A stretch of DNA of 64,000 nucleotides. Origin: Pseudomonadota bacterium. Lineage in GTDB: Bacteria > Pseudomonadota > Gammaproteobacteria > Steroidobacterales > Steroidobacteraceae. The notes beneath the pieces are model-generated. The model ran no database searches and was not told the DNA's origin. It saw only the letters and a list, made by a program, of their open reading frames with translations. Shown piece after piece: positions 1 through 64,000 of the stretch. The stretch is from positions 62,001-126,000 of the forward strand of contig JAJYUL010000003.1 of NCBI GenBank assembly GCA_021792555.1, given 5' to 3'. Made by a program: the position numbers and the translations under genes. Position 1 is the stretch's first letter. Every line of letters starts with the position of its first letter.

Positions 1-355
1 GCAGCGCCAGCAGCTGCGCGCGGCTGAGCCCGCCGGCGCGCAGCGCCGCGCGGGCCTGCTCGGCCGGCGGGCCGAGACGCACCCGCACGTCATCGGTGAT
101 GTACTCGATGCACGCCTGGTGCAGGCCCTGTTTGCCGCCGAAGTAGTACTGCAGGGCCGGCAGGCTGACCCGCGCCCGATGCGCGATCGCGCGCGTCGAG
201 GCGCCCTGGTAGCCAAGCTGCGCGAACAGCACGATCGCGGTCTCGAGAATCCGCCGCCGGGTGTCCTCGCCGCACGCGTAGCTGCGCCGGGGCGCGCGCC
301 GCACTGGGGAAGGAGCGCGGCCCGGGACCGGGCGTTTGGCGTTGGCAGTGTCCAC
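1..355 (-). CDS. TetR-family transcriptional regulator (CecR/YbiH-like), C-terminus cut off by window edge
   Basis: Read on the minus strand, this frame gives a classic TetR helix-turn-helix: RRRILETAIVLFAQLGYQG, then STRAIA, then ALQYYFGGKQGLHQAC. The protein runs off the left edge about 90 residues after the HTH begins, so the ligand-binding domain is not visible. No ATG lies in frame. I took the GTG at 355; a GTG at 304 would give a more usual short N-terminus, and neither has a clear Shine-Dalgarno, so the start is uncertain. It is divergent from a ybhGFSR-like efflux operon. In E. coli the TetR protein CecR (YbiH) controls exactly such an operon, so local control of the transporter is likely (inference). 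Confidence 0.85.
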   Translation of the reverse strand, partial: MDTANAKRPVPGRAPSPVRRAPRRSYACGEDTRRRILETAIVLFAQLGYQGASTRAIAHRARVSLPALQYYFGGKQGLHQACIEYITDDVRVRLGPPAEQARAALRAGGLSRAQLLAL

Positions 356-408
356 CGTGTCGATCGTCCGTCTGCGGCCGCGGCCGCCGTTTCGGTTAAT
401 ACGGAATA

Positions 409-440
409 CTATCAATTGACAGAAAAGTATCAAGCGATAG
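409..440. promoter_or_regulatory. Pair of imperfect palindromes, likely TetR-regulator operators
   Basis: Two similar 14-bp palindromic elements lie in the divergent intergenic region: CTATCAATTGACAG at 409-422 and GTATCAAGCGATAG at 427-440. Their centres are 18 bp apart and they share the pattern TATCAA..GA.AG. They overlap the promoter of the downstream operon, which fits repression by the adjacent TetR-type protein. Binding is inferred from position and symmetry only. Confidence 0.5.
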
Positions 441-443
441 AAA
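416..443 (+). promoter_or_regulatory. Promoter candidate for the efflux operon
   Basis: A consensus -35 TTGACA (416-421) is followed after 16 bp by a weak -10, TAGAAA (438-443). The -35 lies inside the first palindrome and the -10 at the end of the second, so an occupied operator pair would block it. The GTG start at 472 follows with an AGGAG ribosome site at 459-463. Confidence 0.45.
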
Positions 444-471
444 ATTCGCGGACGCACACAGGAGTCCGTCC

Positions 472-1542
472 GTGAACGAACCGTCCTCGCCCCCTGCGGC
501 GCCAGCGCCCACGGCAGCGCCGCGCCCGCTGCGCCGCCGCCAGCGCTGGACCGCACTCGGGGCCGGGCTGATCGTCGTGGCCGCTCTGGGCTCCTGGTGG
601 TACGCCGGGCGCAATCGCGGACTTCAGCCGATCGTGCTGTACGGCAACGTGGATCTGCGCGAGGTGGATCTGGCCTTCAACGACAGCGGCCGGATCGAGA
701 GCGTCGCGGTGGACGAGGGCGATCGGGTACGGCGCGGCGAGGTGCTGGCGCAGCTCGACACCAGCCGCCTGCGCCCGATGCTCGCGCAGGCCATGGCGCA
801 GGCGGCTGCCGAGCGCGCGGTGCTCGCCCGGCTGCGACACGGCAGCCGGCCGCAGGAGATCGCCCAGGCGCGCGCCAATCTGGCGCTGGCGCGCGCGCAG
901 CAGCAGCAGGCGCTCGTGCAGTACGCGCGCATCGCATCGGTGTTTCGCCGCTCCGGCGGCCGGGCGGTGAGCCGGCAGGACGTGACCGACGCGAACGCCG
1001 CGGCCGGGGTGGCCGTAGCGCGCACGCGTGTCGCCCGCGAGGCGTTGCGGCTGGCGGTGCTCGGGCCGCGCCGCGAAGACATTGCGCAGGCGGCCGCGCT
1101 GCTCGCGGCGGACCAGGCGCAGGTGGCGCTGCTGCGCCGCGAACTGGCCGATGCGACGTTGCGCGCGCCGCTCGATGCCGTGGTGCGCACGCGCGTGGCC
1201 GAGCCCGGCGACATGGCTTCGCCGCAGCGTACGGTGTTCACGCTGGCCATCACCAACCCGAAGTGGGTGCGCGCCTACATCCCGGAGAGCGACCTCGGGC
1301 GCGTGCATCCGGGAATGAAGGCGAGCGTGGCCGTGGACGCCTTTGCGCACAGGCGCTTTCCGGGCTGGGTCGGGTTCATTTCCTCCGAGGCGCAGTTCAC
1401 GCCGAAGACGATCGAGACGCCGGATCTGCGCACCAGCCTCGTCTATGAGATCCGCGTGTTCGTCGAGGACCCCCACGACGATCTGCGCCTCGGCATGCCG
1501 GCGACGGTGTATCTGGCGCGCACACGCAGGACGCACTCGTGA
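472..1542 (+). CDS. HlyD/YbhG-family periplasmic adaptor (membrane fusion) protein
   Basis: A 356-residue membrane fusion protein that should link an inner-membrane ABC exporter to an outer-membrane channel. A short basic cytoplasmic N-terminus precedes one membrane segment (about 26-45). A lipoyl-like half-motif (about 58-97, with GDRVRRGEVLAQLD) and a long Ala/Arg/Gln-rich coiled-coil hairpin (about 98-225) follow, then the second lipoyl half and a beta-barrel domain. The GTG start at 472 has an AGGAG site 8 nt upstream. The stop overlaps the next gene by 4 nt (GTGA), so translation is probably coupled. Gene order matches E. coli ybhG-ybhF-ybhS-ybhR. Confidence 0.9.
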   Translation: MNEPSSPPAAPAPTAAPRPLRRRQRWTALGAGLIVVAALGSWWYAGRNRGLQPIVLYGNVDLREVDLAFNDSGRIESVAVDEGDRVRRGEVLAQLDTSRLRPMLAQAMAQAAAERAVLARLRHGSRPQEIAQARANLALARAQQQQALVQYARIASVFRRSGGRAVSRQDVTDANAAAGVAVARTRVAREALRLAVLGPRREDIAQAAALLAADQAQVALLRRELADATLRAPLDAVVRTRVAEPGDMASPQRTVFTLAITNPKWVRAYIPESDLGRVHPGMKASVAVDAFAHRRFPGWVGFISSEAQFTPKTIETPDLRTSLVYEIRVFVEDPHDDLRLGMPATVYLARTRRTHS

Positions 1543-3284
1543 ACAGCCCGCCGCCGGCGGCGCTGCTCGAGTGCCGCGAGGTGCACAAGTCCTTCGGCCC
1601 GCGGACCCCGGCGCTCGCGGGCGTGTCGCTCGCGGTGAGCGCCGGTGGCCTGAACGCGCTCATCGGCCCCGATGGCGCGGGCAAGACCACCCTGATGCGC
1701 CTGATCTGCGGTCTGCTCACCGCCGAGCGCGGCACGGTGCGCGTGCTCGGCTTCGATCCGGTGCGCGCCGCGCAGCGCATCCAGGAGCGCGTGAGCTACA
1801 TGCCGCAGAAGTTCGGGCTGTACGAGGACCTCACGGTGCGCGAGAACCTCGACCTGTACGCCGATCTGCATGGGGTGAGCGCCGCGCAGCGCGCGCAGCG
1901 CTATCCGCAGCTGCTGCACATGACCGATCTGCGCCGCTTCGAAGGACGGCTCGCCGGGCGGCTCTCCGGCGGCATGAAGCAAAAGCTCGGCCTGGCGTGT
2001 ACGCTGGTGAGCTCCCCGCAGCTGCTGCTGCTCGATGAGCCGACCGTCGGCGTCGATCCGCTCTCGCGGCGCGAGCTGTGGCAGATCGTGCACCACCTGG
2101 TGCGCGATGAGGGTCTGACGGTGCTGATGAGCACCGCTTATCTCGATGAGGCCGAGCGCGCCGACCGTGTCATCGTGCTGCAGTCCGGCCGGGTGCTGGC
2201 CGAGGGCGCGCCGCAGGGCATTACCCGCCTGGCCGCCGGCCGCACATTCAAGCTGACGCCGGCGGCGCCCGAGAGCGCGCGCACCCTGCAGGCGCGGCTG
2301 CTCGCCTCGAGCACGGTGATCGATGCGGTCCCCGATGCGGGCGCGGTGCGTTGTGTGTGCGCGCAGCCCGATGGCGCCGCGCCCGCCGGCAGCACGCCGG
2401 TCGCGCCGCGATTCGAGGACGGGTTCATGGTGCTGCTGCGCCAGAGGAGCGTGCCCGAGGCGCTGACCGACATCCTGCTCGCGCATCCGCCCGCGGCGGC
2501 GAGCGGCGCGGTCATCGAGGTGCGCGATCTCGTCAAGCGCTTCGGTGCCTTCACTGCCGTGGACCGGGTGAGCTTCACCGTCGGGCGCGGCGAGATCTTC
2601 GGGCTCCTCGGCCCGAACGGCGCGGGCAAGACCACCACGTTCCGCATGCTCTGCGGGCTGCTCGCCCCGAGCGGCGGGGTGCTGCGCGTCGGCGGGCTGG
2701 ACGTGGCGCGCGCAGGGGACGCCGCGCGCGGGCAGCTCGGCTACGTGGCGCAGAAGTTCTCGCTGTACGGGCCGCTCACGGCGCGCGAGAACCTGGAGTT
2801 CTTCGCCAGCGCCTACGGCCTGCGCGGCGCGGCGCGGCGCGCGCGGATCGACTGGGCGATGCGCCAGTTCGAGCTCCTCGAGGCGCGCGGCGCGGCGGCC
2901 GACCTGCCCGGGGGCTTCAAGCAGCGCCTCGCCATGGCCGCAGCGCTGCTGCACGAGCCGCGCATCCTGTTTCTCGATGAGCCGACGAGCGGCGCCGATC
3001 CGCTGGCGCGGCGGGCCTTCTGGCGGCGCATCTCGGCGCTCGCCGACCAGGGCGTCACCGTGGTGGTCACGACGCACTTCATGCAGGAGGCCGAGTACTG
3101 CGATCACATCGTCATCATGGATGCCGGCAGGGTGCTGGCCCAGGGCACGCCCGCGCAGGTCCGCGCCCTCGCGCCGCGCCACGGGCTGGTCGAGCCGACC
3201 ATGGAGGATGCGTTCATCGCGGTGGTCGAGCGCGCACGCGCCGCCGAGGCGGCGGCGCCGGCGGCGCCGGCGGGGGCGGCCTGA
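1539..3284 (+). CDS. Tandem ATP-binding subunit of ABC-2 exporter (YbhF-like)
   Basis: 581 residues with two fused nucleotide-binding domains. Domain 1 has Walker A GPDGAGKTT (about 43-51), signature LSGGM (142-146) and Walker B LLLLDEP (162-168). Domain 2 has Walker A GPNGAGKTT (about 358-366), a divergent signature LPGGF (456-460) and Walker B ILFLDEP. The switch-loop histidine is present in domain 2 (VTTHFMQEAE), but domain 1 reads MSTAYLDEAE with Ala in its place. The two ATP sites are therefore probably not equivalent. It powers the permease pair encoded immediately downstream. The GTG start overlaps the preceding stop. Confidence 0.93.
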   Translation: MNSPPPAALLECREVHKSFGPRTPALAGVSLAVSAGGLNALIGPDGAGKTTLMRLICGLLTAERGTVRVLGFDPVRAAQRIQERVSYMPQKFGLYEDLTVRENLDLYADLHGVSAAQRAQRYPQLLHMTDLRRFEGRLAGRLSGGMKQKLGLACTLVSSPQLLLLDEPTVGVDPLSRRELWQIVHHLVRDEGLTVLMSTAYLDEAERADRVIVLQSGRVLAEGAPQGITRLAAGRTFKLTPAAPESARTLQARLLASSTVIDAVPDAGAVRCVCAQPDGAAPAGSTPVAPRFEDGFMVLLRQRSVPEALTDILLAHPPAAASGAVIEVRDLVKRFGAFTAVDRVSFTVGRGEIFGLLGPNGAGKTTTFRMLCGLLAPSGGVLRVGGLDVARAGDAARGQLGYVAQKFSLYGPLTARENLEFFASAYGLRGAARRARIDWAMRQFELLEARGAAADLPGGFKQRLAMAAALLHEPRILFLDEPTSGADPLARRAFWRRISALADQGVTVVVTTHFMQEAEYCDHIVIMDAGRVLAQGTPAQVRALAPRHGLVEPTMEDAFIAVVERARAAEAAAPAAPAGAA

Positions 3285-3287
3285 GCC

Positions 3288-4418
3288 ATGGAGCGGCGCT
3301 CGAGCAGTGAGGTGCGCGCGCGCCTGGTGCGGATCGGCTCGCTGGTGCGCAAGGAATGGCGGCAGATGATCCGCGACCCGGCGAGCATCGCCATCGGCGT
3401 GGTGCTCCCGGTCATTCTCATCCTGCTGTTCGGCTACGGGCTGTCGCTCGACGTGAAGAACGTGCCGATCGCGGTGCTCGATCAGGACGGCTCCTCGCTC
3501 GCGAGCGGGCTGATCGGGGACCTCAGGCTCTCGCCATATTTCAAACCCCAGAGCGTCACCTCGCTGCGGGCCGCCGAGGAGCTGCTCGCCCAAAGAAGCG
3601 TCGAGGCAATTTTCACCGTGCCGCCGGACTTCGCGCGCCGGGCGAGCTCCACCGGGGCCGCGGTGCAGCTGATCGTCTCCGGCACCGACGCCAACACCGC
3701 GCGGATCATCGAGGCGTACGTGAACGGTGTGGTCAGCGCATGGGCGGCGCGGCAGGCACCGGCTCTTGCCGGCCCGGTGCTGGTGCAGAGCCGTCTGTGG
3801 TTCAACTCCGCCAACGACAGCCGCTACTTCCTCGTGCCCGGGCTGATCGTGCTGGTCATGACCCTGATCGGCGCCTTCCTCACCGCCATGGTGGTGGCGC
3901 GCGAGTGGGAGCGCGGCACGTTCGAGGCGCTGTTCGTCACCCCGGTGCGCGCCGAGGAGATCCTGCTCGGCAAGACCATTCCGTACTTCGCACTCGGCAT
4001 GGTCGGGCTCGCGCTGTGCGTGTTCTCGGGCCGCTTCCTGTTTCACGTGCCGGTGCGCGGCTCGCTCGTGGTGCTGCTCGCGGTCTCGATGCTCTACGTG
4101 CTGGTGGCGCTCGCGATCGGCCTGCTCATCTCCTCGGCGGCGAAGAACCAACTGGTGGCGAGTCAGGTGACGCTGATCGCCACTTTCATGCCGGCGGCCA
4201 TGCTCTCGGGGCTGTTGTTTGATCTGCGCAGCATGCCGGCGGGCGTGCGCGCGATCACGTATCTGCTGCCGGCGCGCTATTACGTGGCGCTGCTGCAGAC
4301 GATCTTCCTCGCCGGCGACATCTGGTCGGTGATCGTGCCGAATGCGCTCGCGCTGCTCGCCATGCTGGCGCTGCTCGCCGTTGCGCTCGGCGCCATCACC
4401 CGCAAGAGGCTCGCCTGA
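3288..4418 (+). CDS. ABC-2 type permease, YbhS-like
   Basis: 376-residue integral membrane subunit of the exporter. An N-terminal membrane helix (around 35-55, VVLPVILILLFGYGL) is followed by a large periplasmic domain with the family hallmark NVPIAVLDQDGS. A C-terminal block of five helices follows, with the conserved REWERGTFEALFVTPVRAEEILLGK loop segment that marks ABC-2 exporters. It begins 3 nt after the ATPase stop and would form a heterodimer with the next gene product. Substrate cannot be read from sequence; E. coli YbhFSR has been linked to drug and cation export. Confidence 0.92.
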   Translation: MERRSSSEVRARLVRIGSLVRKEWRQMIRDPASIAIGVVLPVILILLFGYGLSLDVKNVPIAVLDQDGSSLASGLIGDLRLSPYFKPQSVTSLRAAEELLAQRSVEAIFTVPPDFARRASSTGAAVQLIVSGTDANTARIIEAYVNGVVSAWAARQAPALAGPVLVQSRLWFNSANDSRYFLVPGLIVLVMTLIGAFLTAMVVAREWERGTFEALFVTPVRAEEILLGKTIPYFALGMVGLALCVFSGRFLFHVPVRGSLVVLLAVSMLYVLVALAIGLLISSAAKNQLVASQVTLIATFMPAAMLSGLLFDLRSMPAGVRAITYLLPARYYVALLQTIFLAGDIWSVIVPNALALLAMLALLAVALGAITRKRLA

Positions 4419-4421
4419 GTC

Positions 4422-5540
4422 ATGCTGACCTCGATCGCGCGTGTCGCAGCGCTCGCCCGCAAGGAGCTCCTCGCGGTGCTGAAGGACCGGCGCGCGCTCC
4501 TCAGTCTGCTCGTGCCGGTGCTGGCGCAGACGCTGGTGTTCGGCTATGCGGCCAGTTATGACCTCAATCAGGTGCCGTACGTGCTCTGGTCGCGCGATTC
4601 GGGCGAGGCCGCCACCGCGCTCATCGCCCGCTTCGACGGCACGGGCATCTTCCGGCGCGTCGCCACGGTGGCGCGCGAGCGCGACATGCGCGCGGCGATC
4701 GATGAGCGGCGCGCCCTGCTCGCGATCGGCATCCCGCCGGATTTCTCGCGGCGGCTCGCCGCGGGGCGTCCCGCCGAGGTGCAGTTGATCGCCGACGGAC
4801 GCAACTCCAACACCGCGAGCACCGCCCTCGGCTACGCTCAGGCGGTCATCTCCTCGTTCAACGCGCATTGGCGCGCCGCGCACGGGGAGCCTGGCCCGCC
4901 GGCGCGCCTCACCGAGCGCGCCTGGTACAACCCCAACCTGCTCAGCCGTTGGGACATGGTCCCGGGGCTGATCGGCACCCTCACGCTGCTGCAGACGATG
5001 CTGCTGGCGGCGATGTCCGTGGCGCGCGAGCGCGAGCAGGGCACGTTCGACCAGCTGCTCGTCACCCCGATCCGCCCGGCCGAGATCATGGCCGGCAAGG
5101 CGCTGCCGGCGATGCTGATCGGCATCGCCCAGGCGACCGGGGTCCTGCTGGTCGCGCAGCTGTGGTTTCGTATCCCGTTCGAGGGATCGTTCGCTGTCCT
5201 TTACGGCGGACTGCTGCTGTTCGTGCTCGCCGCGGTGGGCATCGGGCTGGTACTCTCGGCGCTGTCCTATACGATGCAGCAGGCGATGCTTTATTCGTTC
5301 GTGCTGCTGATGCCGTTCACGCTGCTGTCGGGGCTGACCACGCCGATCGCCAATATGCCGCGTGTGCTGCAATACTTCACGCGGATGAACCCGCTGCGCT
5401 ACGCTATCGATATCGCCCAGCGGGTGTACCTGGAGGGCGCGGGCGTGCGGCTGTTGCTGCCCGATCTGTGGCCGCTGGCACTGATCGCCGTGGTCACCCT
5501 GAGCGCCGCATCCTGGATGTTTCGTCACCGCCTGCAATGA
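4422..5540 (+). CDS. ABC-2 type permease, YbhR-like
   Basis: 372 residues, same architecture as its upstream partner: a first helix at about 28-45, a periplasmic domain with QVPYVLWSRDSGE, then a five-helix membrane block carrying VAREREQGTFDQLLVTPIRPAEIMAGK. Spacing to the preceding gene is 3 nt. Its stop codon overlaps an ATG (ATGA at 5537) that is in frame with the outer-membrane factor gene downstream, so the five genes 472-7102 read as one transcription unit. Confidence 0.92.
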   Translation: MLTSIARVAALARKELLAVLKDRRALLSLLVPVLAQTLVFGYAASYDLNQVPYVLWSRDSGEAATALIARFDGTGIFRRVATVARERDMRAAIDERRALLAIGIPPDFSRRLAAGRPAEVQLIADGRNSNTASTALGYAQAVISSFNAHWRAAHGEPGPPARLTERAWYNPNLLSRWDMVPGLIGTLTLLQTMLLAAMSVAREREQGTFDQLLVTPIRPAEIMAGKALPAMLIGIAQATGVLLVAQLWFRIPFEGSFAVLYGGLLLFVLAAVGIGLVLSALSYTMQQAMLYSFVLLMPFTLLSGLTTPIANMPRVLQYFTRMNPLRYAIDIAQRVYLEGAGVRLLLPDLWPLALIAVVTLSAASWMFRHRLQ

Positions 5541-5569
5541 CCGTCGAGATGCTGAATAGGGATTGCCGT

Positions 5570-7102
5570 ATGCCCCGCTTGATTCCCAACCGCTCGCTGC
5601 GCTGGTTCGCCGCGGGCGCTGTGCTGCTGCTCGGCGGCTGCGCCGTCGGCCCGAATTTCGTCAAACCCAAGGCGCACGTGCCCGCGCACTGGTCGGGAAC
5701 CGCGCTGCGCAACGGCACCGCCGGCGCCTCGCGCATCAGCACGCGCGAGCCCAAGAGCGTCGCCTGGTGGTCGGATTTCCACGACCCGCTGCTGAGCTCC
5801 CTGGTGCAGCAGTCGGCGGCGCAGAACCTCGATGTGCGCGAAGCGGTGCTGCGCATCCGCGAGGCCGAGGCGCAGACCGCGATGCTCTCCGGGGCGCTCT
5901 GGCCGAGCCTCTCGGCCAACGCCGCGTGGAGCCGCCAGCGCGTCAGCACCAACACGCCGAATGGCTTTCTCTTCAGCGGCAAATTCCCCGGACTGCCGCC
6001 GAGCATCACCAATCCGTACAACCAGTACCAGCTCGGGCTCGGCCTCTCGTGGGGTCTTGACCTGTTCGGCGGGACGCGTCGGGCGATCGAGGCGGCCAAC
6101 GCCCAGACCCGGGCGGCGGTGTACGACGCGCGCGGCGTGATGCTGAGCATGGTCAGCGACGTGGCGCAGACCTACATCGAGCTGCGCGGCGCGCAGATGC
6201 GCAAGGCCATTCTCGAGCGCACCCTCGCGACGCAGCGCGCGCTCCTGCAGCTGACGCGCGACCGCTATGACGCCGGCCTGACTTCCAACCTCGACGTGCA
6301 GAATGCCGCCACGGAGCTGAGCACGACGCGCGCGCAGCTGCCGCTCGCCGATGAGCAGATCACGCTCGACATCAATCAGCTGAGCAAGCTGATGGCGCGC
6401 CCGCCGGAGGCGCTGCGCGCCGAGCTGGTGCGCGCGCAGCCGGTGCCCCCCGTGCCGCCGGTGGTGCCGATCGGCCTGCCCTCGGACCTGCTGCGCCGCC
6501 GCCCGGACATCCGCGCCGCGGAGGCCAATCTGCACGCGGCCACCGCCGAGATCGGCGTGGCGGTCTCGGAGTTCTTCCCGCGCATCACGCTCACCGCCGG
6601 CGGCGGCTACCAGTCCGAGGGGCTCAGTCAGCTCATTCAGACCGCGAGCCATTTCGCCACCTTCGGTCCCTCGATCGATCTGCCGATTTTCGAGGGCGGG
6701 CGGATCCGCGCGACGGTGCGGCTGCGCCGGCTGCAGGCCAAGCAGGCCGCAGTCGCCTACGCGCGCACGGTGCTCAATGCGCTGAATCAGGTGGAGGATA
6801 CGCTCGCGGCCTACGGCGCCGATCAGACCCAGCGCGTCTCGCTCGAGGCGGCGGTGAAGTCGAGCCGCAACGCGCTCGCGCTCGCGCGGCAGCGCTACGA
6901 GAGCGGGGTCGCCAATTTCATCGTCGTGCTCGACGCGGAGCGCACCGAGCAGCAGACCGAGCTCGAGCTCGCCAGCGCCACCACGGCCGTATCGCTCGAC
7001 CTGGTGCGCCTGTACAAGGCGCTCGGCGGCGGCTGGCAGAGCCCGAGCCTCGCCGCGGCGCGCCACACCGGCGCGGGCCGGCGCGCCACGATGCACGACT
7101 GA
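5570..7102 (+). CDS. NodT/TolC-family outer-membrane efflux lipoprotein
   Basis: 510-residue outer-membrane factor completing the tripartite pump. A signal peptide with lipobox LLGGC (about 20-24) is followed by the usual CAVGPNF.KP start and two OEP repeats, with long helices (NLDVREAVLRIREAEAQTA; NQVEDTLAAYGADQ) and the family motif SDLLRRRPDIRAAEANLHAA. I chose the ATG at 5570 because it gives a normal lipoprotein signal and has AGGGA 8 nt upstream. An ATG at 5537, overlapping the previous stop, is in frame and would add 11 residues. E. coli ybhGFSR has no such gene in its operon and relies on TolC. Confidence 0.93.
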   Translation: MPRLIPNRSLRWFAAGAVLLLGGCAVGPNFVKPKAHVPAHWSGTALRNGTAGASRISTREPKSVAWWSDFHDPLLSSLVQQSAAQNLDVREAVLRIREAEAQTAMLSGALWPSLSANAAWSRQRVSTNTPNGFLFSGKFPGLPPSITNPYNQYQLGLGLSWGLDLFGGTRRAIEAANAQTRAAVYDARGVMLSMVSDVAQTYIELRGAQMRKAILERTLATQRALLQLTRDRYDAGLTSNLDVQNAATELSTTRAQLPLADEQITLDINQLSKLMARPPEALRAELVRAQPVPPVPPVVPIGLPSDLLRRRPDIRAAEANLHAATAEIGVAVSEFFPRITLTAGGGYQSEGLSQLIQTASHFATFGPSIDLPIFEGGRIRATVRLRRLQAKQAAVAYARTVLNALNQVEDTLAAYGADQTQRVSLEAAVKSSRNALALARQRYESGVANFIVVLDAERTEQQTELELASATTAVSLDLVRLYKALGGGWQSPSLAAARHTGAGRRATMHD

Positions 7103-7154
7103 TGCGCGGTCCGCCGCCCGGCGGTCTGCCGACACTCGCAAAGGTGATGAGAAC

Positions 7155-8012
7155 ATGACCCAGCCATTCGAACAGATCAGCCAGCATCGCTGCTTCGGCG
7201 GCACCATGGGCTTTTACCGTCATCAGGCCGCCAGCACCGCCTCGGCGATGCGCTTTGCGGTGTTCACTCCACCGCAGGCGGCCAGCGCGCGCGTGCCGGT
7301 GCTGTACTACCTGGCCGGGCTCACTTGCACCGAAGAGACGTTCATGATCAAGGCCGGAGCCCAGCGCGTCGCCGCCGAGCTCGGGATGATGCTGGTGACG
7401 CCCGACACCAGCCCCCGGGGCCTGAATCTGCCCGGTGAGAGCGATTCGTGGGACTTCGGGGTGGGCGCCGGCTTTTATGTGGATGCCACCGAGGCGCCCT
7501 GGTCGAAGCATTTCCGCATGTATACCTACGTGAGCCAGGAGCTGCGCGAGCTGGTCACGGCGCATTTTCCGGCCGATCCGGCCCGCTGCGGCATTTTCGG
7601 CCACTCGATGGGCGGGCACGGCGCGCTCGTGCTCGGGCTGCGCAACCCGGACCTGTATCGCTCCATCTCGGCGTTCGCGCCGATCGCCGCGCCACGGCAG
7701 TGCCCGTGGGGCAAGAAGGCCTTCGGCGGCTATCTGGGCGAGGACCGCGGCCAATGGGCGCAATACGACGCCAGCGAGATCGCCGCCGGCGTGAAGGATG
7801 CCGCCCGTCGCCCGCCGCTGCTGGTCGATCAGGGGCTTGCCGATCAGTTCCTCGCCGAGCAGCTCTATCCGGAGCGGCTCGAGCAGGCCTGCCGCAGCAG
7901 CGGGCTGAAGCTCACGCTGCGCCGCCACGAGGGCTACGATCACGGCTATTACTTCATCTCGACCCTGATCGAGGAGCATCTGCGCCACCATGCGCGGATC
8001 CTGAAGGCCTGA
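7155..8012 (+). CDS. fghA: S-formylglutathione hydrolase
   Basis: 285 residues, the normal size for the esterase D/FghA family, which hydrolyses S-formylglutathione to formate and glutathione in formaldehyde detoxification. The nucleophile elbow GHSMGG gives Ser151; the acid lies in DQGLADQFL (Asp225 or Asp230) and the base is His263 in GYDHGYYF. The conserved GLTCTEETF and DTSPRG..LPGE segments are present. The ATG at 7155 has AAGGTGA upstream. No glutathione-dependent formaldehyde dehydrogenase is nearby, but the formate dehydrogenase cluster that would use its product follows directly. Confidence 0.96.
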   Translation: MTQPFEQISQHRCFGGTMGFYRHQAASTASAMRFAVFTPPQAASARVPVLYYLAGLTCTEETFMIKAGAQRVAAELGMMLVTPDTSPRGLNLPGESDSWDFGVGAGFYVDATEAPWSKHFRMYTYVSQELRELVTAHFPADPARCGIFGHSMGGHGALVLGLRNPDLYRSISAFAPIAAPRQCPWGKKAFGGYLGEDRGQWAQYDASEIAAGVKDAARRPPLLVDQGLADQFLAEQLYPERLEQACRSSGLKLTLRRHEGYDHGYYFISTLIEEHLRHHARILKA

Positions 8013-8018
8013 GGCTGC

Positions 8019-8034
8019 GGCCGGGGCCCCGGCC
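8019..8034. terminator. GC-rich palindrome after fghA
   Basis: A perfect 16-bp self-complementary run (GGCCGGGGCCCCGGCC) starts 6 nt after the fghA stop. It has no following T-tract, so intrinsic termination is only possible, not shown. Confidence 0.3.
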
Positions 8035-8109
8035 GTGCCGGAAATTGAACAGCTGCGCCACTGCGGCGCGCCCGGGCGCCGGTGAGACGCCCATATGCGC
8101 CCGCGGCCG

Positions 8110-8115
8110 TATACT
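8110..8115 (+). promoter_or_regulatory. -10 element of the formate dehydrogenase operon
   Basis: TATACT lies 8 nt before the fdsG ATG at 8124. A start of transcription 6-8 nt downstream would leave almost no 5' leader. I see no good -35 box at 16-18 bp, so an activator or another sigma factor may be needed. Confidence 0.4.
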
Positions 8116-8123
8116 GATCGACC

Positions 8124-8615
8124 ATGCACACTTCAGCGGCCGATCAGGGGCATGACGTTCGCCGGATCCTTGCGCAGTTCAAGGACCGTCCGGGGCCGTT
8201 GCTCGAGGTACTACACGCGGTTCAGGGGGCTTTCGGGTTCATTCCGCCGGAGTCCGTCGGCCTCATCGCCGAGCAGCTGAACCTGTCGCGGGCCGAGGTA
8301 CACGGCGTCGTCAGCTTTTATCACCACTTCCGGGCGACGCCGCCCGGGCAGCACGTAGTGCAGATCTGCCGCGCCGAGTCCTGCCAGGCGGTCGGCGGCG
8401 AGGCGCTCGCGGCGCATGCGCGGGAGCGTCTCGGCGTGGATTTCCACGAGAGCACCCCGGACGGACGATTCTCGCTCGAGCCGGTCTACTGCCTGGGGCT
8501 GTGCGCCTGCTCGCCGGCGGTGATGCTCGACGGGCGTCCCCACGGGCGCGTCACGCCCGAGCGGCTCGATGCGCTGCTCGGCGAAGCGGACGGACACTCT
8601 GGCGGGGACGCATGA
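8124..8615 (+). CDS. fdsG: NAD-dependent formate dehydrogenase gamma subunit (NuoE-like, 2Fe-2S)
   Basis: 163 residues, homologous to NuoE: a helical N-terminus, then a thioredoxin-like ferredoxin fold with the four 2Fe-2S ligands Cys82, Cys87 (ICRAESC), Cys123 and Cys127 (YCLGLC). In the soluble Fds enzyme this subunit sits beside the FMN subunit in the electron path from formate to NAD+. It is the first gene of fdsGBA-fdhD-fdsD, and its stop overlaps the fdsB start (ATGA). Confidence 0.95.
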   Translation: MHTSAADQGHDVRRILAQFKDRPGPLLEVLHAVQGAFGFIPPESVGLIAEQLNLSRAEVHGVVSFYHHFRATPPGQHVVQICRAESCQAVGGEALAAHARERLGVDFHESTPDGRFSLEPVYCLGLCACSPAVMLDGRPHGRVTPERLDALLGEADGHSGGDA

Positions 8616-10153
8616 GCACGATCTACGTACCGGGAGACTCCGGCGCGCTGGCGCTCGGCGCCGATGCCGTATGCCGGGCGATCAGCAGCGAGGCCGCCGC
8701 GCGCAGGCTCGATGTGCGGGTGGTGCGCAACGGCTCACGGGGCGCGTACTGGCTCGAGCCGCTGATCGAGGTGGCGAGCGCGCAGGGCCGCATCGCCTAC
8801 GGGCCGGTGAGCGCCGCGGACGTGCCCGGTCTGTTCGAGGCCGGCTGGCTCGAGGGCGGGGCACATCGGTTGCTGCTCGGCCCGACCGACCAGCTGCCGT
8901 GGTTTGCCGGACAGCAGCGCCTGAGTTTCGAGCGGGTCGGGCTGACCGATCCGTGCAGCGTTGCCGATTACGTCGCGCACGGCGGCTACCAGGGCCTGCG
9001 CCGCGCGCTGTCGATGGACCCGGCGAGCGTGGTCGAGCGCATCAGCCGCTCCGGTCTGCGCGGCCGGGGCGGGGCGGCGTTTCCGACCGGCATCAAGTGG
9101 AAGACGGTCCTCGATCAGCCCGCCGGTCAGAAGTACGTGACCTGCAACGCCGATGAGGGCGACTCCGGCACGTTCTCCGACCGCATGCTCATCGAGGGCG
9201 ATCCGCTGAGTCTGATCGAGGGCATGACGATTGCGGGCCTCGCGGTCGGCGCGACGCAGGGCTACATCTACCTGCGCGCGGAGTATCCGCACGCCTGGCG
9301 CACGCTGACGCAGGCGATCGCCGCGGCGTACGCGGCGGATTATCTCGGCGGCGATGTCATGGGCAGTGGAAGGCGTTTCGATCTGGAGATCCGCCTCGGC
9401 GCCGGCGCCTACATCTGCGGCGAGGAGACCTCGATGCTCGAGAGCCTCGAGGGGCGGCGCGGGGAGGTGCGCGTGCGCCCGCCGCTGCCGGCGATCAAGG
9501 GCCTGTTCGGCCGTCCGACGATCGTCAACAACGTGATCACGCTGGCCACCGTGCCGCTCATTTTGCGCGAAGGCGCGGAGTTCTACGCCGGCTTCGGCAT
9601 GGGTAAATCGCGCGGCACGCTGCCGCTGCAGCTCGCCGGCAACATCAAGCGCGGCGGGCTGGTCGAGCGGGCCTTCGGGTTGACGCTGCGCGAGCTGCTG
9701 TACGACTACGGCGGCGGCTCGGCGAGCGGGCGGCCGATCCGCGCAGTGCAGATCGGCGGACCGCTCGGGGCCTACGTGCCGGCCGCGCAGTTCGACACGC
9801 CGGTCGATTACGAAGCGCTCGCCGCCATCGGTGCGATGCTCGGCCACGGCGGCATCGTCGTCTTCGACGACACGGTCGACATGGCCCGGATGGCCCGCTA
9901 TGCGATGGAATTCTGCGCGATCGAGTCGTGCGGCAAGTGCACGCCCTGCCGGATCGGCTCGACCCGCGGCATGGAGATCCTCGATCGCATCATCGAGGGG
10001 CGCGATGCGCAGCGCAATCTGGAGCAGCTCGATGCGCTGTGCGAGCTGATGGTGCAGGGCTCGCTCTGCGGCCTTGGCGGCATGGCGCCCTTCCCGGTGC
10101 AGAGCGCCGTGAAGCACTTCCGGGAAGATTTCAGCGCGCGCGCGCAGCATTGA
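8612..10153 (+). CDS. fdsB: NAD-dependent formate dehydrogenase beta subunit (NuoF-like, FMN/NAD/4Fe-4S)
   Basis: 513 residues. An N-terminal thioredoxin-like region (about 1-110) is fused to a NuoF-type module, as in known FdsB proteins. The NADH/FMN glycine-rich motif GRGGAAFPTG is at about 151-160, followed by CNADEGDSGTFSDR and GAGAYICGEETSM. The 4Fe-4S ligands are Cys440, Cys443, Cys446 (ESCGKCTPC) and Cys486. The start at 8612 overlaps the fdsG stop by 4 nt. Confidence 0.96.
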   Translation: MSTIYVPGDSGALALGADAVCRAISSEAAARRLDVRVVRNGSRGAYWLEPLIEVASAQGRIAYGPVSAADVPGLFEAGWLEGGAHRLLLGPTDQLPWFAGQQRLSFERVGLTDPCSVADYVAHGGYQGLRRALSMDPASVVERISRSGLRGRGGAAFPTGIKWKTVLDQPAGQKYVTCNADEGDSGTFSDRMLIEGDPLSLIEGMTIAGLAVGATQGYIYLRAEYPHAWRTLTQAIAAAYAADYLGGDVMGSGRRFDLEIRLGAGAYICGEETSMLESLEGRRGEVRVRPPLPAIKGLFGRPTIVNNVITLATVPLILREGAEFYAGFGMGKSRGTLPLQLAGNIKRGGLVERAFGLTLRELLYDYGGGSASGRPIRAVQIGGPLGAYVPAAQFDTPVDYEALAAIGAMLGHGGIVVFDDTVDMARMARYAMEFCAIESCGKCTPCRIGSTRGMEILDRIIEGRDAQRNLEQLDALCELMVQGSLCGLGGMAPFPVQSAVKHFREDFSARAQH

Positions 10154-10213
10154 CGGACGTACGGCCGCGGCCGGCGCCGAGCGCCGCCGCCACCGGCGTC
10201 GGAGGCCTTGACG

Positions 10214-13060
10214 ATGTTTGCAATCGATTATCATGATCATGGCACGGCGGCGCCGCTCGCGGGCGCGCCGGTTACCCTCGAGATCGACGGCCACGAGGTC
10301 ACCGTACCGGCGGGCACCTCGCTCATGCGGGCCGCGGCGCTCGCCGGCATCGACGTGCCGAAGCTCTGCGCCACCGATACGCTGAAGGCGTTCGGATCGT
10401 GCCGGCTGTGCCTGGTGCAGATCGAGGGCCGCAAGGGCTATCCGGCCTCCTGCACCACGCTTGCCGAGGCCGGGATGAAGGTGCGCACCCAGTCGCCCGA
10501 TCTGCAGCGGCTGCGCCGCGGGGTCATCGACCTGTACGTCTCGGATCATCCGCTCGAGTGCGACGACTGTGCGGCCAACGGGCACTGCGAGCTGCAGTCC
10601 ATGGCCGCCGCGGTCGGCGTGACCCACACGTCCTATGCGCACGGCGCGATGCACCGGCCCCTCGCGGTCGACCGCAGCAATCCGTACTTCGAGTTCGATC
10701 CGCAGCTGTGCATCGTGTGTTCGCGCTGCGTGCGCGCATGCGATGAGGTGCAGGGCACGTTCGCGCTCACCGTGCAGAGCCGGGGCTTCGCCTCGAAGAT
10801 CGCCGCCAGCGAGGATCAGCCGTTTCTCGAGTCCGAGTGCGTCTCCTGCGGCGCGTGCGTCGAGGCCTGTCCGACGGCCGCGCTCAGCGAGAAGTCGCTT
10901 GCGCACGGCAAGGCGCGCGAGCGCGCGGTCACGACCACCTGCGCCTATTGCGGCGTCGGCTGCAGCTTCACCGCCGAGGTCGGCGGCACGGCCGAAGCCC
11001 CGGAAGTGGTGCGGATGGTCCCGAACCGCAACGGGCACGCCAACCACGGCCATGCGTGCGTGAAGGGGCGCTTCGCCTACGGCTACGCCATGCACCCGGA
11101 CCGGCAGTTAAAGCCGATGATCCGCAAGAGCATCCGCGAGCCGTGGCGGGAAGTCTCCTGGGAGGAGGCGATCGCCTACGCGGCGAGTGAGATCCGCCGC
11201 ATCCAGGCGAAATACGGCCGCGACGCGGTCGGCGGCATCACCTCCTCGCGCTGCACCAACGAGGAGACCTTCCTCGTGCAGAAGCTGGTGCGCGCCGCCT
11301 TCGGCACCAACAACGTCGACACCTGCGCGCGCGTGTGCCACTCCCCGACCGGCTACGGCCTGAAGAGCACCCTCGGGGAGTCCGCCGGCACGCAGGCGTT
11401 CACCTCGGTGAGCCAGACGGATGTGATTCTGCTCATCGGCGCGAACCCGACCGACGGCCACCCGGTGTTCGCCTCACAGATGAAGCAGCGCCTGCGCGCG
11501 GGCGCCAAGCTCATCGTCATCGACCCGCGGGCCATCGGCCTGGTGCGCAGCCCGCACGTGGCGGCGGACTTTCACCTGCAGCTGCGGCCCGGCACCAACG
11601 TGGCCATGCTCAATGCGCTGGCGCACGTGGTGGTGACGGAGGGCCTGACTCGCGAGCAGTACGTGGCCGAGCGCTGCGAGGCGCCCTCCTACGAGCGCTG
11701 GAAGGCGTTCGTGTCCGAGCCGCGCAACTCGCCGGAGGCGCTCGCCGAGGTCACGGGCGTGCCGGCCGAGGAGGTGCGCCGCGCCGCGCGCCTGTACGCC
11801 ACCGGCGGCAACGGAGCGATCTACTATGGGCTCGGCGTGACCGAGCACAGCCAGGGCTCCACGGCGGTGATGGCGCTCGCCAACCTCGCCATGGCCACCG
11901 GCAACCTCGGCCGCGAGGGCGTCGGCGTCAACCCGCTGCGCGGGCAGAACAACGTGCAGGGCTCGTGCGACATGGGCTCCTTCCCGCACGAGTTCAGCGG
12001 CTACCGGCACGTGTCCGACCCGGCGGTGCGCGCGCTGTTCGAGCAGGCGTGGGGCGTGAAGCTCGACCCCGAGCCGGGTCTGCGCATCCCGAACATGTTC
12101 GAGGCGGCGCTCGACGGCACGTTCCGCGCGATGTACGTGCAGGGGGAGGATTTCGTGCAGTCCGACCCCGACACGCATCACGTCACGCACGCCATGGAGG
12201 CGATGGAGTGCGTGATCGTGCAGGATCTGTTCCTCAACGAGACGGCGCAGTTCGCGCACGTGTTCCTGCCGGGCTCGTCGTTTCTGGAGAAGGACGGCAC
12301 CTTCACCAATGCCGAGCGGCGCATCTCGCGCGTGCGCCAGGTCATCCCGCCGCGCGCCGGGTACGCGGACTGGGAGGTCACGATGCTGCTGTCGAACGCG
12401 CTCGGCTATCCGATGAACTACCGCCATCCGTCCGAGATCATGGACGAGATCGCGCGGCTGACCCCGACCTTCGAGGGCGTCTCCTACGCCAAGCTCGACC
12501 GCCTGGGCAGCATCCAGTGGCCGTGCAACGAGGCGGCGCCCGAGGGCACCCCGACCATGCACGTCGGGGAGTTCGTGCGCGGCAAGGGGCGCTTCTACAC
12601 CACCGAGTACGTGCCGACCAGCGAGCGGGTGAACAGCCGATTCCCGCTGATCCTGACCACCGGCCGGATCCTCTCCCAGTACAACGTCGGGGCGCAGACC
12701 CGGCGCACCGACAACGTGGTCTGGCACGAAGAGGACCTCCTCGAGATCCATCCGCACGATGCCGAAACGCGCGGCATCGCCGATGGCGACTGGGTGGGCC
12801 TCACCAGCCGCACGGGCGAGACCGTGCTGCGCGCCCGGGTGAGCGGGCGGATCGCCCCGGGGGTCGTCTACACGACGTTCCACTTCCCGCAGACCCAGGC
12901 CAACATCGTGACGACGGAGAATTCCGACTGGGCGACCAATTGCCCGGAGTACAAGGTCACCGCCGTCGAGGTCGTGCGGATCACCCAGGCGGAGGCATGG
13001 CGCGCGCGCGCCGCGCAGGAGCGCGCCGCCGGGCGCTCGCGCCAGCCGGTGCATGCCTGA
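10214..13060 (+). CDS. fdsA: NAD-dependent formate dehydrogenase alpha subunit (Mo-bis-MGD)
   Basis: 948-residue catalytic subunit. In order: a NuoG-like 2Fe-2S domain (Cys52, 63, 66, 80); an N3-type 4Fe-4S site (His112, Cys116, 119, 125); two ferredoxin-type 4Fe-4S motifs (Cys166-176 and 209-219); a fifth cluster motif CAYCGVGC (243-250, plus Cys282); then the Mo-bis-MGD domains. The Mo ligand is Cys375 in CARVCHSPT, so this is a Cys, not a selenocysteine, enzyme. I start at the ATG at 10214 because GGAGG (10201-10205) lies 8 nt before it; an in-frame TTG at 10208 is only 2 nt from that site. Confidence 0.97.
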   Translation: MFAIDYHDHGTAAPLAGAPVTLEIDGHEVTVPAGTSLMRAAALAGIDVPKLCATDTLKAFGSCRLCLVQIEGRKGYPASCTTLAEAGMKVRTQSPDLQRLRRGVIDLYVSDHPLECDDCAANGHCELQSMAAAVGVTHTSYAHGAMHRPLAVDRSNPYFEFDPQLCIVCSRCVRACDEVQGTFALTVQSRGFASKIAASEDQPFLESECVSCGACVEACPTAALSEKSLAHGKARERAVTTTCAYCGVGCSFTAEVGGTAEAPEVVRMVPNRNGHANHGHACVKGRFAYGYAMHPDRQLKPMIRKSIREPWREVSWEEAIAYAASEIRRIQAKYGRDAVGGITSSRCTNEETFLVQKLVRAAFGTNNVDTCARVCHSPTGYGLKSTLGESAGTQAFTSVSQTDVILLIGANPTDGHPVFASQMKQRLRAGAKLIVIDPRAIGLVRSPHVAADFHLQLRPGTNVAMLNALAHVVVTEGLTREQYVAERCEAPSYERWKAFVSEPRNSPEALAEVTGVPAEEVRRAARLYATGGNGAIYYGLGVTEHSQGSTAVMALANLAMATGNLGREGVGVNPLRGQNNVQGSCDMGSFPHEFSGYRHVSDPAVRALFEQAWGVKLDPEPGLRIPNMFEAALDGTFRAMYVQGEDFVQSDPDTHHVTHAMEAMECVIVQDLFLNETAQFAHVFLPGSSFLEKDGTFTNAERRISRVRQVIPPRAGYADWEVTMLLSNALGYPMNYRHPSEIMDEIARLTPTFEGVSYAKLDRLGSIQWPCNEAAPEGTPTMHVGEFVRGKGRFYTTEYVPTSERVNSRFPLILTTGRILSQYNVGAQTRRTDNVVWHEEDLLEIHPHDAETRGIADGDWVGLTSRTGETVLRARVSGRIAPGVVYTTFHFPQTQANIVTTENSDWATNCPEYKVTAVEVVRITQAEAWRARAAQERAAGRSRQPVHA

Positions 13061-13895
13061 GATCCCGCAAGGCCCCGTACCGCTCGTTGCGCAGTTCGAG
13101 GTCGAGCGCTGGCGGCCGGGCGGGACCGTCCGTGCGCTCGATCGGGTGGCCGAGGAGGTGCCGGTGACGCTCATTTATGAGGACGTGCCGCACGGGGTGA
13201 TGCTGGCGACGCCGGCCGATCTGGAGGACTTCGCCGTGGGCTTCACCTTGAGCGAGGGCCTGGTCGAGCGTCCCGCGGAGATCCGCGGCGTCGAGGTGCG
13301 CTACGCGCTGGAGTCGGCCGAGGCCCGGGTGAGCGTCGCCTGGGAGCGCTTCACCGCGCTGCTCGAGCGGCGCCGCAGGCTGACCGGCCGGACCGGATGC
13401 GGATTGTGCGGCGTGGAGACGGCCGAGCAGGCGGTGCGCCAGATCAAGCCGGTGGGCACGGGCCCCACCGTGAGCGTCGCGGAGCTGCACGCGGCGATCG
13501 CGGCGCTCGGGCAGCGGCAGCCGCTGAACGCGCTGACCGGCAGCGTGCATGCGGCCGCCTGGGTGAGGCCCGGGCACGGCATCGAAGCGGTGCGCGAGGA
13601 CGTGGGCCGGCACAACGCGCTCGACAAGCTGATCGGCGCCAAGGTCCGTTCGGGTGCGGATCTATCCGGCGGCTTCGTGCTGCTGACCAGCCGGGCGAGT
13701 TTCGAGATGGTGCAAAAGAGCGCCGCAGTCGGCATCGCGTTCATCGCCGCGCTGTCGGCGCCTACGGCGCTCGCCGTGCGCCTGGCGCGTCAGGCGGGCG
13801 TAACCCTGGTGGCGTTCGCGCGCGAGCGGCAACATGTCGTTTACGCGCACCCTCATCGTCTGATTGGCGATCCCGGAGATAACCGACCGTCATGA
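13053..13895 (+). CDS. fdhD: Formate dehydrogenase accessory sulfurtransferase FdhD (FdsC)
   Basis: 280 residues. FdhD-type proteins carry sulfur from the cysteine desulfurase to the molybdenum cofactor and are required for formate dehydrogenase activity. The active-site CGLCG motif is at 116-120, followed by the family segments LTGSVHAAAW, EDVGRHNALDK and TSRASFEMVQKSA. The start lies inside fdsA (8-nt overlap) and the stop overlaps fdsD by 4 nt, in the order fdsG-B-A-C-D known from Cupriavidus and Rhodobacter. Confidence 0.96.
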   Translation: MPEIPQGPVPLVAQFEVERWRPGGTVRALDRVAEEVPVTLIYEDVPHGVMLATPADLEDFAVGFTLSEGLVERPAEIRGVEVRYALESAEARVSVAWERFTALLERRRRLTGRTGCGLCGVETAEQAVRQIKPVGTGPTVSVAELHAAIAALGQRQPLNALTGSVHAAAWVRPGHGIEAVREDVGRHNALDKLIGAKVRSGADLSGGFVLLTSRASFEMVQKSAAVGIAFIAALSAPTALAVRLARQAGVTLVAFARERQHVVYAHPHRLIGDPGDNRPS

Positions 13896-14125
13896 ACATA
13901 GATCTGCTGACGAAGATGGCGAACGAGATCAGCGCGTTCTTCGCGACCGAATCCCCGCCCGATCGGGCCGCGCAGGACGTGGCTCAGCATCTGCGGCGAT
14001 TCTGGGAGCCGCGCATGCGCCGTCAGATCATCGCGCACGTGCGCGAGCACGATGGCGTCGGGCTGACGGATCTCGCGCGGCGCGGCGTCGAGACGCTCGC
14101 CGCAGGGGAATCGGGCGGCGCGTGA
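13892..14125 (+). CDS. fdsD: Formate dehydrogenase delta subunit
   Basis: A 77-residue protein at the end of the fds operon. It begins LLTKMANEISAFFATE and contains DVAQHLRRFWEPRMRRQI, the recognisable core of FdsD, a small protein needed for full activity of soluble NAD-linked formate dehydrogenases. It overlaps fdhD by the ATGA junction. Confidence 0.93.
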   Translation: MNIDLLTKMANEISAFFATESPPDRAAQDVAQHLRRFWEPRMRRQIIAHVREHDGVGLTDLARRGVETLAAGESGGA

Positions 14126-14161
14126 GCCGCGGCGGGAGCGCGCCCGCCCTGGTGTCTGCAG

Positions 14162-14181
14162 GCCATTTCGGTTAGAATGGC
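14162..14181 (+). promoter_or_regulatory. Small inverted repeat with a -10-like core before the adenosine kinase gene
   Basis: GCCATT (14162-14167) and AATGGC (14176-14181) form a 6-bp stem. TAGAAT (14173-14178), preceded by GGT, resembles a -10 hexamer. No convincing -35 is visible. It could be the promoter of the adenosine kinase-metK unit or a weak hairpin after fdsD; I favour the promoter. Confidence 0.35.
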
Positions 14182-14208
14182 ACGCTCATTCAAACGAAAT
14201 GATACGGC

Positions 14209-15260
14209 ATGACACAGACTTTCCCGGCGGGCGGGGTGTCACGCAAGGCTGAGAGCACCCGCAAAGCGCTGATTTGCGGCTCGGTGGCGTTCGATTCGAT
14301 CATGCGATTCGAAGGCCGTTTCCGCGACCACATCCTGCCCGAACAGATCCACATCCTGAACGTTTCGTTCCTGGTGCCGCAGCTGCGCCGGGAGTTCGGC
14401 GGTTGCGCCGGGAATATCGCCTACAACATGCGCCTGCTCGGGGATGTCGGGGCGCCGATGGCGACCGTCGGGCGCGACTTCGACCCGTACCGACAGTGGC
14501 TCGAGGACGTGGGCATCCCGCTTGATCACGTGCGCGTCGTCGAAGAGGAGCTGACCGCGCAGGCGTTCATCACGACCGATCTTGACGACAATCAGATCAC
14601 CGCATTTCACCCCGGCGCGATGCAGCTGGCGCACCTCAATGAGGTGAGCGCGGCGAGCGGCGCGGCCATCGGCGTGGTGGCCCCCGACGGGCGCACGGGC
14701 ATGATCGAACACGCCGCTCAGTTCGCCGCGGCGGGCATCCCGTTCCTGTTCGACCCCGGCCAGGGGCTGCCGATGTTCAGCGGCGAGGATCTTGCCCGCT
14801 TCATCGAGCAGGCCACCTGGGTGGCGGTGAACGACTACGAGTGGCGGCTGCTCGAGCAGAAGACCGGGTGGAACGAGCGGCAGGTGAGCGAGCGCGTGGC
14901 GGCGCTGATCGTCACGCGCGGCGCGCAGGGCTCGGTCATTCACACGCGCGAGGGGAGCATCGAGATACCCTGCGCCAAGGCGCGCGCGGTGATCGACCCG
15001 ACCGGCTGCGGCGATGCGTACCGGGCGGGCCTGCTGCACGGGCTGCTGCACGGCCTTGACTGGGAAACGACCGGGCGGATCGCCGCGGTCATGGGCGCGA
15101 TCAAGATCGAGTCGCGCGGCACCCAGAACCATAGTCTCTCGCGCGCGGCGATCGCCGATCGGCTGAGCGAGAGTTTCGGCGCCGCGGCCGCGCAGGCCGC
15201 GTTCGGCGCGGCGGGTGCTGCGCATCCGTCTCACACCAAACTATCGACGGGAACCAACCG

Positions 15261-15264
<4 letters not shown>
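14209..15264 (+). CDS. PfkB-family adenosine kinase
   Basis: 351 residues of the ribokinase (PfkB) fold: [11 protein letters not shown] near residue 63 (signature 1 region), [10 protein letters not shown] in the middle, and [12 protein letters not shown] (263-274) with catalytic Asp269. The anion hole reads GCGD in place of the commoner GAGD. Adenosine kinase removes adenosine made when SAH is hydrolysed. Its overlap with metK (ATGA) and closeness to ahcY make that assignment much more likely than a sugar kinase, though substrate is inferred from context. Confidence 0.85.
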
Positions 15265-16433
<1,169 letters not shown>

Positions 16434-16515
16434 TCCGGCGCCCCGGCGGCCGCCTGCGGCGGCCCGCCGGGGCGCATGCCTTCGCCGCCGCACGGTGCGG
16501 TGGTGCGGCGTCCCT

Positions 16516-16601
16516 CGAGGAGCGTTGCGACAGGCTGGCGGCCGATCCGTGCCCGCCCCCTGCCAGGCTCGAAGGACGCGTAGTCAGTCACACGGCGCTC
16601 A
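16516..16601 (+). ncRNA. SAH riboswitch (ahcY RNA motif)
   Basis: The 192-nt gap between metK and ahcY holds the conserved blocks of the SAH riboswitch in the right order. CGAGGAGCGTTGC (16516-16528) opens the P1 stem, CCAGGCTCG (16563-16571) is the conserved core, and ACGGCGCTCA (16592-16601) closes P1: GAGCG 16520-16524 pairs with CGCTC 16596-16600. CTGGC (535-539 of this kb) pairs with GCCAG (562-566) as the second stem. It ends 24 nt before the ahcY ATG. In characterised cases this RNA switches ahcY on when S-adenosylhomocysteine accumulates. Confidence 0.92.
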
Positions 16602-16625
16602 ATGAACCCATTGGAGCAATAAGCC

Positions 16626-18047
<1,422 letters not shown>

Positions 18048-18052
18048 CAGTG

Positions 18053-18089
18053 TGACGGCCGTCCTCGCCTGCGGCGAGGGCGGCCGTCA
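18053..18089 (+). terminator. Long hairpin after ahcY
   Basis: A 17-bp stem with one G-T pair and a 3-nt loop starts 5 nt after the ahcY stop (left arm 18053-18069, right arm 18073-18089). There is no T-run behind it, so it is a probable terminator or mRNA 3'-end stabiliser rather than a textbook intrinsic terminator. Confidence 0.55.
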
Positions 18090-18170
18090 ACTCCGCCGAG
18101 TGTCGAATCTGACCTGCAACATCCGCCGCGCGCCCCAGCGGACTTCCTACAACATATCAATTGAAAGAAG

Positions 18171-18199
18171 TTGGACGGGCGTAAAAATACGTGTATGAT
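18171..18199 (+). promoter_or_regulatory. Sigma-70-type promoter for the small HTH gene
   Basis: TTGGAC (18171-18176) and TATGAT (18194-18199) are separated by exactly 17 bp in an AT-rich island of an otherwise GC-rich sequence. A start near 18206 gives a leader of about 37 nt before the ATG at 18243. This is one of the clearest promoters in the window. Confidence 0.75.
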
Positions 18200-18242
18200 C
18201 CGCCCCGAAACCCTGTAGTTGGGTGTATTTTGGGAGTCTATG

Positions 18243-18446
18243 ATGGCGAAACGTCCCCCGAACGACGGCGCGTCCTGGAGCGCCAGTGAGCTGAAGACCT
18301 TGAAGGCGCTCGCGAAGGCGGGCACTCCGACCACCGAGGTCGCCAAGAAGCTCGGGCGTACCCCTGCGGCCGTGCAGCAGAAGGCGATGCGCGCCGGAAT
18401 TTCCTTCCGGGCCGCCAAGCGGGCCGGCGCACGCAAGAAGAAATAG
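18243..18446 (+). CDS. Small helix-turn-helix (SANT/Myb-like) protein
   Basis: A 67-residue basic protein: MAKRPPNDG, then WSASELKTLKALAKAGTPTTEVAKKLGRTPAAVQQKAMRAG, then a Lys/Arg-rich tail. The middle reads as a tri-helical DNA-binding fold whose third helix, RTPAAVQQKA, is the recognition helix. Similar small proteins occur widely in proteobacteria without a known role. I start at the second of two adjacent ATGs because GGGAG (18232-18236) is 6 nt before it and only 3 nt before the first (18240). Its own strong promoter and terminator make it a monocistronic unit. Confidence 0.85.
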   Translation: MAKRPPNDGASWSASELKTLKALAKAGTPTTEVAKKLGRTPAAVQQKAMRAGISFRAAKRAGARKKK

Positions 18447-18464
18447 GCGTCGAACGGCGCACCG

Positions 18465-18512
18465 AGGCCGGGTATCCCACGCTCGCGGCGCGGGACCCGG
18501 CCTTTTATTTTG
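18465..18512 (+). terminator. Rho-independent terminator
   Basis: GGCCGGGT.TCCC.CGC pairs with the arm ending GGGACCCGGCC, followed at once by TTTTATTTT (18503-18511). The strong stem and T-tract make this a textbook intrinsic terminator for the small HTH gene. Confidence 0.9.
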
Positions 18513-18626
18513 GCCACGGCCCCGGCCGCGCTCGAGACTCTTGTCAGAGCCGAAATTAGTTGCCAAACTTCGCCGATTACATCGGTCTGTTTTCATTCAA
18601 AGAATTGCGTCTCGGAAGGAGGCGAC

Positions 18627-19331
18627 ATGCGACAGGCTCTGCGGTATTCGATCGGGGTGGCGGCGCTGGCGTTGGCCGGCTGCGGTGTGCAGGTGCACAA
18701 CCAGACGCCGTCGCAGTTGCAGGCTAATCCGGATATCGGCATGTATCCGATCTCGGCGTCGGTGAAGGCCGGCGCCCTGGTGAGTCAGCCGATCTACCTG
18801 TTCCAGGTGGGCGGCGGTCATAAGGTTCCCCTGCAGTCCAACGCCACCGGTACCCACTGGCAGACCATGTATCCGGTGCGCTGCAAGAGCAGCTTCCCGG
18901 TGCAGTACCTCGCGGTCTGGCGCGTGCAGGGCATGGCCACCCGTCAGAAGCTCTTCCCGGCCCAGCCTGTCGAGATCAAGCTGCTGCAGCCGCCGCTCAC
19001 CAAGGAGGCGATCATCAGCACCGCGGGCGCTCCGAAGCGCGGGGCGTGGGAGGGCGCAGTGAACTACGTGTTCGCCACCGCGGAGAACACGACCATCACC
19101 GGCGCGAAGATCGAGCCGGTGAGCAACAGCCGTGCGGACGTGCTCGCCGCCAAGGCGATCCGCGTCGTCAGCACCTTCCCGGTCCCCGCCTCCTGCGACA
19201 CGCCGACCGGCGTCGAGCTCGCCTCGCGTTTGCGCAAGGCCGAGGCGAATCTGGTGATCACCACCGATTCGAAGCAGGTGCCGACCTGGACCACCAAGGT
19301 CACTTTCGCGCCGGGGACCGTCGGCGAGTAA
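18627..19331 (+). CDS. Putative lipoprotein of unknown function
   Basis: 234 residues. The signal peptide is short (MRQALRYSIGVAALALAGC) with a lipobox ending at Cys19. The mature part is Thr/Val-rich and beta-like, with two further cysteines that could form a disulfide (CKSSFPVQYL and PASCDTPTG). No catalytic motif is recognised. AAGGAGG (18616-18622) fixes the start, although longer in-frame reading is possible upstream. It stands alone between two terminators, so context gives no function. Confidence 0.75.
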   Translation: MRQALRYSIGVAALALAGCGVQVHNQTPSQLQANPDIGMYPISASVKAGALVSQPIYLFQVGGGHKVPLQSNATGTHWQTMYPVRCKSSFPVQYLAVWRVQGMATRQKLFPAQPVEIKLLQPPLTKEAIISTAGAPKRGAWEGAVNYVFATAENTTITGAKIEPVSNSRADVLAAKAIRVVSTFPVPASCDTPTGVELASRLRKAEANLVITTDSKQVPTWTTKVTFAPGTVGE

Positions 19332-19357
19332 CGGCCCGCCGGGAGCATGCACGGAGG

Positions 19358-19388
19358 GAACGGGGTTCGCCGCTGGCGAACCCCGTTC
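19358..19388 (+). terminator. Perfect 14-bp hairpin after the lipoprotein gene
   Basis: GAACGGGGTTCGCC (19358-19371), a 3-nt loop, and its exact complement (19375-19388). The following bases (GCTTATGGGG) contain only a short T pair, so it is a terminator candidate with a weak U-tract. Confidence 0.65.
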
Positions 19389-19666
19389 GCTTATGGGGGG
19401 AGGAAAAGCACCGGGCGAGGCGACTCAAATCCGGACGAGTCTCAAATGGTGGCGCACGGGGGGGATGCCGCGCCGTCCGGGAGCCGCACTCAGCTCCGGT
19501 GCGGGAGAAAGTGTCGCATTGCGGCGCTGAACCGAGCGTGAACCACGTGGAGGAATTCCACCGCCGGCGCACGAATCGCGCTCGCGCCTGAGCGCACACT
19601 CCTCGCAGCGGCGCGGGTGCGGGCGGGGGGCTGTGTTGGATGCGCGAAGGTGCGGGGGGCGGTGCG
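19389..19666. other. Intergenic stretch without recognised gene
   Basis: About 280 nt between the lipoprotein hairpin and the methyltransferase promoter. Short open frames exist in several phases, but none has a ribosome site together with recognisable protein sequence. I see no RNA fold or repeat that I can name. Confidence 0.6.
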
Positions 19667-19672
19667 TATAAT
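19667..19672 (+). promoter_or_regulatory. Consensus -10 box immediately before the methyltransferase
   Basis: A perfect TATAAT sits 7 nt before the ATG at 19680 and overlaps another in-frame ATG at 19671. If it is used, transcription starts at about the A of the 19680 ATG, giving a leaderless mRNA and excluding the 19671 start. No -35 consensus is seen at 17 bp. Confidence 0.5.
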
Positions 19673-19679
19673 GGATCGC

Positions 19680-20456
19680 ATGAGCTTCGATTCCACCCGT
19701 CGGTTCTCCAGCCGCGTAGACGATTACGTCAAATACCGCCCGAGCTATCCCGCCGCCGCGATCGATCTGCTGCGCAGGCGATGCGGTCTGCGTCCGGGGC
19801 TGCGGGTCGCCGATCTCGGCTCAGGCACGGGCATCCTCTCGGCGCTGCTGCTCGAGGCCGGGGCGCGCGTCACGGCGGTCGAGCCGAATGCCGAAATGCG
19901 CGCCGCCGCGGAGCATCTGCTCGGCGCGCGCGAGGGCTTTCTCAGTGTGGCGGGTACCGCGGAGCAGAGCACCCTCGCGGCCGGCTCGGTCGCGCTGGTC
20001 GTGGCCGGCCAGGCCTTTCACTGGTTCGACGCCGCGCGCGCGCGCGCCGAGGTGCTGCGCATTCTCGTGCCCGGCGGCTGGGCGGCGCTGCTGTGGAACG
20101 AGCCGCCCGAGGAGCCCACCCCGTTCATGGCCGACTACGACGCGCTGCTGCGCCGCTACGCCCCGGAGTATGAGCGGGTGCTGGGTCTGCGCGCCCGGGC
20201 ACCGCAGATGCGGCAGTTCTTCGGCCGCGAGCCCGAGCGGGCGGTGTTCGCCAATCAGCAGCTGTTCGGGTTCGAGGGGCTCAAGGGCCGGCTGATGTCC
20301 TCCTCCTACGCGCCCGAGCCCGGTCAGCCGCAGCATGAGCCGATGCTCGCGGGGTTGCGCGAGCTGTTCGAGCGGCATCAGCGCGGCGGGGAGGTGCTCT
20401 TTCCGTACCAGACGCTGGTGTTCTTCGGCCAGCCGGGTGCCGGCGCCGCCGAGTGA
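19680..20456 (+). CDS. Class I SAM-dependent methyltransferase
   Basis: 258 residues. SAM-binding motif I is VADLGSGTGILSALLLEAGA, acidic motif II is VTAVEPNAEMR, and the post-motif AFHWFD is typical of the Methyltransf_11 family. The N-terminal FSSRVDDYVKYRPSYP is characteristic of a group of small-molecule methyltransferases of unknown substrate. The start is set by the TATAAT at 19667-19672, which would make the upstream ATG (19671) part of the promoter. It stands alone, convergent with gph. Confidence 0.88.
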   Translation: MSFDSTRRFSSRVDDYVKYRPSYPAAAIDLLRRRCGLRPGLRVADLGSGTGILSALLLEAGARVTAVEPNAEMRAAAEHLLGAREGFLSVAGTAEQSTLAAGSVALVVAGQAFHWFDAARARAEVLRILVPGGWAALLWNEPPEEPTPFMADYDALLRRYAPEYERVLGLRARAPQMRQFFGREPERAVFANQQLFGFEGLKGRLMSSSYAPEPGQPQHEPMLAGLRELFERHQRGGEVLFPYQTLVFFGQPGAGAAE

Positions 20457-20463
20457 GCGTTCA

Positions 20464-21126
20464 TCACGCCGGCAGCGCGCGGATGAGCTCCGGCAACGCA
20501 TCGAAACGCTCGATCGCCGCGAGGCGCGCAATGCCCTCGAGCGGCCCGCGCCGGTAGCCGTACGTCATCAGCACCAGCGGCACGCCGGCCGCCTCGGCCG
20601 CAGCCGCATCGACCTCGCTGTCCCCGACCATCAGCGCCTCGCGCGCAGCGGCGCCGAAGTCCGCGAGCACGGTCTCGAGCACGCGCGGATCGGGCTTGCG
20701 AAACGGCAGGGTGTCCCCGCCCACGACCCGGGTGAAATACCGCGCCAGATCGAGCCGCTCGAGTATGGTCTCGCTCAGGTGCGCCGGTTTGTTGGTGCAG
20801 ACCGCCAGGCGCAGCTGCGCCTCGCGCAGCCGCTCGAGCGTGGCGCGCACCCCGGGGTAGGGCACCGTGGCGCGCACGGGCTCGGCCTCGTAGCGGCTGA
20901 GGCAAAGGCGCTGCGCCTCGCGGGCATCAACCCCGGTGAGGCCGCGGGCCGCGAGTGCGCGCTCGACGAGTTTGGCCATGCCGTCGCCGATCATGGCGCG
21001 CACCGCATCGAGCGCGAGCGGCTCGCGCCCGAGCGCAGCGAGCATGCCGTTGACCGCGTGCGCCAGGTCCGCCGCGCTGTCGATCAGCGTGCCGTCGAGA
21101 TCGAAAATGACGAGCGATACGGGCAT
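20464..21126 (-). CDS. gph: Phosphoglycolate phosphatase (HAD family)
   Basis: 220 residues. HAD motif I is DLDGT (Asp9 nucleophile, Asp11 acid), motif II is the Thr in VCTNKP, motif III the Lys in FRKPDP, and motif IV GDSEVD. The cap domain is of the Gph type. It dephosphorylates 2-phosphoglycolate formed during DNA end repair. On the minus strand TACAGT (21137-21132) lies only 5 nt before the ATG, so the transcript may be leaderless. The gene is convergent with the methyltransferase, 7 nt apart. Confidence 0.93.
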   Translation of the reverse strand: MPVSLVIFDLDGTLIDSAADLAHAVNGMLAALGREPLALDAVRAMIGDGMAKLVERALAARGLTGVDAREAQRLCLSRYEAEPVRATVPYPGVRATLERLREAQLRLAVCTNKPAHLSETILERLDLARYFTRVVGGDTLPFRKPDPRVLETVLADFGAAAREALMVGDSEVDAAAAEAAGVPLVLMTYGYRRGPLEGIARLAAIERFDALPELIRALPA

Positions 21127-21142
21127 GGCGGTACTGTAGCAT

Positions 21143-21179
21143 CCGCGTCCCGGTGCCGCTCGGCGGCACCGGGACGCGG
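21143..21179 (-). terminator. Perfect 16-bp hairpin downstream of the secreted-protein gene
   Basis: CCGCGTCCCGGTGCCG (21143-21158) and its exact complement (21164-21179) flank a 5-nt loop. It lies 15 nt past the stop of the minus-strand gene 21195-23102 and upstream of the gph promoter, so it probably ends that transcript. No T-tract follows. Confidence 0.6.
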
Positions 21180-21194
21180 CCGGCTCCTGCCCCC

Positions 21195-23102
21195 TCAGCG
21201 GCTCTCGCGAAAGCCGACGAAGCTGTGCGGCTCGATGCGCAGCTCGTAGCCGTACTGCCGCGCCGCTGCGCGGCGGGACGCGAACGGGCTGATGGCCCGC
21301 AGCGGATCTCCCGCGCAGAGGACCCCGTTGGTGAGATTGCGGATGTGCTCAAAGGCGCCGATGACGCGCACCGCCACCGGATGGTTGAGGTAGGACTCGA
21401 CCACGAAGGTGCCGTTGGCGTATTCGAACAGGCTCACGCCGGCGGGCCCTTCCAGGCGCACCGGCTCACCTTGGGTGATGAAGGAGCGCAGCGCGTCGAG
21501 CACGCGCGCCGGGAGCGAGTAGAACTCGTTCTGCTCCTCGGGCACGTTGAGCACGTACAGCTCGCCCTTGCCGTAATGATCCATCAGCAGCAGCGGCACA
21601 CCGCCCTGATCGTCCAGGCCGCGCACCACGGCCCAGTCCTCGTTGGTGTAGAAGTGGATCAACGGAAAGAGAATCGGCCGGCTCCTGCCGATCGGCACCC
21701 CGGCGCCGAAGCCGAAGCCCTCCACGTAGCGCGTGGGGGCGGCGATGAGATGGGTGACGCGCATGTCGGTGATCTGATCGAAGCCGCGGTGCTGCAGCGC
21801 CCGCAGCAGCCCCGAGGTGATGATGATGTGATCGCCGGCACGCAGGTGGGCGGCGATCTCGCTCACGATGTGCGGATCGTGCCGGGCCGCTTCGGTGAGC
21901 AATACGGTGCGCGCGTGCGGCCAGGACGGGTACATCTCGATCGGGATGCCGACCATGCCGAGCATCTCGGGCAGGAAGTCCTCGCCGCTCGAGTCGAGCG
22001 GGCGGTAGGTCGCGAGCCCGACGGGCTGCCCGAGCGCCCCGGCGATCCGATCGACCTTGCCGAGCGCGTAGGCCGCCACGTTCGCGAGCCGCGGGTACTT
22101 CGCCCCGGGCGTGCCCGGCACGCCGCAGCACTCCTTCAGCATCTGCCAGTAGTTGAAGGTCGTGGGCAGGTACTGCCAGGCGGCGCGGTTCTTGGGGTTG
22201 GCGATCTCGAGCAGGTTGGTGTATTCGAACAGATTGATCGCCGGGGCCTTGGCGAGGATGGTGTCCCAGAGCTGCTCGGCGTAGCGGTCGAGATCGTGCA
22301 TGGCGATCGGGTCGACCCAGCCGCCGCCGTTTCGGCCCGGAGCGATGTTCTCGAAGTAGCGGAAGATCTCGTAGCTCTCGTAGGGCAGCAGCTGCTGGTC
22401 GGTGGTCGGGGCGTAGCGGGTCTCATCGCCCGTCCAGATCTCGGGGAAGATCTTCGGCTCGTTCACCAGGTCGAAGCCCATTCCCTGGAAGGACGGGTAG
22501 AAGTTCGGGAATTTGATGATCACCCGCACCTTGGGATTGACCGCCTTGGCGGGCTTGAGGATGAGGTTGCGCGACACCCAGTCCATGGTCTGCATGCGGT
22601 ACTCGGACCAGGTCCGATTGCCCTTGGCGGCGATGTCGGCGAGGCTCTTGGTGTTGTAGAAATACAGGTCATCGAGCACGAACTCGTTGAAGTGCCGCGC
22701 GGTGAGCGCCGACATGCGCCGCGCGAGCGCGCGGTCCTGCGGCAGCGCGTAATCGAGCGTGTTGAACTGGCCGTTGCCGCCCGGCCCGAGCATCGCCATG
22801 CCGCCGGCGACCGCCACGTGGTGGGCGAGAAAAAAGCGCTTCACGCGCGAGAGCTGCGCGCCTGTGGCGCTCACGCCCGCGCGGTAGCTCTCGATGAAGA
22901 CCTGATCGACGTGCAGGCGGCTCGCGATGGTGCGCCAGCTCGAGCGCATCCACGCCGGATCGCGCGCCATGCGCTTGACCACGGTGACCGGAATGTAGAC
23001 GGTGACCTTGAAATTGCGGTACGGCGCAGGCGCCGCCCAGGCAGTCGCGGCGGCGAGCAGCAGGATCAGGGCGGCGGCGAGACGTTGCCGGATCGTGAGC
23101 AT
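21195..23102 (-). CDS. Uncharacterised secreted protein, glycoside-hydrolase-like, in the xylan regulon
   Basis: 635 residues with a signal peptide (about 1-23, cleavage after AWA). The N-terminal two thirds look like a TIM barrel: strand-like VDQVFIES, VAVAGG, EFVLDDLYFYN (Asp144/Asp145), VRVIIKFPN and EIWTGDETRY follow in order, with acidic residues at strand ends as in retaining glycosidases. The last third looks like a beta-sandwich. I cannot assign it to a named family. GAGGGGGG upstream fixes the ATG. A TGGTAGCGCTATCA operator lies 33 nt before the start. A paralog begins at 63861, beside glucuronate catabolism genes. A role in glucuronoxylan breakdown is inference. Confidence 0.8.
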   Translation of the reverse strand: MLTIRQRLAAALILLLAAATAWAAPAPYRNFKVTVYIPVTVVKRMARDPAWMRSSWRTIASRLHVDQVFIESYRAGVSATGAQLSRVKRFFLAHHVAVAGGMAMLGPGGNGQFNTLDYALPQDRALARRMSALTARHFNEFVLDDLYFYNTKSLADIAAKGNRTWSEYRMQTMDWVSRNLILKPAKAVNPKVRVIIKFPNFYPSFQGMGFDLVNEPKIFPEIWTGDETRYAPTTDQQLLPYESYEIFRYFENIAPGRNGGGWVDPIAMHDLDRYAEQLWDTILAKAPAINLFEYTNLLEIANPKNRAAWQYLPTTFNYWQMLKECCGVPGTPGAKYPRLANVAAYALGKVDRIAGALGQPVGLATYRPLDSSGEDFLPEMLGMVGIPIEMYPSWPHARTVLLTEAARHDPHIVSEIAAHLRAGDHIIITSGLLRALQHRGFDQITDMRVTHLIAAPTRYVEGFGFGAGVPIGRSRPILFPLIHFYTNEDWAVVRGLDDQGGVPLLLMDHYGKGELYVLNVPEEQNEFYSLPARVLDALRSFITQGEPVRLEGPAGVSLFEYANGTFVVESYLNHPVAVRVIGAFEHIRNLTNGVLCAGDPLRAISPFASRRAAARQYGYELRIEPHSFVGFRESR

Positions 23103-23134
23103 CGTGGAACCCCCCTCGGGACGGATCGGCCGAC

Positions 23135-23175
23135 TGGTAGCGCTATCATGATACACGGGCCGGCGGCGCCGTAAA
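23135..23175 (-). promoter_or_regulatory. Promoter with XylR-type operator (site a)
   Basis: On the minus strand TTTACG (23175-23170) and TATCAT (23153-23148) are spaced by 16 bp. The 14-mer TGGTAGCGCTATCA (23135-23148, plus-strand reading) begins at the -10 and covers the transcription start. The same arrangement, TTTACG-16-TATGAT with the operator over the start, is found before the GH3 gene. The motif differs by one base from the palindrome TGGTAGCGCTACCA known as the XylR site in Caulobacter. Confidence 0.75.
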
Positions 23176-23229
23176 GCGCCCCGCGGCGCGCACGGCAGGG
23201 GATTGCGCCAGGGGGCGGCGCAGTTGCGC

Positions 23230-23235
23230 TACAAT
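23230..23235 (+). promoter_or_regulatory. -10 candidate for the ATPase-type regulator
   Basis: TACAAT lies 60 nt before the ATG at 23295. TTGCGC at 23203-23208 is the nearest -35-like hexamer but is 21 bp away, so the promoter is only tentative. It diverges from the promoter of the secreted-protein gene. Confidence 0.35.
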
Positions 23236-23294
23236 TTGTCGGTGGGATCCGCCAGCCGGTCCGCCATCCCGATACCTTTGGATCAGCCATTTTC

Positions 23295-25847
23295 ATGCAC
23301 GGTATTGTGCGAGGCGCGACCTGCCTCGAGTTCGGCCGCTTTCGGCTTCTGACCCGCCAGCGCGAGCTGCGCAGCGGCGATACGCCCGTCGCGCTCGGCT
23401 CGCGTGCATTCGACGTCCTGCTGGTGCTCATCGAGGCCGGCGGCGATCTGGTGACCAAGGAGGAGCTGCTCGCGCGCGCCTGGCCCGGGATCGTCGTCGA
23501 GGAAAGCAACATCCAGGTGCAGATCTCGGCGCTGCGCAAGGCGCTCGGCAAGGACCGCAATCTCATCCTCACCGTGCCGCTGCGCGGCTACCGCTTCACC
23601 GGCGAGGTGCGGGTGATCCGCGAGCCGGGCCTGCCGCAGGACGAGCAGGAGGGGCGCGCGCCGCCGACCAATCTGCCGGCGGCCATCTCGGATTTCATCG
23701 GCCGCGAGGCGGAACTCGCCACGGTGCGCGAGCTGCTGCGGCACAACCGGCTGGTGACGCTGGTCGGCACGGGCGGCATCGGCAAGACGCGTCTCGGCCT
23801 GGAGGCGGCCCGCGCCTCGCTCGCGGAGTTCCCCGACGGGGTGTGGCTCGCCGAGCTCGCGCCGCTCACCGACCCGGAGCTGGTGGCGAGCGCCATGCAC
23901 GCCGCGCTCGGCCTGCAGAGCGGCACCGGGCGCTGGACCAGCGAGCGGCTCGCCGCCGCGCTGCGCGAGCGCAAGCTGCTGCTGGTGCTCGATAACTGCG
24001 AGCATCTGATCGGCGCAGCGGCGCGCGAGGCGCAGGCGCTGCTCGCGGCGGCGCCGCAGGTGCGCATTCTCGCCACCAGCCAGGAGCCGCTCGGCATCGA
24101 GGGGGAGTGCACGCTGCGGCTGCGTCCGCTGGAGTTTCCGGCCGAGAACGCCGCCGGGCTCGACAGCGCCGCCCGGCACGATGCGGTGCGGCTGTTCGTG
24201 GCGCGCGCCCGCGCGGCCGATCCACAGTTTTCGCTGAACGAGCAGAACGTCGCCACGGTGGCGATGATCTGCCGGCGGCTCGACGGCATCCCGCTCGCGA
24301 TCGAGCTCGCGGCCGCCCGCTCCGCGGCGCTCGGCATCGATGGCCTCGCGCAGCGGCTCGATCTGCGCTTTCACGTGCTCACTGGCGGGCGCCGCACGGC
24401 GCTGCCGCGCCATCAGACGCTGCGCGCCACGCTCGACTGGAGCCACCGGCTGCTCGCCGAGCCGGATCGGATCGTGCTGCGGCGGCTGGCCGTGTTCGCC
24501 GGCAGCTTCACGCTCGAGGCGGCCGGTCAGGTGGTGGCCGATGCGGCGCTGCCGGAGTGGGAAGTGGTCGGGCGCATCGCCGAGCTGGTGGACAAGTCGC
24601 TGGTGGTGGCCGATGTCACCGGTGCGCAGCGCCGTTACCGGCTGCTCGAGACCACCCACGCCTACGCGATGGAGAAGCTCGCCGACAGCGGGGAGTTCGG
24701 ACCGCTGGCGCGTCTGCACGCCCGGCACTTCCGCGACGCGCTGAACGAGGCGCTCGGGGCCTGGGAGCTCACCCCGTCGGTGCAGTGGCTCGAGCGGCTC
24801 GGGGCGGAGATCGACAACGTGCGCGTGGCGCTCGACTGGGCGTTCGGCGCCGACGGCGACCCGGCCATCGGTGTGGAGCTCGCGGCCTCCTCGTATCTGC
24901 TGTGGTATCTGCTCTCGCTGATGCCCGAGGGCCGCGCGCGGCTCGAGCGGGCCACCGCGGCGCTCGGCCGCGAGACGCCGAAGGCGCTCGAGGGCCGGCT
25001 CTGGTACGGCTACGGCTTTCTCTCGACCGGCGAGCCGCGCGGGCGCGCGGTGCCGGCGCTGCGCCGCGCGGTGACCCTGCTGCGCGAGGCCGGCGAGCCG
25101 CTCGATCTGGCCCGTGCGCTCGCTTTCTACGGCCTGAACCTGGCGCGCACCGGCGCGCTCGGCGAGGGGCTTGCGGCGCTCGAGGAGGGGCGCGCACTGC
25201 TGTCCCCCACGGCGCAGCCGAAGAGTTACGCGCTGTGCCTGACCAACCTCGCCATCGCCCGCACGGTGGGCGGGGAATACGCAGCGGCACGAGCGCGCCT
25301 CGACGAGGCGCTCGCGGCCGGCCAACGCTCGCACGCGGACTTCTGGGCCTGGCGCGCGCTCATCTACAAGGCGGAAGTGCAGTTCGCCGAAGGCCGCGTC
25401 GATGAGGCCATCGCCGGGGCGCGCGAGGTGGTCGCGCTCGCCCGCGCGGCGCGGCGCACCGGTCTGCTCGGGCACGCGCTGTGCAACCTTGCCGGGTATC
25501 TGATCGCGCATGGGGAGATCGAGGCGGCGAGCGCGGCGCTGCGCGAGGGGCTGCCGCTCGCCGAGGAGAGCGAGCTCGATACGGTGCTGATCGCCGGCGG
25601 CATGCAGCATCTGGCGACCATCGCGGCGCGCCAGCAGCGCTTCGAGCGCGCCGCGCAGTTCATCGGCTATGCGCACGCGTTCTTTTCGGCGGAATTCGCC
25701 GGCCGCAGTCCGGCCAAGCTGATGATCGAGGCGGGGATTCTGGAACAGCTGCGCGCGGCGCTGCCCGAGGAGCGCCTGGCGGAGCTGATGCAGGCCGGCG
25801 CCCGCTGGAGCGAGGATGAGGCCATGGCCGCTGCGCTCGATGCGTGA
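23295..25847 (+). CDS. Winged-helix / NB-ARC-type ATPase / TPR transcriptional regulator
   Basis: 850 residues. An OmpR-type winged helix (about 10-105, ending LILTVPLRGYRFTGEV) is joined to a STAND-class ATPase with Walker A GTGGIGKT (158-165), Walker B LLLVLDNCEHL and sensor motif ILATSQEPLGIEGE. From about residue 480 there is an Ala/Leu-rich helical array that reads as TPR-like repeats. Such proteins (AfsR/SARP-like ATPases in proteobacteria) are signal-responsive regulators with unknown ligands. It is divergent from the secreted-protein gene, across an intergenic region that carries operator site a. Confidence 0.88.
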   Translation: MHGIVRGATCLEFGRFRLLTRQRELRSGDTPVALGSRAFDVLLVLIEAGGDLVTKEELLARAWPGIVVEESNIQVQISALRKALGKDRNLILTVPLRGYRFTGEVRVIREPGLPQDEQEGRAPPTNLPAAISDFIGREAELATVRELLRHNRLVTLVGTGGIGKTRLGLEAARASLAEFPDGVWLAELAPLTDPELVASAMHAALGLQSGTGRWTSERLAAALRERKLLLVLDNCEHLIGAAAREAQALLAAAPQVRILATSQEPLGIEGECTLRLRPLEFPAENAAGLDSAARHDAVRLFVARARAADPQFSLNEQNVATVAMICRRLDGIPLAIELAAARSAALGIDGLAQRLDLRFHVLTGGRRTALPRHQTLRATLDWSHRLLAEPDRIVLRRLAVFAGSFTLEAAGQVVADAALPEWEVVGRIAELVDKSLVVADVTGAQRRYRLLETTHAYAMEKLADSGEFGPLARLHARHFRDALNEALGAWELTPSVQWLERLGAEIDNVRVALDWAFGADGDPAIGVELAASSYLLWYLLSLMPEGRARLERATAALGRETPKALEGRLWYGYGFLSTGEPRGRAVPALRRAVTLLREAGEPLDLARALAFYGLNLARTGALGEGLAALEEGRALLSPTAQPKSYALCLTNLAIARTVGGEYAAARARLDEALAAGQRSHADFWAWRALIYKAEVQFAEGRVDEAIAGAREVVALARAARRTGLLGHALCNLAGYLIAHGEIEAASAALREGLPLAEESELDTVLIAGGMQHLATIAARQQRFERAAQFIGYAHAFFSAEFAGRSPAKLMIEAGILEQLRAALPEERLAELMQAGARWSEDEAMAAALDA

Positions 25848-26017
25848 GCCGGCTCAGACAGGCGCCGCTGCGCCTAGACGCGTTCCGGCCCGCACGGCAA
25901 GCCCTGAGAGCAAGAATTAAGAAAGATTAAGCGCAATTGAGGGGGGGCTAAGGATTTGGCCCGGGGGGAGGGCTCATCCTCTCGAGGTTCGAAACACGGC
26001 TGGATTTCGCCCCCAAA

Positions 26018-26932
26018 ATGAAGCGCAACCTCTGGTCTCGATTCTGTCGTTTTCTGCCGCTGCCGGCAACTTTGCTGCTGGCCGGCTGCCACGCCGCACT
26101 GCTCGATCCGAAAGGGCCGATCGGTGAGGCCGAGCGCTCGGTCCTCTTCACGGCCACCGGGCTGATGCTCATCGTGGTGATCCCGGTGATCGTGCTGGCG
26201 ATCATCATTCCCTGGCGCTACCGGGCCTCGAACACCAAGGCCGAGTACCAGCCGGAGTGGTCGCACTCGAACAAGATCGAGGCGGTGATGTGGTCGATCC
26301 CGATCGCGATCGTCTCCATTCTGGCGGTGATCTGCTGGCGCACCTCGCACGAGCTCGACCCGTTCCGGCCGATCCCCTCGACGCACAAGCCGGTGCACAT
26401 CGAAGCGGTGGCGATGGACTGGAAGTGGCTGTTCATCTATCCGGATCAGCACATCGCCACGATCAACGAGATCGCGCTGCCGGTCGGCGTGCCGGTGGTG
26501 TTCCACATCACCTCCGCCACGGTGATGAACTCTTTCTTCATCCCGCGGCTCGGCAGCCAGATCTACGCCATGGCGAACATGCAGACCGCCGACAATCTGG
26601 TGGCGAGCGTCCCGGGCACCTACCGGGGCATTTCCGCCAACTTCAGCGGCGGCGGCTTCTCGGGCATGACCTTCAAGGTCAAGGCCATGTCCGAGAGCGA
26701 TTACAAGCAGTGGCTGGCCAAGGTGGCATCCTCCACCAAGACCCTCGACGCCCAAAAGTATCTCGAGCTCGACAGGCCGAGCTCGAATGTTCCGGTGACC
26801 TACTACTCGCACGTGAATCCGGATCTGTTCGCGCAGATTCTCATGGGCAAGCTCGCAGCCGGCCGCTCCGCGGTCATGGCGGCGACCGCCGTGACCTCTG
26901 GCGCGGAGACTGGCACTGTGAGGAGAGATTGA
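26018..26932 (+). CDS. cyoA: Cytochrome bo3 ubiquinol oxidase subunit II
   Basis: 304 residues. Lipoprotein signal with lipobox LLLAGC (about residue 24), two membrane helices (about 46-70 and 90-110), then a cupredoxin domain with [15 protein letters not shown] and [15 protein letters not shown]. The CuA ligands of cytochrome c oxidases are absent, as expected for a quinol oxidase. A COX aromatic-rich C-terminal segment follows. First gene of cyoABCD. The 170 nt upstream, AT-richer than average (25916-25940), should hold the promoter, but no clear hexamers stand out. Confidence 0.96.
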
Positions 26933-26933
26933 A

Positions 26934-28907
26934 ATGTTCGGTAAGCTGACGCTGAGCGCCATCCCCTACACCAACCCGATCATCATGGGCGCGGTCGCCT
27001 TCATGGTGATCTGCGTGATCGCGGTCCTCGGGACCATCACGTATTTCGGTAAATGGAAATGGCTGTGGACCGAGTGGCTGACCTCGGTGGATCACAAGAA
27101 GATCGGGATCATGTACCTGATCCTGGCGGCGATCATGCTGCTGCGCGGCTTTGCCGACGCGATCATGATGCGCTCGCAGCAGGCGCTCGCCTACGGCAGC
27201 AACATGGGCTACCTGCCGCCGGGACATTTCGACCAGGTGTTCAGCGCGCACGGCACCATCATGATCTTCTTCATGGCGATGCCGTTCATCATCGGATTGA
27301 TGAACTGCATCCTGCCGCTGCAGCTCGGCGCGCGCGACGTCGCGTTCCCGCTGATGAACAACCTGAGCTTCTGGCTGACCGCCGCCGGCGCGGTGCTGGT
27401 CAACGTCTCGCTCGCGGTGGGCAATTTCTCGCGCGCCGGCTGGCTCGGCTTCGCGCCGCTGTCGGAGCTGCACTACAGCCCGGGCGTCGGGGTCGACTAC
27501 TGGATCTGGGCGCTGCAGATATCGGGCATCGGCACGACGCTCACGGGCGTGAACTTCATCGCCACCATCCTCAAGATGCGCGCTCCGGGCATGACGCTGA
27601 TGCGCATGCCGGTGTTCGCCTGGGCGTCGCTGTGCACCAACATCCTGATCGTCGCGGCCTTCCCGCTGCTCACCGTGACGCTCGGGCTGCTGACGATGGA
27701 CCGCTACCTGGGCATGCACTTCTTCACCAATTCCCTCGGCGGCGATCCGATGATGTACATCAACCTCATCTGGATCTGGGGTCATCCCGAGGTGTACATC
27801 CTCATGCTGCCGCTGTTCGGCGTGTACTCGGAAATCGTGCCGACGTTCTCCGGCAAGCGCCTGTTCGGCTACACCTCGATGGTCTATGCGACGATGGCGA
27901 TCGCGCTGCTGTCGCTCATCGTGTGGCTGCACCATTTCTTCACCATGGGCAACGGCGCGGACGTGAACACGTTCTTCGGCATCACCACGATGATCATCGC
28001 GGTGCCGACCGGCGTGAAGATCTTCAACTGGCTGCTCACCATGTACCGCGGGCGGGTGCGCATGGAGACGCCGATGCTGTGGACGATCGGCTTTTTGATC
28101 ACCTTCACCATCGGCGGCATGAGTGGCGTGCTGCTCGCCGAGCCGCCGGCGGACTTCGTGCTGCACAACAGCCTGTTCCTGGTTGCGCACTTCCACAACG
28201 TCATCATCGGCGGGGTGGTGTTCGGCATCTTCGCCGGAATCACCTACTGGGCCCCGAAGATCTTCGGCTTCCGCCTCAACGAGCGGCTGGGACGCGCCTC
28301 GTTCTGGTGCTGGTTCATCGGCTTTTACGTCGCGTTCATGCCGCTGTACGCACTCGGTCTGATGGGCGCCACGCGCCGCATGGATCACTACGACGTGGCC
28401 GCCTGGCATCCGCTGTTCATCGTCGCGGCGATCGGCGCGGCCATCATCTTCGCCGGCATCATCCTGCAGGTGGCGCAGGTCGTGGTCAGCATCCGCCAGC
28501 GCGAGCAGACGCGCGATCTGACCGGAGACCCGTGGAACGGCCGCACCCTGGAGTGGGCGATTCCCTCGCCCGCGCCGGCGTACAACTTCGCGCGCATCCC
28601 GGTGGTGCGTGAGCGCGATGCGTTCTGGGACATGAAGCAGCGCGGAGTCGACCTGAAGAGCTCGACCTTCGTGCCGATCCACATGCCGCGCAACAAGGCC
28701 GCCGGGTTCATCATCGCCGGCTGCGCGTTTGTGGTGGCGTTCGCAATGATTTGGCACATCTGGTGGCTGGCGATCACGGGCCTGGCGGGTGTGCTGGTGA
28801 CTCTCATCCGGCATGCCTTCGACGACGACCGGGACTATCACCTCGGCGCCGATGAGGTCCGCCGGATCGAGGGTCTGCATGGACGTGTCCAAGCGAGGAG
28901 CATGTAA
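26934..28907 (+). CDS. cyoB: Cytochrome bo3 ubiquinol oxidase subunit I
   Basis: 657 residues, the expected length for CyoB with 15 membrane helices. The haem-copper signature residues are visible: the low-spin haem His in [11 protein letters not shown], the CuB His and cross-linked Tyr in [12 protein letters not shown], the CuB His pair in WLHHFFTM, and both haem His in [11 protein letters not shown]. It reduces O2 to water and pumps protons. AGGAGA precedes the ATG, which starts 1 nt after the cyoA stop. Confidence 0.97.
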
Positions 28908-28910
28908 ACC

Positions 28911-29606
28911 ATGTCGAATGATCCAGTTCTGATGCAGGACGGCAGCCTGGCGCTGAAGCCGGGTTATGCGGATCACGCTGCGGATGCGCTGCGCGATCTG
29001 CGCCAACGCGGCGATGCGGTCGACTTCGAGGTCGAGCATCATCATGACGTCGCCTCCACGATCCAGCTGGGATTCTGGATCTACCTGATGAGCGACTGTC
29101 TGCTGTTCTCCGGGTTGTTCGCCACCTACGCGCTGCTGAACTCGCATACCGCAGGCGGCCCGGCCGGCAGCCAGCTGTTCGATCTGCCGAACGTGCTGAT
29201 CGAGACGATGTTCCTGCTCTTCAGCAGCTTCACGTGCGGGCTGGCGACGCTCGCGATGAACGCCGATCGGCGCAATGCGACCGTCGGCTGGCTGGCGGTG
29301 ACCTTCCTGCTCGGCCTGGGCTTCATCACCATCGAGGTCCGCGAGTTCGCGCACATGGTGGCGATCGGGGCCGGCCCTGACCGCAGTGCGTTCCTGTCGA
29401 GCTTCTTCACGCTGGTCGCCACCCACGGGCTGCACGTCACCTGCGGTCTGATCTTCATGGCCGTGATGATGGTGGCGGTGCTGAAGAAGGGGCTGACGCC
29501 CACGAACCGGGCGCGCCTGGTGAACCTCAGCCTGTTCTGGCACTTCCTCGACATCATCTGGGTGGGAGTGTTCTCCCTGGTCTACCTGTTCGGAGTGGCG
29601 CACTGA
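28911..29606 (+). CDS. cyoC: Cytochrome bo3 ubiquinol oxidase subunit III
   Basis: 231 residues with five predicted membrane helices, starting at [22 protein letters not shown] hydrophilic N-terminus of about 45 residues makes it somewhat longer than E. coli CyoC (204). The conserved [22 protein letters not shown] and [10 protein letters not shown] segments are present. It starts 3 nt after cyoB and its stop overlaps the cyoD ATG by one base. Confidence 0.95.
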
Positions 29607-29989
29607 TGAACGTTGCAAACGAAGCAGTTGCCGGCCACGCGCCGCACGGCAGCCACGGGGCGCACGGCGCCCACGGCCCGACGCACAAGCAGTACGCGAT
29701 CGGCTTCGCGCTCGCCATCATTTTGACGGTGATCCCGTTCGCCCTGGTGATGAGCCACACGCTGGCCGCGACGCCGCTGGTGATCGCCGGCTTCGCGCTC
29801 GCGCAGATCGTGGTGCACGTCGTGTACTTCCTGCACGTCGACACCTCTGAGGAGAAGCGCTGGAATCTGATGGCGCTGCTGTACACCGCCGTGATGGTGT
29901 TCATCGTGCTCGGCGGCTCGCTGTGGATCATGCATCACCTGTACGTGAACATGGTGCCGCACGCGATGCACGGAGGGGTGTGGAAGTAG
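29606..29989 (+). CDS. cyoD: Cytochrome bo3 ubiquinol oxidase subunit IV
   Basis: 127 residues. A His/Gly/Ala-rich N-terminus is followed by three membrane helices, with the family pattern QIVVHVVYFLHVDTSEEKRWN. It is the last gene of the operon. No haem O synthase (cyoE) follows, unlike in E. coli cyoABCDE, so that gene must lie elsewhere. Confidence 0.95.
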   Translation: MNVANEAVAGHAPHGSHGAHGAHGPTHKQYAIGFALAIILTVIPFALVMSHTLAATPLVIAGFALAQIVVHVVYFLHVDTSEEKRWNLMALLYTAVMVFIVLGGSLWIMHHLYVNMVPHAMHGGVWK

Positions 29990-30013
29990 ACTGACCCCGA
30001 CTCGCGGACACGA

Positions 30014-30054
30014 CGCCCGGGCCGCCCTCGAGGGTGACCCGGGCGTTCGCTTTT
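30014..30054 (+). terminator. Intrinsic terminator after cyoABCD
   Basis: CGCCCGGG (30014-30021) pairs with CCCGGGCG (30038-30045), with a second small palindrome CCCTCGAGGG in the loop, followed by TTCGCTTTT. It lies 25 nt after the cyoD stop. Confidence 0.8.
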
Positions 30055-30187
30055 GGGGCTGCCCGGTGAGGGCGTTCCGAGCGCCCGAGAGCCCGCCGGG
30101 CCGAGGCCGTGCGGGCGGGCTCTGGCACCCCGGATGGCCGCAGCGTACGATGGGCAAAGCCGCCGCTGCGGCACCGGGGAGGCTCTC

Positions 30188-31219
30188 ATGGGTCGGTCAG
30201 TCGGCACAGGGCGTCGCGCGCGCAGCGGGAAGGCCCGCTTGGCTCGGGCTTTCCCACTGCTGCTCGCCCTGCCGGTGGCGCTTGCCGTTGCGGTTCGGTG
30301 CGCCCATGCCCGCGCCCTGAGCCCGCCGAGTGATGCCGCGGCGAGCGCAGCGGCGTCCCCGGCGGCCAAGGCCAAGCTTTCCAAGATCACGATCGAAGCC
30401 GCCAGGCTGCGCCGGCGGCTGCGTCACCAGGTGGACCACTTCGTCACCTCGGTGCTCGAGCAGCCGCCCTCGCGCGAGAGTCTGCTGCGCTGGGACAAGC
30501 CCGTCTGCCCGCTGGTCGTCGGGCTGCCGCGCAACATGGGCGATTTCATCCTCAGGCGGATCTCGCAGGCGGCCCGCGACGCGCACGCCCCGCTCGCCGG
30601 GCGGCACTGCGAGGCGAATCTGTTCATCGTCGTGACGCCGCATCCGGACCACGTGCTCAAGCAGTGGATGGCGCGCGATCCGCAGGTCAATACGCGCCAC
30701 GGCGTCGCGCCGCTCAACCGCTTCCTGCATTCCAGGCAGCCCGTGCGGGTCTGGTACAACGCGGTGCCGGGCTGCGCTGGGGGCCCCTCCCGCTCGGCCT
30801 CGAGCGCTCGCTCCGCAGTCAGCATGAACCTCTCGCCCGACAAGGGCACCGGGACCGCCAGCCCCAATGCCGGCATGGGGCCGGTGTACTGCCAGAACGG
30901 CATCGATACGCATCTCACTTATGGAGAGATTCGCTCCATCTCGTACGCGATCGTGGTCGCCGACACCCGCAAGCTGACACACGTGACGATCGGGCAGCTG
31001 GCCGATTACGTCAGTCTCGTCGGCCTCGCGGACATCCGGCCGCACGCCGAGGGCAGTGGGGCGCCGACGATCCTGCGGCTGTTTCGCGGGCCGGCGGCGC
31101 CCCAGGGCATGACGCCGTGGGACCGCGCGTTGCTCTATTCGCTCTACAACACGAGCCAGTCGGGCCGCCTACAGCTGACCAACATGGAGGTGATGATGAC
31201 CCGCCGCATCGCCCCCTGA
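30188..31219 (+). CDS. Exported protein of unknown function
   Basis: 343 residues. An Arg-rich N-terminus precedes a hydrophobic segment (about 21-38) that reads as a signal peptide or anchor, then a Ser/Ala-rich linker. The soluble domain contains KPVCPLVVGLPRNMGDFILRR, EANLFIVVTP and a C-terminal half with VVADTRKLTHVTIGQLADYVSLVGLADI. The pattern of a short structured domain with paired cysteines recurs in proteobacterial proteins of unknown role; I do not recognise a family name. GGGGAGG 5-6 nt upstream sets the ATG. It is a single gene after the cyo terminator. Confidence 0.8.
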   Translation: MGRSVGTGRRARSGKARLARAFPLLLALPVALAVAVRCAHARALSPPSDAAASAAASPAAKAKLSKITIEAARLRRRLRHQVDHFVTSVLEQPPSRESLLRWDKPVCPLVVGLPRNMGDFILRRISQAARDAHAPLAGRHCEANLFIVVTPHPDHVLKQWMARDPQVNTRHGVAPLNRFLHSRQPVRVWYNAVPGCAGGPSRSASSARSAVSMNLSPDKGTGTASPNAGMGPVYCQNGIDTHLTYGEIRSISYAIVVADTRKLTHVTIGQLADYVSLVGLADIRPHAEGSGAPTILRLFRGPAAPQGMTPWDRALLYSLYNTSQSGRLQLTNMEVMMTRRIAP

Positions 31220-31270
31220 GCCGGGGATGGCCTGCGCCCGCCGTGCGCAGACGGCTTGCCGGCTGCCCGG

Positions 31271-31790
31271 TCAGCCGCTCTGGAGCGCAAGGCTTGCCTC
31301 GTCCGATACCGCGGTCGCTAGGCGCACGCTGACCAGAATGATCGCCGGCCCGAGCGGACCGGACCACCCGAGCCGCTCATCGAGCACGAGCACGCCCAAG
31401 GCGGTGGCGATCACCGGATTGATGTACGTGACGATCGCGGTGCGCGCCGCGCCCGCCGGCCTGATCAGATAGAACATTGCCAGCATCGACAGCGCCGTGC
31501 ACAGCAGAGCGAGGACCGCCACCGAGCCGAGAGCCAGCGCGCCGGGCATGTGGCGGGGCGGGGTGAGCGCCGCCGGAAGGGCGAGCGCCACGCTGGCGCC
31601 GAGCCGCTCGCGTGCGCCGAACAGCCGCGCCACCGGCACCATGGTCAGCGGGACCGCCGAGCTGAGGATGCCGGCGAGCGACGAGGGGATCCGGCGCTCG
31701 CTCGCGGCGATGAGCGAGTAGGGGATCGCGAGCTCCAGAGAAGCGAAGGCGCACGCCGCCGCGGTGTGGGTGCGAAGCGCCCCGAGCGTC
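31271..31790 (-). pseudogene. EamA/DMT-family transporter remnant
   Basis: On the minus strand the last 170 or so codons encode recognisable EamA transporter sequence: SLELAIPYSLIAASERRIPSSLAG, then AMFYLIRPAGAARTAIVTY and INPVIATALGVLVLDERLG. The N-terminal half of the protein (the first EamA repeat) is missing, because rdgC and its promoter occupy that DNA. In addition, the stretch that normally joins the two repeats is shortened after RLFGARERLGA. No start codon with a ribosome site is found. I read it as a decayed, truncated gene. Confidence 0.7.
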
Positions 31791-31842
31791 CCGCGGCGCC
31801 AGGCGAGCGGCGCGGCAGGACGCAGCGCGGGGGCAGGGCCGG

Positions 31843-31848
31843 TATACT
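31843..31848 (+). promoter_or_regulatory. -10 candidate for rdgC
   Basis: TATACT preceded by GG, 28 nt before the rdgC ATG. No consensus -35 is seen. It lies just outside the end of the EamA remnant. Confidence 0.45.
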
Positions 31849-31876
31849 GCGCGACTTTTGCGCCCGCACTGCGATC

Positions 31877-32782
31877 ATGTGGTTTAAGAATCTCACCCTG
31901 TACCGGCTGCCGACGGACTGGAGTCTCTCGGCCGCCGATCTGGAGGCCGCCCTCGGGCGCTTCCCGCTGCAGCCCTGCAGCGCGCTGCAGATGCGCAGCC
32001 GCGGCTGGGTCGCCCCGTCGCCCTCCGGACGGCTGCTGCACACCGTCGGCACGCAGCATCTGCTCGCCCTCGGCATCGATCAGAAGTTGCTGCCGGCCTC
32101 TGTCATCCGTCAGGAAGCCGAGCGGCGCGCCGCCGAGCAGGCCGAGTCCCAGGGCTTTCCGGTCGGCCGCCGGCAGATGCGCGCCCTGAAGCTGCAGGTG
32201 GCCGATGAGCTGCGTGCGCGGGCGCTCACCCGGCGAACGCTCACACGCGCGTGGATCGACGCGAGCGGCGGCTGGCTCGTGGTCGACGCCGCGAGCGCCA
32301 CGCGGGCCGAGGAAGTGGTGGAGATGCTGCGCGATACCCTCGGCAGCCTGGCGGTGCAGATGTTCGACACCCAGCGCTCGGTGAGCGGCTCGATGGCCGC
32401 CTGGCTGCAGCGCGGCGCTCCCGGCGCATTCGCGCTCGAGCAGGATCTGCAGCTCGAATCCGCCGACGCTCTGAAGGCGACGGTGCGCTACCGGCACCAC
32501 CCGCTCGACGGAGCGGACATCCGCGCGCACCTGGCCGCAGGCAAGCGTCCGACCGAGCTCGGCCTTAGCTGGAACGGGCGGATCGCGTTCGTGCTGAGCG
32601 AGAAGCTGCACATCAAGCGCGTGCAGTTCCTCGAGCTCGCGCCCGAGCGCGAGGACGGCGGGCAGATCGATCCGCTCGAGCAGTTTGATCTGGACTTCAC
32701 CGTCATGGCCGGGGAGCTCGGCAAGCTGCTCGCGGACCTCAGCGGCGAGCTCGGCGGCGAGCTCGCGCGGGCGGCCGCCTAG
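31877..32782 (+). CDS. rdgC: Recombination-associated protein RdgC
   Basis: 301 residues, the normal RdgC length. It begins MWFKNLTLYRL as most RdgC proteins do and contains the conserved GWVAP, LPASVIRQ, FPVGRRQ and LGLSWNGRIAFVL.EKLHIKRV.FL segments. RdgC is a ring-shaped DNA-binding protein that antagonises RecA loading. It is convergent with the GST gene: the two stop codons share the palindrome CTAG at 32779-32782. Confidence 0.95.
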   Translation: MWFKNLTLYRLPTDWSLSAADLEAALGRFPLQPCSALQMRSRGWVAPSPSGRLLHTVGTQHLLALGIDQKLLPASVIRQEAERRAAEQAESQGFPVGRRQMRALKLQVADELRARALTRRTLTRAWIDASGGWLVVDAASATRAEEVVEMLRDTLGSLAVQMFDTQRSVSGSMAAWLQRGAPGAFALEQDLQLESADALKATVRYRHHPLDGADIRAHLAAGKRPTELGLSWNGRIAFVLSEKLHIKRVQFLELAPEREDGGQIDPLEQFDLDFTVMAGELGKLLADLSGELGGELARAAA

Positions 32783-33381
32783 GACGGCCGGGTCGCCGCG
32801 AGGGAGGCCCGCTCGCTGATGAGCGCGTACCAGGCCGCAAGGCGCGGCAGGCGCGCGCGCCAGCCCTCCTCCGCGAAGCGGAAGTCCAGGTACCCGAGCG
32901 CACAGGCGACGGAGATCGTGCCGATGTCGAAGACTCCCTCGAGCGAGTCGCGCTCGAGCGCCTCGAGCGCGGTGCGGATCTTCAGCCACTGTCCCTCGAT
33001 CCACTGCGCCCAGCGCAGCGGCTCGGGGCGCACGGCCTGCTCGTAGCGCACCAGCACGGCCGCATCCGTGATCCCATCGGCGAGCGCCTGGCGGGTGAGC
33101 GCGCGCCAGCGCGCCGGGCCCGCGGCGGGCCACAGCCGAGCGCCGCCGGCGAGTGCGTCCAGGTACTCGCAGATCACCGGCGAGTCATAAAGCGCCGCGC
33201 CCTCATCGGTGATGAGCGCCGGAATCTTCCCGAGCGGATTGTGCTGGCGCAGATCGGTGTGCGGGCTGACCGGCGAGAGGCTGATCTGCAGCAGCTCGAT
33301 GCGCTCGGCGAGGCCGAGCTCGAGCGCGCTGACGCGCACCTTGCGCGCGAACGGGGAAGCAGGGCTGAAGTAAAGCTTCAT
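32779..33381 (-). CDS. Glutathione S-transferase family protein
   Basis: 200 residues. N-terminal thioredoxin fold with LYFSPASPFARKVRVSALELGL (Ser near residue 7-9 as the likely catalytic residue) and the cis-Pro and glutathione-binding NPLGKIPALITDEGAALYDSPVICEYLD. A helical C-terminal domain follows. The closest described group appears to be YibF-like bacterial GSTs. It lies 43 nt downstream of ddl on the same strand and could be cotranscribed with it. Confidence 0.92.
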   Translation of the reverse strand: MKLYFSPASPFARKVRVSALELGLAERIELLQISLSPVSPHTDLRQHNPLGKIPALITDEGAALYDSPVICEYLDALAGGARLWPAAGPARWRALTRQALADGITDAAVLVRYEQAVRPEPLRWAQWIEGQWLKIRTALEALERDSLEGVFDIGTISVACALGYLDFRFAEEGWRARLPRLAAWYALISERASLAATRPS

Positions 33382-33424
33382 CGGGGTCCTCCGCAGCGGG
33401 GATGAGGCATGAACGGTGAGCCGA

Positions 33425-34525
33425 TCAGCGCGAGGCGCTGCGCTTGAGCGCGGTGCGGCGCCGGCCGCGCTCGATGGCCAGGTCGATGAGCCGGCTGACG
33501 AGCGCCGTGGGCGCCAGGCCCGAGAGCTCCCAGAGCTTCGGGTACATCGAGATGGCCGTGAACCCCGGCAGGGTGTTGATTTCGTTGACGAGCAGGGTCC
33601 CCTCGGGCGTGAGGAACAGATCCACCCGCGCCATCCCGTCGCACTCGAGCACCTCGAAGGCGCGTCCAGCCAGGGTCTTCGCCCGCGCGAGCTCATCGGG
33701 CGAGAGACGTGCCGGCAGCTCCAGACGCGCGCCGCTCTCATCGATGTACTTCGCCTCGTAGGAGTAAAACCCGTCCGGATGCCGCACCACGATCTCGCCG
33801 GCGACGGAGACGCAGGGCGGGTTGCCGCCCAGCACGGCCAGCTCGATCTCCCGCCCCGTGACGGCGGCCTCGATGAGCACTTTGTCATCGAACTGGAACG
33901 CGAAGCGCACCGCCTGCTCGAGGCCGGCCTGCTCGGCGACCTTGCGCACCCCGATCGAGGAGCCGGCATTGGCCGGCTTGGTGAATACGGGCAGGCCGAG
34001 CGCAGCGGTCTGCGCGAGCGCGGCGGGCGGATCGGCCTCGAAGCGCGCGCGGCGCAGCGTCACAAAATCGGCTACCGCGATGCCCGCCTCGCGCAGCAGC
34101 CGCTTGCTGACGTCCTTGTCCATGCCGACGGCCGAGCCGAGCACGCCTGCGCCGACGTACGGGATGCCGGTGAGCTCGAACAGCCCCTGCACGGTTCCGT
34201 CCTCGCCCATCGTGCCGTGCAGCACCGGGAAGATGACGTCGATGGAACGTTGCGACTCCGTGCGCGCGCCGATGGCGATGAGATCACTTGCCACGGGTGC
34301 GCCGTCCTCGATATGCACCAGGCGCGGGTCGCGTGCGCTCTGGAGCAGCCTGTCCGGGTCCTGCAGCAGCCAGCGTCCGCGCTTGTCGATGCCGATCAGC
34401 ACCGGCTCGAAGCGCGTGCGGTCGAGCGCCGCCAGCACGTTGCGCGCCGAGAGGATGGAAATCTCGTGCTCGGCCGATTGGCCGCCGAAGAGGATTGCAA
34501 CGCGGAGCTTTGCAGGGTCAGTCAT
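33425..34525 (-). CDS. ddl: D-alanine--D-alanine ligase
   Basis: 366 residues, ATP-grasp fold, making the D-Ala-D-Ala dipeptide for peptidoglycan. N-terminal FGGQSAEHEISILSARNV, the first signature HGTMGEDGTVQG, ATP-grasp segment KPANAGSSIGV, and C-terminal catalytic LVNEINTLPGFT are all present. At 366 residues it is the longer, DdlA-type form. It is not next to division or mur genes here; the neighbours are a GST and a broken gene. Confidence 0.95.
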   Translation of the reverse strand: MTDPAKLRVAILFGGQSAEHEISILSARNVLAALDRTRFEPVLIGIDKRGRWLLQDPDRLLQSARDPRLVHIEDGAPVASDLIAIGARTESQRSIDVIFPVLHGTMGEDGTVQGLFELTGIPYVGAGVLGSAVGMDKDVSKRLLREAGIAVADFVTLRRARFEADPPAALAQTAALGLPVFTKPANAGSSIGVRKVAEQAGLEQAVRFAFQFDDKVLIEAAVTGREIELAVLGGNPPCVSVAGEIVVRHPDGFYSYEAKYIDESGARLELPARLSPDELARAKTLAGRAFEVLECDGMARVDLFLTPEGTLLVNEINTLPGFTAISMYPKLWELSGLAPTALVSRLIDLAIERGRRRTALKRSASR

Positions 34526-34879
34526 GCGCGGGGCCGTGTGAGCATGGGGTGGTGAATGCGGGCCGGCGATGCGCGCCGAGCCGGTGTCGATGCGGGAACA
34601 AGCATAGCCGAAGCGCGCGGCGCGCGCTTCGGCGCCAGGGCGGCGCGCGCCCGATCCTGCGTGCGCAGGAGCGGCTCGCAGGCCTGCCGTCGGCCCGCAG
34701 ATGCTATGCTGCGGCGCGTGGCAGCGGAACCGCGCCGCATTGCGACGACGGACCGGCTGTCTCTCAACGGTCCGGCGCGGTGCGCGGCGCCGGGCAGCGC
34801 CAGAGCGCAGAGTGATCCGGTGCCGTGCGCACCGTGCTGTCGGATCGCAAGATTGAGCCAAGACGCTCGCACCACCGAA
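34526..34879. other. Intergenic stretch with a strong hairpin, no gene recognised
   Basis: About 350 nt between ddl and the transferase remnant. Its one clear structure is a perfect 12-bp stem with a GGC loop at 34607-34633 (GCCGAAGCGCGC and its complement), without a T-tract. No frame has both a ribosome site and recognisable sequence; part of it may be the decayed 5' region of the pseudogene that follows. Confidence 0.55.
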
Positions 34880-35440
34880 CGCCCGCCTGCCGCCCCGGTC
34901 CAGGTGAGCTACCTGGGCTATCTGGGCACCCTCGGGGCAAGCTGCATCGATTATCTCATCGCCGTCCGGTGCTCGTGCCGAGCGAGGCCGCGCGCGCCGG
35001 CATCGAGCCCGAGCGGCTCGTGTTCGGCGGCGCCGTGTCCCTGGAGGCGTATCTGGCGCGCTACCGCGCGGCGGATCTGTTCCTCGACACGTTGCCCTAC
35101 AACGCCGGCACGACCGCCTCGGATGCACTCGGGGCGGGACTGCCGGTGCTGACGCTTGTCGGGGAATCGTTCGCTGCGCGCATGGCTGCGAGCGTCGTGA
35201 CCGCCGCAGGGCTCCCTGAGCTCGTGGCCGCAGCCGCGCCGACGACGCGCGCCGCGCCTCGAGGCGCTCAGGGCCAGACTCGAGGCCGAGCGCGACCGCT
35301 GTGTCCTGTTCGACACGCCCGCCCTCACCGCTCACCTCGAATCGCTCTACGAGCAGATGTACGAGCGGCACCTTGCGGGGCTGCCCGCGCAGCATCTGTC
35401 CGCCCGCGAGCGGATCGAGCGGGACGGCCGCCGCTCTTGA
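34880..35440 (+). pseudogene. O-GlcNAc-transferase-like (GT41/SPINDLY) C-terminal remnant
   Basis: Three pieces of the GT41 catalytic C-terminus follow in order but in different frames: APVQVSYLGYLGTLGASCIDYLIA (from about 34890); then PSEAARAGIEPERLVFGG, RAADLFLDTLPYNAGTTASDALGAGLPVLT and SFAARMAASVVTAAGLPELV; then LEALRARLEAERDRCVLFDTPALTAHLESLYEQMYE, ending at the TGA at 35438. The roughly 100-residue stretch normally lying between the first two pieces is missing, and the TPR N-terminus is absent. At least two frame changes and one deletion make it non-functional. Confidence 0.8.
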
Positions 35441-35467
35441 GCCGCACGGCGGGGTGGGCGGGGGCGC

Positions 35468-35890
35468 TCAGAGCTTGAAGGTCGACAGCAGCAGGCTCGT
35501 TTCGGTGCTCGAGACCCCGGGCGTGCGACTGATGCGCGCCAGCACCCGGTCGAAGGACGCCAGGCTGTCGGCGCGCAGCTCCGCCACCAGATCCCAGCGG
35601 CCGTTGGTGCTGTAGAGGCTCGCGACCGCAGGGTCGCCCCGCAGCGTCCTGACGAGCGCATCCACCTGATTGCCCTCGGCCGCGATGGTCATGAAGGCGC
35701 GGATGTGCTGCTCGGCCACGTCGGGCTTCAGGCGCACCGTATAGCCGACGATGGTCCCGTCGGCTTCCAGCTTCGACATGCGGTTCTGAACCGTGCCGCG
35801 CGCCACGCCCAACTGCTTGGCGAGCGCGGCGATCGAGGTGCGCGCATTGGCGCGCAGCAGCGAAATGAGGCGGTGATCGAGATCGTCCAT
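35468..35890 (-). CDS. Lrp/AsnC-family transcriptional regulator
   Basis: 140 residues. N-terminal helix-turn-helix (LDHRLISLLRANARTSIAALAKQLGVARGTVQNRMSKLE) and a C-terminal RAM ligand-binding domain. It is divergent from ornithine cyclodeaminase and arginase, so it probably senses an amino acid of that pathway such as arginine or ornithine and controls the pair (inference). The ATG at 35890 opens directly with MDDLDHRLI, as in most members. Confidence 0.93.
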   Translation of the reverse strand: MDDLDHRLISLLRANARTSIAALAKQLGVARGTVQNRMSKLEADGTIVGYTVRLKPDVAEQHIRAFMTIAAEGNQVDALVRTLRGDPAVASLYSTNGRWDLVAELRADSLASFDRVLARISRTPGVSSTETSLLLSTFKL

Positions 35891-35928
35891 CGCGCCTCCG
35901 GGGCAGCGGCTGAGGGTCCATTCAGTTT

Positions 35929-35960
35929 ATCAAAATGCTCATCTACAGTGGCGTTTTGAT
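35929..35960. promoter_or_regulatory. Inverted repeat, candidate Lrp-type operator
   Basis: ATCAAAATGC (35929-35938) and GCGTTTTGAT (35951-35960) form a 10-bp inverted repeat with one mismatch and a 12-bp gap. It is in the AT-rich divergent region between the Lrp-type gene and ornithine cyclodeaminase. Partial repeats of TTTTGA recur at 35976-35981, which would allow cooperative binding. Confidence 0.5.
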
Positions 35961-36072
35961 CAATTAAGGCCGCAATTTTGACCTTTCTCTGGCTATTCTT
36001 TGGCTGCGGCGGCGTGGATCATGGTGCTGTGGCGGCGCAAAACAGGCGCCGCCGGCTGACAGGAGACGCATC

Positions 36073-37146
36073 ATGGTGGATTTCATCGGCACCCGCCGGG
36101 TTCAGGAACTCGTACGGGATCTGGGCACCGCTCCGTTCATCGCGGGCCTCGAGCGCGAGATCGAGGCGGACTATCGTCGCTGGAGCGAGTTAGAGAAATC
36201 CCCGCGCCACGCGACCCACTCGCCGCTCGGCGTCATCGAGCTGATGCCGGCCTCGGATGGCCGCCAGTATGCGTTCAAGTACGTCAATGGCCATCCGAAG
36301 AACACGGCCAAGGGCCTGCTCACCGTGATGGCCTTTGGAGTGCTGGCGGACGTGGAGACCGGCTATCCGCTGGCGCTCGCGGAGATGACGCTGACCACCG
36401 CACTGCGCACGGCGGCGACCTCGGTGGTGGCGGCCCGCGCGCTGGCGCGGCGGGACAGCCGGGTCATGGCGCTGATCGGCAACGGCTCGCAGTCGGAGTT
36501 TCAGGCGATCGCCTTCCATGATGCGCTCGGGGTGCGCGAGCTGCGCCTGTATGACGTCGACCCGCACGCCACCGACAAGCTGGTCGCGAATCTCGCGCGC
36601 GCGCAGCTGCCGGGGCTGCGAGTGGTGCGCTGCCGCTCGGCCGCCGAGGCGGCCGCTGGCGCGGACATCATCACCACCATCACCGCGGACAAGCGCAACG
36701 CCTTCATCCTGACGCCCGAGATGATCGCCCCGGGCATGCACCTGAATGCCGTGGGCGGGGACTGCCCGGGCAAGACCGAGCTGCACCCGGACATCCTGCG
36801 CCGCCCGGACGCGCGCGTGGTGGTGGAGTTCGAGCCGCAGTCGCGCGTCGAAGGGGAGATCCAGCAGATGCCGGCCGACTTCCCCGTGGTGGAGCTCACC
36901 CGCGTGCTCACCGAAGGCGCCGGTGGCCGCACCCGCGAGAGCGACGTGACCATTTTCGACTCGGTGGGATTTGCGCTCGAGGATTTCACGGCGCTGCGTT
37001 ACGTGTACCGGCTGCATCGCGAGCGGCGCGGTGAGCGCACGAGCATCGATCTGATTCCCGACCTACAGGACCCGAAGGATCTCTACGCCCTCATTGCCCG
37101 CCCGCGCGTGGTGCGCGAGCCCGTGCCGGAACTGCTCGAGGCGTGA
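36073..37146 (+). CDS. Ornithine cyclodeaminase
   Basis: 357 residues of the OCD/mu-crystallin family. It converts ornithine to proline and ammonia using bound NAD. The Rossmann motif is VMALIGNGSQSEFQA; the substrate region YVNGHPKNTAKGLLTVMAFGVL and the catalytic-region HLNAVGGDCPGKTEL match bona fide ornithine cyclodeaminases rather than the alanine or lysine variants. Together with the arginase encoded next it forms an arginine to ornithine to proline route. An AGGAGA site lies about 10 nt before the ATG. Confidence 0.93.
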   Translation: MVDFIGTRRVQELVRDLGTAPFIAGLEREIEADYRRWSELEKSPRHATHSPLGVIELMPASDGRQYAFKYVNGHPKNTAKGLLTVMAFGVLADVETGYPLALAEMTLTTALRTAATSVVAARALARRDSRVMALIGNGSQSEFQAIAFHDALGVRELRLYDVDPHATDKLVANLARAQLPGLRVVRCRSAAEAAAGADIITTITADKRNAFILTPEMIAPGMHLNAVGGDCPGKTELHPDILRRPDARVVVEFEPQSRVEGEIQQMPADFPVVELTRVLTEGAGGRTRESDVTIFDSVGFALEDFTALRYVYRLHRERRGERTSIDLIPDLQDPKDLYALIARPRVVREPVPELLEA

Positions 37147-37151
37147 AGCGC

Positions 37152-38126
37152 ATGAGCGTGCCGGGACGCACCGTCAGGCTGATCGGCGCGCCGACCGACG
37201 TCGGCGCCGCCGAATGCGGGGCCTCCATGGGGCCGGAGGCGCTGCGCGTTGCCGGGCTCGGGCGGGCGCTTGAGGGCCGCGGGCTCACCGTGATCGACCA
37301 GGGGAATCTCTCCGGTCCCGCCAATCCCTGCGAGGCGCCGCTCGGCGGTTACCGCAATCTCGCCGCGGTGCTCGAGTGGAACCGGCGGATCTACGCGGCC
37401 GTGGAGGAGTCCCTCGGCGCCGGCCACGTGCCGATCCTGCTCGGCGGCGACCACGCCCTCGCCATCGGCTCGTTGAGCGCCGTGGCGCGCCATTGCCGCG
37501 AGAGCGGCCGGAAGCTGCGCGTGCTGTGGCTCGATGCGCATGCGGATTTCAACACCGGGGAGCTCTCTCCGAGCGGCAACCTGCACGGCATGCCGCTTGC
37601 GTGCCTCTGCGGCCTCGGGCCGCGCTCGCTCACCGCACTCGGCGGGCACACCCCCGCCATCCATCCGCAATGGATCCGCCAGATCGGGGTGCGCAGCGTC
37701 GATGAGGGCGAGCGGCGCCTCGTGCATGAGCTCGCGGTCGAGGTGTTCGACATGCGCTACATCGACGAGATGGGCATGCGCGCCACGATGGAGCAGGCGC
37801 TCGCGGGGATCGACGCCGATACGCACCTGCACGTGAGCTTCGATGTGGACTTCCTCGACCCGGACATCGCCCCCGGAGTGGGCACGACGGTGCCGGGCGG
37901 CCCGACCTACCGGGAAGCGCAGCTGTGCATGGAGATGATCGCCGATACCCGTCAGGTCGGCTCGCTCGATGTGGTCGAGCTCAATCCCGCGCTCGATGTG
38001 CGCAACCGCACGGCCCGGCTCGCGGTGGATCTGCTCGAGTCGCTGTTCGGCAAGAGCACGCTCGTGCGCCGCCAGTCCCCAGGCCGACCGCTCGATGTGG
38101 TCGGCCCGCTCAGCGTGACGCGCTGA
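37152..38126 (+). CDS. rocF: Arginase
   Basis: 324 residues. It hydrolyses arginine to ornithine and urea. The binuclear Mn ligands are visible in GGDHA, DAHADFN and SFDVDFLDPD, with the substrate-binding SPSGNLHGMPLA and the C-terminal VVELNPALD. I use the ATG at 37152, which has GAGG about 10 nt upstream; a GTG at 37143 overlaps the preceding stop but is 1 nt from that site. It is cotranscribed with ornithine cyclodeaminase. Confidence 0.93.
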   Translation: MSVPGRTVRLIGAPTDVGAAECGASMGPEALRVAGLGRALEGRGLTVIDQGNLSGPANPCEAPLGGYRNLAAVLEWNRRIYAAVEESLGAGHVPILLGGDHALAIGSLSAVARHCRESGRKLRVLWLDAHADFNTGELSPSGNLHGMPLACLCGLGPRSLTALGGHTPAIHPQWIRQIGVRSVDEGERRLVHELAVEVFDMRYIDEMGMRATMEQALAGIDADTHLHVSFDVDFLDPDIAPGVGTTVPGGPTYREAQLCMEMIADTRQVGSLDVVELNPALDVRNRTARLAVDLLESLFGKSTLVRRQSPGRPLDVVGPLSVTR

Positions 38127-38138
38127 GGCGCCGGCGCG

Positions 38139-39644
38139 TCACTCGCTGCCCGCGCGGCAGTGCCGCCGGATGAACTCCTCGTGCGCGGGCATGGTCGCGG
38201 CGCACCCGGCCACGACCTGGCGGATCTCATCGAGCGCGCGCTGGGGATCCGGGCCGATGCTGTCGGCGAAAGGATCGTAGCCGGCAGTCTCGGCGCCCTG
38301 GCCGATCAGCACGTGAAACCAGCTCTGCACCGAGAACAGCTCGTTCTCATCGCGCATCAGCCGTCCGTGGCTGCCGAACAGCTCCATGCGCTCGCGCAGG
38401 CTGTCGGGCAGCTCGGTGCTGCGGCAATGCTGCCAGAACGCCCCGGTCCGCCCCGTGAAGTGATAGTGCGCCACGAGGAAATCGCGGGCGCGCTCGTAGT
38501 CGAAGGCGAGCTGGCGGTTGTACTCATCGATGTCGCGCCGGCGGAAATGCCGGTCGGGAAAGAGCTTCAGCAGCACGAAGATGCCGCGCTGGATCAGGTG
38601 GATGCCGGTCGACTCCAGCGGTTCGAGAAAGCCCGCCGACAGGCCGATGGCCACGCAGTTCCTCATCCAGCACCGCCGGCGCCGGCCGGTGGTGAAGCGC
38701 AGCCGCAGCGGCTCGCGTGTCGGGCGGCCCTCGAGGTTCGCCAGGAGAATGTCGTGCGCCGCATCGTCGCTCAGGAACTGGCTGCTGTAGACGTAGCCGT
38801 TGCCCACCCGGTGCTGCAGCGGGATGCGCCACTGCCAGCCGACCTCCCGCGCCGTGGCCAGCGTATGTGAGGAGAGCGGTCCGGAGCGCTCGCACGGCAC
38901 CGCGACGGCCCGGTCGCAGGGAAGCCAATGCGTCCAGTCCTCGTAGCCGCTCTTCAGCGCCCCTTCGATCAGCACGCCGCGCAATCCCGTGCAGTCGATG
39001 TACAGGTCCGCGGCGATCCGCTCGCCGCTCTCGAGCGTCAGGGACTCGATGAACCCGTCCTCGGGCCGCAGGGCGACGCTGCGCACCTTGCCCTCGGTGC
39101 GCCGCGCGCCGCGCGCCTCCGCGTAGGTGCGCAGGTAGGCGGCAAAGAGCTTCGCATCGAGGTGCAGCGCGTAGACGATGGTCGCGAGCGGGGAGTTCTT
39201 GCTCGGCACCGGGCGCATGAACTTGGCCTGCTGCGCCGCGACCGCCTGCAGCGAATACGCCTCAAGCGGCGCGGCGGTCCCGGCCAGCGCGCACTTGTGC
39301 CAGTAGGTGTAGAAGGGCACTCCGCGTAGCGGCACGCCCGTGGGACCGAAAGGGTGGATGTAGGTGTGCCCCGGCTGCTTCCAGTCCCTGAACTCGATCC
39401 CGAGTTTGAACGTGGCCTGCGTCCTGCGGACGAGCTCGTCCTCGTCGATGCCGTGCGTGCGCAGGTAGTCGATGATCGGCGGTATGGTCGCTTCGCCGAC
39501 GCCCACCGTGCCGATCTCCTCCGACTCGATGAGACGGATCCCGCCGCGCAGGTGCGGAAACGACTGCGACAGTGTCGCGGCGGTCATCCAGCCAGCGGTT
39601 CCTCCGCCGACGATGACCACGCTGCGGATGGGATCGTTCGACAC
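38139..39644 (-). CDS. Flavin-dependent (tryptophan) halogenase, in the xylA operon
   Basis: 501 residues. FAD-binding GGGTAGWM near residue 13, the halogenase-specific WxWxIP motif as GWQWRIPL, the conserved active-site Lys in ATFKLGIEF and Glu in GFLEPLEST. The family needs a partner flavin reductase and chloride or bromide; no reductase gene is near. It lies 9 nt after xylA on the same strand, so operator site b should control both. The GTG start is the only reasonable one before VVIVGGG. Members near TonB receptors in Brevundimonas and Xanthomonas act on free indoles; the substrate here is unknown. Confidence 0.9.
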   Translation of the reverse strand: MSNDPIRSVVIVGGGTAGWMTAATLSQSFPHLRGGIRLIESEEIGTVGVGEATIPPIIDYLRTHGIDEDELVRRTQATFKLGIEFRDWKQPGHTYIHPFGPTGVPLRGVPFYTYWHKCALAGTAAPLEAYSLQAVAAQQAKFMRPVPSKNSPLATIVYALHLDAKLFAAYLRTYAEARGARRTEGKVRSVALRPEDGFIESLTLESGERIAADLYIDCTGLRGVLIEGALKSGYEDWTHWLPCDRAVAVPCERSGPLSSHTLATAREVGWQWRIPLQHRVGNGYVYSSQFLSDDAAHDILLANLEGRPTREPLRLRFTTGRRRRCWMRNCVAIGLSAGFLEPLESTGIHLIQRGIFVLLKLFPDRHFRRRDIDEYNRQLAFDYERARDFLVAHYHFTGRTGAFWQHCRSTELPDSLRERMELFGSHGRLMRDENELFSVQSWFHVLIGQGAETAGYDPFADSIGPDPQRALDEIRQVVAGCAATMPAHEEFIRRHCRAGSE

Positions 39645-39653
39645 CCACGTACT

Positions 39654-40970
39654 CTAGTACTTGCAGTGACGCGCGATAAGGCTCTCGGCGAGCTCCTGTC
39701 TGCCCGAGCGCACGGCCGGCTGGAAGTCCGATGCAGTCGCGAGGTCGGCGAGCGCCGCGAGGTCGAGCGAGCCGCTCTCGATGCGCCGGCCGAGCTCCCC
39801 GTCCCAACCCTGGTAGCGGGTCCTCTTCAGCTCGGCGAGCTTGCGCGCGCTCACCACGTCTGCCGCGGCGAGCAGCGCCCGCGCCAGCGTGTCGATACCG
39901 CCGATGTGCGCCAGGTACAGGTCCGCCGGATCGACCGACTGGCGGCGCAGCTTCGCGTCGAAGTTGAATCCGCCGGTGCTGAAGCCGCCGCCCTCGATGA
40001 GCGCCACGAACGCCGGCACGAGCTCCTGGGCGTTGTTCGGGAACTGGTCCGTGTCCCAGCCGTTGCGCGGATCGCCGCGGTTGATGTCGATCGAGCCGAA
40101 GATCCCGTAGGTGAACGCCGCGGCCACCTCGTGCTCGAAGTCCAGCCCCGCCAGCGTGGCGTGGTTGACTTCGATGTTGACCTTTACTTCCTTGGCCAAG
40201 CCGTAGCGCTGCAGGAACGCGTATACGGCGGCGACGTCGCGGTCGTACTGGTGCTTGGTGGGCTCGAAGGGCTTCGGCTCGATCAGGATGGCGCCCTTGA
40301 AGCCGATGCGGTGCTTGTGCTCGACGACCATGGAGAGGAAGCGTCCGTAGTGGTCGAGCTCGCGCTTGAGGTCCGTGTTGAGCAGGGAGTCGTAGCCTTC
40401 GCGGCCGCCCCACAGCACGTAGTTCTGCCCGCCGAGCCGGTGCGTCGTCTCGAGACAGCCGCGCACCTGCGCGGCGGCCCAGGCGAACACCTCGGGGTCG
40501 GGGTTCGTGGCCCCGCCGCCCGCGTAGCGCGGATGGCTGAACAGATTGGCCGTGCCCCACAGGAGCTTCACTTTCGAGGCGGCCATCTTCTCCTGAATGC
40601 GCGCCTCGATGGTCTTGAGGTTGCGGTCGTGTTCCTTCAGCGTCGCGGCCGTGGCCATCGCGTCGACGTCGTGGAAGGTGAAGTAGGGCATGCCGAGCCG
40701 GGTCAGAAAGTCGAAGGCCGCCTCGAGCTTCGCGTCCGCCATCGCCTGGCTGATGGTGGCGCCGAGCCAGGGCCGCGGCAGCGTGCCGGCGCCGAAGATG
40801 TCCTGGCCCGGCCAGTTGAAGGAGTGCCAGTAGCACACCGCGCAGCGCAGCCAATCCTCCATGCGCTTGCCCAACACCTCGCGGTCCTTATCGTAGACGC
40901 GGAACGCGTACTCGTTATCGGTCTGCGGCCCCTCGAAGCGGACCGGCGCAACATCAGAAAAAAGACTCAT
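39654..40970 (-). CDS. xylA: Xylose isomerase
   Basis: 438 residues, class II xylose isomerase length. It converts D-xylose to D-xylulose. Catalytic and metal residues are visible in FTFHDVD, LIEPKPFEPTKHQYD, VNIEVNHATLAG and GSIDINRGD. The ATG at 40970 has GGAG 7-8 nt upstream; a longer open frame to 41114 lacks such a site. The predicted transcription start near 41164 leaves a leader of about 190 nt. It leads an operon with a halogenase and is under operator site b. Confidence 0.97.
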   Translation of the reverse strand: MSLFSDVAPVRFEGPQTDNEYAFRVYDKDREVLGKRMEDWLRCAVCYWHSFNWPGQDIFGAGTLPRPWLGATISQAMADAKLEAAFDFLTRLGMPYFTFHDVDAMATAATLKEHDRNLKTIEARIQEKMAASKVKLLWGTANLFSHPRYAGGGATNPDPEVFAWAAAQVRGCLETTHRLGGQNYVLWGGREGYDSLLNTDLKRELDHYGRFLSMVVEHKHRIGFKGAILIEPKPFEPTKHQYDRDVAAVYAFLQRYGLAKEVKVNIEVNHATLAGLDFEHEVAAAFTYGIFGSIDINRGDPRNGWDTDQFPNNAQELVPAFVALIEGGGFSTGGFNFDAKLRRQSVDPADLYLAHIGGIDTLARALLAAADVVSARKLAELKRTRYQGWDGELGRRIESGSLDLAALADLATASDFQPAVRSGRQELAESLIARHCKY

Positions 40971-41170
40971 CGGAGAACTCCGTCGAAACGTTCGGAAATT
41001 GCCGGCGTGCTCATATGCACCGTTGACGCCGCGGGGCGAGGGGTGGAGCGCACGCAAGGCCGGCTCGGTCCGCGGACACTGCGCGCGCTGGCGCGGCCGC
41101 GGTGCGGGTGACAAAGCACGGAATCAGGGCATCCTTCATCAGACCAGTCAGATCAATGATTTCTGTCGAT

Positions 41171-41200
41171 ATGGTAGCGGTATCATCCGTCTCCCGTCAA
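41171..41200 (-). promoter_or_regulatory. xylA promoter with XylR-type operator (site b)
   Basis: On the minus strand TTGACG (41200-41195) and TACCAT (41176-41171) are 18 bp apart. The operator TGGTAGCGGTATCA (41172-41185 on the plus strand) supplies the -10 hexamer itself, so binding would exclude RNA polymerase. The same design is found before xylB and the SGNH gene. Confidence 0.8.
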
Positions 41201-42756
41201 TCCTGGCGCGCGCCGTGCCGGTGCGCCGCTCAAGCTGGCGGATGCGCAGCGGCTCATGGGCGCCCCGCCACCGGCCCGGCGCGCCCGTTCCGGCGCAGCA
41301 GCTCGATGGCCGCTATCACGGCGATCCGCCCGTCGACGTCGGGGTTGCGCGGCACGATCGCCGCCGGAGCCGGACCCGGGCAGGCCGAATACGCTGGGGC
41401 GGCGCTCGAGCGCCCGCAGCGCGGTGTGCTCCTGCGGCAGGCCGGTCGTCCAGGCGCGAGCGTGCGTGGCGCCGAGCAGACCGCCGCCGACGGGCGCCGT
41501 CTGCTGCAGGAGCGGACCGTGCAGATGTCCGGCGCTGCGGCCCGGTCGATCGGCTGGCACGACGGATGCGGTGTGCCGCTGGGCAATGCGCCGGCGTGCT
41601 CGGGGGAGGCAGCTGGGCGTTCCTGTCCATCGGCAGCGCGTACGGGCCTTTCCCGGCGCGGAGCACCGCAACGATGTAGCGCGTGTCATGCCAGGCCATG
41701 AACGTCTGATCGGTGAGGCACCCGGACACGGCGGACCAGAAACGTCCGGCGGGCCGCAGCGCGTGGGCAACGCGCCAGGCCGGCCGTCCCCGCCGCGCGG
41801 GGCGCGCGCGGCGCAGCCGGGGCGGGGGCGGTCCCTCGAACAGGCGGTTGGCGAGCGCCGAGCGGCCGCGTCCGCCGAGGTGGCCCAGTTCATTCTCGAG
41901 CCGCACCCGCAGCACGGTCTGATGCTGCGCATCGGTGCGGCGCAGGTGCGCATCAGTGCCGCGTGGCGCGGTCGAACATCGCGAGGACCGGCGGTGGAGC
42001 GCCCGAAGCCGACACGGCGCGCGGACGGCGGCGTGCCATCCTGCGGCTCATCGGCGCGGCCCGCTTCGAATGCCACTGGGCACTCGCGCGCGCCGTTCAA
42101 ACCGGCGTGCTGCGGGACCCGGAGCGTGCGCATTCGCGAACTGCCTCGCCCACCGGGCTAGGTGCCCGAAGTCTCATCGTCGGGGCGGGCAAGGACCCGC
42201 GCGACGGCCGCATCCGCACCTCGGGCGATGTGTCCGAACGGATGTTCCCTCGCGCCGCACGGGCGCCGCGAGGCTCGGTTCGAGATCGCGGCTCGTCCAG
42301 ATAACGCTACCACGGCGTCGGCAGTACGCGCCCCGGGGCTCTGCCGGGCGCCCGGTGTCCCTCGCCGGACGGCATGAGCGTGACGGATTGGAGCTTGAAA
42401 ATCAGCGATGACAGCGCTGTCTTTCCGGAGTAATAATGCGTCCGGTCGCGCATCGGCCGTGCCGGGCGGTCCGGCCGGAGCTGCGCGCCGCGCATGCGGC
42501 GGAGCGGGGGCGCATACGCCTGTGGTGTGTTGCCAACGTCTGTACGCACCGGCGGGGCCCGCGGATGCATGGGGCCACAGCCTGAGCCGAGCCCGGGCAC
42601 GGCGGCATATGTTCGCGTAACCAGGGTCCCGGTCGAGCCGGTATGGGCGGTGCGCGCCGAGCGCCCTGCAGAAGGAGGCGACGCAGGTTCAGACCGGTGG
42701 AACAGATCTGAAAAACTGCGGGTTGGCCGCAGAACGAACCGGTTTGAGGGCGACTG
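41201..42756. other. Long intergenic region, probably decayed coding DNA
   Basis: About 1.55 kb between the xylA and TonB-receptor promoters. Fragments on the minus strand look protein-like, but in different frames: SGCLTDQTFMAWHDTRYIVA around 41650-41720 and PRNPDVDGRIAVIAAIELL around 41290-41350. None joins into a gene and I cannot name the family. One orphan operator (site c) lies inside, and 61 nt after it a 19-codon frame begins with MSVTDWSLKIS (42374-42433), without a ribosome site. Nothing else can be supported. Confidence 0.5.
42299..42312. promoter_or_regulatory. XylR-type operator, orphan (site c)
   Basis: AGATAACGCTACCA on the plus strand, i.e. TGGTAGCGTTATCT on the minus strand, matching 12 of the 13 defined positions of the consensus TGGTAGCGNTAYCA. 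No intact gene starts within several hundred bases on either side, and no -35 is apparent. It may mark the promoter of a gene that has been lost. Confidence 0.55.
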
Positions 42757-42812
42757 TTGACACCGAGCCGAGAGCAGGACCATACTCGGCCCGTCGTCAG
42801 GTAGCGGTACCA
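42757..42812 (+). promoter_or_regulatory. TonB-receptor operon promoter with XylR-type operator (site d)
   Basis: TTGACA (42757-42762) and CATACT (42781-42786) are 18 bp apart. AGGTAGCGGTACCA (42799-42812) lies about 6 to 20 nt after the expected start of transcription, so repression would act as a block to initiation or early elongation. The leader to the ATG at 42941 is about 150 nt. Confidence 0.65.
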
Positions 42813-42940
42813 TACCTGGAGGGCACGCAGAACTAAAAACCGAGCGGGGATTCTCCGGCTGCCGCAAACCGCTGATCGGCGGCAGTTGCAATCGACGTTG
42901 CTTGTCCACAACATCTGGTTCGCGATAGAGGGGGCTTCTA

Positions 42941-45900
42941 ATGAGTCGGAAGACACTGCGTAACGCATCGAAGCACGCGTTCAAGAAGAACGCCGGCTTC
43001 GGTGTGCTGGGCCGAACGGCCTACGCGAAAATCGGTCTGTCGGGTCTCGCGCTGGGGTCGTTGTCCCTGGCCGCAAACGGCGTGGCGCATGCGCAGAACG
43101 CGCCGGCGACGAAACGCTCGAATCAGCCGCCGATCCCGGGCAAGGCCGTGAAGGCCAAGCGACGCGGCTTCAAGGCGACGCCGTTGGCCTCGGCCGGGCT
43201 GTTCTCGGCCAACGGCGCGGGCCTCTACGCGCAGAACAACACCGCGCCCGCCGGCGCCGCCGGGAACGGAAACGATACTTTCAAGCAGGGCAATTCCGTG
43301 GCGGCCTCCGCGACGGAGCTCGAGCCGATCATCGTCACCGGCATCCGCGGCTCTCTGCAGCGATCGCTGCAGATCAAACGGGAGTCGATCGGCGTGGTCG
43401 ATGCGATCTCCGCCGAGACGATCGGCCAGTTCCCCGACTCCTCGATCGGCGGCGCGCTTGCGCACCTTCCGGGCGTCACGATCAATCGCGGCTCCCTCGT
43501 TTACAGCAGCGCGTTCGGCGCGCCGACCGCTACCGGCCTGCCGCAGGGCTTCAACGTCAACGGGTTCGGCGGATCGTTCAACACCGTGCTGATGAACGGC
43601 CGGCAAATCGCCTCCGGCAACGGGCAGACGTTCAATGTCGCCACCATCGGCGCGATGTACGTCGGGGAGATCGATACTCTGAAGACCCCCGACATGGCCC
43701 TCTCCTCGGGCAACATCGGCTCGGTGGTCAACATCAAGATGCTCACGCCGTTCCAGAATCCCGGCATGCACGGCGGGGTGAACATCGGCGGCACCGACTA
43801 TCCGATGGACGGAGGCATCCGCCCGGCCGTCGGCGCGATGTTCAGCGACACCTTCGATCACAACAAGTTCGGCTTCCTGGTGGATGGCGACTACGAGGAC
43901 TACCGTACCCTCACGCATCATCAGGACATCGTGGGCTGGAAGGGCATCGCCGCCGGGGGATTCGCCTGTTCCGACCTCGCCGCCAACTACACCACCGCCT
44001 TCGGCAGCACCGGCTGCGCGAGCGTCGGGCCCGGCGCCACGGGCAATGCCCAGGTGCCGGTGTGGTACCCGCAGGATATGGCGATGTACCTCGAGCGCAT
44101 CGACACGCGCTCCAAGGACGGGCGCGTGGTGCTGCAGTGGCATCCGACGAACGCGGTGATGGTGACGTTGGACGAGAACTACTCCTCCTGGGATCAGCAC
44201 ATCAACCGCTGGCAGCGCAGCACCTGGTTCGGGGCGTTCCCCGATGCGACGCTCGACGGCAACGGCACGATCACCAATTTCAATTACACCGGACCGACGG
44301 ACTTCAATGCGTTCGTCGCGGATCAGTACATCGTCACGAACACGTATGGCCTGAATGTCCTGTGGAATGTGAATGCGGACTGGACGCTCAATGTCGATGC
44401 CGACCAGTCGAAGTCGCAGCTGAACCCGAACGGCACCTATAGCGACGTCGACTCCGACGTTGGCTTTGGCAACAACGCCAACAACTACACCGGCGGACTC
44501 GTTTTGAATTCGAACAGCAACGTGCTGCCGTACTGGAGCGCGTACGGACCGAACGCCGTGGCGTCGGGCTCGAGCGCCGTCGCCTCGCCGAACTACAACG
44601 GACTGAATCCGTTCATCATCGGCTCGCACGTGTTCCCGCTGCAGACCCAGGAGAACACTGATCAGATCAACGAGGCGAGGGTGAGCGCCACCTGGAATCC
44701 GGGCAACACCACGAAGCTGCAGTTCGGCGCCCAGTTCCTCGACGACGACTGGAACACGAAGGAGATGGACACGTTCACCAACAACTACTGGGAGCTGTGG
44801 GGCGGCTACGGTCCGGCCTCGGGCAATACCCAGGGCGTGGCGCTGCCTTCCACGCTGTTCTCGCAGGCGAGTCTCGGCACCTGGATGCCCGGCTACAGCG
44901 GCGGCGGCAACTTGCCCTCGAGCCTGCTGCTGTACAATCCCTACGCGGTGCTCAACTACCTGATCGGCCAGCCGGTCGACTCGCAATTCGCGCCGACCCC
45001 GGGCTATCCGAACTACACCGGCGGTATTCCCGCCGAGGCGTTGAGCATCGGCTCGGTGCAGCATGTGTCCCGCATGAACTATGCGCCGTTCGTGCAGGTG
45101 AGCCACAAGTTCAAGGTGGACGGCATGCGCCTTTGGACCCGCTTCGGCCTGCGCTATCAGCGGACCGATGAAGTCATTGCGGGTCTGTCCGCTCCGCTCA
45201 CGAAGGTGGTGTGGCAGGGAGCCAGTGATCCGACGGCGTACGCCTTCGGAACCGGTTCGCCGCAGTGGACGCAGGTCGACAAATCGTACGGCTACCTCCT
45301 GCCGGCGCTGGATCTGGCCCTCTGGCCCACGCAGGACTTCGAGACGGCCTTCGATTTCTCGCGCACGGAGTCTGCTCCCGGAAACTACCAGTTGATTCCG
45401 AACACGAGCTACGGCGGACGCGTCAATGCGCTGACCGCGACCGGCAACAACCCGGGCCTGCTGCCGTATCTGTCCAACAACTATGACTTGCGCCTGACCT
45501 GGTACTACGCGCACGGCGACTACGCGGAGTTGCACCCCTTCTACAAGCAGGTATCGAACTTCCCGACCTCGAGCGTGACCGATGTAACGGTCCCGATCAA
45601 CGACCCGGCGCCATGCTCCTACAGCTCCGGCGGGCATCTGGTGTTCACGGACTCGGGCTGCGGCAAGCCGATGGTGTTCGCGGAGACGACCTACACCAAC
45701 AAGCTGTCCGCTGACGTGACCGGCGTGTCGGGCACCTGGCAGCAGATGCTGCCGTACGGCTTCGGCTTCATGCTGAACGGCACGTGGATGCACAGCAACG
45801 CGAACTTCAACAACTTCAGTCTGGCATCCAACCAGTTCGCGCTGACGGGCGTGGGCAGCTCGGCGAACGCTACCGCGTTCTATCAGCGGGGCAAGTGGCA

Positions 45901-46177
45901 GGCGCGCTTCACGGTCAATTGGACGGGCAAGCTGCTGCTGCTGACGGGCCAGGAGCAAGGTGGTGGCGCGTTCGGCAATGAGCCGGTCTACCAGGCTCCG
46001 GCCACGCAGCTGGACTTCGCCACAAACTACCAGGTGGACAAGTACCTGAACGTCTACTTCAACCTGAACAACATGCTGAACACGATCTACCACACGTACG
46101 GACGATTCTCGAATCAGACGTTGAACCTGGTTGAGTACGGACGTTCGCTCTCGTTCGGAGTGCGAGCCCGGTTCTGA
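42941..46177 (+). CDS. TonB-dependent receptor (Caulobacter/Xanthomonas glycan type)
   Basis: 1078 residues. Signal peptide with cleavage near AHA-QN (about residue 50), a Pro/Lys/Ala-rich linker, a TonB box (EPIIVTGIR, about 130), the plug domain (SLQRSLQIKRES to about 270), and a 22-strand barrel ending with the usual aromatic residue (SFGVRARF). This receptor type imports oligosaccharides in Caulobacter and Xanthomonas. Its operator (site d) and operon partners suggest xylo-oligosaccharides, perhaps aldouronic acids. GAGGGGG 8 nt upstream supports the start. First gene of an operon that runs to 52414. Confidence 0.93.
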   Translation: MSRKTLRNASKHAFKKNAGFGVLGRTAYAKIGLSGLALGSLSLAANGVAHAQNAPATKRSNQPPIPGKAVKAKRRGFKATPLASAGLFSANGAGLYAQNNTAPAGAAGNGNDTFKQGNSVAASATELEPIIVTGIRGSLQRSLQIKRESIGVVDAISAETIGQFPDSSIGGALAHLPGVTINRGSLVYSSAFGAPTATGLPQGFNVNGFGGSFNTVLMNGRQIASGNGQTFNVATIGAMYVGEIDTLKTPDMALSSGNIGSVVNIKMLTPFQNPGMHGGVNIGGTDYPMDGGIRPAVGAMFSDTFDHNKFGFLVDGDYEDYRTLTHHQDIVGWKGIAAGGFACSDLAANYTTAFGSTGCASVGPGATGNAQVPVWYPQDMAMYLERIDTRSKDGRVVLQWHPTNAVMVTLDENYSSWDQHINRWQRSTWFGAFPDATLDGNGTITNFNYTGPTDFNAFVADQYIVTNTYGLNVLWNVNADWTLNVDADQSKSQLNPNGTYSDVDSDVGFGNNANNYTGGLVLNSNSNVLPYWSAYGPNAVASGSSAVASPNYNGLNPFIIGSHVFPLQTQENTDQINEARVSATWNPGNTTKLQFGAQFLDDDWNTKEMDTFTNNYWELWGGYGPASGNTQGVALPSTLFSQASLGTWMPGYSGGGNLPSSLLLYNPYAVLNYLIGQPVDSQFAPTPGYPNYTGGIPAEALSIGSVQHVSRMNYAPFVQVSHKFKVDGMRLWTRFGLRYQRTDEVIAGLSAPLTKVVWQGASDPTAYAFGTGSPQWTQVDKSYGYLLPALDLALWPTQDFETAFDFSRTESAPGNYQLIPNTSYGGRVNALTATGNNPGLLPYLSNNYDLRLTWYYAHGDYAELHPFYKQVSNFPTSSVTDVTVPINDPAPCSYSSGGHLVFTDSGCGKPMVFAETTYTNKLSADVTGVSGTWQQMLPYGFGFMLNGTWMHSNANFNNFSLASNQFALTGVGSSANATAFYQRGKWQARFTVNWTGKLLLLTGQEQGGGAFGNEPVYQAPATQLDFATNYQVDKYLNVYFNLNNMLNTIYHTYGRFSNQTLNLVEYGRSLSFGVRARF

Positions 46178-46178
46178 T

Positions 46179-47726
46179 GTGGTAAGTCCCGTCAAATCGG
46201 TCGTCATCGTCGGCGGAGGAACCGCCGGGTGGCTCACCGCAGGCACCATTGCCGCCCGCCTTCAATCTCGGATGAAGGCGGGCGGCTTGTCCGTCACGCT
46301 GATCGAGTCTGCGGACATTCGGGCGATCGGTGTGGGGGAGGGTACGTGGCCGACGATGCGCTCGACGCTCGCGCGGATGGGCGTGTCGGAGACCGCGCTG
46401 TTGCGCGAGTGTGATGCGGCGTTCAAGCAGGGAGGGCAGTTCGTCGGCTGGACCACGGGAGAGGCGGGTGATTCGTACTACCACCCGCTGATGGTGCCGC
46501 AGGGTTTCTCGCAAGTGAATCTCGTGCCGCACTGGCTGCGGGACGGGGGGGCGATGAGCTTCTGCGATTTCGTGACTCCGCAGGGCCGGCTGTGCGATGC
46601 GGGGCTGGCGCCGAAGACGATCACACATGGGGAATATCGGGCAGTCGCGAACTACGCCTATCACCTGGATGCGGGCAAGTTCGGGCCGTTCCTCGCCAAG
46701 CATTGCATCGAGAAGCTCGGCGTGCGCCATGTCCTGGCGGACGTCGAGGGCGTCAATCAGCACGAGAACGGTGACATCGCGAGCCTGCGTACCGCGCAGG
46801 CCGGAGAGATTACGGGCGATCTGTTCGTCGATTGCAGCGGCTTCTCGGCGCTGCTGATCGGCAAGACGCTCGGCGTGCGGTTCAAGGAATGTGGGGACAT
46901 CCTGCTGTGCGACACGGCGTTGGCCGTGCAGGTGCCGTTTGCGACGCCGGATGCGCCGATGGCCTCGCACACCATCGCGACCGCGCATGAGGCGGGGTGG
47001 ACGTGGGACATCTGTCTGCCGACCCGCCGCGGGGTCGGCTATGTGTATTCAAGCCGCCATACCAGCGAGGAGGCGGCCCGCGAGACGCTGCTGCGCTACA
47101 TCGGTCCGCAGCACAAGAATCTGCCCGTGCGCAAGATTCCGATCCGCGCCGGACACCGCGAGACATTCTGGAAGAACAACTGTGTGGCGGTGGGGCTCGC
47201 GGGCGGCTTTCTCGAGCCGCTCGAGTCCTCCGCCATCGTCCTGGTCGAGCTCTCGGCGAAGCTCCTCGCGGAGCAGATGCCCGCATGCCGGGAAGTGATG
47301 GACATCGTCGCACGGCGCTTCAACGACGTGACGATGTACCGTTGGGGCCGGATCGTCGATTTCCTCAAGCTGCACTATGTGCTGACACAGCGCACCGACA
47401 CGGCGTTCTGGCGGGACAACGTGGATCCTGCTACCGTCCCCGACCGGCTGAAGGACCTGCTGACGTTGTGGAAGTATCAGTCACCGTGGTTCTTCGATGA
47501 GCTCGATCGTCTCGAGGAGGTGTTCCCCGCGGCGAGCTACCAGTACGTGCTCTACGGGATGGGCTTCCAAACCGAAGTCGTGCCGGAGGAGGCCGCGGAT
47601 ACGGCGGCGGCTGCCGCCCGCTTCGTGCGCGAGAACGAGCAGATGACGAGCGAGATGAGTACGCGCTTGCCGAAGAACCGCGAGCTGCTGAATAAAATAT
47701 ACCAATTCGGGCTGCAGCCCGTCTGA
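46179..47726 (+). CDS. Flavin-dependent (tryptophan) halogenase family protein
   Basis: 515 residues starting with a GTG 1 nt after the TonB-receptor stop. FAD motif GGGTAGWLTAG, active-site Lys in AAFKQGGQF and Glu in GGFLEPLESS are present, but the WxWxIP motif reads WTWDICLP, with Cys where Pro is expected. The 516-codon frame is otherwise complete. Halogenase-like genes of this group recur next to TonB receptors with SapC and cupin-like genes, for unknown reasons. An in-frame TTG at 46131 would overlap the receptor gene and is less likely. Confidence 0.88.
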   Translation: MVSPVKSVVIVGGGTAGWLTAGTIAARLQSRMKAGGLSVTLIESADIRAIGVGEGTWPTMRSTLARMGVSETALLRECDAAFKQGGQFVGWTTGEAGDSYYHPLMVPQGFSQVNLVPHWLRDGGAMSFCDFVTPQGRLCDAGLAPKTITHGEYRAVANYAYHLDAGKFGPFLAKHCIEKLGVRHVLADVEGVNQHENGDIASLRTAQAGEITGDLFVDCSGFSALLIGKTLGVRFKECGDILLCDTALAVQVPFATPDAPMASHTIATAHEAGWTWDICLPTRRGVGYVYSSRHTSEEAARETLLRYIGPQHKNLPVRKIPIRAGHRETFWKNNCVAVGLAGGFLEPLESSAIVLVELSAKLLAEQMPACREVMDIVARRFNDVTMYRWGRIVDFLKLHYVLTQRTDTAFWRDNVDPATVPDRLKDLLTLWKYQSPWFFDELDRLEEVFPAASYQYVLYGMGFQTEVVPEEAADTAAAAARFVRENEQMTSEMSTRLPKNRELLNKIYQFGLQPV

Positions 47727-47744
47727 GATGCGGCGCATCGTGCC

Positions 47745-48482
47745 ATGACCCAGATCGTACCGCTCAACAAAGAGACACATCGTCACCTCAAGGTCGACGG
47801 CCGTCCCTCGGCCGCATACGGCGATAACCAGCACTTCGTGCAGGTGATCATCAACGAGTTTCCGCACCTGGTGGTTCACTACCCGATCCTGTTCGGCAAG
47901 CAGCGGGACACGGGCGAGTTCTTCTGCGGGGTGATGCTGGGATTCATCGAGGGTGAGAACCAGTTTCTCGATGACTGGCGGGGCGATCCGGAGTTCTATC
48001 GGCCGCTCAGTCTGCAGCGCGTGCCGTTCTATGCCCATGGACCTGAGCTGGCGATCGATGTGGATCATCCGCGGGTCAACGCCGAGGGCGGCAAGGAGCT
48101 GTTCACCGAGCACGGCCAGCCGACCCGGTACCTGCAGAGCATCATCTGGGCGTTCCAGGATCTGCAGCCCGGCATCGAGCGGACCCGGATTTTCATCGCC
48201 CGGTTGCTCGAGCTGAACCTGATCGAGCCGGTGGACATCGAGGTCGAGTTCGAAGACGGCACGCTGCGCCATTGCGAGGGCCTCTACACGGTCAACCAGG
48301 AAGTGCTCTCGCGCATTCCGGATGCGGTGGCGCTCGAGCTGTTCCGCCGGGGCTATCTCACGCTCATGCACCTGATGATCGCCTCGCTGAAGCAGGTGCG
48401 CGTGATGGCGCGGACCAAGAATGCGCGGCTGCTGAAGCACACCGAGACGCTGGCCATCACGCCTGAGGCGAAGGCGAGCTGA
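47745..48482 (+). CDS. SapC family protein
   Basis: 245 residues. It matches the SapC family (named for S-layer transport in Campylobacter) in the conserved blocks HFVQVIINEFPHLVVHYPILFGK, FYRPLSLQRVPF and RALLxLNLIEPxxxEVEFEDG-type sequence (here LLELNLIEPVDIEVEFEDG). No signal peptide or membrane segment is visible, so it should be cytoplasmic. Its biochemical role is unknown. It sits 18 nt after the halogenase in the receptor operon, the usual place for this family in glycan-type TonB loci. Confidence 0.9.
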   Translation: MTQIVPLNKETHRHLKVDGRPSAAYGDNQHFVQVIINEFPHLVVHYPILFGKQRDTGEFFCGVMLGFIEGENQFLDDWRGDPEFYRPLSLQRVPFYAHGPELAIDVDHPRVNAEGGKELFTEHGQPTRYLQSIIWAFQDLQPGIERTRIFIARLLELNLIEPVDIEVEFEDGTLRHCEGLYTVNQEVLSRIPDAVALELFRRGYLTLMHLMIASLKQVRVMARTKNARLLKHTETLAITPEAKAS

Positions 48483-48505
48483 GCGCTCGCCCACGGGGGA
48501 CCCGC

Positions 48506-49525
48506 ATGGCGCACCGCCCAGCCGAGATCGCCGGCCGCGATCTGTCGGGACCGGAGCAATTCCGCAGTGAGGTTCTCGAGGCCTGCCGGCCGGTGGTGCT
48601 GCGCGGCCTGGTGTCCGAGTGGCCGGCGGTGCAGGCCGCGCGCCGCTCGCCGCGGGAGTTGATTCGGTATTTCGCAGCGTTCGACGCGGGGCTGCCGGTC
48701 GAGGCGTTCGTCGGCGAGGCGGCCATTGCCGGCAAGTACTACTACACGCCGGATCTGAAGGGATTCAACTTCGAGCGGCGGCAGCTGAAGTTTCTCGAGG
48801 CGCTCGAGGCGATGCTCGAGACTCTGCAGCGGCCGCAGGCCGAGACGCTCTACGTCGGCTCGGTGCCGGTGGCGCAGTGCATGCCGGGGTTCCTCGGCGC
48901 CAATCCCATGCCGCTGCTGCCGCCCACGGCGGGCGCGCGCATCTGGGTGGGGCATCCCTCCAACGTCTCGAGCCACTACGATACCTTCGACAATCTCGCC
49001 TGCGTGATCGCAGGCCGGCGGCGCTTCACGCTGTATGCACCGGAGCTGATCGGCGAGCTGTACATGGGCCCGATCGACCATACGATGGCCGGTCCCCCGG
49101 TGAGCCTGGCAGCCTCGGCGGATCCGCCGAGCGCGCAGCGCTATCCGCTCTTCGAGCGCATCCGCGACCAGGCGCTCGTGGCGGAGCTCGAGCCCGGCGA
49201 TGCGCTGTATCTGCCGAAGCTGTGGTGGCATCAGGTCGAGGCGCTCGCGCCGTTCAACGCGATGATCAATCATTGGTGGGACGCGTTCAGCGCGGGCCCC
49301 GATGCCCCCTACACCAGCCTGCTGCTCGCCATGATCGCCATCGCCGAGCGTCCGCCGGCCGAGCGACGGGCGTGGAAGGCCTTTTTCGATCATTTCGTGT
49401 TCCGCACCCGCGGCCACCCGCTGAAGCACCTGCCGAGCGAGCAGCACGGGTTGCTGGGGCCGCTGAAGCCGCACAATTACGGGCACATCCGCGCGCGCAT
49501 CATGCGACTGATGCGGGGCGGGTAG
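48506..49525 (+). CDS. Cupin-like (JmjC-type) protein
   Basis: 339 residues. N-terminal PVVLRGLVSEWPAVQAAR is typical of the cupin_8/JmjC group. The double-stranded beta-helix carries a HxD iron motif in SSHYDTFDNLACVIAGRRRFTLYAP and the distal His in LYLPKLWWHQVEAL, so a 2-oxoglutarate and Fe(II)-dependent oxygenase is likely. The C-terminus is a helical dimerisation region. Substrate unknown. It follows SapC by 23 nt. A frameshifted second copy lies immediately downstream. Confidence 0.9.
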   Translation: MAHRPAEIAGRDLSGPEQFRSEVLEACRPVVLRGLVSEWPAVQAARRSPRELIRYFAAFDAGLPVEAFVGEAAIAGKYYYTPDLKGFNFERRQLKFLEALEAMLETLQRPQAETLYVGSVPVAQCMPGFLGANPMPLLPPTAGARIWVGHPSNVSSHYDTFDNLACVIAGRRRFTLYAPELIGELYMGPIDHTMAGPPVSLAASADPPSAQRYPLFERIRDQALVAELEPGDALYLPKLWWHQVEALAPFNAMINHWWDAFSAGPDAPYTSLLLAMIAIAERPPAERRAWKAFFDHFVFRTRGHPLKHLPSEQHGLLGPLKPHNYGHIRARIMRLMRGG

Positions 49526-49556
49526 CGCGTACCGAAGAGGTCGGCTGACACCGGCT

Positions 49557-50486
49557 GTGGCCGGCGCACTATGGACGGTTTGGCAATGTCCACTGCGCAT
49601 CCTGGTGGGACAGCCAGAGATCCGCGGCGTGTACTTCTTCCGCGACGACATGAGCGGCCTGAACTTCCCGTACGCGCACCGACCGCTCCGGGAGATCCTC
49701 GCGACGCTCCTGGAGGATCGAGGGCAGCCAGAGCCGCCGGCGATCTGTACGGGTGCCACGGTGCTCGAGGAGACGCTGCCGCAGATGGCGCGGGAATGCA
49801 CCCTCGACATCCCGGACAAGCCGGCAAGGCCCCGCATGTGGCTCGGCAACGACTGCGGCAATGCGCTACGACAACTCTGACGGCATCAACTGCATGGTCG
49901 CCGGACGGAAGCGCTGTACGGTCTTTCCGCCGAATCAGCTGCCCAGCGTGTACGTCGGGCCGCTCGAGCTCGGCGCGGGCGGTCAGTCGAGGAGCCTGGT
50001 GAGGGTCAGCTCGCCCGACCTTGAGCGTTCTCCGCGCTTTGCGCAGGCGCTCGAGATGGCCGAGACCGCGGAGCTGCAGCCGGGCGATGCGATCTTCATC
50101 CCGAATCTGTGGGGGCACAACGTCGAGTCGCTCGAGCCGGTGAATCTGTCGGTGAGCTTCGGGTGGTTCGACGCCACTCAGTGGGCCGCGGAGCCTTTTG
50201 CGGCGCTGGCGCACGGGCTGCTCGCGATGCACGGACTGGCGCAGAGCCGCAGGGAGATCTGGCGCAGGATGTTCGCTCATTATGTGTTCCGTACCGGCGG
50301 TGAGCCGGTGCCCTATCTGGCGCCCGAGCGGCGCGGTATCCTCGGCCCGGTCAGCCTGCAGCAGCAGGATTACATGCGCATCCAGGTGATCCGCTCCCTG
50401 ACCAAGCGCATGCCTCAGCCGCTCGGGCGATCCGCCGCCTGCTGCGGGACGCGCGCGGCCTGCAGCCAGGCGAAAAGCGGCATTGA
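49557..50486 (+). pseudogene. Second cupin-like (JmjC-type) gene, broken by several frameshifts
   Basis: A paralog of the preceding gene in at least four frame segments: YGRFGN near 49590; PLRILVGQPEIRGVYFF to MWLGNDCGNA in the next frame; RYDNSDGINCMVAGRKRCTVFPP to LTKRMPQ after a shift near 49860; and AIRRLLRDARGLQPGEKRH, ending at TGA 50484, after a shift near 50420. The start region is unrecognisable and contains a stop. At the first iron-ligand position it reads RYD instead of HYD, so even a repaired reading frame would lack a ligand; the distal GHNVESL His is kept. Confidence 0.8.
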
Positions 50487-50509
50487 GCGGATGATCTGGA
50501 GGGGGGCTT

Positions 50510-51331
50510 ATGCGTGTCGCGGCGAGCGCGGGTCAGACCATCCTGGCGCTGGCGGTCATGGGGCTCGGCGTCATCTCGCTCGCCACGGGGCATTTCGCCG
50601 CCGTCTGGCAGCCGGTGCCGCAGGCCCTTGCGGGCCGGCTGATCCTCGCATACGTCAACGGCGTGCTGATGGCGGGGCTCGGCGCAGGACTTCTGGCGCG
50701 GCGCACGCAGGGGCCGGCCGCCCTCGCGCTGAGCGCCTACTTCGCACTCTGGTTCGTGCTGCTGCGCGTTCCGCTCGTGCTCGCCTGCCCGGCGGTGGCC
50801 GATCGCTGGTCGGGACTCGGTGAGAGCGCCACGCTCATCGTCGGTGGTCTGCTCGTCTATGCGCGAGCCCCGGGGGCTTCCTTGCCCCGCTGGACAGGCC
50901 CGCTGTCCGGGGCGCGCGGCGTGCGCCTCGGGCGGGCCGTGTTCGCCCTGGCCGCCTTTCTGATGAGCCTCGACAACCTCGCCTACCCGCGCGGCAACGC
51001 GGATTTCCCTCCAGGGTGGATTCCCCATTGGATGGGCTGGGGCTATCTGGTCGGCTTCGGCTACATCGCCACGGGACTCGCGATCCTCTGCCGCACACTG
51101 CCGCGACTCGCCACCGTCGCAGCAGCAGGGATGATGAGCGCCTTGACGGCGCTGTGTTGGGTCAGCTTCGTGCTCGAGGCGCCCGGCAGCCGGCTTAACT
51201 GGACCGGACTGATGATCTCCGCGGCGCTCACGGGCGCCGGCTGGCTGGTTGCCGAATCGTACCGCGGGACGCCCTGGTGGACACTGGCCTCGGGCCGCAC
51301 CGGCTTTGACCGCAAGCAGCGCGCCCGGTAG
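50510..51331 (+). CDS. Polytopic membrane protein of unknown function
   Basis: 273 residues with about eight hydrophobic segments (first: TILALAVMGLGVISLA). The first half resembles a DoxX-like four-helix unit (ALAGRLILAYVNGVLMAGLGAGLLARR); the second half repeats a similar pattern (AVFALAAFLMSLDNLAYPRGN, WGYLVGFGYIATGLAIL), which suggests an internal duplication. GGAGGGGGG 4 nt before the ATG is a strong ribosome site. It lies in the TonB-receptor operon between the broken cupin gene and KDG kinase. Confidence 0.8.
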   Translation: MRVAASAGQTILALAVMGLGVISLATGHFAAVWQPVPQALAGRLILAYVNGVLMAGLGAGLLARRTQGPAALALSAYFALWFVLLRVPLVLACPAVADRWSGLGESATLIVGGLLVYARAPGASLPRWTGPLSGARGVRLGRAVFALAAFLMSLDNLAYPRGNADFPPGWIPHWMGWGYLVGFGYIATGLAILCRTLPRLATVAAAGMMSALTALCWVSFVLEAPGSRLNWTGLMISAALTGAGWLVAESYRGTPWWTLASGRTGFDRKQRAR

Positions 51332-51370
51332 GCTCCCGGCACAACACCCCCGGGGGGCCGACAGGCCGAC

Positions 51371-52414
51371 ATGACAGTCGCTGCATCACGAGAGATGGCC
51401 GCACATCGCCGCATCGCCTGCTTCGGTGAGATGCTCCTCAGGCTCGCGGCGCCGCGCGGGCAGGTATTGCGTGCGGCGGGGGAGCTCGATGTGTTCGTCG
51501 GCGGCGCCGAGGCCAACGTCGCGGTCGCACTCTCGCACCTCGGTCATGCAAGCGCCATGATCACCGTGCTTGCGGACAATCCGCTCGGCGCGCTCTGCGG
51601 GGCCGAACTGCGCCGCCATGGGGTCGACTGCGCCGCGGTGCGCACCGGGGCGGGCCGGATGGGCTTGTACTTCCTCGAGCGCGGCGCGGGACAGCGCCCC
51701 GCGCGGGTCGTCTATGACCGGGAGCACTCGGCGTTCTGCCGCGCGATGAGCGCACCGTTGCCGTGGGAGGCGCTGCTTCAGGGCAGCGCCTGGCTGCACG
51801 TCTCGGGGATCACCGCGGCGCTCAGTGATGCGGGCGCGCAGACTCTGCTCGCCGCCGTGCGCGCGGCGCACGCACGGCAGATGTCGATTTCGTTCGACTG
51901 CAACTATCGCCCCTCGCTGTGGCGGGACCGCGCGATGCAGGCCGGCGCGGTGCTGCGCGAAGTCGCGGCGCACGCCACGGTGCTGTTTGCCAGCGAGCAC
52001 GATCTGGCCCTGATGCTGCAGCGCGCGGCCCCTGAGGCCTCGGGCCCGGAGTCATTTGCGGCTGCCGCGCGCGAGGCGCTCGAGCGCTTCGGTGCGCTGC
52101 GTCTGATCGCAACCACGTTTCGCCAGGAGAGCGGCGCGGATGAGCAGACACTCTCGGCAGCCTGTCTTACCCGGGACGGGCTCTCGCGGTCGCGGACCTA
52201 TGCGTTGCGCGGCATCGTCGAGCGCATCGGCAGCGGCGATGCCTTCGCCGCCGGCGTGCTCCACGGCGTGCTCGGCGGCGCGGATCCGGCGCGCGCGGTT
52301 GAACTCGGCGCCGCGAGCGCCTGCCTGAAGCACACCGTCGCGACGGACTTCAGCCTCGCCACCGGCGAGGAGCTCGAAGCGCTCCTGCGCGGGCAGGCTG
52401 CGCTCGTGCGCTGA
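51371..52414 (+). CDS. kdgK: 2-keto-3-deoxygluconate kinase (PfkB family)
   Basis: 347 residues. PfkB kinase with FGEMLLRLAAP at the start, GGAEANVAVALSHLG, the KDG-kinase-type DCNYRPSLWRD, and the catalytic GSGDAFAAGVLHG. It phosphorylates KDG to KDPG, the last step before cleavage to pyruvate and glyceraldehyde 3-phosphate. Its place in the receptor operon, with mannonate dehydratase and a hexuronate transporter 10 kb away under the same operator, indicates use of glucuronate from the substrate. A second ATG at 51395 is possible. Confidence 0.9.
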   Translation: MTVAASREMAAHRRIACFGEMLLRLAAPRGQVLRAAGELDVFVGGAEANVAVALSHLGHASAMITVLADNPLGALCGAELRRHGVDCAAVRTGAGRMGLYFLERGAGQRPARVVYDREHSAFCRAMSAPLPWEALLQGSAWLHVSGITAALSDAGAQTLLAAVRAAHARQMSISFDCNYRPSLWRDRAMQAGAVLREVAAHATVLFASEHDLALMLQRAAPEASGPESFAAAAREALERFGALRLIATTFRQESGADEQTLSAACLTRDGLSRSRTYALRGIVERIGSGDAFAAGVLHGVLGGADPARAVELGAASACLKHTVATDFSLATGEELEALLRGQAALVR

Positions 52415-52434
52415 GCGCCCCGGGGCGCCTCAGC
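52410..52434. terminator. Hairpin spanning two convergent stop codons
   Basis: GCTGAG.CGCCCC and GGGGCGCCTCAGC pair with a single bulge. The structure covers the TGA of kdgK (52412-52414) and the stop of the minus-strand esterase (52430-52432), so it could end both transcripts. No T-tract on either side. Confidence 0.5.
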
Positions 52435-53908
52435 GCACGCGGCGGGTCGCCGGCCGCGTCAGGGCCTGGTTGGGCACGAACGTCCCGCCGTGTGCGAGCT
52501 CCGCGAGCAACTCCTCCGAGCGTTCGGACCAGGGCGCCTGCTCGTCGGGCGTGATGTTCATGTGGTCTGAGTCAACGAGCGGCACGGCTTCCTTGGGCGC
52601 GGGGATTTGATTGAGCACGGTCCAGATGCCCGCCGGCGGCGCGGTGGTGTCGATGAAGCCCATCGCGATCAGCGTCGGCGCGGTGATGTGGGAGGCGAAG
52701 TTGACCGGGTCGAAATACGCCGCCGTACGCAGCACCGCCGGGTCGGTCGTGCTGTAGAACGGATAGCCCGGCCGACGGCCGTGCGCCAGCCCGTTCATGT
52801 CCGCGCCCGAAGGCTCATCGACGATCACGGCGCTCACCTTGCCGGGGTTGAGCCCGGCGGTGGCCAGGCTCTGCTGCCCCCCCATGCTGACACCGGTGAG
52901 CACCACGGTCTTGCCGTTCCAGTACGGGCTGTGGCGGATGTAGTGCAGCGCGCGGGTGTCGCGCAGGTACATGTCGAGGAAATATGAGGTGTCGGGACTG
53001 CGGTCGCCGATCTGTGGGTAGTTCTGCGGCACGCCGGCTGCGCTGCCCGGCGCGATGTCGTGCGAGTCGACGTCGAGCGTGAGCCAGCCTTCTGCGGCGC
53101 GATTGGTGGCCCACGCGGTGCGCAGCGCATAGACGCCCGCATATTGATAGATGACGAGCGCCGGGAACCTGCCGCCGCGCGCCGGCACGGCGAGGTAGCC
53201 GCGCACGTCCGAGCCGAGGCTCGTGATGCGCACACGGAACAGTCTCACGCCGGCCTGGGCGGTGGGGATGGGGGTGAGCTTGGCGCGCATCGGCACCTTG
53301 GCGAGTGCGGCCAGCTTGCCCGCCCAGAACGCCCCGAAGTTGCGCGGCGCCGGCACGGACGGGCGCAGCAGAGTCGGGGCGAGCGCAGCGCCGAGCGTCG
53401 TGACACGGTGCTCGGCGAACGCCCCGGACGGAAACTGCGGGGCGAGCGGCTGGTAGTGCGGATACCGGGCGAGCAGGCCGCGCAGCGCCGGGTCCGTCTT
53501 GATGAGCAGCGCCCTAAGACCCTGATTCAGCGTCCCGTAGTCTTTGAGCGGTAAGGCGGTGGGGGAAGGCTCGTAGTCGACGACGACGTACAGCATCGCC
53601 GGCGCATCGAACCGGGTGCCGAAGGTGGCCTTGCCCGTCTTCAGCGAGAAGCTGCCGGTCTTCACCACGTCGAGATCATTGCGCTTGATGGTGTAGCTGA
53701 AGCGGCCGCGCGGCTGCGGCGCGCCCGGGGGCACCGTAACCGTCCAGCCGACCTGCTCGCCGAGACGGTAGATGCCGTCGGCATGAAACGGCGTGAAGGT
53801 CACCTGCGGGATCGAGGCGAGCGCCGCAAGCGGCAGCAGACACCCGGCGAGCGTCAGGCCGAGGGCACGGGCGGCGCGGCCGGCGGAAGTGGCGGGGGCG
53901 GGAGTCAT
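52430..53908 (-). CDS. Acetyl-xylan-esterase-like (CE7/AXE1) secreted esterase
   Basis: 492 residues. Signal peptide (about 14-32), an extra beta-rich N-terminal domain (about 35-185), then an alpha/beta hydrolase of the CE7 type. The nucleophile is Ser341 in TGVSMGGQQSL, the acid lies in MGFIDTTAPP and the His in DSDHMN; GYLAVPARGG..PALVIYQYAGV marks the domain start. CE7 enzymes remove acetyl groups from xylan or xylo-oligosaccharides. The N-terminal domain is not part of typical CE7 proteins. Last gene of a three-esterase operon, with a 4-nt overlap with the CE15-like gene. Confidence 0.85.
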   Translation of the reverse strand: MTPAPATSAGRAARALGLTLAGCLLPLAALASIPQVTFTPFHADGIYRLGEQVGWTVTVPPGAPQPRGRFSYTIKRNDLDVVKTGSFSLKTGKATFGTRFDAPAMLYVVVDYEPSPTALPLKDYGTLNQGLRALLIKTDPALRGLLARYPHYQPLAPQFPSGAFAEHRVTTLGAALAPTLLRPSVPAPRNFGAFWAGKLAALAKVPMRAKLTPIPTAQAGVRLFRVRITSLGSDVRGYLAVPARGGRFPALVIYQYAGVYALRTAWATNRAAEGWLTLDVDSHDIAPGSAAGVPQNYPQIGDRSPDTSYFLDMYLRDTRALHYIRHSPYWNGKTVVLTGVSMGGQQSLATAGLNPGKVSAVIVDEPSGADMNGLAHGRRPGYPFYSTTDPAVLRTAAYFDPVNFASHITAPTLIAMGFIDTTAPPAGIWTVLNQIPAPKEAVPLVDSDHMNITPDEQAPWSERSEELLAELAHGGTFVPNQALTRPATRRVR

Positions 53909-55479
53909 CGCTCGTGTACCTTGTGCTGTGGATGGTGGTAGTGGATGAAGCGGTCCACCCAGGCGATGAAGTACCTCATGTTGGGTGCATCGGTGTGGCC
54001 GCCATCATCCTGCCGCCAGGCCAGCCGTCCCGACAGCAGGCCGTGGTCGACCGGCGGCATGCGCGCGGTGAGGGGGTTGCCGCGCACGCCGAGACCGCGG
54101 ACCCCGAGCAGCCGGTACACGGCGCTCGCGGCGACGGTGGCCATGAAGCTGCCGCGCTGATCCAGCCAGCGCGCATCGCCCATGGCGGGGATACCGTAGC
54201 TCACGAACAGCAGCCGCGGCGCGCACAACGCGATCAGCTCGTTCGAGTCGACCGGCAGATCGCCGGGGGTGCGGCTGCCGAAGGCGGCCTGCTCGGCGTC
54301 GTAGCGCAGGAAGTTGCCGGCCATCCACTGATACTCGCCGGTGCCGGCCAGATTGCCGACGGTCTCCCCGAAATTGCGCCGCAGCGGGGTGCTGCCGCCT
54401 TTGCCCGAGGAGCCGATCAGGCCCATGGCGAAGCGCGGATCGAACGCCATGGCGAGCAGCGCCGCCTTGCCAAAGCGTGACACGCCCTCGATGCCGATGT
54501 GTGCGCCGTCGACCGCCGGATCGGCGCGCAGATAATCCAGCGTGCGGCTCGCCGCCCACGCCCAGGCGCGCAGCGCGCCCCATTGGCCGGGCGTGCGCGG
54601 CTGGCCTTTGTTGGTCAGACCGATGATGCCGCGGGTCAATCCTGCGCCGCTGTCGGCCTGCACCGCGGTGGGATCGAGCGAGGCGAAGCCCCAGCCGGCA
54701 CCGATCAGCTGCACCACCGAGGGCGGGCCGCCGTCGACGTTGCGCCGCAGCGGCGAGAACATCGGGCGTCTGATCAGCTTGGCGTGCGGATGGCGCTGCA
54801 GCACCGCCCGCGCGGCCGGATCCTGGTGCGCGAGCGCGGTGCGCAGCGCGGAGTTGAGTTCGGCGAGCTGCCGCCGGTCGGGGCCGGTGCGCGGCACGGG
54901 CGGCGCGCCGTAGGTGAACATGATCAGCACCGGAACGCGGCGGCCGGCTGCGGCCGGCGTGACCAGCATCACCGGTATCGCGACGTGAATCAGCGGATAG
55001 GCGCTGTTGTCCACCACGCCGAGGAGGCGGCGGTAGGTGACGGGGTAGCCGCCGAGTGTCGTGCGTCCGCGGTTCACGACCTTCCAGGTCACGCGGGGCA
55101 CCCGGTGCGGGATCCGGCCGTAGACATCACGCTCGAATGCGGCAACGATCTGCGGGCGGCGCGTGTGCCACCACATGCGGGCGCTGCTGACCTTGCGGCC
55201 GTCGGGCAGTCTCAGCGCATCGGGCAGCGCACCGTAGGGATCGGCCAGCGCTTCGTCGTAGTTGGCGTGGCGGGACGAGTTCTCGTTGCCGCTCGCGCCC
55301 GGCCGGAGCATCCGGATGCCCAGCTGCTCCATCATGTTGCGATGGTCCTCTCGCGTGGTGAAGGTCACCGGGGCTGGCCACGGATGCGCGGGTGCGGCGC
55401 GTGTGCACAGCGGCGCGCAGGCGAGCGCGGTGAGCAGCGCGCCTGCGCGGGCGCGCGGCTCGCCCGCGCGCGAGCTCAT
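53905..55479 (-). CDS. CE15-like glucuronoyl esterase, secreted
   Basis: 524 residues with an N-terminal signal-like segment (ALLTALACAPLCTRA). The alpha/beta hydrolase domain has the CE15 nucleophile motif GVSRFGKAALLAMAFDPRF (Ser334), the oxyanion Arg335, and the catalytic His in DDGGHTD (His495). The conserved upstream VQLIGAGWGFASLDPT and RTLDYLRADPAVDG match bacterial CE15 proteins. CE15 enzymes cut the ester between lignin and the 4-O-methylglucuronate side chain of xylan. It overlaps both neighbours by ATGA junctions and is under operator site e. Confidence 0.88.
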   Translation of the reverse strand: MSSRAGEPRARAGALLTALACAPLCTRAAPAHPWPAPVTFTTREDHRNMMEQLGIRMLRPGASGNENSSRHANYDEALADPYGALPDALRLPDGRKVSSARMWWHTRRPQIVAAFERDVYGRIPHRVPRVTWKVVNRGRTTLGGYPVTYRRLLGVVDNSAYPLIHVAIPVMLVTPAAAGRRVPVLIMFTYGAPPVPRTGPDRRQLAELNSALRTALAHQDPAARAVLQRHPHAKLIRRPMFSPLRRNVDGGPPSVVQLIGAGWGFASLDPTAVQADSGAGLTRGIIGLTNKGQPRTPGQWGALRAWAWAASRTLDYLRADPAVDGAHIGIEGVSRFGKAALLAMAFDPRFAMGLIGSSGKGGSTPLRRNFGETVGNLAGTGEYQWMAGNFLRYDAEQAAFGSRTPGDLPVDSNELIALCAPRLLFVSYGIPAMGDARWLDQRGSFMATVAASAVYRLLGVRGLGVRGNPLTARMPPVDHGLLSGRLAWRQDDGGHTDAPNMRYFIAWVDRFIHYHHPQHKVHER

Positions 55480-56804
55480 CGCCGCGGACCGGCCGAGGTG
55501 GCGGGCAGCTTGAACAGCGACAGCGGGATGGCGTTCGCCATGGCCCGGTAGCCGGCCGGGTTCGGATGCAGGTTGTCGCCGGAGTCGTAGGCGGGAGCGA
55601 GCCGCTGGGGATGGCGCGGATCACGCACCGCCTTGGCGAAGTCCACCACCGCGTCGAAGTGGCCCGGGGCGCGGATCCACGCGTTGATCTGCCTGCGGTC
55701 CCGCAGGGTGGCCGCCGAGGGATGGTAGTAATTCGAGCCTTCGAACGGCGTGATCGTTCCGCCGATCACTTCAATGCCATGAGCGTGCGCCCGCAGGATG
55801 ATCTGCCGGTAGGCGCCGATGATGTTGCGCACCAGCGCGGCATTCCGGGCCGCCGAGATCGGCCCGTGCATGGTGGCGACGCCCAGATCATTGACGCCCT
55901 CGAGCACGATCAGGTAACGCACGCCGGTCTGCCCGAGCACGTCGCGGTCGAAGCGGGCGAGCGCATCGGGCCCCAGCCCATAGCGCAGCAGCCGGTTGCC
56001 GCCGGTCCCGACGTTGAGCACGCTGATCTGGCGCGTGGCGGGGGAGGCCTGCAGGCGCCGGGCGAGATCGTCCGGCCAGCGGGTATCGCTGTTGTTCGCA
56101 GTGGCATGCCCGTCGGTGATCGAATCCCCGAGCGTGACGACCGCCGCAGCCGCTCCGCGCACCTGCACGTCGACGCCGGAGAGGAAGAACCAGTGATTGA
56201 AGCGCATCGCGCCCGGCAGGCTCGCGGCGGCGAGGTGATCGCCGTGCACCAGGAAGGAGGTCTCGCGCGAGCCCGGATGACTGGTTTGCCGCCGCGGCGG
56301 CTTGCGCAGATAGATCGTCACGGCCAGATCGGACAGCGGCTTGGCGTCGAAGGCCACCGGGTCGGAGTAATAGACCGCCCCGGGCGGGATGGTGACGCCC
56401 GCTCGCCCGCCGAAGGACAGCGGCGTGTCGGTTGCCGGGTCGATCTGCCCGCTCGTGCGCGAGACCGGCTCGGCAATGTGCGCCCCGACGATGCGCAGCG
56501 CCGAGGTGCCGAACACGTTCGAGAAACGGATGCGCAGCTCGTGGCCACCGACGCTCAGGTGCACGATCTGGCGCAGGGTCGCGTTGGTGAGCGCGGCCGG
56601 CGGCAGCGCGTTGTGCGGCTCGGGAATCTGCTGCGAGGAGGCCCAGGTGCCGAGCCAGTGCACGGCCTCGCTCGCCCGGCCGTGCGTCTGCGCCGGTGCG
56701 CCGCTGCCCGTTCCGCCCGGCGCGGCGGCGCTGCAGGCGGCGAGCGCGGCACAGGCGGTCCAGACGAGCAGGCGCGGCAGCAGGCGGTTTTGCATCGGCG
56801 GCAT
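55476..56804 (-). CDS. SGNH/GDSL-family secreted esterase (lipoprotein)
   Basis: 442 residues with a lipoprotein signal (lipobox AALAAC, about residue 20). An N-terminal beta domain (WLGTWASSQQIPEP) leads to the SGNH hydrolase: block I VTLGDSITDGHA (Ser), block II Gly in NVGTGGNRLL, block III GVNDLG, block V DNLHPN (Asp, His). Related enzymes deacetylate xylan or pectin. The ATG at 56804 has GAGGGG 6 nt upstream; the frame is open further upstream, but that would cross the promoter and operator. First gene of the SGNH-CE15-CE7 operon. Confidence 0.88.
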   Translation of the reverse strand: MPPMQNRLLPRLLVWTACAALAACSAAAPGGTGSGAPAQTHGRASEAVHWLGTWASSQQIPEPHNALPPAALTNATLRQIVHLSVGGHELRIRFSNVFGTSALRIVGAHIAEPVSRTSGQIDPATDTPLSFGGRAGVTIPPGAVYYSDPVAFDAKPLSDLAVTIYLRKPPRRQTSHPGSRETSFLVHGDHLAAASLPGAMRFNHWFFLSGVDVQVRGAAAAVVTLGDSITDGHATANNSDTRWPDDLARRLQASPATRQISVLNVGTGGNRLLRYGLGPDALARFDRDVLGQTGVRYLIVLEGVNDLGVATMHGPISAARNAALVRNIIGAYRQIILRAHAHGIEVIGGTITPFEGSNYYHPSAATLRDRRQINAWIRAPGHFDAVVDFAKAVRDPRHPQRLAPAYDSGDNLHPNPAGYRAMANAIPLSLFKLPATSAGPRR

Positions 56805-56871
56805 GGTGGTCCCCTCGATCGATGTGCAGTCCGGCCCGCAGGCGCGGCTGCGCGTGGCTGGCCCCATCAGG

Positions 56872-56900
56872 ATGGTAGCGATATCAGGCCGAAGGGACAA
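56872..56900 (-). promoter_or_regulatory. Esterase operon promoter with XylR-type operator (site e)
   Basis: On the minus strand TTGTCC (56900-56895) and TACCAT (56877-56872) are 17 bp apart. The operator TGGTAGCGATATCA (plus-strand 56873-56886) overlaps the -10 exactly as at xylA and xylB. Confidence 0.8.
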
Positions 56901-56933
56901 CCGCCGAAGCGGTCCGAGCTCGTTTGGACTCAA

Positions 56934-56963
56934 TTGACACTGTCGGAGTGATATCGCTACCAT
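56934..56963 (+). promoter_or_regulatory. xylB promoter with XylR-type operator (site f)
   Basis: TTGACA (56934-56939) and TACCAT (56958-56963) are 18 bp apart, and the operator TGATATCGCTACCA (56949-56962) contributes the -10. Transcription would begin near 56970, about 10 nt before the ATG at 56980, so the leader is very short. Sites e and f are identical 14-mers in mirror orientation, 63 bp apart from end to end of the divergent region's two outer T residues. Confidence 0.8.
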
Positions 56964-56979
56964 CGAACGTATTTTCCCG

Positions 56980-58452
56980 ATGGGAGCAGCGTCCCTGTAC
57001 CTAGGAATCGACATCGGCACCTCCAGCGTCAAGGCGGTGCTGCTCGAGGAGCACGGCGCCATCGCCGCGCAGACTTCCGCTGCCCTGCAGGTGAGCCGGC
57101 CGGCGCCGGGGTTCTCCGAGCAGGATCCGCGCCAGTGGTGGGAGGCGACGGTGCAGGCCGTTCAGGCGGTGCCGAAAGCGGCGCGCGCGGCGGTGCGGGG
57201 GCTCGGCCTGTCAGGCCAGATGCACGGCGCGACGCTGCTCGATGAGCGCGATCGGCCGCTGCGCCCGGCGATTCTGTGGAACGATGGCCGCTCGGCCGAG
57301 GAGTGCCTGGAACTCGAGCGGCGCGAGCCTGCCGCCCGCGCCATCACCGGCAACATCATGATGCCGGGCTTTACCGCGCCGAAGCTCCTGTGGGTGGCGC
57401 GGCACGAGCCGGAGGTGTTCCGGCGCACCGCGCACGTGCTGCTGCCGAAGGACTACGTCCGGCTGTGCCTGACGGGCGAGCGGGTGAGCGACATGTCCGA
57501 TGCGGCCGGCACGGGCTGGCTCGACGTGGCGCGCCGCGAATGGTCGGACGCGATGCTCGCGGCGAGCGATCTGTCGCGCGCGCACATGCCGCGGCTGGTC
57601 GAGGGCTCGAGCGTCTCTGCAACGCTGACCGCCGCGGCCGCCGGGCAGCTTGGCCTGCCGCGCGTGATCGTCGCCGGCGGCGGCGGCGACAACGCGGCGA
57701 GCGCGGTCGGGCTCGGCGTCGTGCGTCCCGGCCAGGCGTTTCTATCGCTGGGCACCTCGGGGGTGCTGTTCGTCGTCACCGACCGGTTCCGGCCCAATCC
57801 CGAGCGCGCCGCGCATGCGTTCTGCCACTGCCTGCCGCAGCGCTGGCACCAGATGTCGGTCATGCTGAGCGCGGCCAATACGCTCGACTGGATCGCGCAG
57901 ATCGTCGGGGAGCGGGATCTCGGCAAGCTGGCCGCAGCCGCCGAAGCGCAGCGGCTCACGCGCCACTCGCCGCTGTTCCTGCCGTATCTGACCGGCGAGC
58001 GCACGCCGCATAACGATCCGCACGCCCGCGGAGTGTTCTTCGGGCTGCGGCCCGACACGACGCCGGCGGAGCTCGCCGCGGCGGTGCTCGAGGGCGTCGC
58101 CTTCGCATTTGCCGACGGGCTCGACGTGCTCACCGAAAGGAGCGATGCGGTCGGTGAGATCAGCGTGACCGGCGGGGGTGCGCGTGTACCGTATTGGGGC
58201 CGTCTGATCGCCGCGGCACTGCGCCGGCCGCTGACCTATCGCGCGGGCGGGGAGGTTGGCGCGGCGCTCGGCGCGGCGCGCCTCGCCAGGCTCGCCGCCG
58301 CAGATGGCAGCGAGGCCGAGGTCTGCGCCGCGCCGGCGGTGGCGCGCGTCGTGCATCCGGATGCAGCGCTCTCGGCGCTGCTCGCAAGCCGCCGGCGCAC
58401 CTTCCAGCGCCTCTACCGCGACCTCAAGGGCGCATTCGCCGAATTCGCCTGA
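56980..58452 (+). CDS. xylB: Xylulokinase
   Basis: 490 residues, FGGY kinase family. N-terminal phosphate motif YLGIDIGTSSVKAVLLEEHG, the substrate segment GLGLSGQMHGATLLDE with ILWNDGRS, and the C-terminal half with FLSLGTSGVLF, PYLTGERTPHNDP and VTGGGARVPYWG. The MHG motif is specific to xylulokinases within the family. It phosphorylates xylulose made by XylA, feeding the pentose phosphate pathway. No ribosome site can fit in the short leader. Confidence 0.95.
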   Translation: MGAASLYLGIDIGTSSVKAVLLEEHGAIAAQTSAALQVSRPAPGFSEQDPRQWWEATVQAVQAVPKAARAAVRGLGLSGQMHGATLLDERDRPLRPAILWNDGRSAEECLELERREPAARAITGNIMMPGFTAPKLLWVARHEPEVFRRTAHVLLPKDYVRLCLTGERVSDMSDAAGTGWLDVARREWSDAMLAASDLSRAHMPRLVEGSSVSATLTAAAAGQLGLPRVIVAGGGGDNAASAVGLGVVRPGQAFLSLGTSGVLFVVTDRFRPNPERAAHAFCHCLPQRWHQMSVMLSAANTLDWIAQIVGERDLGKLAAAAEAQRLTRHSPLFLPYLTGERTPHNDPHARGVFFGLRPDTTPAELAAAVLEGVAFAFADGLDVLTERSDAVGEISVTGGGARVPYWGRLIAAALRRPLTYRAGGEVGAALGAARLARLAAADGSEAEVCAAPAVARVVHPDAALSALLASRRRTFQRLYRDLKGAFAEFA

Positions 58453-58524
58453 TCCGGCGGGCGGCCGGGGCGCCCGGGCGCGCGCCGCGCTCTGCCGGAG
58501 CGCAGTGCGGGCCGCGGGCGATGA

Positions 58525-58542
58525 GCGGGGGGAAATCCCCGC
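58525..58542. terminator. Small hairpin between convergent xylB and GH3
   Basis: GCGGGG, a 6-nt GGAAAT loop, and CCCCGC in the 170-nt gap between the xylB stop and the GH3 stop. Stable but short and without a T-tract. Nothing else is recognised in this gap. Confidence 0.35.
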
Positions 58543-58622
58543 CGGCGACCTCGGCCGGGCCGGGGGGAGTGATGGCCCGTGAGATCGCCGGCGGGAGAAA
58601 ACAGGCGCCGGTACGAGCCGCC

Positions 58623-61004
58623 TCAGGCGGTCAAATGCAGCAGTGCGGATTTCAGGTGCACCGAGTCCGCTCCGACCATGACGCGCACCTTGCCGGGCTC
58701 GACGACATGGCGCATGTTCTCGTTCCAGATCGCGAAGCTCTTCGGACGCAGCGTGAAGTGCACCTGGGTGGAGGCGCCGGGTGCGAGCCACACCCGCTTG
58801 AAGCCCTTGAGTTCCTTGACCGGCTCGGTCACCGATGTGACGAGCTCGTGCACATACAGCTGCACGACCTCGCTGCCGGCGACCCTGCCCGTGTTGCGTA
58901 CGTTGACCGTGACGGTCACGGCGCCGTGCGCCGGCAGGCTGCCGTCCGAGAGCCGTGGACGGCCGACGTGGAAACTCGTGTAGGACAGGCCGTAGCCGAA
59001 CGGGAAGAGCGGCGAGTTGTCGGCAAACAGGTAGCCGCGATGCGCGCTCGGCTTCTCGTCGTAGTTGTACGGCACCATGCCCACCGAGCGCGGAATGGTC
59101 ACCGGGAGCTTGCCGCCCGGATCGGTCTTGCCGAACAGCACGTCCGCCACGGCGGTGCCGCCTTCCTGGCCGAGATACCAGCCCTCGAGCAGCGCGTTGG
59201 CGCGCGGCAGGATGCGATTGACCGTGACCGGGCAGCCGTTGATCAGCACCACCACGGTCGGCTTGCCGAGGGCGAAGATCGCGCTTGCCAGTCGGTTCTG
59301 GTTTGCGATCAGCCGCAGACTGTCGCGGTCCCCGAGATGATAGGTCGCCCAGCCCTCGCGGCACACCGCGCCGCTCGTGCCGAGCACGAGCACCACCGCC
59401 TGAGCCCGGCGGGCCACCGCGACCGCGTGGCGGATGCGCGGCAGGTTCGCCGCGGTGCTCTCCATCACCTCGCGGTTGGTGTCCTTGTTGCCGTAGGCGA
59501 GTAGTTTCACGCCGCGCGCATACAGCACGCGCACCCGCTTGCCGAGGTAGGTGCGGATGCCCTGCAGCACGCCGATGGGATGATTCGGGATGCCGGAGTA
59601 GCCCCCCAGGCGCGCCGGCGCGGCATTCGGGCCGATGACCGCCAGCGTCTTCAGCCGGCTGACCTGCAGCGGCAGGGTGCCATCGTTCTTCAGCAGCACG
59701 ATCGACTCCTGCGCCGCCTGCAGCGCAAGCGCCCGAGCATGGGCGTCATCGGTGATCTTGCGCGCGTAGCTGAGGCTGGCGTACGGGTGATCGAAGATGC
59801 CGGAGAGGAATTTCAGGCGCAGCACGCCGGCCACTGCGGCGTTGATCTGGCGCATGCTCACCTTGCCCTCGGCGAGCGCCTGCGGCAGGTGAGAGAAGGA
59901 GGTGCCGTTGGGATAGTCGACATCGACGCCGGCGTTGAGCGCCCGCGCCGCCGCGTCCGTGAGGTTGGGCACCACATGGTGGAGGGTTTTCAGCTGCGTG
60001 ATGCCGCCGTAGTCGCTGACCACGATGCCCTTGAAGCCCCAGTCCTTGCGCAGCACCTGCTGAAAGAGCCATGGGTTGGCGGTGCAGGGTATGCCGCCGA
60101 TCTCGTTGTAGGCGGCCATCACGACCTGGGCGTGCGCCTGGGCAATCGCGGCATGGAAGGCCGGCAGGTACATCTGCAGCAGGGTGCGGCGCGTCAGCTC
60201 CACCGGCCCGACGTTGGTGCCCGCTTCGGGCACGCCGTAGCCGGCCATGTGCTTCAGTACCGCGAGGACATGGCCGGGTGCGAGCGGCAGCGTCATGCCC
60301 TGCAGGCCGCGCACCTCCGCGACCCCCATCCGGGCGACGAGGTAGGGATCCTCGCCGAAGGTTTCCTCGATCCGCCCCCAGCGCGGATCACGGCCGAGAT
60401 TGATCACGGGCGTGAGCAGCATGCCGATGCCCTGGGCGCGCGCCTCGCGCGCCACCACGCCGAACACTCGGGTGATGAGCGCCGGATCCCAGGTGCTCGC
60501 CAGCGCGATCGCCTGCGGGAAGCTCGTGGTGCCCCGCGCCACGTACCCGTGCAGCCCCTCGGAGTGGAACAGCGTCGGGATGCCGAGCGGGGTGTGCTCG
60601 ATCTGGAAGCGCTGCACGGCGTTGACGAAGCGGATGGTCTGCGCCGTCGTGCGCAGACGGTACTGGCTCTGCGGATTGTAGTCATCAGGACGGGCGAGCT
60701 GACCGATCCCGTAGGGGAAGTTGCGCGCCGCCTTGGCCGGGTCGAAATCGCCCGCGGCGTTCTCGATCAGCGACTTGTTGTCCCAGAGCGAGGTGATCTG
60801 CGCGAGCTTCTCCTGCAGCGTCATGCGCGCGAGCAGGTCCTTCACGCGCGCCGCAACGGGAGCGTCGGGATCCTTGTAGATGGGCGTGGTGGCGGCGCGT
60901 GCGCCGGGGGTGGCGAGCGCCGCGAGCAGCGCCGTGACGAGGAGCGCGCCGCTGCGGCGCGCACGGATATGGTTGCCCCTCACTGGATCGCCCCCCGAAG
61001 ACAT
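58623..61004 (-). CDS. Secreted glycoside hydrolase family 3 (beta-xylosidase/beta-glucosidase-like)
   Basis: 793 residues: signal peptide, GH3 N-terminal TIM barrel with the substrate-binding KHMAGYG (Lys251, His252) and nucleophile Asp331 in GIVVSDYGGI, the GH3 C-terminal domain (ESIVLLKNDGTLPL, VLVLGTSG), and a fibronectin-III-like domain (VRNTGRVAGSEVVQLYV). Xylosidase or glucosidase specificity cannot be decided by eye; the regulon favours xylo-oligosaccharides. The ATG at 61004 has no ribosome site and sits in the operator-promoter zone. A GTG at 60983 with a GGGGGG run 7 nt upstream would give a cleaner signal peptide and may be the true start. Confidence 0.9.
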   Translation of the reverse strand: MSSGGDPVRGNHIRARRSGALLVTALLAALATPGARAATTPIYKDPDAPVAARVKDLLARMTLQEKLAQITSLWDNKSLIENAAGDFDPAKAARNFPYGIGQLARPDDYNPQSQYRLRTTAQTIRFVNAVQRFQIEHTPLGIPTLFHSEGLHGYVARGTTSFPQAIALASTWDPALITRVFGVVAREARAQGIGMLLTPVINLGRDPRWGRIEETFGEDPYLVARMGVAEVRGLQGMTLPLAPGHVLAVLKHMAGYGVPEAGTNVGPVELTRRTLLQMYLPAFHAAIAQAHAQVVMAAYNEIGGIPCTANPWLFQQVLRKDWGFKGIVVSDYGGITQLKTLHHVVPNLTDAAARALNAGVDVDYPNGTSFSHLPQALAEGKVSMRQINAAVAGVLRLKFLSGIFDHPYASLSYARKITDDAHARALALQAAQESIVLLKNDGTLPLQVSRLKTLAVIGPNAAPARLGGYSGIPNHPIGVLQGIRTYLGKRVRVLYARGVKLLAYGNKDTNREVMESTAANLPRIRHAVAVARRAQAVVLVLGTSGAVCREGWATYHLGDRDSLRLIANQNRLASAIFALGKPTVVVLINGCPVTVNRILPRANALLEGWYLGQEGGTAVADVLFGKTDPGGKLPVTIPRSVGMVPYNYDEKPSAHRGYLFADNSPLFPFGYGLSYTSFHVGRPRLSDGSLPAHGAVTVTVNVRNTGRVAGSEVVQLYVHELVTSVTEPVKELKGFKRVWLAPGASTQVHFTLRPKSFAIWNENMRHVVEPGKVRVMVGADSVHLKSALLHLTA

Positions 61005-61009
61005 TGAGC

Positions 61010-61047
61010 TGGTATCGGTATCATAACCGACTCCGGCCGGCCGTAAA
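61010..61047 (-). promoter_or_regulatory. GH3 promoter with XylR-type operator (site g)
   Basis: On the minus strand TTTACG (61047-61042) and TATGAT (61025-61020) are 16 bp apart. The operator TGGTATCGGTATCA (plus-strand 61010-61023) covers the -10 and the start of transcription. Hexamers, spacing and operator position match site a closely. Confidence 0.75.
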
Positions 61048-61106
61048 CCGAAATCACGGCGGCGACGGTACAAAGTCGGGCCTTGAACGCGGTTGCGGCG
61101 TCGAAA

Positions 61107-61120
61107 TGGGAGCGGTACCA
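61107..61120 (+). promoter_or_regulatory. XylR-type operator overlapping the transporter start codon (site h)
   Basis: TGGGAGCGGTACCA: its last base is the A of the ATG at 61120, and its GGGAG is the ribosome-binding site. It has one mismatch to the consensus (G for T at position 4), exactly the change that creates a Shine-Dalgarno. The promoter must lie upstream (perhaps TACAAA near 61069), so repression would be by roadblock. Confidence 0.6.
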
Positions 61121-62454
61121 TGGCTCTTTCCTCGGGTGCGCGAGACACGCCGAACATGCTCGCCGAGCCTCAGTCTGTGCGGGACTTGACCGGACGCTTC
61201 GGCGGTTATCGGTGGCGCATCTGCGCGCTGCTGTTCTGGGCGACCACCGTCAACTATATCGATCGGCAGGTGCTCGGCGTACTGGCCCCGGCGCTCGGGC
61301 ATGCCTACGGCTGGACGCAAGAGGATTACGGCTACATCGTCGCGGCGTTCCAGATCGCCTATGCGCTCGGGCTGGTGTTCTCCGGCCGATTGATCGACAA
61401 GCTCGGCACGCGCATCGGCTACGCCCTGTCGATCGCGGTGTGGAGCGTCGCGGCCATGAGTCACGCCCTGGCGCGCACCGTGCTGGCGTTCATCGCGGCG
61501 CGCTTCGTGCTCGGGCTCGGCGAGTCGGGCAATTTCCCCGCCGCGGTGAAGACGGTCGCGGAGTGGTTCCCGCGCCGCGAGCGCGCCTTCGCCACCGGGC
61601 TGTTCAACGCCGGCTCGAACATCGGCGCGGTGATCGCCCCGCTTGCCGTGCCGGTGGCGGTGGTGCTGTGGGGGCTGCGCTCGGCTTTTCTGTTCACCGG
61701 GGTGCTCGATCTGGCCTGGCTGGTCACCTGGCTCGCGATCTATCGCCCGCCTCGCGAGCACCCGCGCGTGACGGCACAGGAGCTCGCCCACATCGAGAGC
61801 GACGCCGGGGCGCACACCGCGCCTGCGCAGCGGGTCGGGTGGCGCGAGCTGCTGCGCCATCGTCAGACCTGGGCGTTCGTGGCCGGCAAGTTCCTCACCG
61901 ATCCGGTCTGGTGGTTTCTGCTGTTCTGGCTGCCGAAGTACCTGCATCACCGCTTCGGGCTCGATCTGCTCGCGCTCGGGGCGCCGCTGGTGGCCGTGTA
62001 CGTGCTGGCGGACTGCGGCAGCGTTGCCGGCGGCTGGCTCGCCGGCCGCTTGATGCGCCTCGGCTGGAGCCCCAACGCGGCCCGCAAAGGCGCGATGCTG
62101 CTCTGCGCCCTCGCCGTGACGCCCGTCGTGCTCACTCCGTGGGTGCAGCAGCTGTGGCCGGCGGTGGCGCTGATCGGCCTAGCCGCTGCCGCGCACCAGG
62201 GCTGGTCGGCGAATCTGTTCACGACGACCTCGGACCTGTATCCGAGCCGTGCGGTCGCCTCGGTCGTGGGGCTCGGCGGCTTCGCCGGGGCGCTTTCCGG
62301 AGCGTTCGTGTCCACCGCCGTGGGTTTTCTGCTGCAGACCACCGGCAGCTATGCGCTGCTGTTCGTGCTCGCCGGCGGAATGTATCTGGCGGCGCTCGCG
62401 GTGATTCAGCTGCTCGCGCCGCGCCTTGCGCCCGTGCGCCTCGCTGCCGCGTGA
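61120..62454 (+). CDS. exuT: MFS hexuronate transporter, ExuT-like (ACS family)
   Basis: 444 residues, 12 predicted membrane helices. WRICALLFWATTVNYIDRQVLGVLAPAL is the family-specific first helix region with the DRQ motif, followed by FQIAYALGLVFSGRLIDKLGTRIGYAL and GESGNFPAAVKTVAEWFPRRERAFATGLFNAGSNIGAV, all hallmarks of the anion:cation symporter group (ExuT, GudP). It should import glucuronate or galacturonate by proton symport. The ATG at 61120 has GGGAG 7 nt upstream; an internal ATG at 61156 lacks one. It is followed by mannonate dehydratase, which fits glucuronate. Confidence 0.88.
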   Translation: MALSSGARDTPNMLAEPQSVRDLTGRFGGYRWRICALLFWATTVNYIDRQVLGVLAPALGHAYGWTQEDYGYIVAAFQIAYALGLVFSGRLIDKLGTRIGYALSIAVWSVAAMSHALARTVLAFIAARFVLGLGESGNFPAAVKTVAEWFPRRERAFATGLFNAGSNIGAVIAPLAVPVAVVLWGLRSAFLFTGVLDLAWLVTWLAIYRPPREHPRVTAQELAHIESDAGAHTAPAQRVGWRELLRHRQTWAFVAGKFLTDPVWWFLLFWLPKYLHHRFGLDLLALGAPLVAVYVLADCGSVAGGWLAGRLMRLGWSPNAARKGAMLLCALAVTPVVLTPWVQQLWPAVALIGLAAAAHQGWSANLFTTTSDLYPSRAVASVVGLGGFAGALSGAFVSTAVGFLLQTTGSYALLFVLAGGMYLAALAVIQLLAPRLAPVRLAAA

Positions 62455-62532
62455 GCGGGTTGGAGAACGGGCGCCTCAACCAGCCGCCGCGCCTGAGGCG
62501 CAGCGGCGCTGTCAGTGTCGGAGTCGTCAGTC

Positions 62533-63783
62533 ATGGTCAATGTAGAGTCTGAGCCGCACGGTTCGCGCCGCGACCGGGAGATCGTGGCGGCGCGCGTGAT
62601 CGTCACCTCGCCCGGACGTAACTTCGTGACGCTCAAGATCGAGACCCGCTCCGGGGTCAGCGGACTCGGCGACGCCACGCTCAATGGCCGCGAGCTCGCG
62701 GTGGCCGCCTACCTCGAGCAGCACGTGATCCCGAACCTCATCGGGCGGGATGCCGGGCGGATCGAGGATACCTGGCAGTTTCTCTACCGGGGCGCTTACT
62801 GGCGACGCGGTCCGGTCACCATGACGGCGATCGCCGCGGTGGACGTGGCGCTGTGGGACATCCTCGGCAAGATGGCCGGGCTGCCCCTGTATCAGCTGCT
62901 CGGCGGACGCAGCCGTGACGTGGTGCTGGTGTACGGACATGCCAGCGGCCGTGACATCGAGGAGACGAGCGCCGAGGTCGGGCGGTTCATCGCCCAGGGC
63001 TATCGGGCGGTGCGGGCCCAATGCGCAGTGCCGGGGCTCGCCAAGTCCTACGGCGTGACGCGCATGAAGAACGCTTACGAGCCGGCCGAGAGTGAACTGC
63101 CGCTCCAGACCGTCTGGTCGACGGCCCCATACCTCGAGGTCGTGCCGCGGCTGTTCGAGCGGCTGCGCGCCGATCACGGCCGCGAAGTCGAGCTGCTGCA
63201 CGATGTCCACCATCGCCTCACGCCCATCGAGGCGGCACGCCTGGCTCGTGACCTCGAGCCGTATCGGCTGTTCTGGCTGGAGGACGCCACGCCGGCGGAA
63301 AACCCGGACGGTTTCGAGCACATCCGCCGCCACTCGGTGACGCCGCTCGCGGTCGGTGAGGTGTTCAACTCCATCTGGGACTGCCGCGCGCTGCTCGAGC
63401 GGCAGCTGATCGATTACATCCGCACGACGATCGTGCACGGCGGCGGCATCACACATGTGCGCCGCATCGCCGACCTGGCCGCACTGCACGGGGTGCGCAC
63501 CGGCTTCCACGGCGCCACCGATCTGTCGCCGGTCACCCTCGGCGCGGCAGTGCATTTCGACACGTGGGTGCCGAACTTCGGCATCCAGGAGTACATGCGC
63601 CACTCGGAGCAGACCGACGCGGTCTTTCCGCACGATTACACCTTCCGCGACGGCTGCCTGCACAGCGGCGAGAGCGCCGGCCACGGAGTGCAGCTCGATG
63701 AGAAGCTCGCTGCGCGCTTTCCCTACAGCCCCAAGCAGTTGCCGGTCGCGCGCCTGCCGGACGGCACGATGTGGGACTGGTGA
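62533..63783 (+). CDS. manD: D-mannonate dehydratase (ManD, enolase superfamily)
   Basis: 416 residues. Mandelate racemase/enolase fold with the ManD active site: metal ligand Asp and catalytic His in [11 protein letters not shown], Glu in FWLEDATP, and Glu in [11 protein letters not shown]; the N-terminal capping domain has [19 protein letters not shown] and the loop [17 protein letters not shown]. It converts D-mannonate to 2-keto-3-deoxygluconate, the KdgK substrate. Some ManD-group members (RspA) have low activity, but this context supports a true pathway enzyme. The ATG at 62533 has GGAG 9 nt upstream; a GTG at 62515 is less likely. Uronate isomerase and mannonate oxidoreductase genes are not in the window. 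Confidence 0.9.
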
Positions 63784-63860
63784 GGCGCGGTGGCGCAACG
63801 CGCGCCGCCGTGCGGCGCAGAGTGGATCGAATTGTGGATCACGACAGTCGGGGGATCAGC

Positions 63861-64000
63861 ATGATGAGACGAAGCAATCGAGCGGCGGGGCTGCTCGCCG
63901 TGGTGTGCGGCACGCTGTGCATCGCCGCGGTCGCGGCGCGGCCGGCCGGGGCGGCCGAGCGGCCGTACAAGAACTTCAGTGTCGCCGTGTACATCCCCGT
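63861..64000 (+). CDS. Paralog of the secreted protein at 21195-23102, cut off by window end
   Basis: 46 codons are visible: a signal peptide (about 1-32, ending AGAA) followed by RPYKNFSVAVYIPV. After its own signal peptide the protein at 21195-23102 starts PYRNFKVTVYIPV, so 9 of 12 residues from PY to IP are identical. Two ATGs are adjacent (63861 and 63864), with a GGGGG run at 63850-63854. It is the third gene after exuT and manD on the same strand, 77 nt behind manD. The catalytic region lies outside the window. Confidence 0.8.
   Translation, partial: MMRRSNRAAGLLAVVCGTLCIAAVAARPAGAAERPYKNFSVAVYIP

Follow-up and report, generated by a model that had tools for sequence, protein, structure and literature searches.

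A predicted XylR-type regulon for xylan and xylose use that includes two putative flavin halogenases in a member of the Steroidobacteraceae

Xanthomonas XylR is described, in passages of PMC10380989 and PMC7748154, as a LacI-type repressor that controls both xylan degradation and xylose use. Caulobacter crescentus XylR, as cited in a passage of PMC10380989, is also LacI-type and leaves its xyl box when xylose is present. A second body of work that bears on the locus described here concerns two flavin halogenases, BrvH and Xcc4156; a passage of PMC7336383 says that their native substrates are not known.

The stretch of DNA that we analysed (the window, 64,000 nucleotides ending at position 126000 of contig C51) had been annotated as carrying eight copies of a 14-bp near-palindrome, and a pattern scan of the window located all eight, starting at 23135, 41172, 42299, 42799, 56873, 56949, 61010 and 61107 (42299 and 56949 were read on the minus strand in this first count; the strands in the list below are given separately). 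We consider it very likely that the eight sites are operators, or xyl boxes, for a LacI-type repressor, P0001 (XylR by context), which would control a regulon for xylan and xylose. The palindrome TGRTANCGNTAYCA describes the motif better than the asymmetric consensus of the first-pass annotation does: the latter is exact at four of the eight sites (23135, 41172, 56873 and 56949) and has one mismatch at the other four, whereas TGRTANCGNTAYCA adds 61010 for five exact sites and leaves one mismatch at three (42299, 42799 and 61107). This form is an even, CG-centred palindrome, and the published TGGTAGCGCTAACA is compatible with it at 13 of 14 positions; the claim that a very similar xyl box is known in Xanthomonas agrees with passages of PMC10380989 and PMC7748154, the difference from the consensus being at one of the 14 positions. 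The Caulobacter operator sequence that had been quoted alongside it was not found in the literature searched. The sites and the genes around them are as follows.

21195..23102, minus strand: P0002, secreted protein of 635 aa without known domain (no Pfam or NCBIfam match; paralogue of P0003)
23135..23148, minus strand: xyl box of the secreted protein gene (exact; 33-base offset to the gene start, the same in genomes G130 and G110)
38139..39644, minus strand: FDH1, BrvH/Xcc4156-type flavin halogenase behind xylA (PF04820; PDB 6frl, 6y1w)
39654..40970, minus strand: xylA, xylose isomerase (TIGR02630, above cut-off)
41172..41185, minus strand: xyl box of xylA (right half forms the -10-like hexamer TACCAT)
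41263..42015, minus strand: remnant of a DUF5597 (glycosidase-type) gene (tblastn with the open G130 homologue, matched in three frames)
42299..42312, minus strand: xyl box of the decayed glycosidase gene (one mismatch)
42799..42812, plus strand: xyl box of the TonB-receptor operon (one mismatch; base 1 is A in 6 of 6 genomes compared)
42941..46177, plus strand: TonB-dependent receptor (Plug domain)
46131..47726, plus strand: FDH2, flavin halogenase, open frame whose start may be further in (PF04820, PDB 2pyx, motifs)
47745..48482, plus strand: SapC family protein
48506..49525, plus strand: Cupin_8 protein
51371..52414, plus strand: PfkB-family sugar kinase, candidate operon member
52430..53908, minus strand: AXE1-type acetyl esterase
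53905..55479, minus strand: glucuronoyl-esterase-type (CE15-type) protein (PF22244)
55476..56804, minus strand: GDSL esterase
56873..56886, minus strand: xyl box of the esterase operon (exact)
56949..56962, plus strand: xyl box of xylB (exact; TTGACA, 18 bases, TACCAT)
56980..58452, plus strand: xylB, xylulokinase (TIGR01312, above cut-off)
58623..60983, minus strand: GH3 glycosidase
61010..61023, minus strand: xyl box of GH3 (exact to TGRTANCGNTAYCA)
61107..61120, plus strand: xyl box of the transporter-manD operon (one mismatch; distance to the GH3 box 97 bases in 5 of 5 genomes)
61156..62454, plus strand: MFS transporter, exuT-like only at the family level (no NCBIfam model above cut-off)
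62533..63783, plus strand: manD, D-mannonate dehydratase (NF043051, above cut-off)
63861..64000, plus strand: first part of P0003, the other secreted protein of the P0002 family (runs on to C51:127807; no Pfam or NCBIfam match)

The earlier assignment of sites to genes (secreted protein, xylA-halogenase, TonB-receptor operon, esterase operon, xylB, GH3 and MFS transporter-manD) stands, and by their domain matches the site-linked genes fit one pathway plus two halogenases, much as had been proposed when sugar catabolism, polymer cleavage and uptake were joined with the halogenases. All sites but one had been placed directly before a gene; this holds for seven, and the exception, 42299, faces the decayed minus-strand glycosidase gene, whose DUF5597-type homologue is open in G130 and keeps to a single frame in G122 and G142. 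The boxes of xylA, xylB and the esterase operon double as -10-like hexamers, which is clear in congeners, and that of the TonB-receptor operon comes immediately after a promoter-like sequence. A general role for the box in supplying the -10 element is not supported in distant relatives: there, the base after the box is T at 40 of 101 gene-facing and 9 of 33 facing-away sites (p = 0.14), and the -35 score does not differ between these two groups.

As had been noted, the repressor is absent from the window; a LacI-family gene lies 9.7 kb beyond its right edge, at C51:135663-136730, and encodes P0001, a protein of 355 aa with an HTH domain (PF00356) and a sugar-binding domain (PF13377), both above cut-off. 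P0001 stays below the cut-off of every NCBIfam equivalog model, and none of the curated family models assigns it the name XylR, which we take from its context. The first-pass annotation had proposed looking for a lacI-family gene with the site in its own promoter, and P0001, in the same cluster, has a one-mismatch box 164 bp before the gene, which suggests autoregulation. An exact site also lies between the P0001 gene and a sugar transporter. Further sites outside the window precede GH67, uxuB-like, transporter, GH10, GH3 and arabinofuranosidase-type genes, and the regulon reaches onto contigs beyond C51.

Within the window, 15 matches with up to two mismatches were counted on both strands, against a mean of 0.93 for shuffled sequences (sd 1.27, maximum 7, n = 100). 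A whole-genome scan, also proposed earlier, found the exact motif at xylan and xylose gene promoters genome-wide. In these pattern scans, which allowed for mismatches and used the reversed pattern as control, the exact symmetric form occurs at 9 places against 1 for the control, and 7 of the 9 fall within 51.6 kb of C51. With up to one mismatch the counts are 22 and 11, and 7 of the 22 sites, near the control level, are not at xylan genes. For the asymmetric form with two mismatches, the reversed control (105/107 hits) outnumbers the motif (31/36), so we count weak sites only where they have other support.

Conservation of the boxes was observed at several distances. Across congeners, identity is 0.96 in the box core (110 columns) and 0.51 in other intergenic columns (1959). 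Within the genus (58 genomes, repressor presence defined by a match at E <= 1e-100), all 25 genomes with the repressor carry at least two exact sites, as do 3 of the 33 without it; the repressor genomes hold 176 exact sites (reversed control 21) and the others 21 (control 9). Among the genomes that lack a close repressor, G164 carries 7 exact sites, G168 carries 6 and G170 carries 3; the first two are 80% and 84% complete, respectively. Further away, 80 loci of named P0001 relatives contain 51 exact sites in 36 loci; the reversed pattern gave 2, and 285 permuted palindromes averaged 0.13 (maximum 9). The form TGNTANCGNTANCA gives 75 sites in 50 of these loci, and 74 of the 75 fall in the 10.7% of bases that are outside called genes; the other 30 loci have no box within the flank examined.

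We propose that, without inducer, XylR dimers would occupy the CG-centred palindrome and exclude RNA polymerase. As xylan products enter the cell, xylose or a xylo-oligosaccharide would presumably free XylR from the DNA. Release would turn on uptake (the TonB receptor and sugar transporters), depolymerisation (GH10, GH3, GH67, arabinofuranosidase-type genes, and acetyl and glucuronoyl esterases), the xylose branch (xylA and xylB) and the glucuronate branch (UxaC, UxuB-like, ManD and perhaps the PfkB kinase, whose gene product possibly performs the last step of that branch).

The inducer could instead be glucuronate or an aldouronic acid, making the regulator a sensor of glucuronate or glucuronoxylan rather than of xylose. 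The regulon includes GH67, UxaC, UxuB-like, ManD and esterases that act on glucuronoxylan, as such a sensor would lead one to expect; the most regular boxes, however, are those of xylA and xylB, and passages of published papers name xylose as the XylR signal in Xanthomonas and Caulobacter, and xylo-oligosaccharides for the X. campestris xylR locus. We regard a glucuronate signal as unlikely. It is less probable still that the boxes are read by one or more other LacI-family proteins, perhaps with overlapping specificities, and that P0001 is a mere neighbour. The genome has eight LacI-domain matches, a one-mismatch site, TGATATCGATATCT, is found shortly before another LacI gene on C34, the exact site on C73 has a LacI gene at a distance of 5 to 6 kb, and G170, with a completeness of 96%, combines 3 exact sites with P0001 relatives of at most 41% identity. 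Against this, P0001 orthologues and sites co-occur across the genus, boxes adjoin P0001 relatives in three classes of proteobacteria, and the recognition helix core, MTVSRV in P0001 and in all 80 relatives, differs in the four paralogues tabulated from its own genome.

That the sites are a chance or structural repeat of no regulatory meaning we reject as next to impossible. The looser counts do lean that way, with the reversed pattern reaching half the motif's number at one mismatch and exceeding it at two, but the exact sites stand well above their control, cluster on C51, lie before genes and are conserved between species. The shuffles, the reversed and permuted controls, the intergenic placement, the core conservation and the co-occurrence with the repressor all speak for operators of P0001, and conservation and co-occurrence already contradict a repeat of no meaning.

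The least expected feature of this regulon is the conserved inclusion of two predicted flavin halogenases, and their presence under the same switch gives it added interest. FDH1 is closest to BrvH (6frl, E 5.1e-148) and Xcc4156 (6y1w, E 3.8e-138), matching both over nearly its full length, and was found in all five congeners examined. PF04820 is matched by both proteins, and both have halogenase motifs (TFK, WQWRI and EPLES in FDH1; AFK, WTWDI and EPLES in FDH2); we take these TFK/AFK, WxWxI and EPLES segments to mark catalytic residues, including the catalytic lysine. Of the six such halogenase genes in this genome, five share their locus with TonB receptors and glycosidases; the sugars concerned are xylan, starch-type and alpha-galactoside/sucrose-type. 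Among the 80 loci of repressor relatives, 12 contain a halogenase, but in just one of them (L152) a box precedes the halogenase operon within the flank examined. A halogenase lies near the repressor in 6 of 29 loci against 0.79 expected (p = 0.024 with related Sphingomonas loci cut to one), a weak enrichment, as these searchable loci come from 30 picked after halogenase presence was known. We tentatively raise the possibility that both halogenases have a function within the xylan regulon and act, together with the TonB receptor, on a target encountered while plant-wall oligosaccharides are taken up, such as phenolic groups of xylan or a component of the receptor or envelope. If so, the BrvH/Xcc4156 type would have a job in polymer feeding, not in secondary metabolism. 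A search for texts joining at least three of tryptophan halogenase, TonB-dependent receptor, SapC and xylan found none, yet one species description has halogenase, TonB-dependent and xylan together, at least four papers mention both a halogenase and a TonB-dependent receptor, and we do not claim that the link is absent from print.

The secreted proteins P0002 and P0003 are 45% identical. A profile search of solved structures with this family gave a single hit (E 0.7), and a structure model from a three-sequence alignment was poor (mean pLDDT 42.6).

Together, these genes make up a nearly complete glucuronoxylan utilisation system, defined by its regulator, in a lineage for which the closest matches with a name are metagenome bins, and the regulon list shows what the cell groups together for eating xylan. 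It also connects two unknowns with a sugar, namely flavin halogenases and secreted proteins without known domain, and opens both to testing, since an inducer can be expected and a partner receptor named.

The regulon is probably of the XylR/xyl-box type described for Xanthomonas and Caulobacter, in another lineage; it is not named in the main text of review PMC4052901. Relatives of P0001 in the orders of Caulobacter and Xanthomonas are 49-57% identical to it and sit next to the same genes. In the Xanthomonas family they adjoin GH67, manD, xylA and xylB. In the cluster described here, boxes also precede the esterase operon and the operon of TonB receptor, halogenase, SapC and cupin. Two Caulobacter-titled bins contain relatives 55-56% identical to P0001, but Caulobacter uses xylose by an oxidative route and the isomerase pathway (xylA, xylB) is used here. 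In comparison with BrvH and Xcc4156, putative halogenase genes of this type are here tied to a sugar and a regulator.

Scanning the window with the consensus of the first-pass annotation (up to two mismatches) gave 15 matches over both strands, all at the eight places within 23135-61120 where that annotation had reported a 14-bp near-palindrome, and all eight were recovered; 100 shuffled windows gave a mean of 0.93 matches and a maximum of 7. The motif is thus real, but the symmetric form TGRTANCGNTAYCA, exact at five of the eight sites and with one mismatch at the other three, describes it better than the original consensus. As judged from sequence, the observation was right, and so was the reading of the sites as putative LacI-type operators.

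In the 3.51-Mb draft genome (the window being bases 62001-126000 of contig C51), TGRTANCGNTAYCA occurs exactly at nine places, against one for the reversed pattern used as control, and with at most one mismatch at 22, against 11. C51 carries 11 of these 22, and four more, on other contigs, precede xylan-type genes:

C10: two sites 121 bp apart, before a GH10 xylanase gene
C73: one site, between an alpha-L-arabinofuranosidase gene and an M28 peptidase gene
C56: one site, between a GH3 gene and a gene with a weak arabinofuranosidase match

Seven of the 22 have no xylan-gene explanation (four on C22 and one each on C34, C64 and C73, the last at 31332). The one-mismatch site on C34 (8220), TGATATCGATATCT, lies just upstream of another LacI-family gene and may serve a sister repressor as a related operator.

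Eight LacI-domain matches were found in the genome, one being a contig-end fragment. The repressor had been placed outside the window, with the suggestion that a lacI-family gene carrying the site in its own promoter be sought, and such a gene was found beyond the right edge:

C51:135663-136730: P0001, the predicted repressor, 355 aa, LacI and sugar-binding domains; same cluster, 9.7 kb beyond the window edge

The P0001 gene is preceded by a one-mismatch site, TGATTGCGCTATCA, whose end is 164 bp from the gene start, and is separated from a sugar transporter gene by DNA with an exact site. From the window edge to P0001 run genes for glucuronate isomerase, a GH67 alpha-glucuronidase, a fructuronate-reductase-like protein and an aldose epimerase, and the divergent GH67/uxuB-like promoter holds an exact site. 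Three genes are identified by NCBIfam models above cut-off, namely xylA, xylB and manD; two score below it, the uxuB-like gene and the exuT-like transporter, and are named by family only. Since no NCBIfam equivalog model reached cut-off for P0001, its name, XylR, rests on context and motif. Among the matches listed, its closest named ones come from metagenome bins with the title 'Proteobacteria bacterium' (99, 95 and 87% identity). The helix core MTVSRV is common to P0001 and all 80 listed relatives, and differs in the four own-genome paralogues tabulated.

Site and repressor occur together. Among 147 genomes of the order, exact sites number 7 to 11 (control 0 to 3) in this one and in the five that encode a protein at 86-96% identity; three other congeners have 1, 0 and 0 (control 0, 3 and 0), and the remaining genomes never exceed four. 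In a sample of 58 genomes of the genus, which are not independent trials because of their kinship, each of the 25 with the repressor (match at E <= 1e-100) carries between 2 and 11 exact sites, for a total of 176 (control 21); of the 33 without it, 25 lack the site, five have a single one and the last three have 7, 6 and 3, totalling 21 (control 9). When these last three were searched again at lower stringency, the best matches were 41-42% identical; two of the genomes are incomplete (80% and 84%), and the third, G170, with three exact sites, is 96% complete and stands as an exception. Two of the single-site genomes have a relative at 50-51%.

The association extends to more distant relatives. 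We scanned named genomes with the repressor alignment and took the best 80 of the loci listed, from Alpha-, Beta- and Gammaproteobacteria (Sphingomonas, Asticcacaulis, Massilia, Pseudoxanthomonas, Luteimonas, Dyella, Steroidobacter, bins titled Caulobacter and others). Exact sites number 51, spread over 36 of these loci; the reversed pattern gives two, and 285 permuted palindromes average 0.13 (maximum 9). With TGNTANCGNTANCA the count rises to 75 sites, spread over 50 loci, where the reversed pattern again gives two and 352 permuted palindromes average 0.51 (maximum 12). All but one of the 75 fall outside called genes, in DNA that makes up 10.7% of the bases. The commonest labelled genes behind these boxes are those for sugar transporters (31), XylR (22), GH67 (21), GH3 (21) and manD (11); 44 genes have no label. 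Since 30 of the 80 loci show no box within the flanking DNA covered, the operator there may have changed or lie farther away.

The reported position of the sites before xylan and xylose genes also holds in five congeners, where boxes precede the same genes, even in G073 with its changed gene order. In alignments of eight intergenic regions with 11 boxes, bounded by gene borders except at xylA (far edge 60 bp past the box), identity is 0.96 in the box core (110 columns) against 0.51 in other intergenic columns (1959). In the GH3/transporter promoter (window 60983-61156) the two boxes are exactly 97 bp apart in all five genomes with that arrangement, while its other intergenic bases are 55% identical; this spacing may reflect looping. 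In G130 (L168:10081) and G073 (L176:9820), an exact box precedes a gene for a large secreted protein of ~860 aa.

The one site described as lacking a gene, at 42299, instead faces a gene remnant. A G130 homologue with a DUF5597 domain, open over 567 aa, matches window 41263-42015 in three frames, as the gene is also matched in G110; the homologues in G122 and G142 (67% and 70% identical) have a single frame and a box upstream. From the remnant and these boxed homologues we conclude that the site once belonged to a gene and that the regulon lost a member here. Because spacing differs, this box aligns in only two of the five other genomes, but direct search finds a box in the remaining three. 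At window 49753-50823 (+), a second Cupin_8 stretch with a partial profile match stands where G073 has a 369-aa cupin gene, and may have decayed in this genome.

Promoter-like elements, read by eye in the congeners, lie close to the boxes. At xylA, TTGACG (TTGACA in G073) is followed after 18 bases by TACCAT in 6/6 genomes, and at xylB TTGACA, 18 bases and TACCAT recur in 5/5; the right half of both boxes is TACCA. At the corresponding place the esterase operon shows TTGT, with 17 bases (4/4), and the TonB-receptor operon has TTGACA, 18 bases and CATACT upstream of its box (6/6). A consensus promoter scan of 56700-61200 found two promoter-like sites, each of which overlaps or touches a box (shuffles 0.4). 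Repressor bound at these promoters would directly exclude RNA polymerase; as a general rule, such exclusion is unsupported in distant relatives.

Two halogenases and two secreted proteins have a conserved place in the predicted regulon. The genome has six halogenase genes, the sixth with no sugar genes in view; the others are:

38139..39644 (-): FDH1, behind xylA
46131..47726 (+): FDH2, behind the TonB receptor
C69 (L179): two genes, with GH13 and GH31, a TonB receptor and a LacI fragment at the contig end
C67 (L178): one gene, with GH27 and GH32, a TonB receptor and a LacI gene

Because these further genes sit in GH13/GH31 and GH27/GH32 loci, the halogenase association is with TonB-receptor sugar loci in general. 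FDH1 and FDH2 match solved flavin halogenases over nearly full length (FDH1 closest to BrvH, 6frl, and Xcc4156, 6y1w; FDH2 to 2pyx) and are kept in the cluster in all five congeners (81-85% and 82-89% identity). G073 has xylA at another place in the cluster, and its FDH1 is directly preceded by a one-mismatch box; G122 carries two extra halogenase genes in the same cluster, behind a second TonB-receptor gene with a box (L074, and L075 reversed, 15446-22683). A passage of PMC7336383 calls the native substrates of BrvH and the X. campestris enzymes unknown, and passages of PMC5945002 doubt indole as a BrvH substrate. The secreted proteins P0002 (21195-23102, -), directly behind a box, and P0003 (63861 to C51:127807, +), behind the boxed transporter-manD pair, are 45% identical with many invariant acidic residues; they have no match in Pfam, NCBIfam or PDB and are possibly an undescribed glycosidase family.

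Beyond the first-pass annotation, the analysis adds the predicted repressor, traces how far the regulon extends, accounts for the orphan site, and describes the promoter layout and the conserved place of these halogenases and secreted proteins. In the simplest circuit, a xylan product would release the repressor, which would also regulate its own gene. Passages on Xanthomonas and Caulobacter (for the latter, PMC10380989) name xylose as the signal, and one on the X. campestris xylR locus names xylo-oligosaccharides. The features of a XylR/xyl-box regulon that can be read from sequence were found, none failing, and P0001 may be an orthologue of the characterised XylR proteins; on the sequence evidence the predicted system belongs to this known type of regulon.
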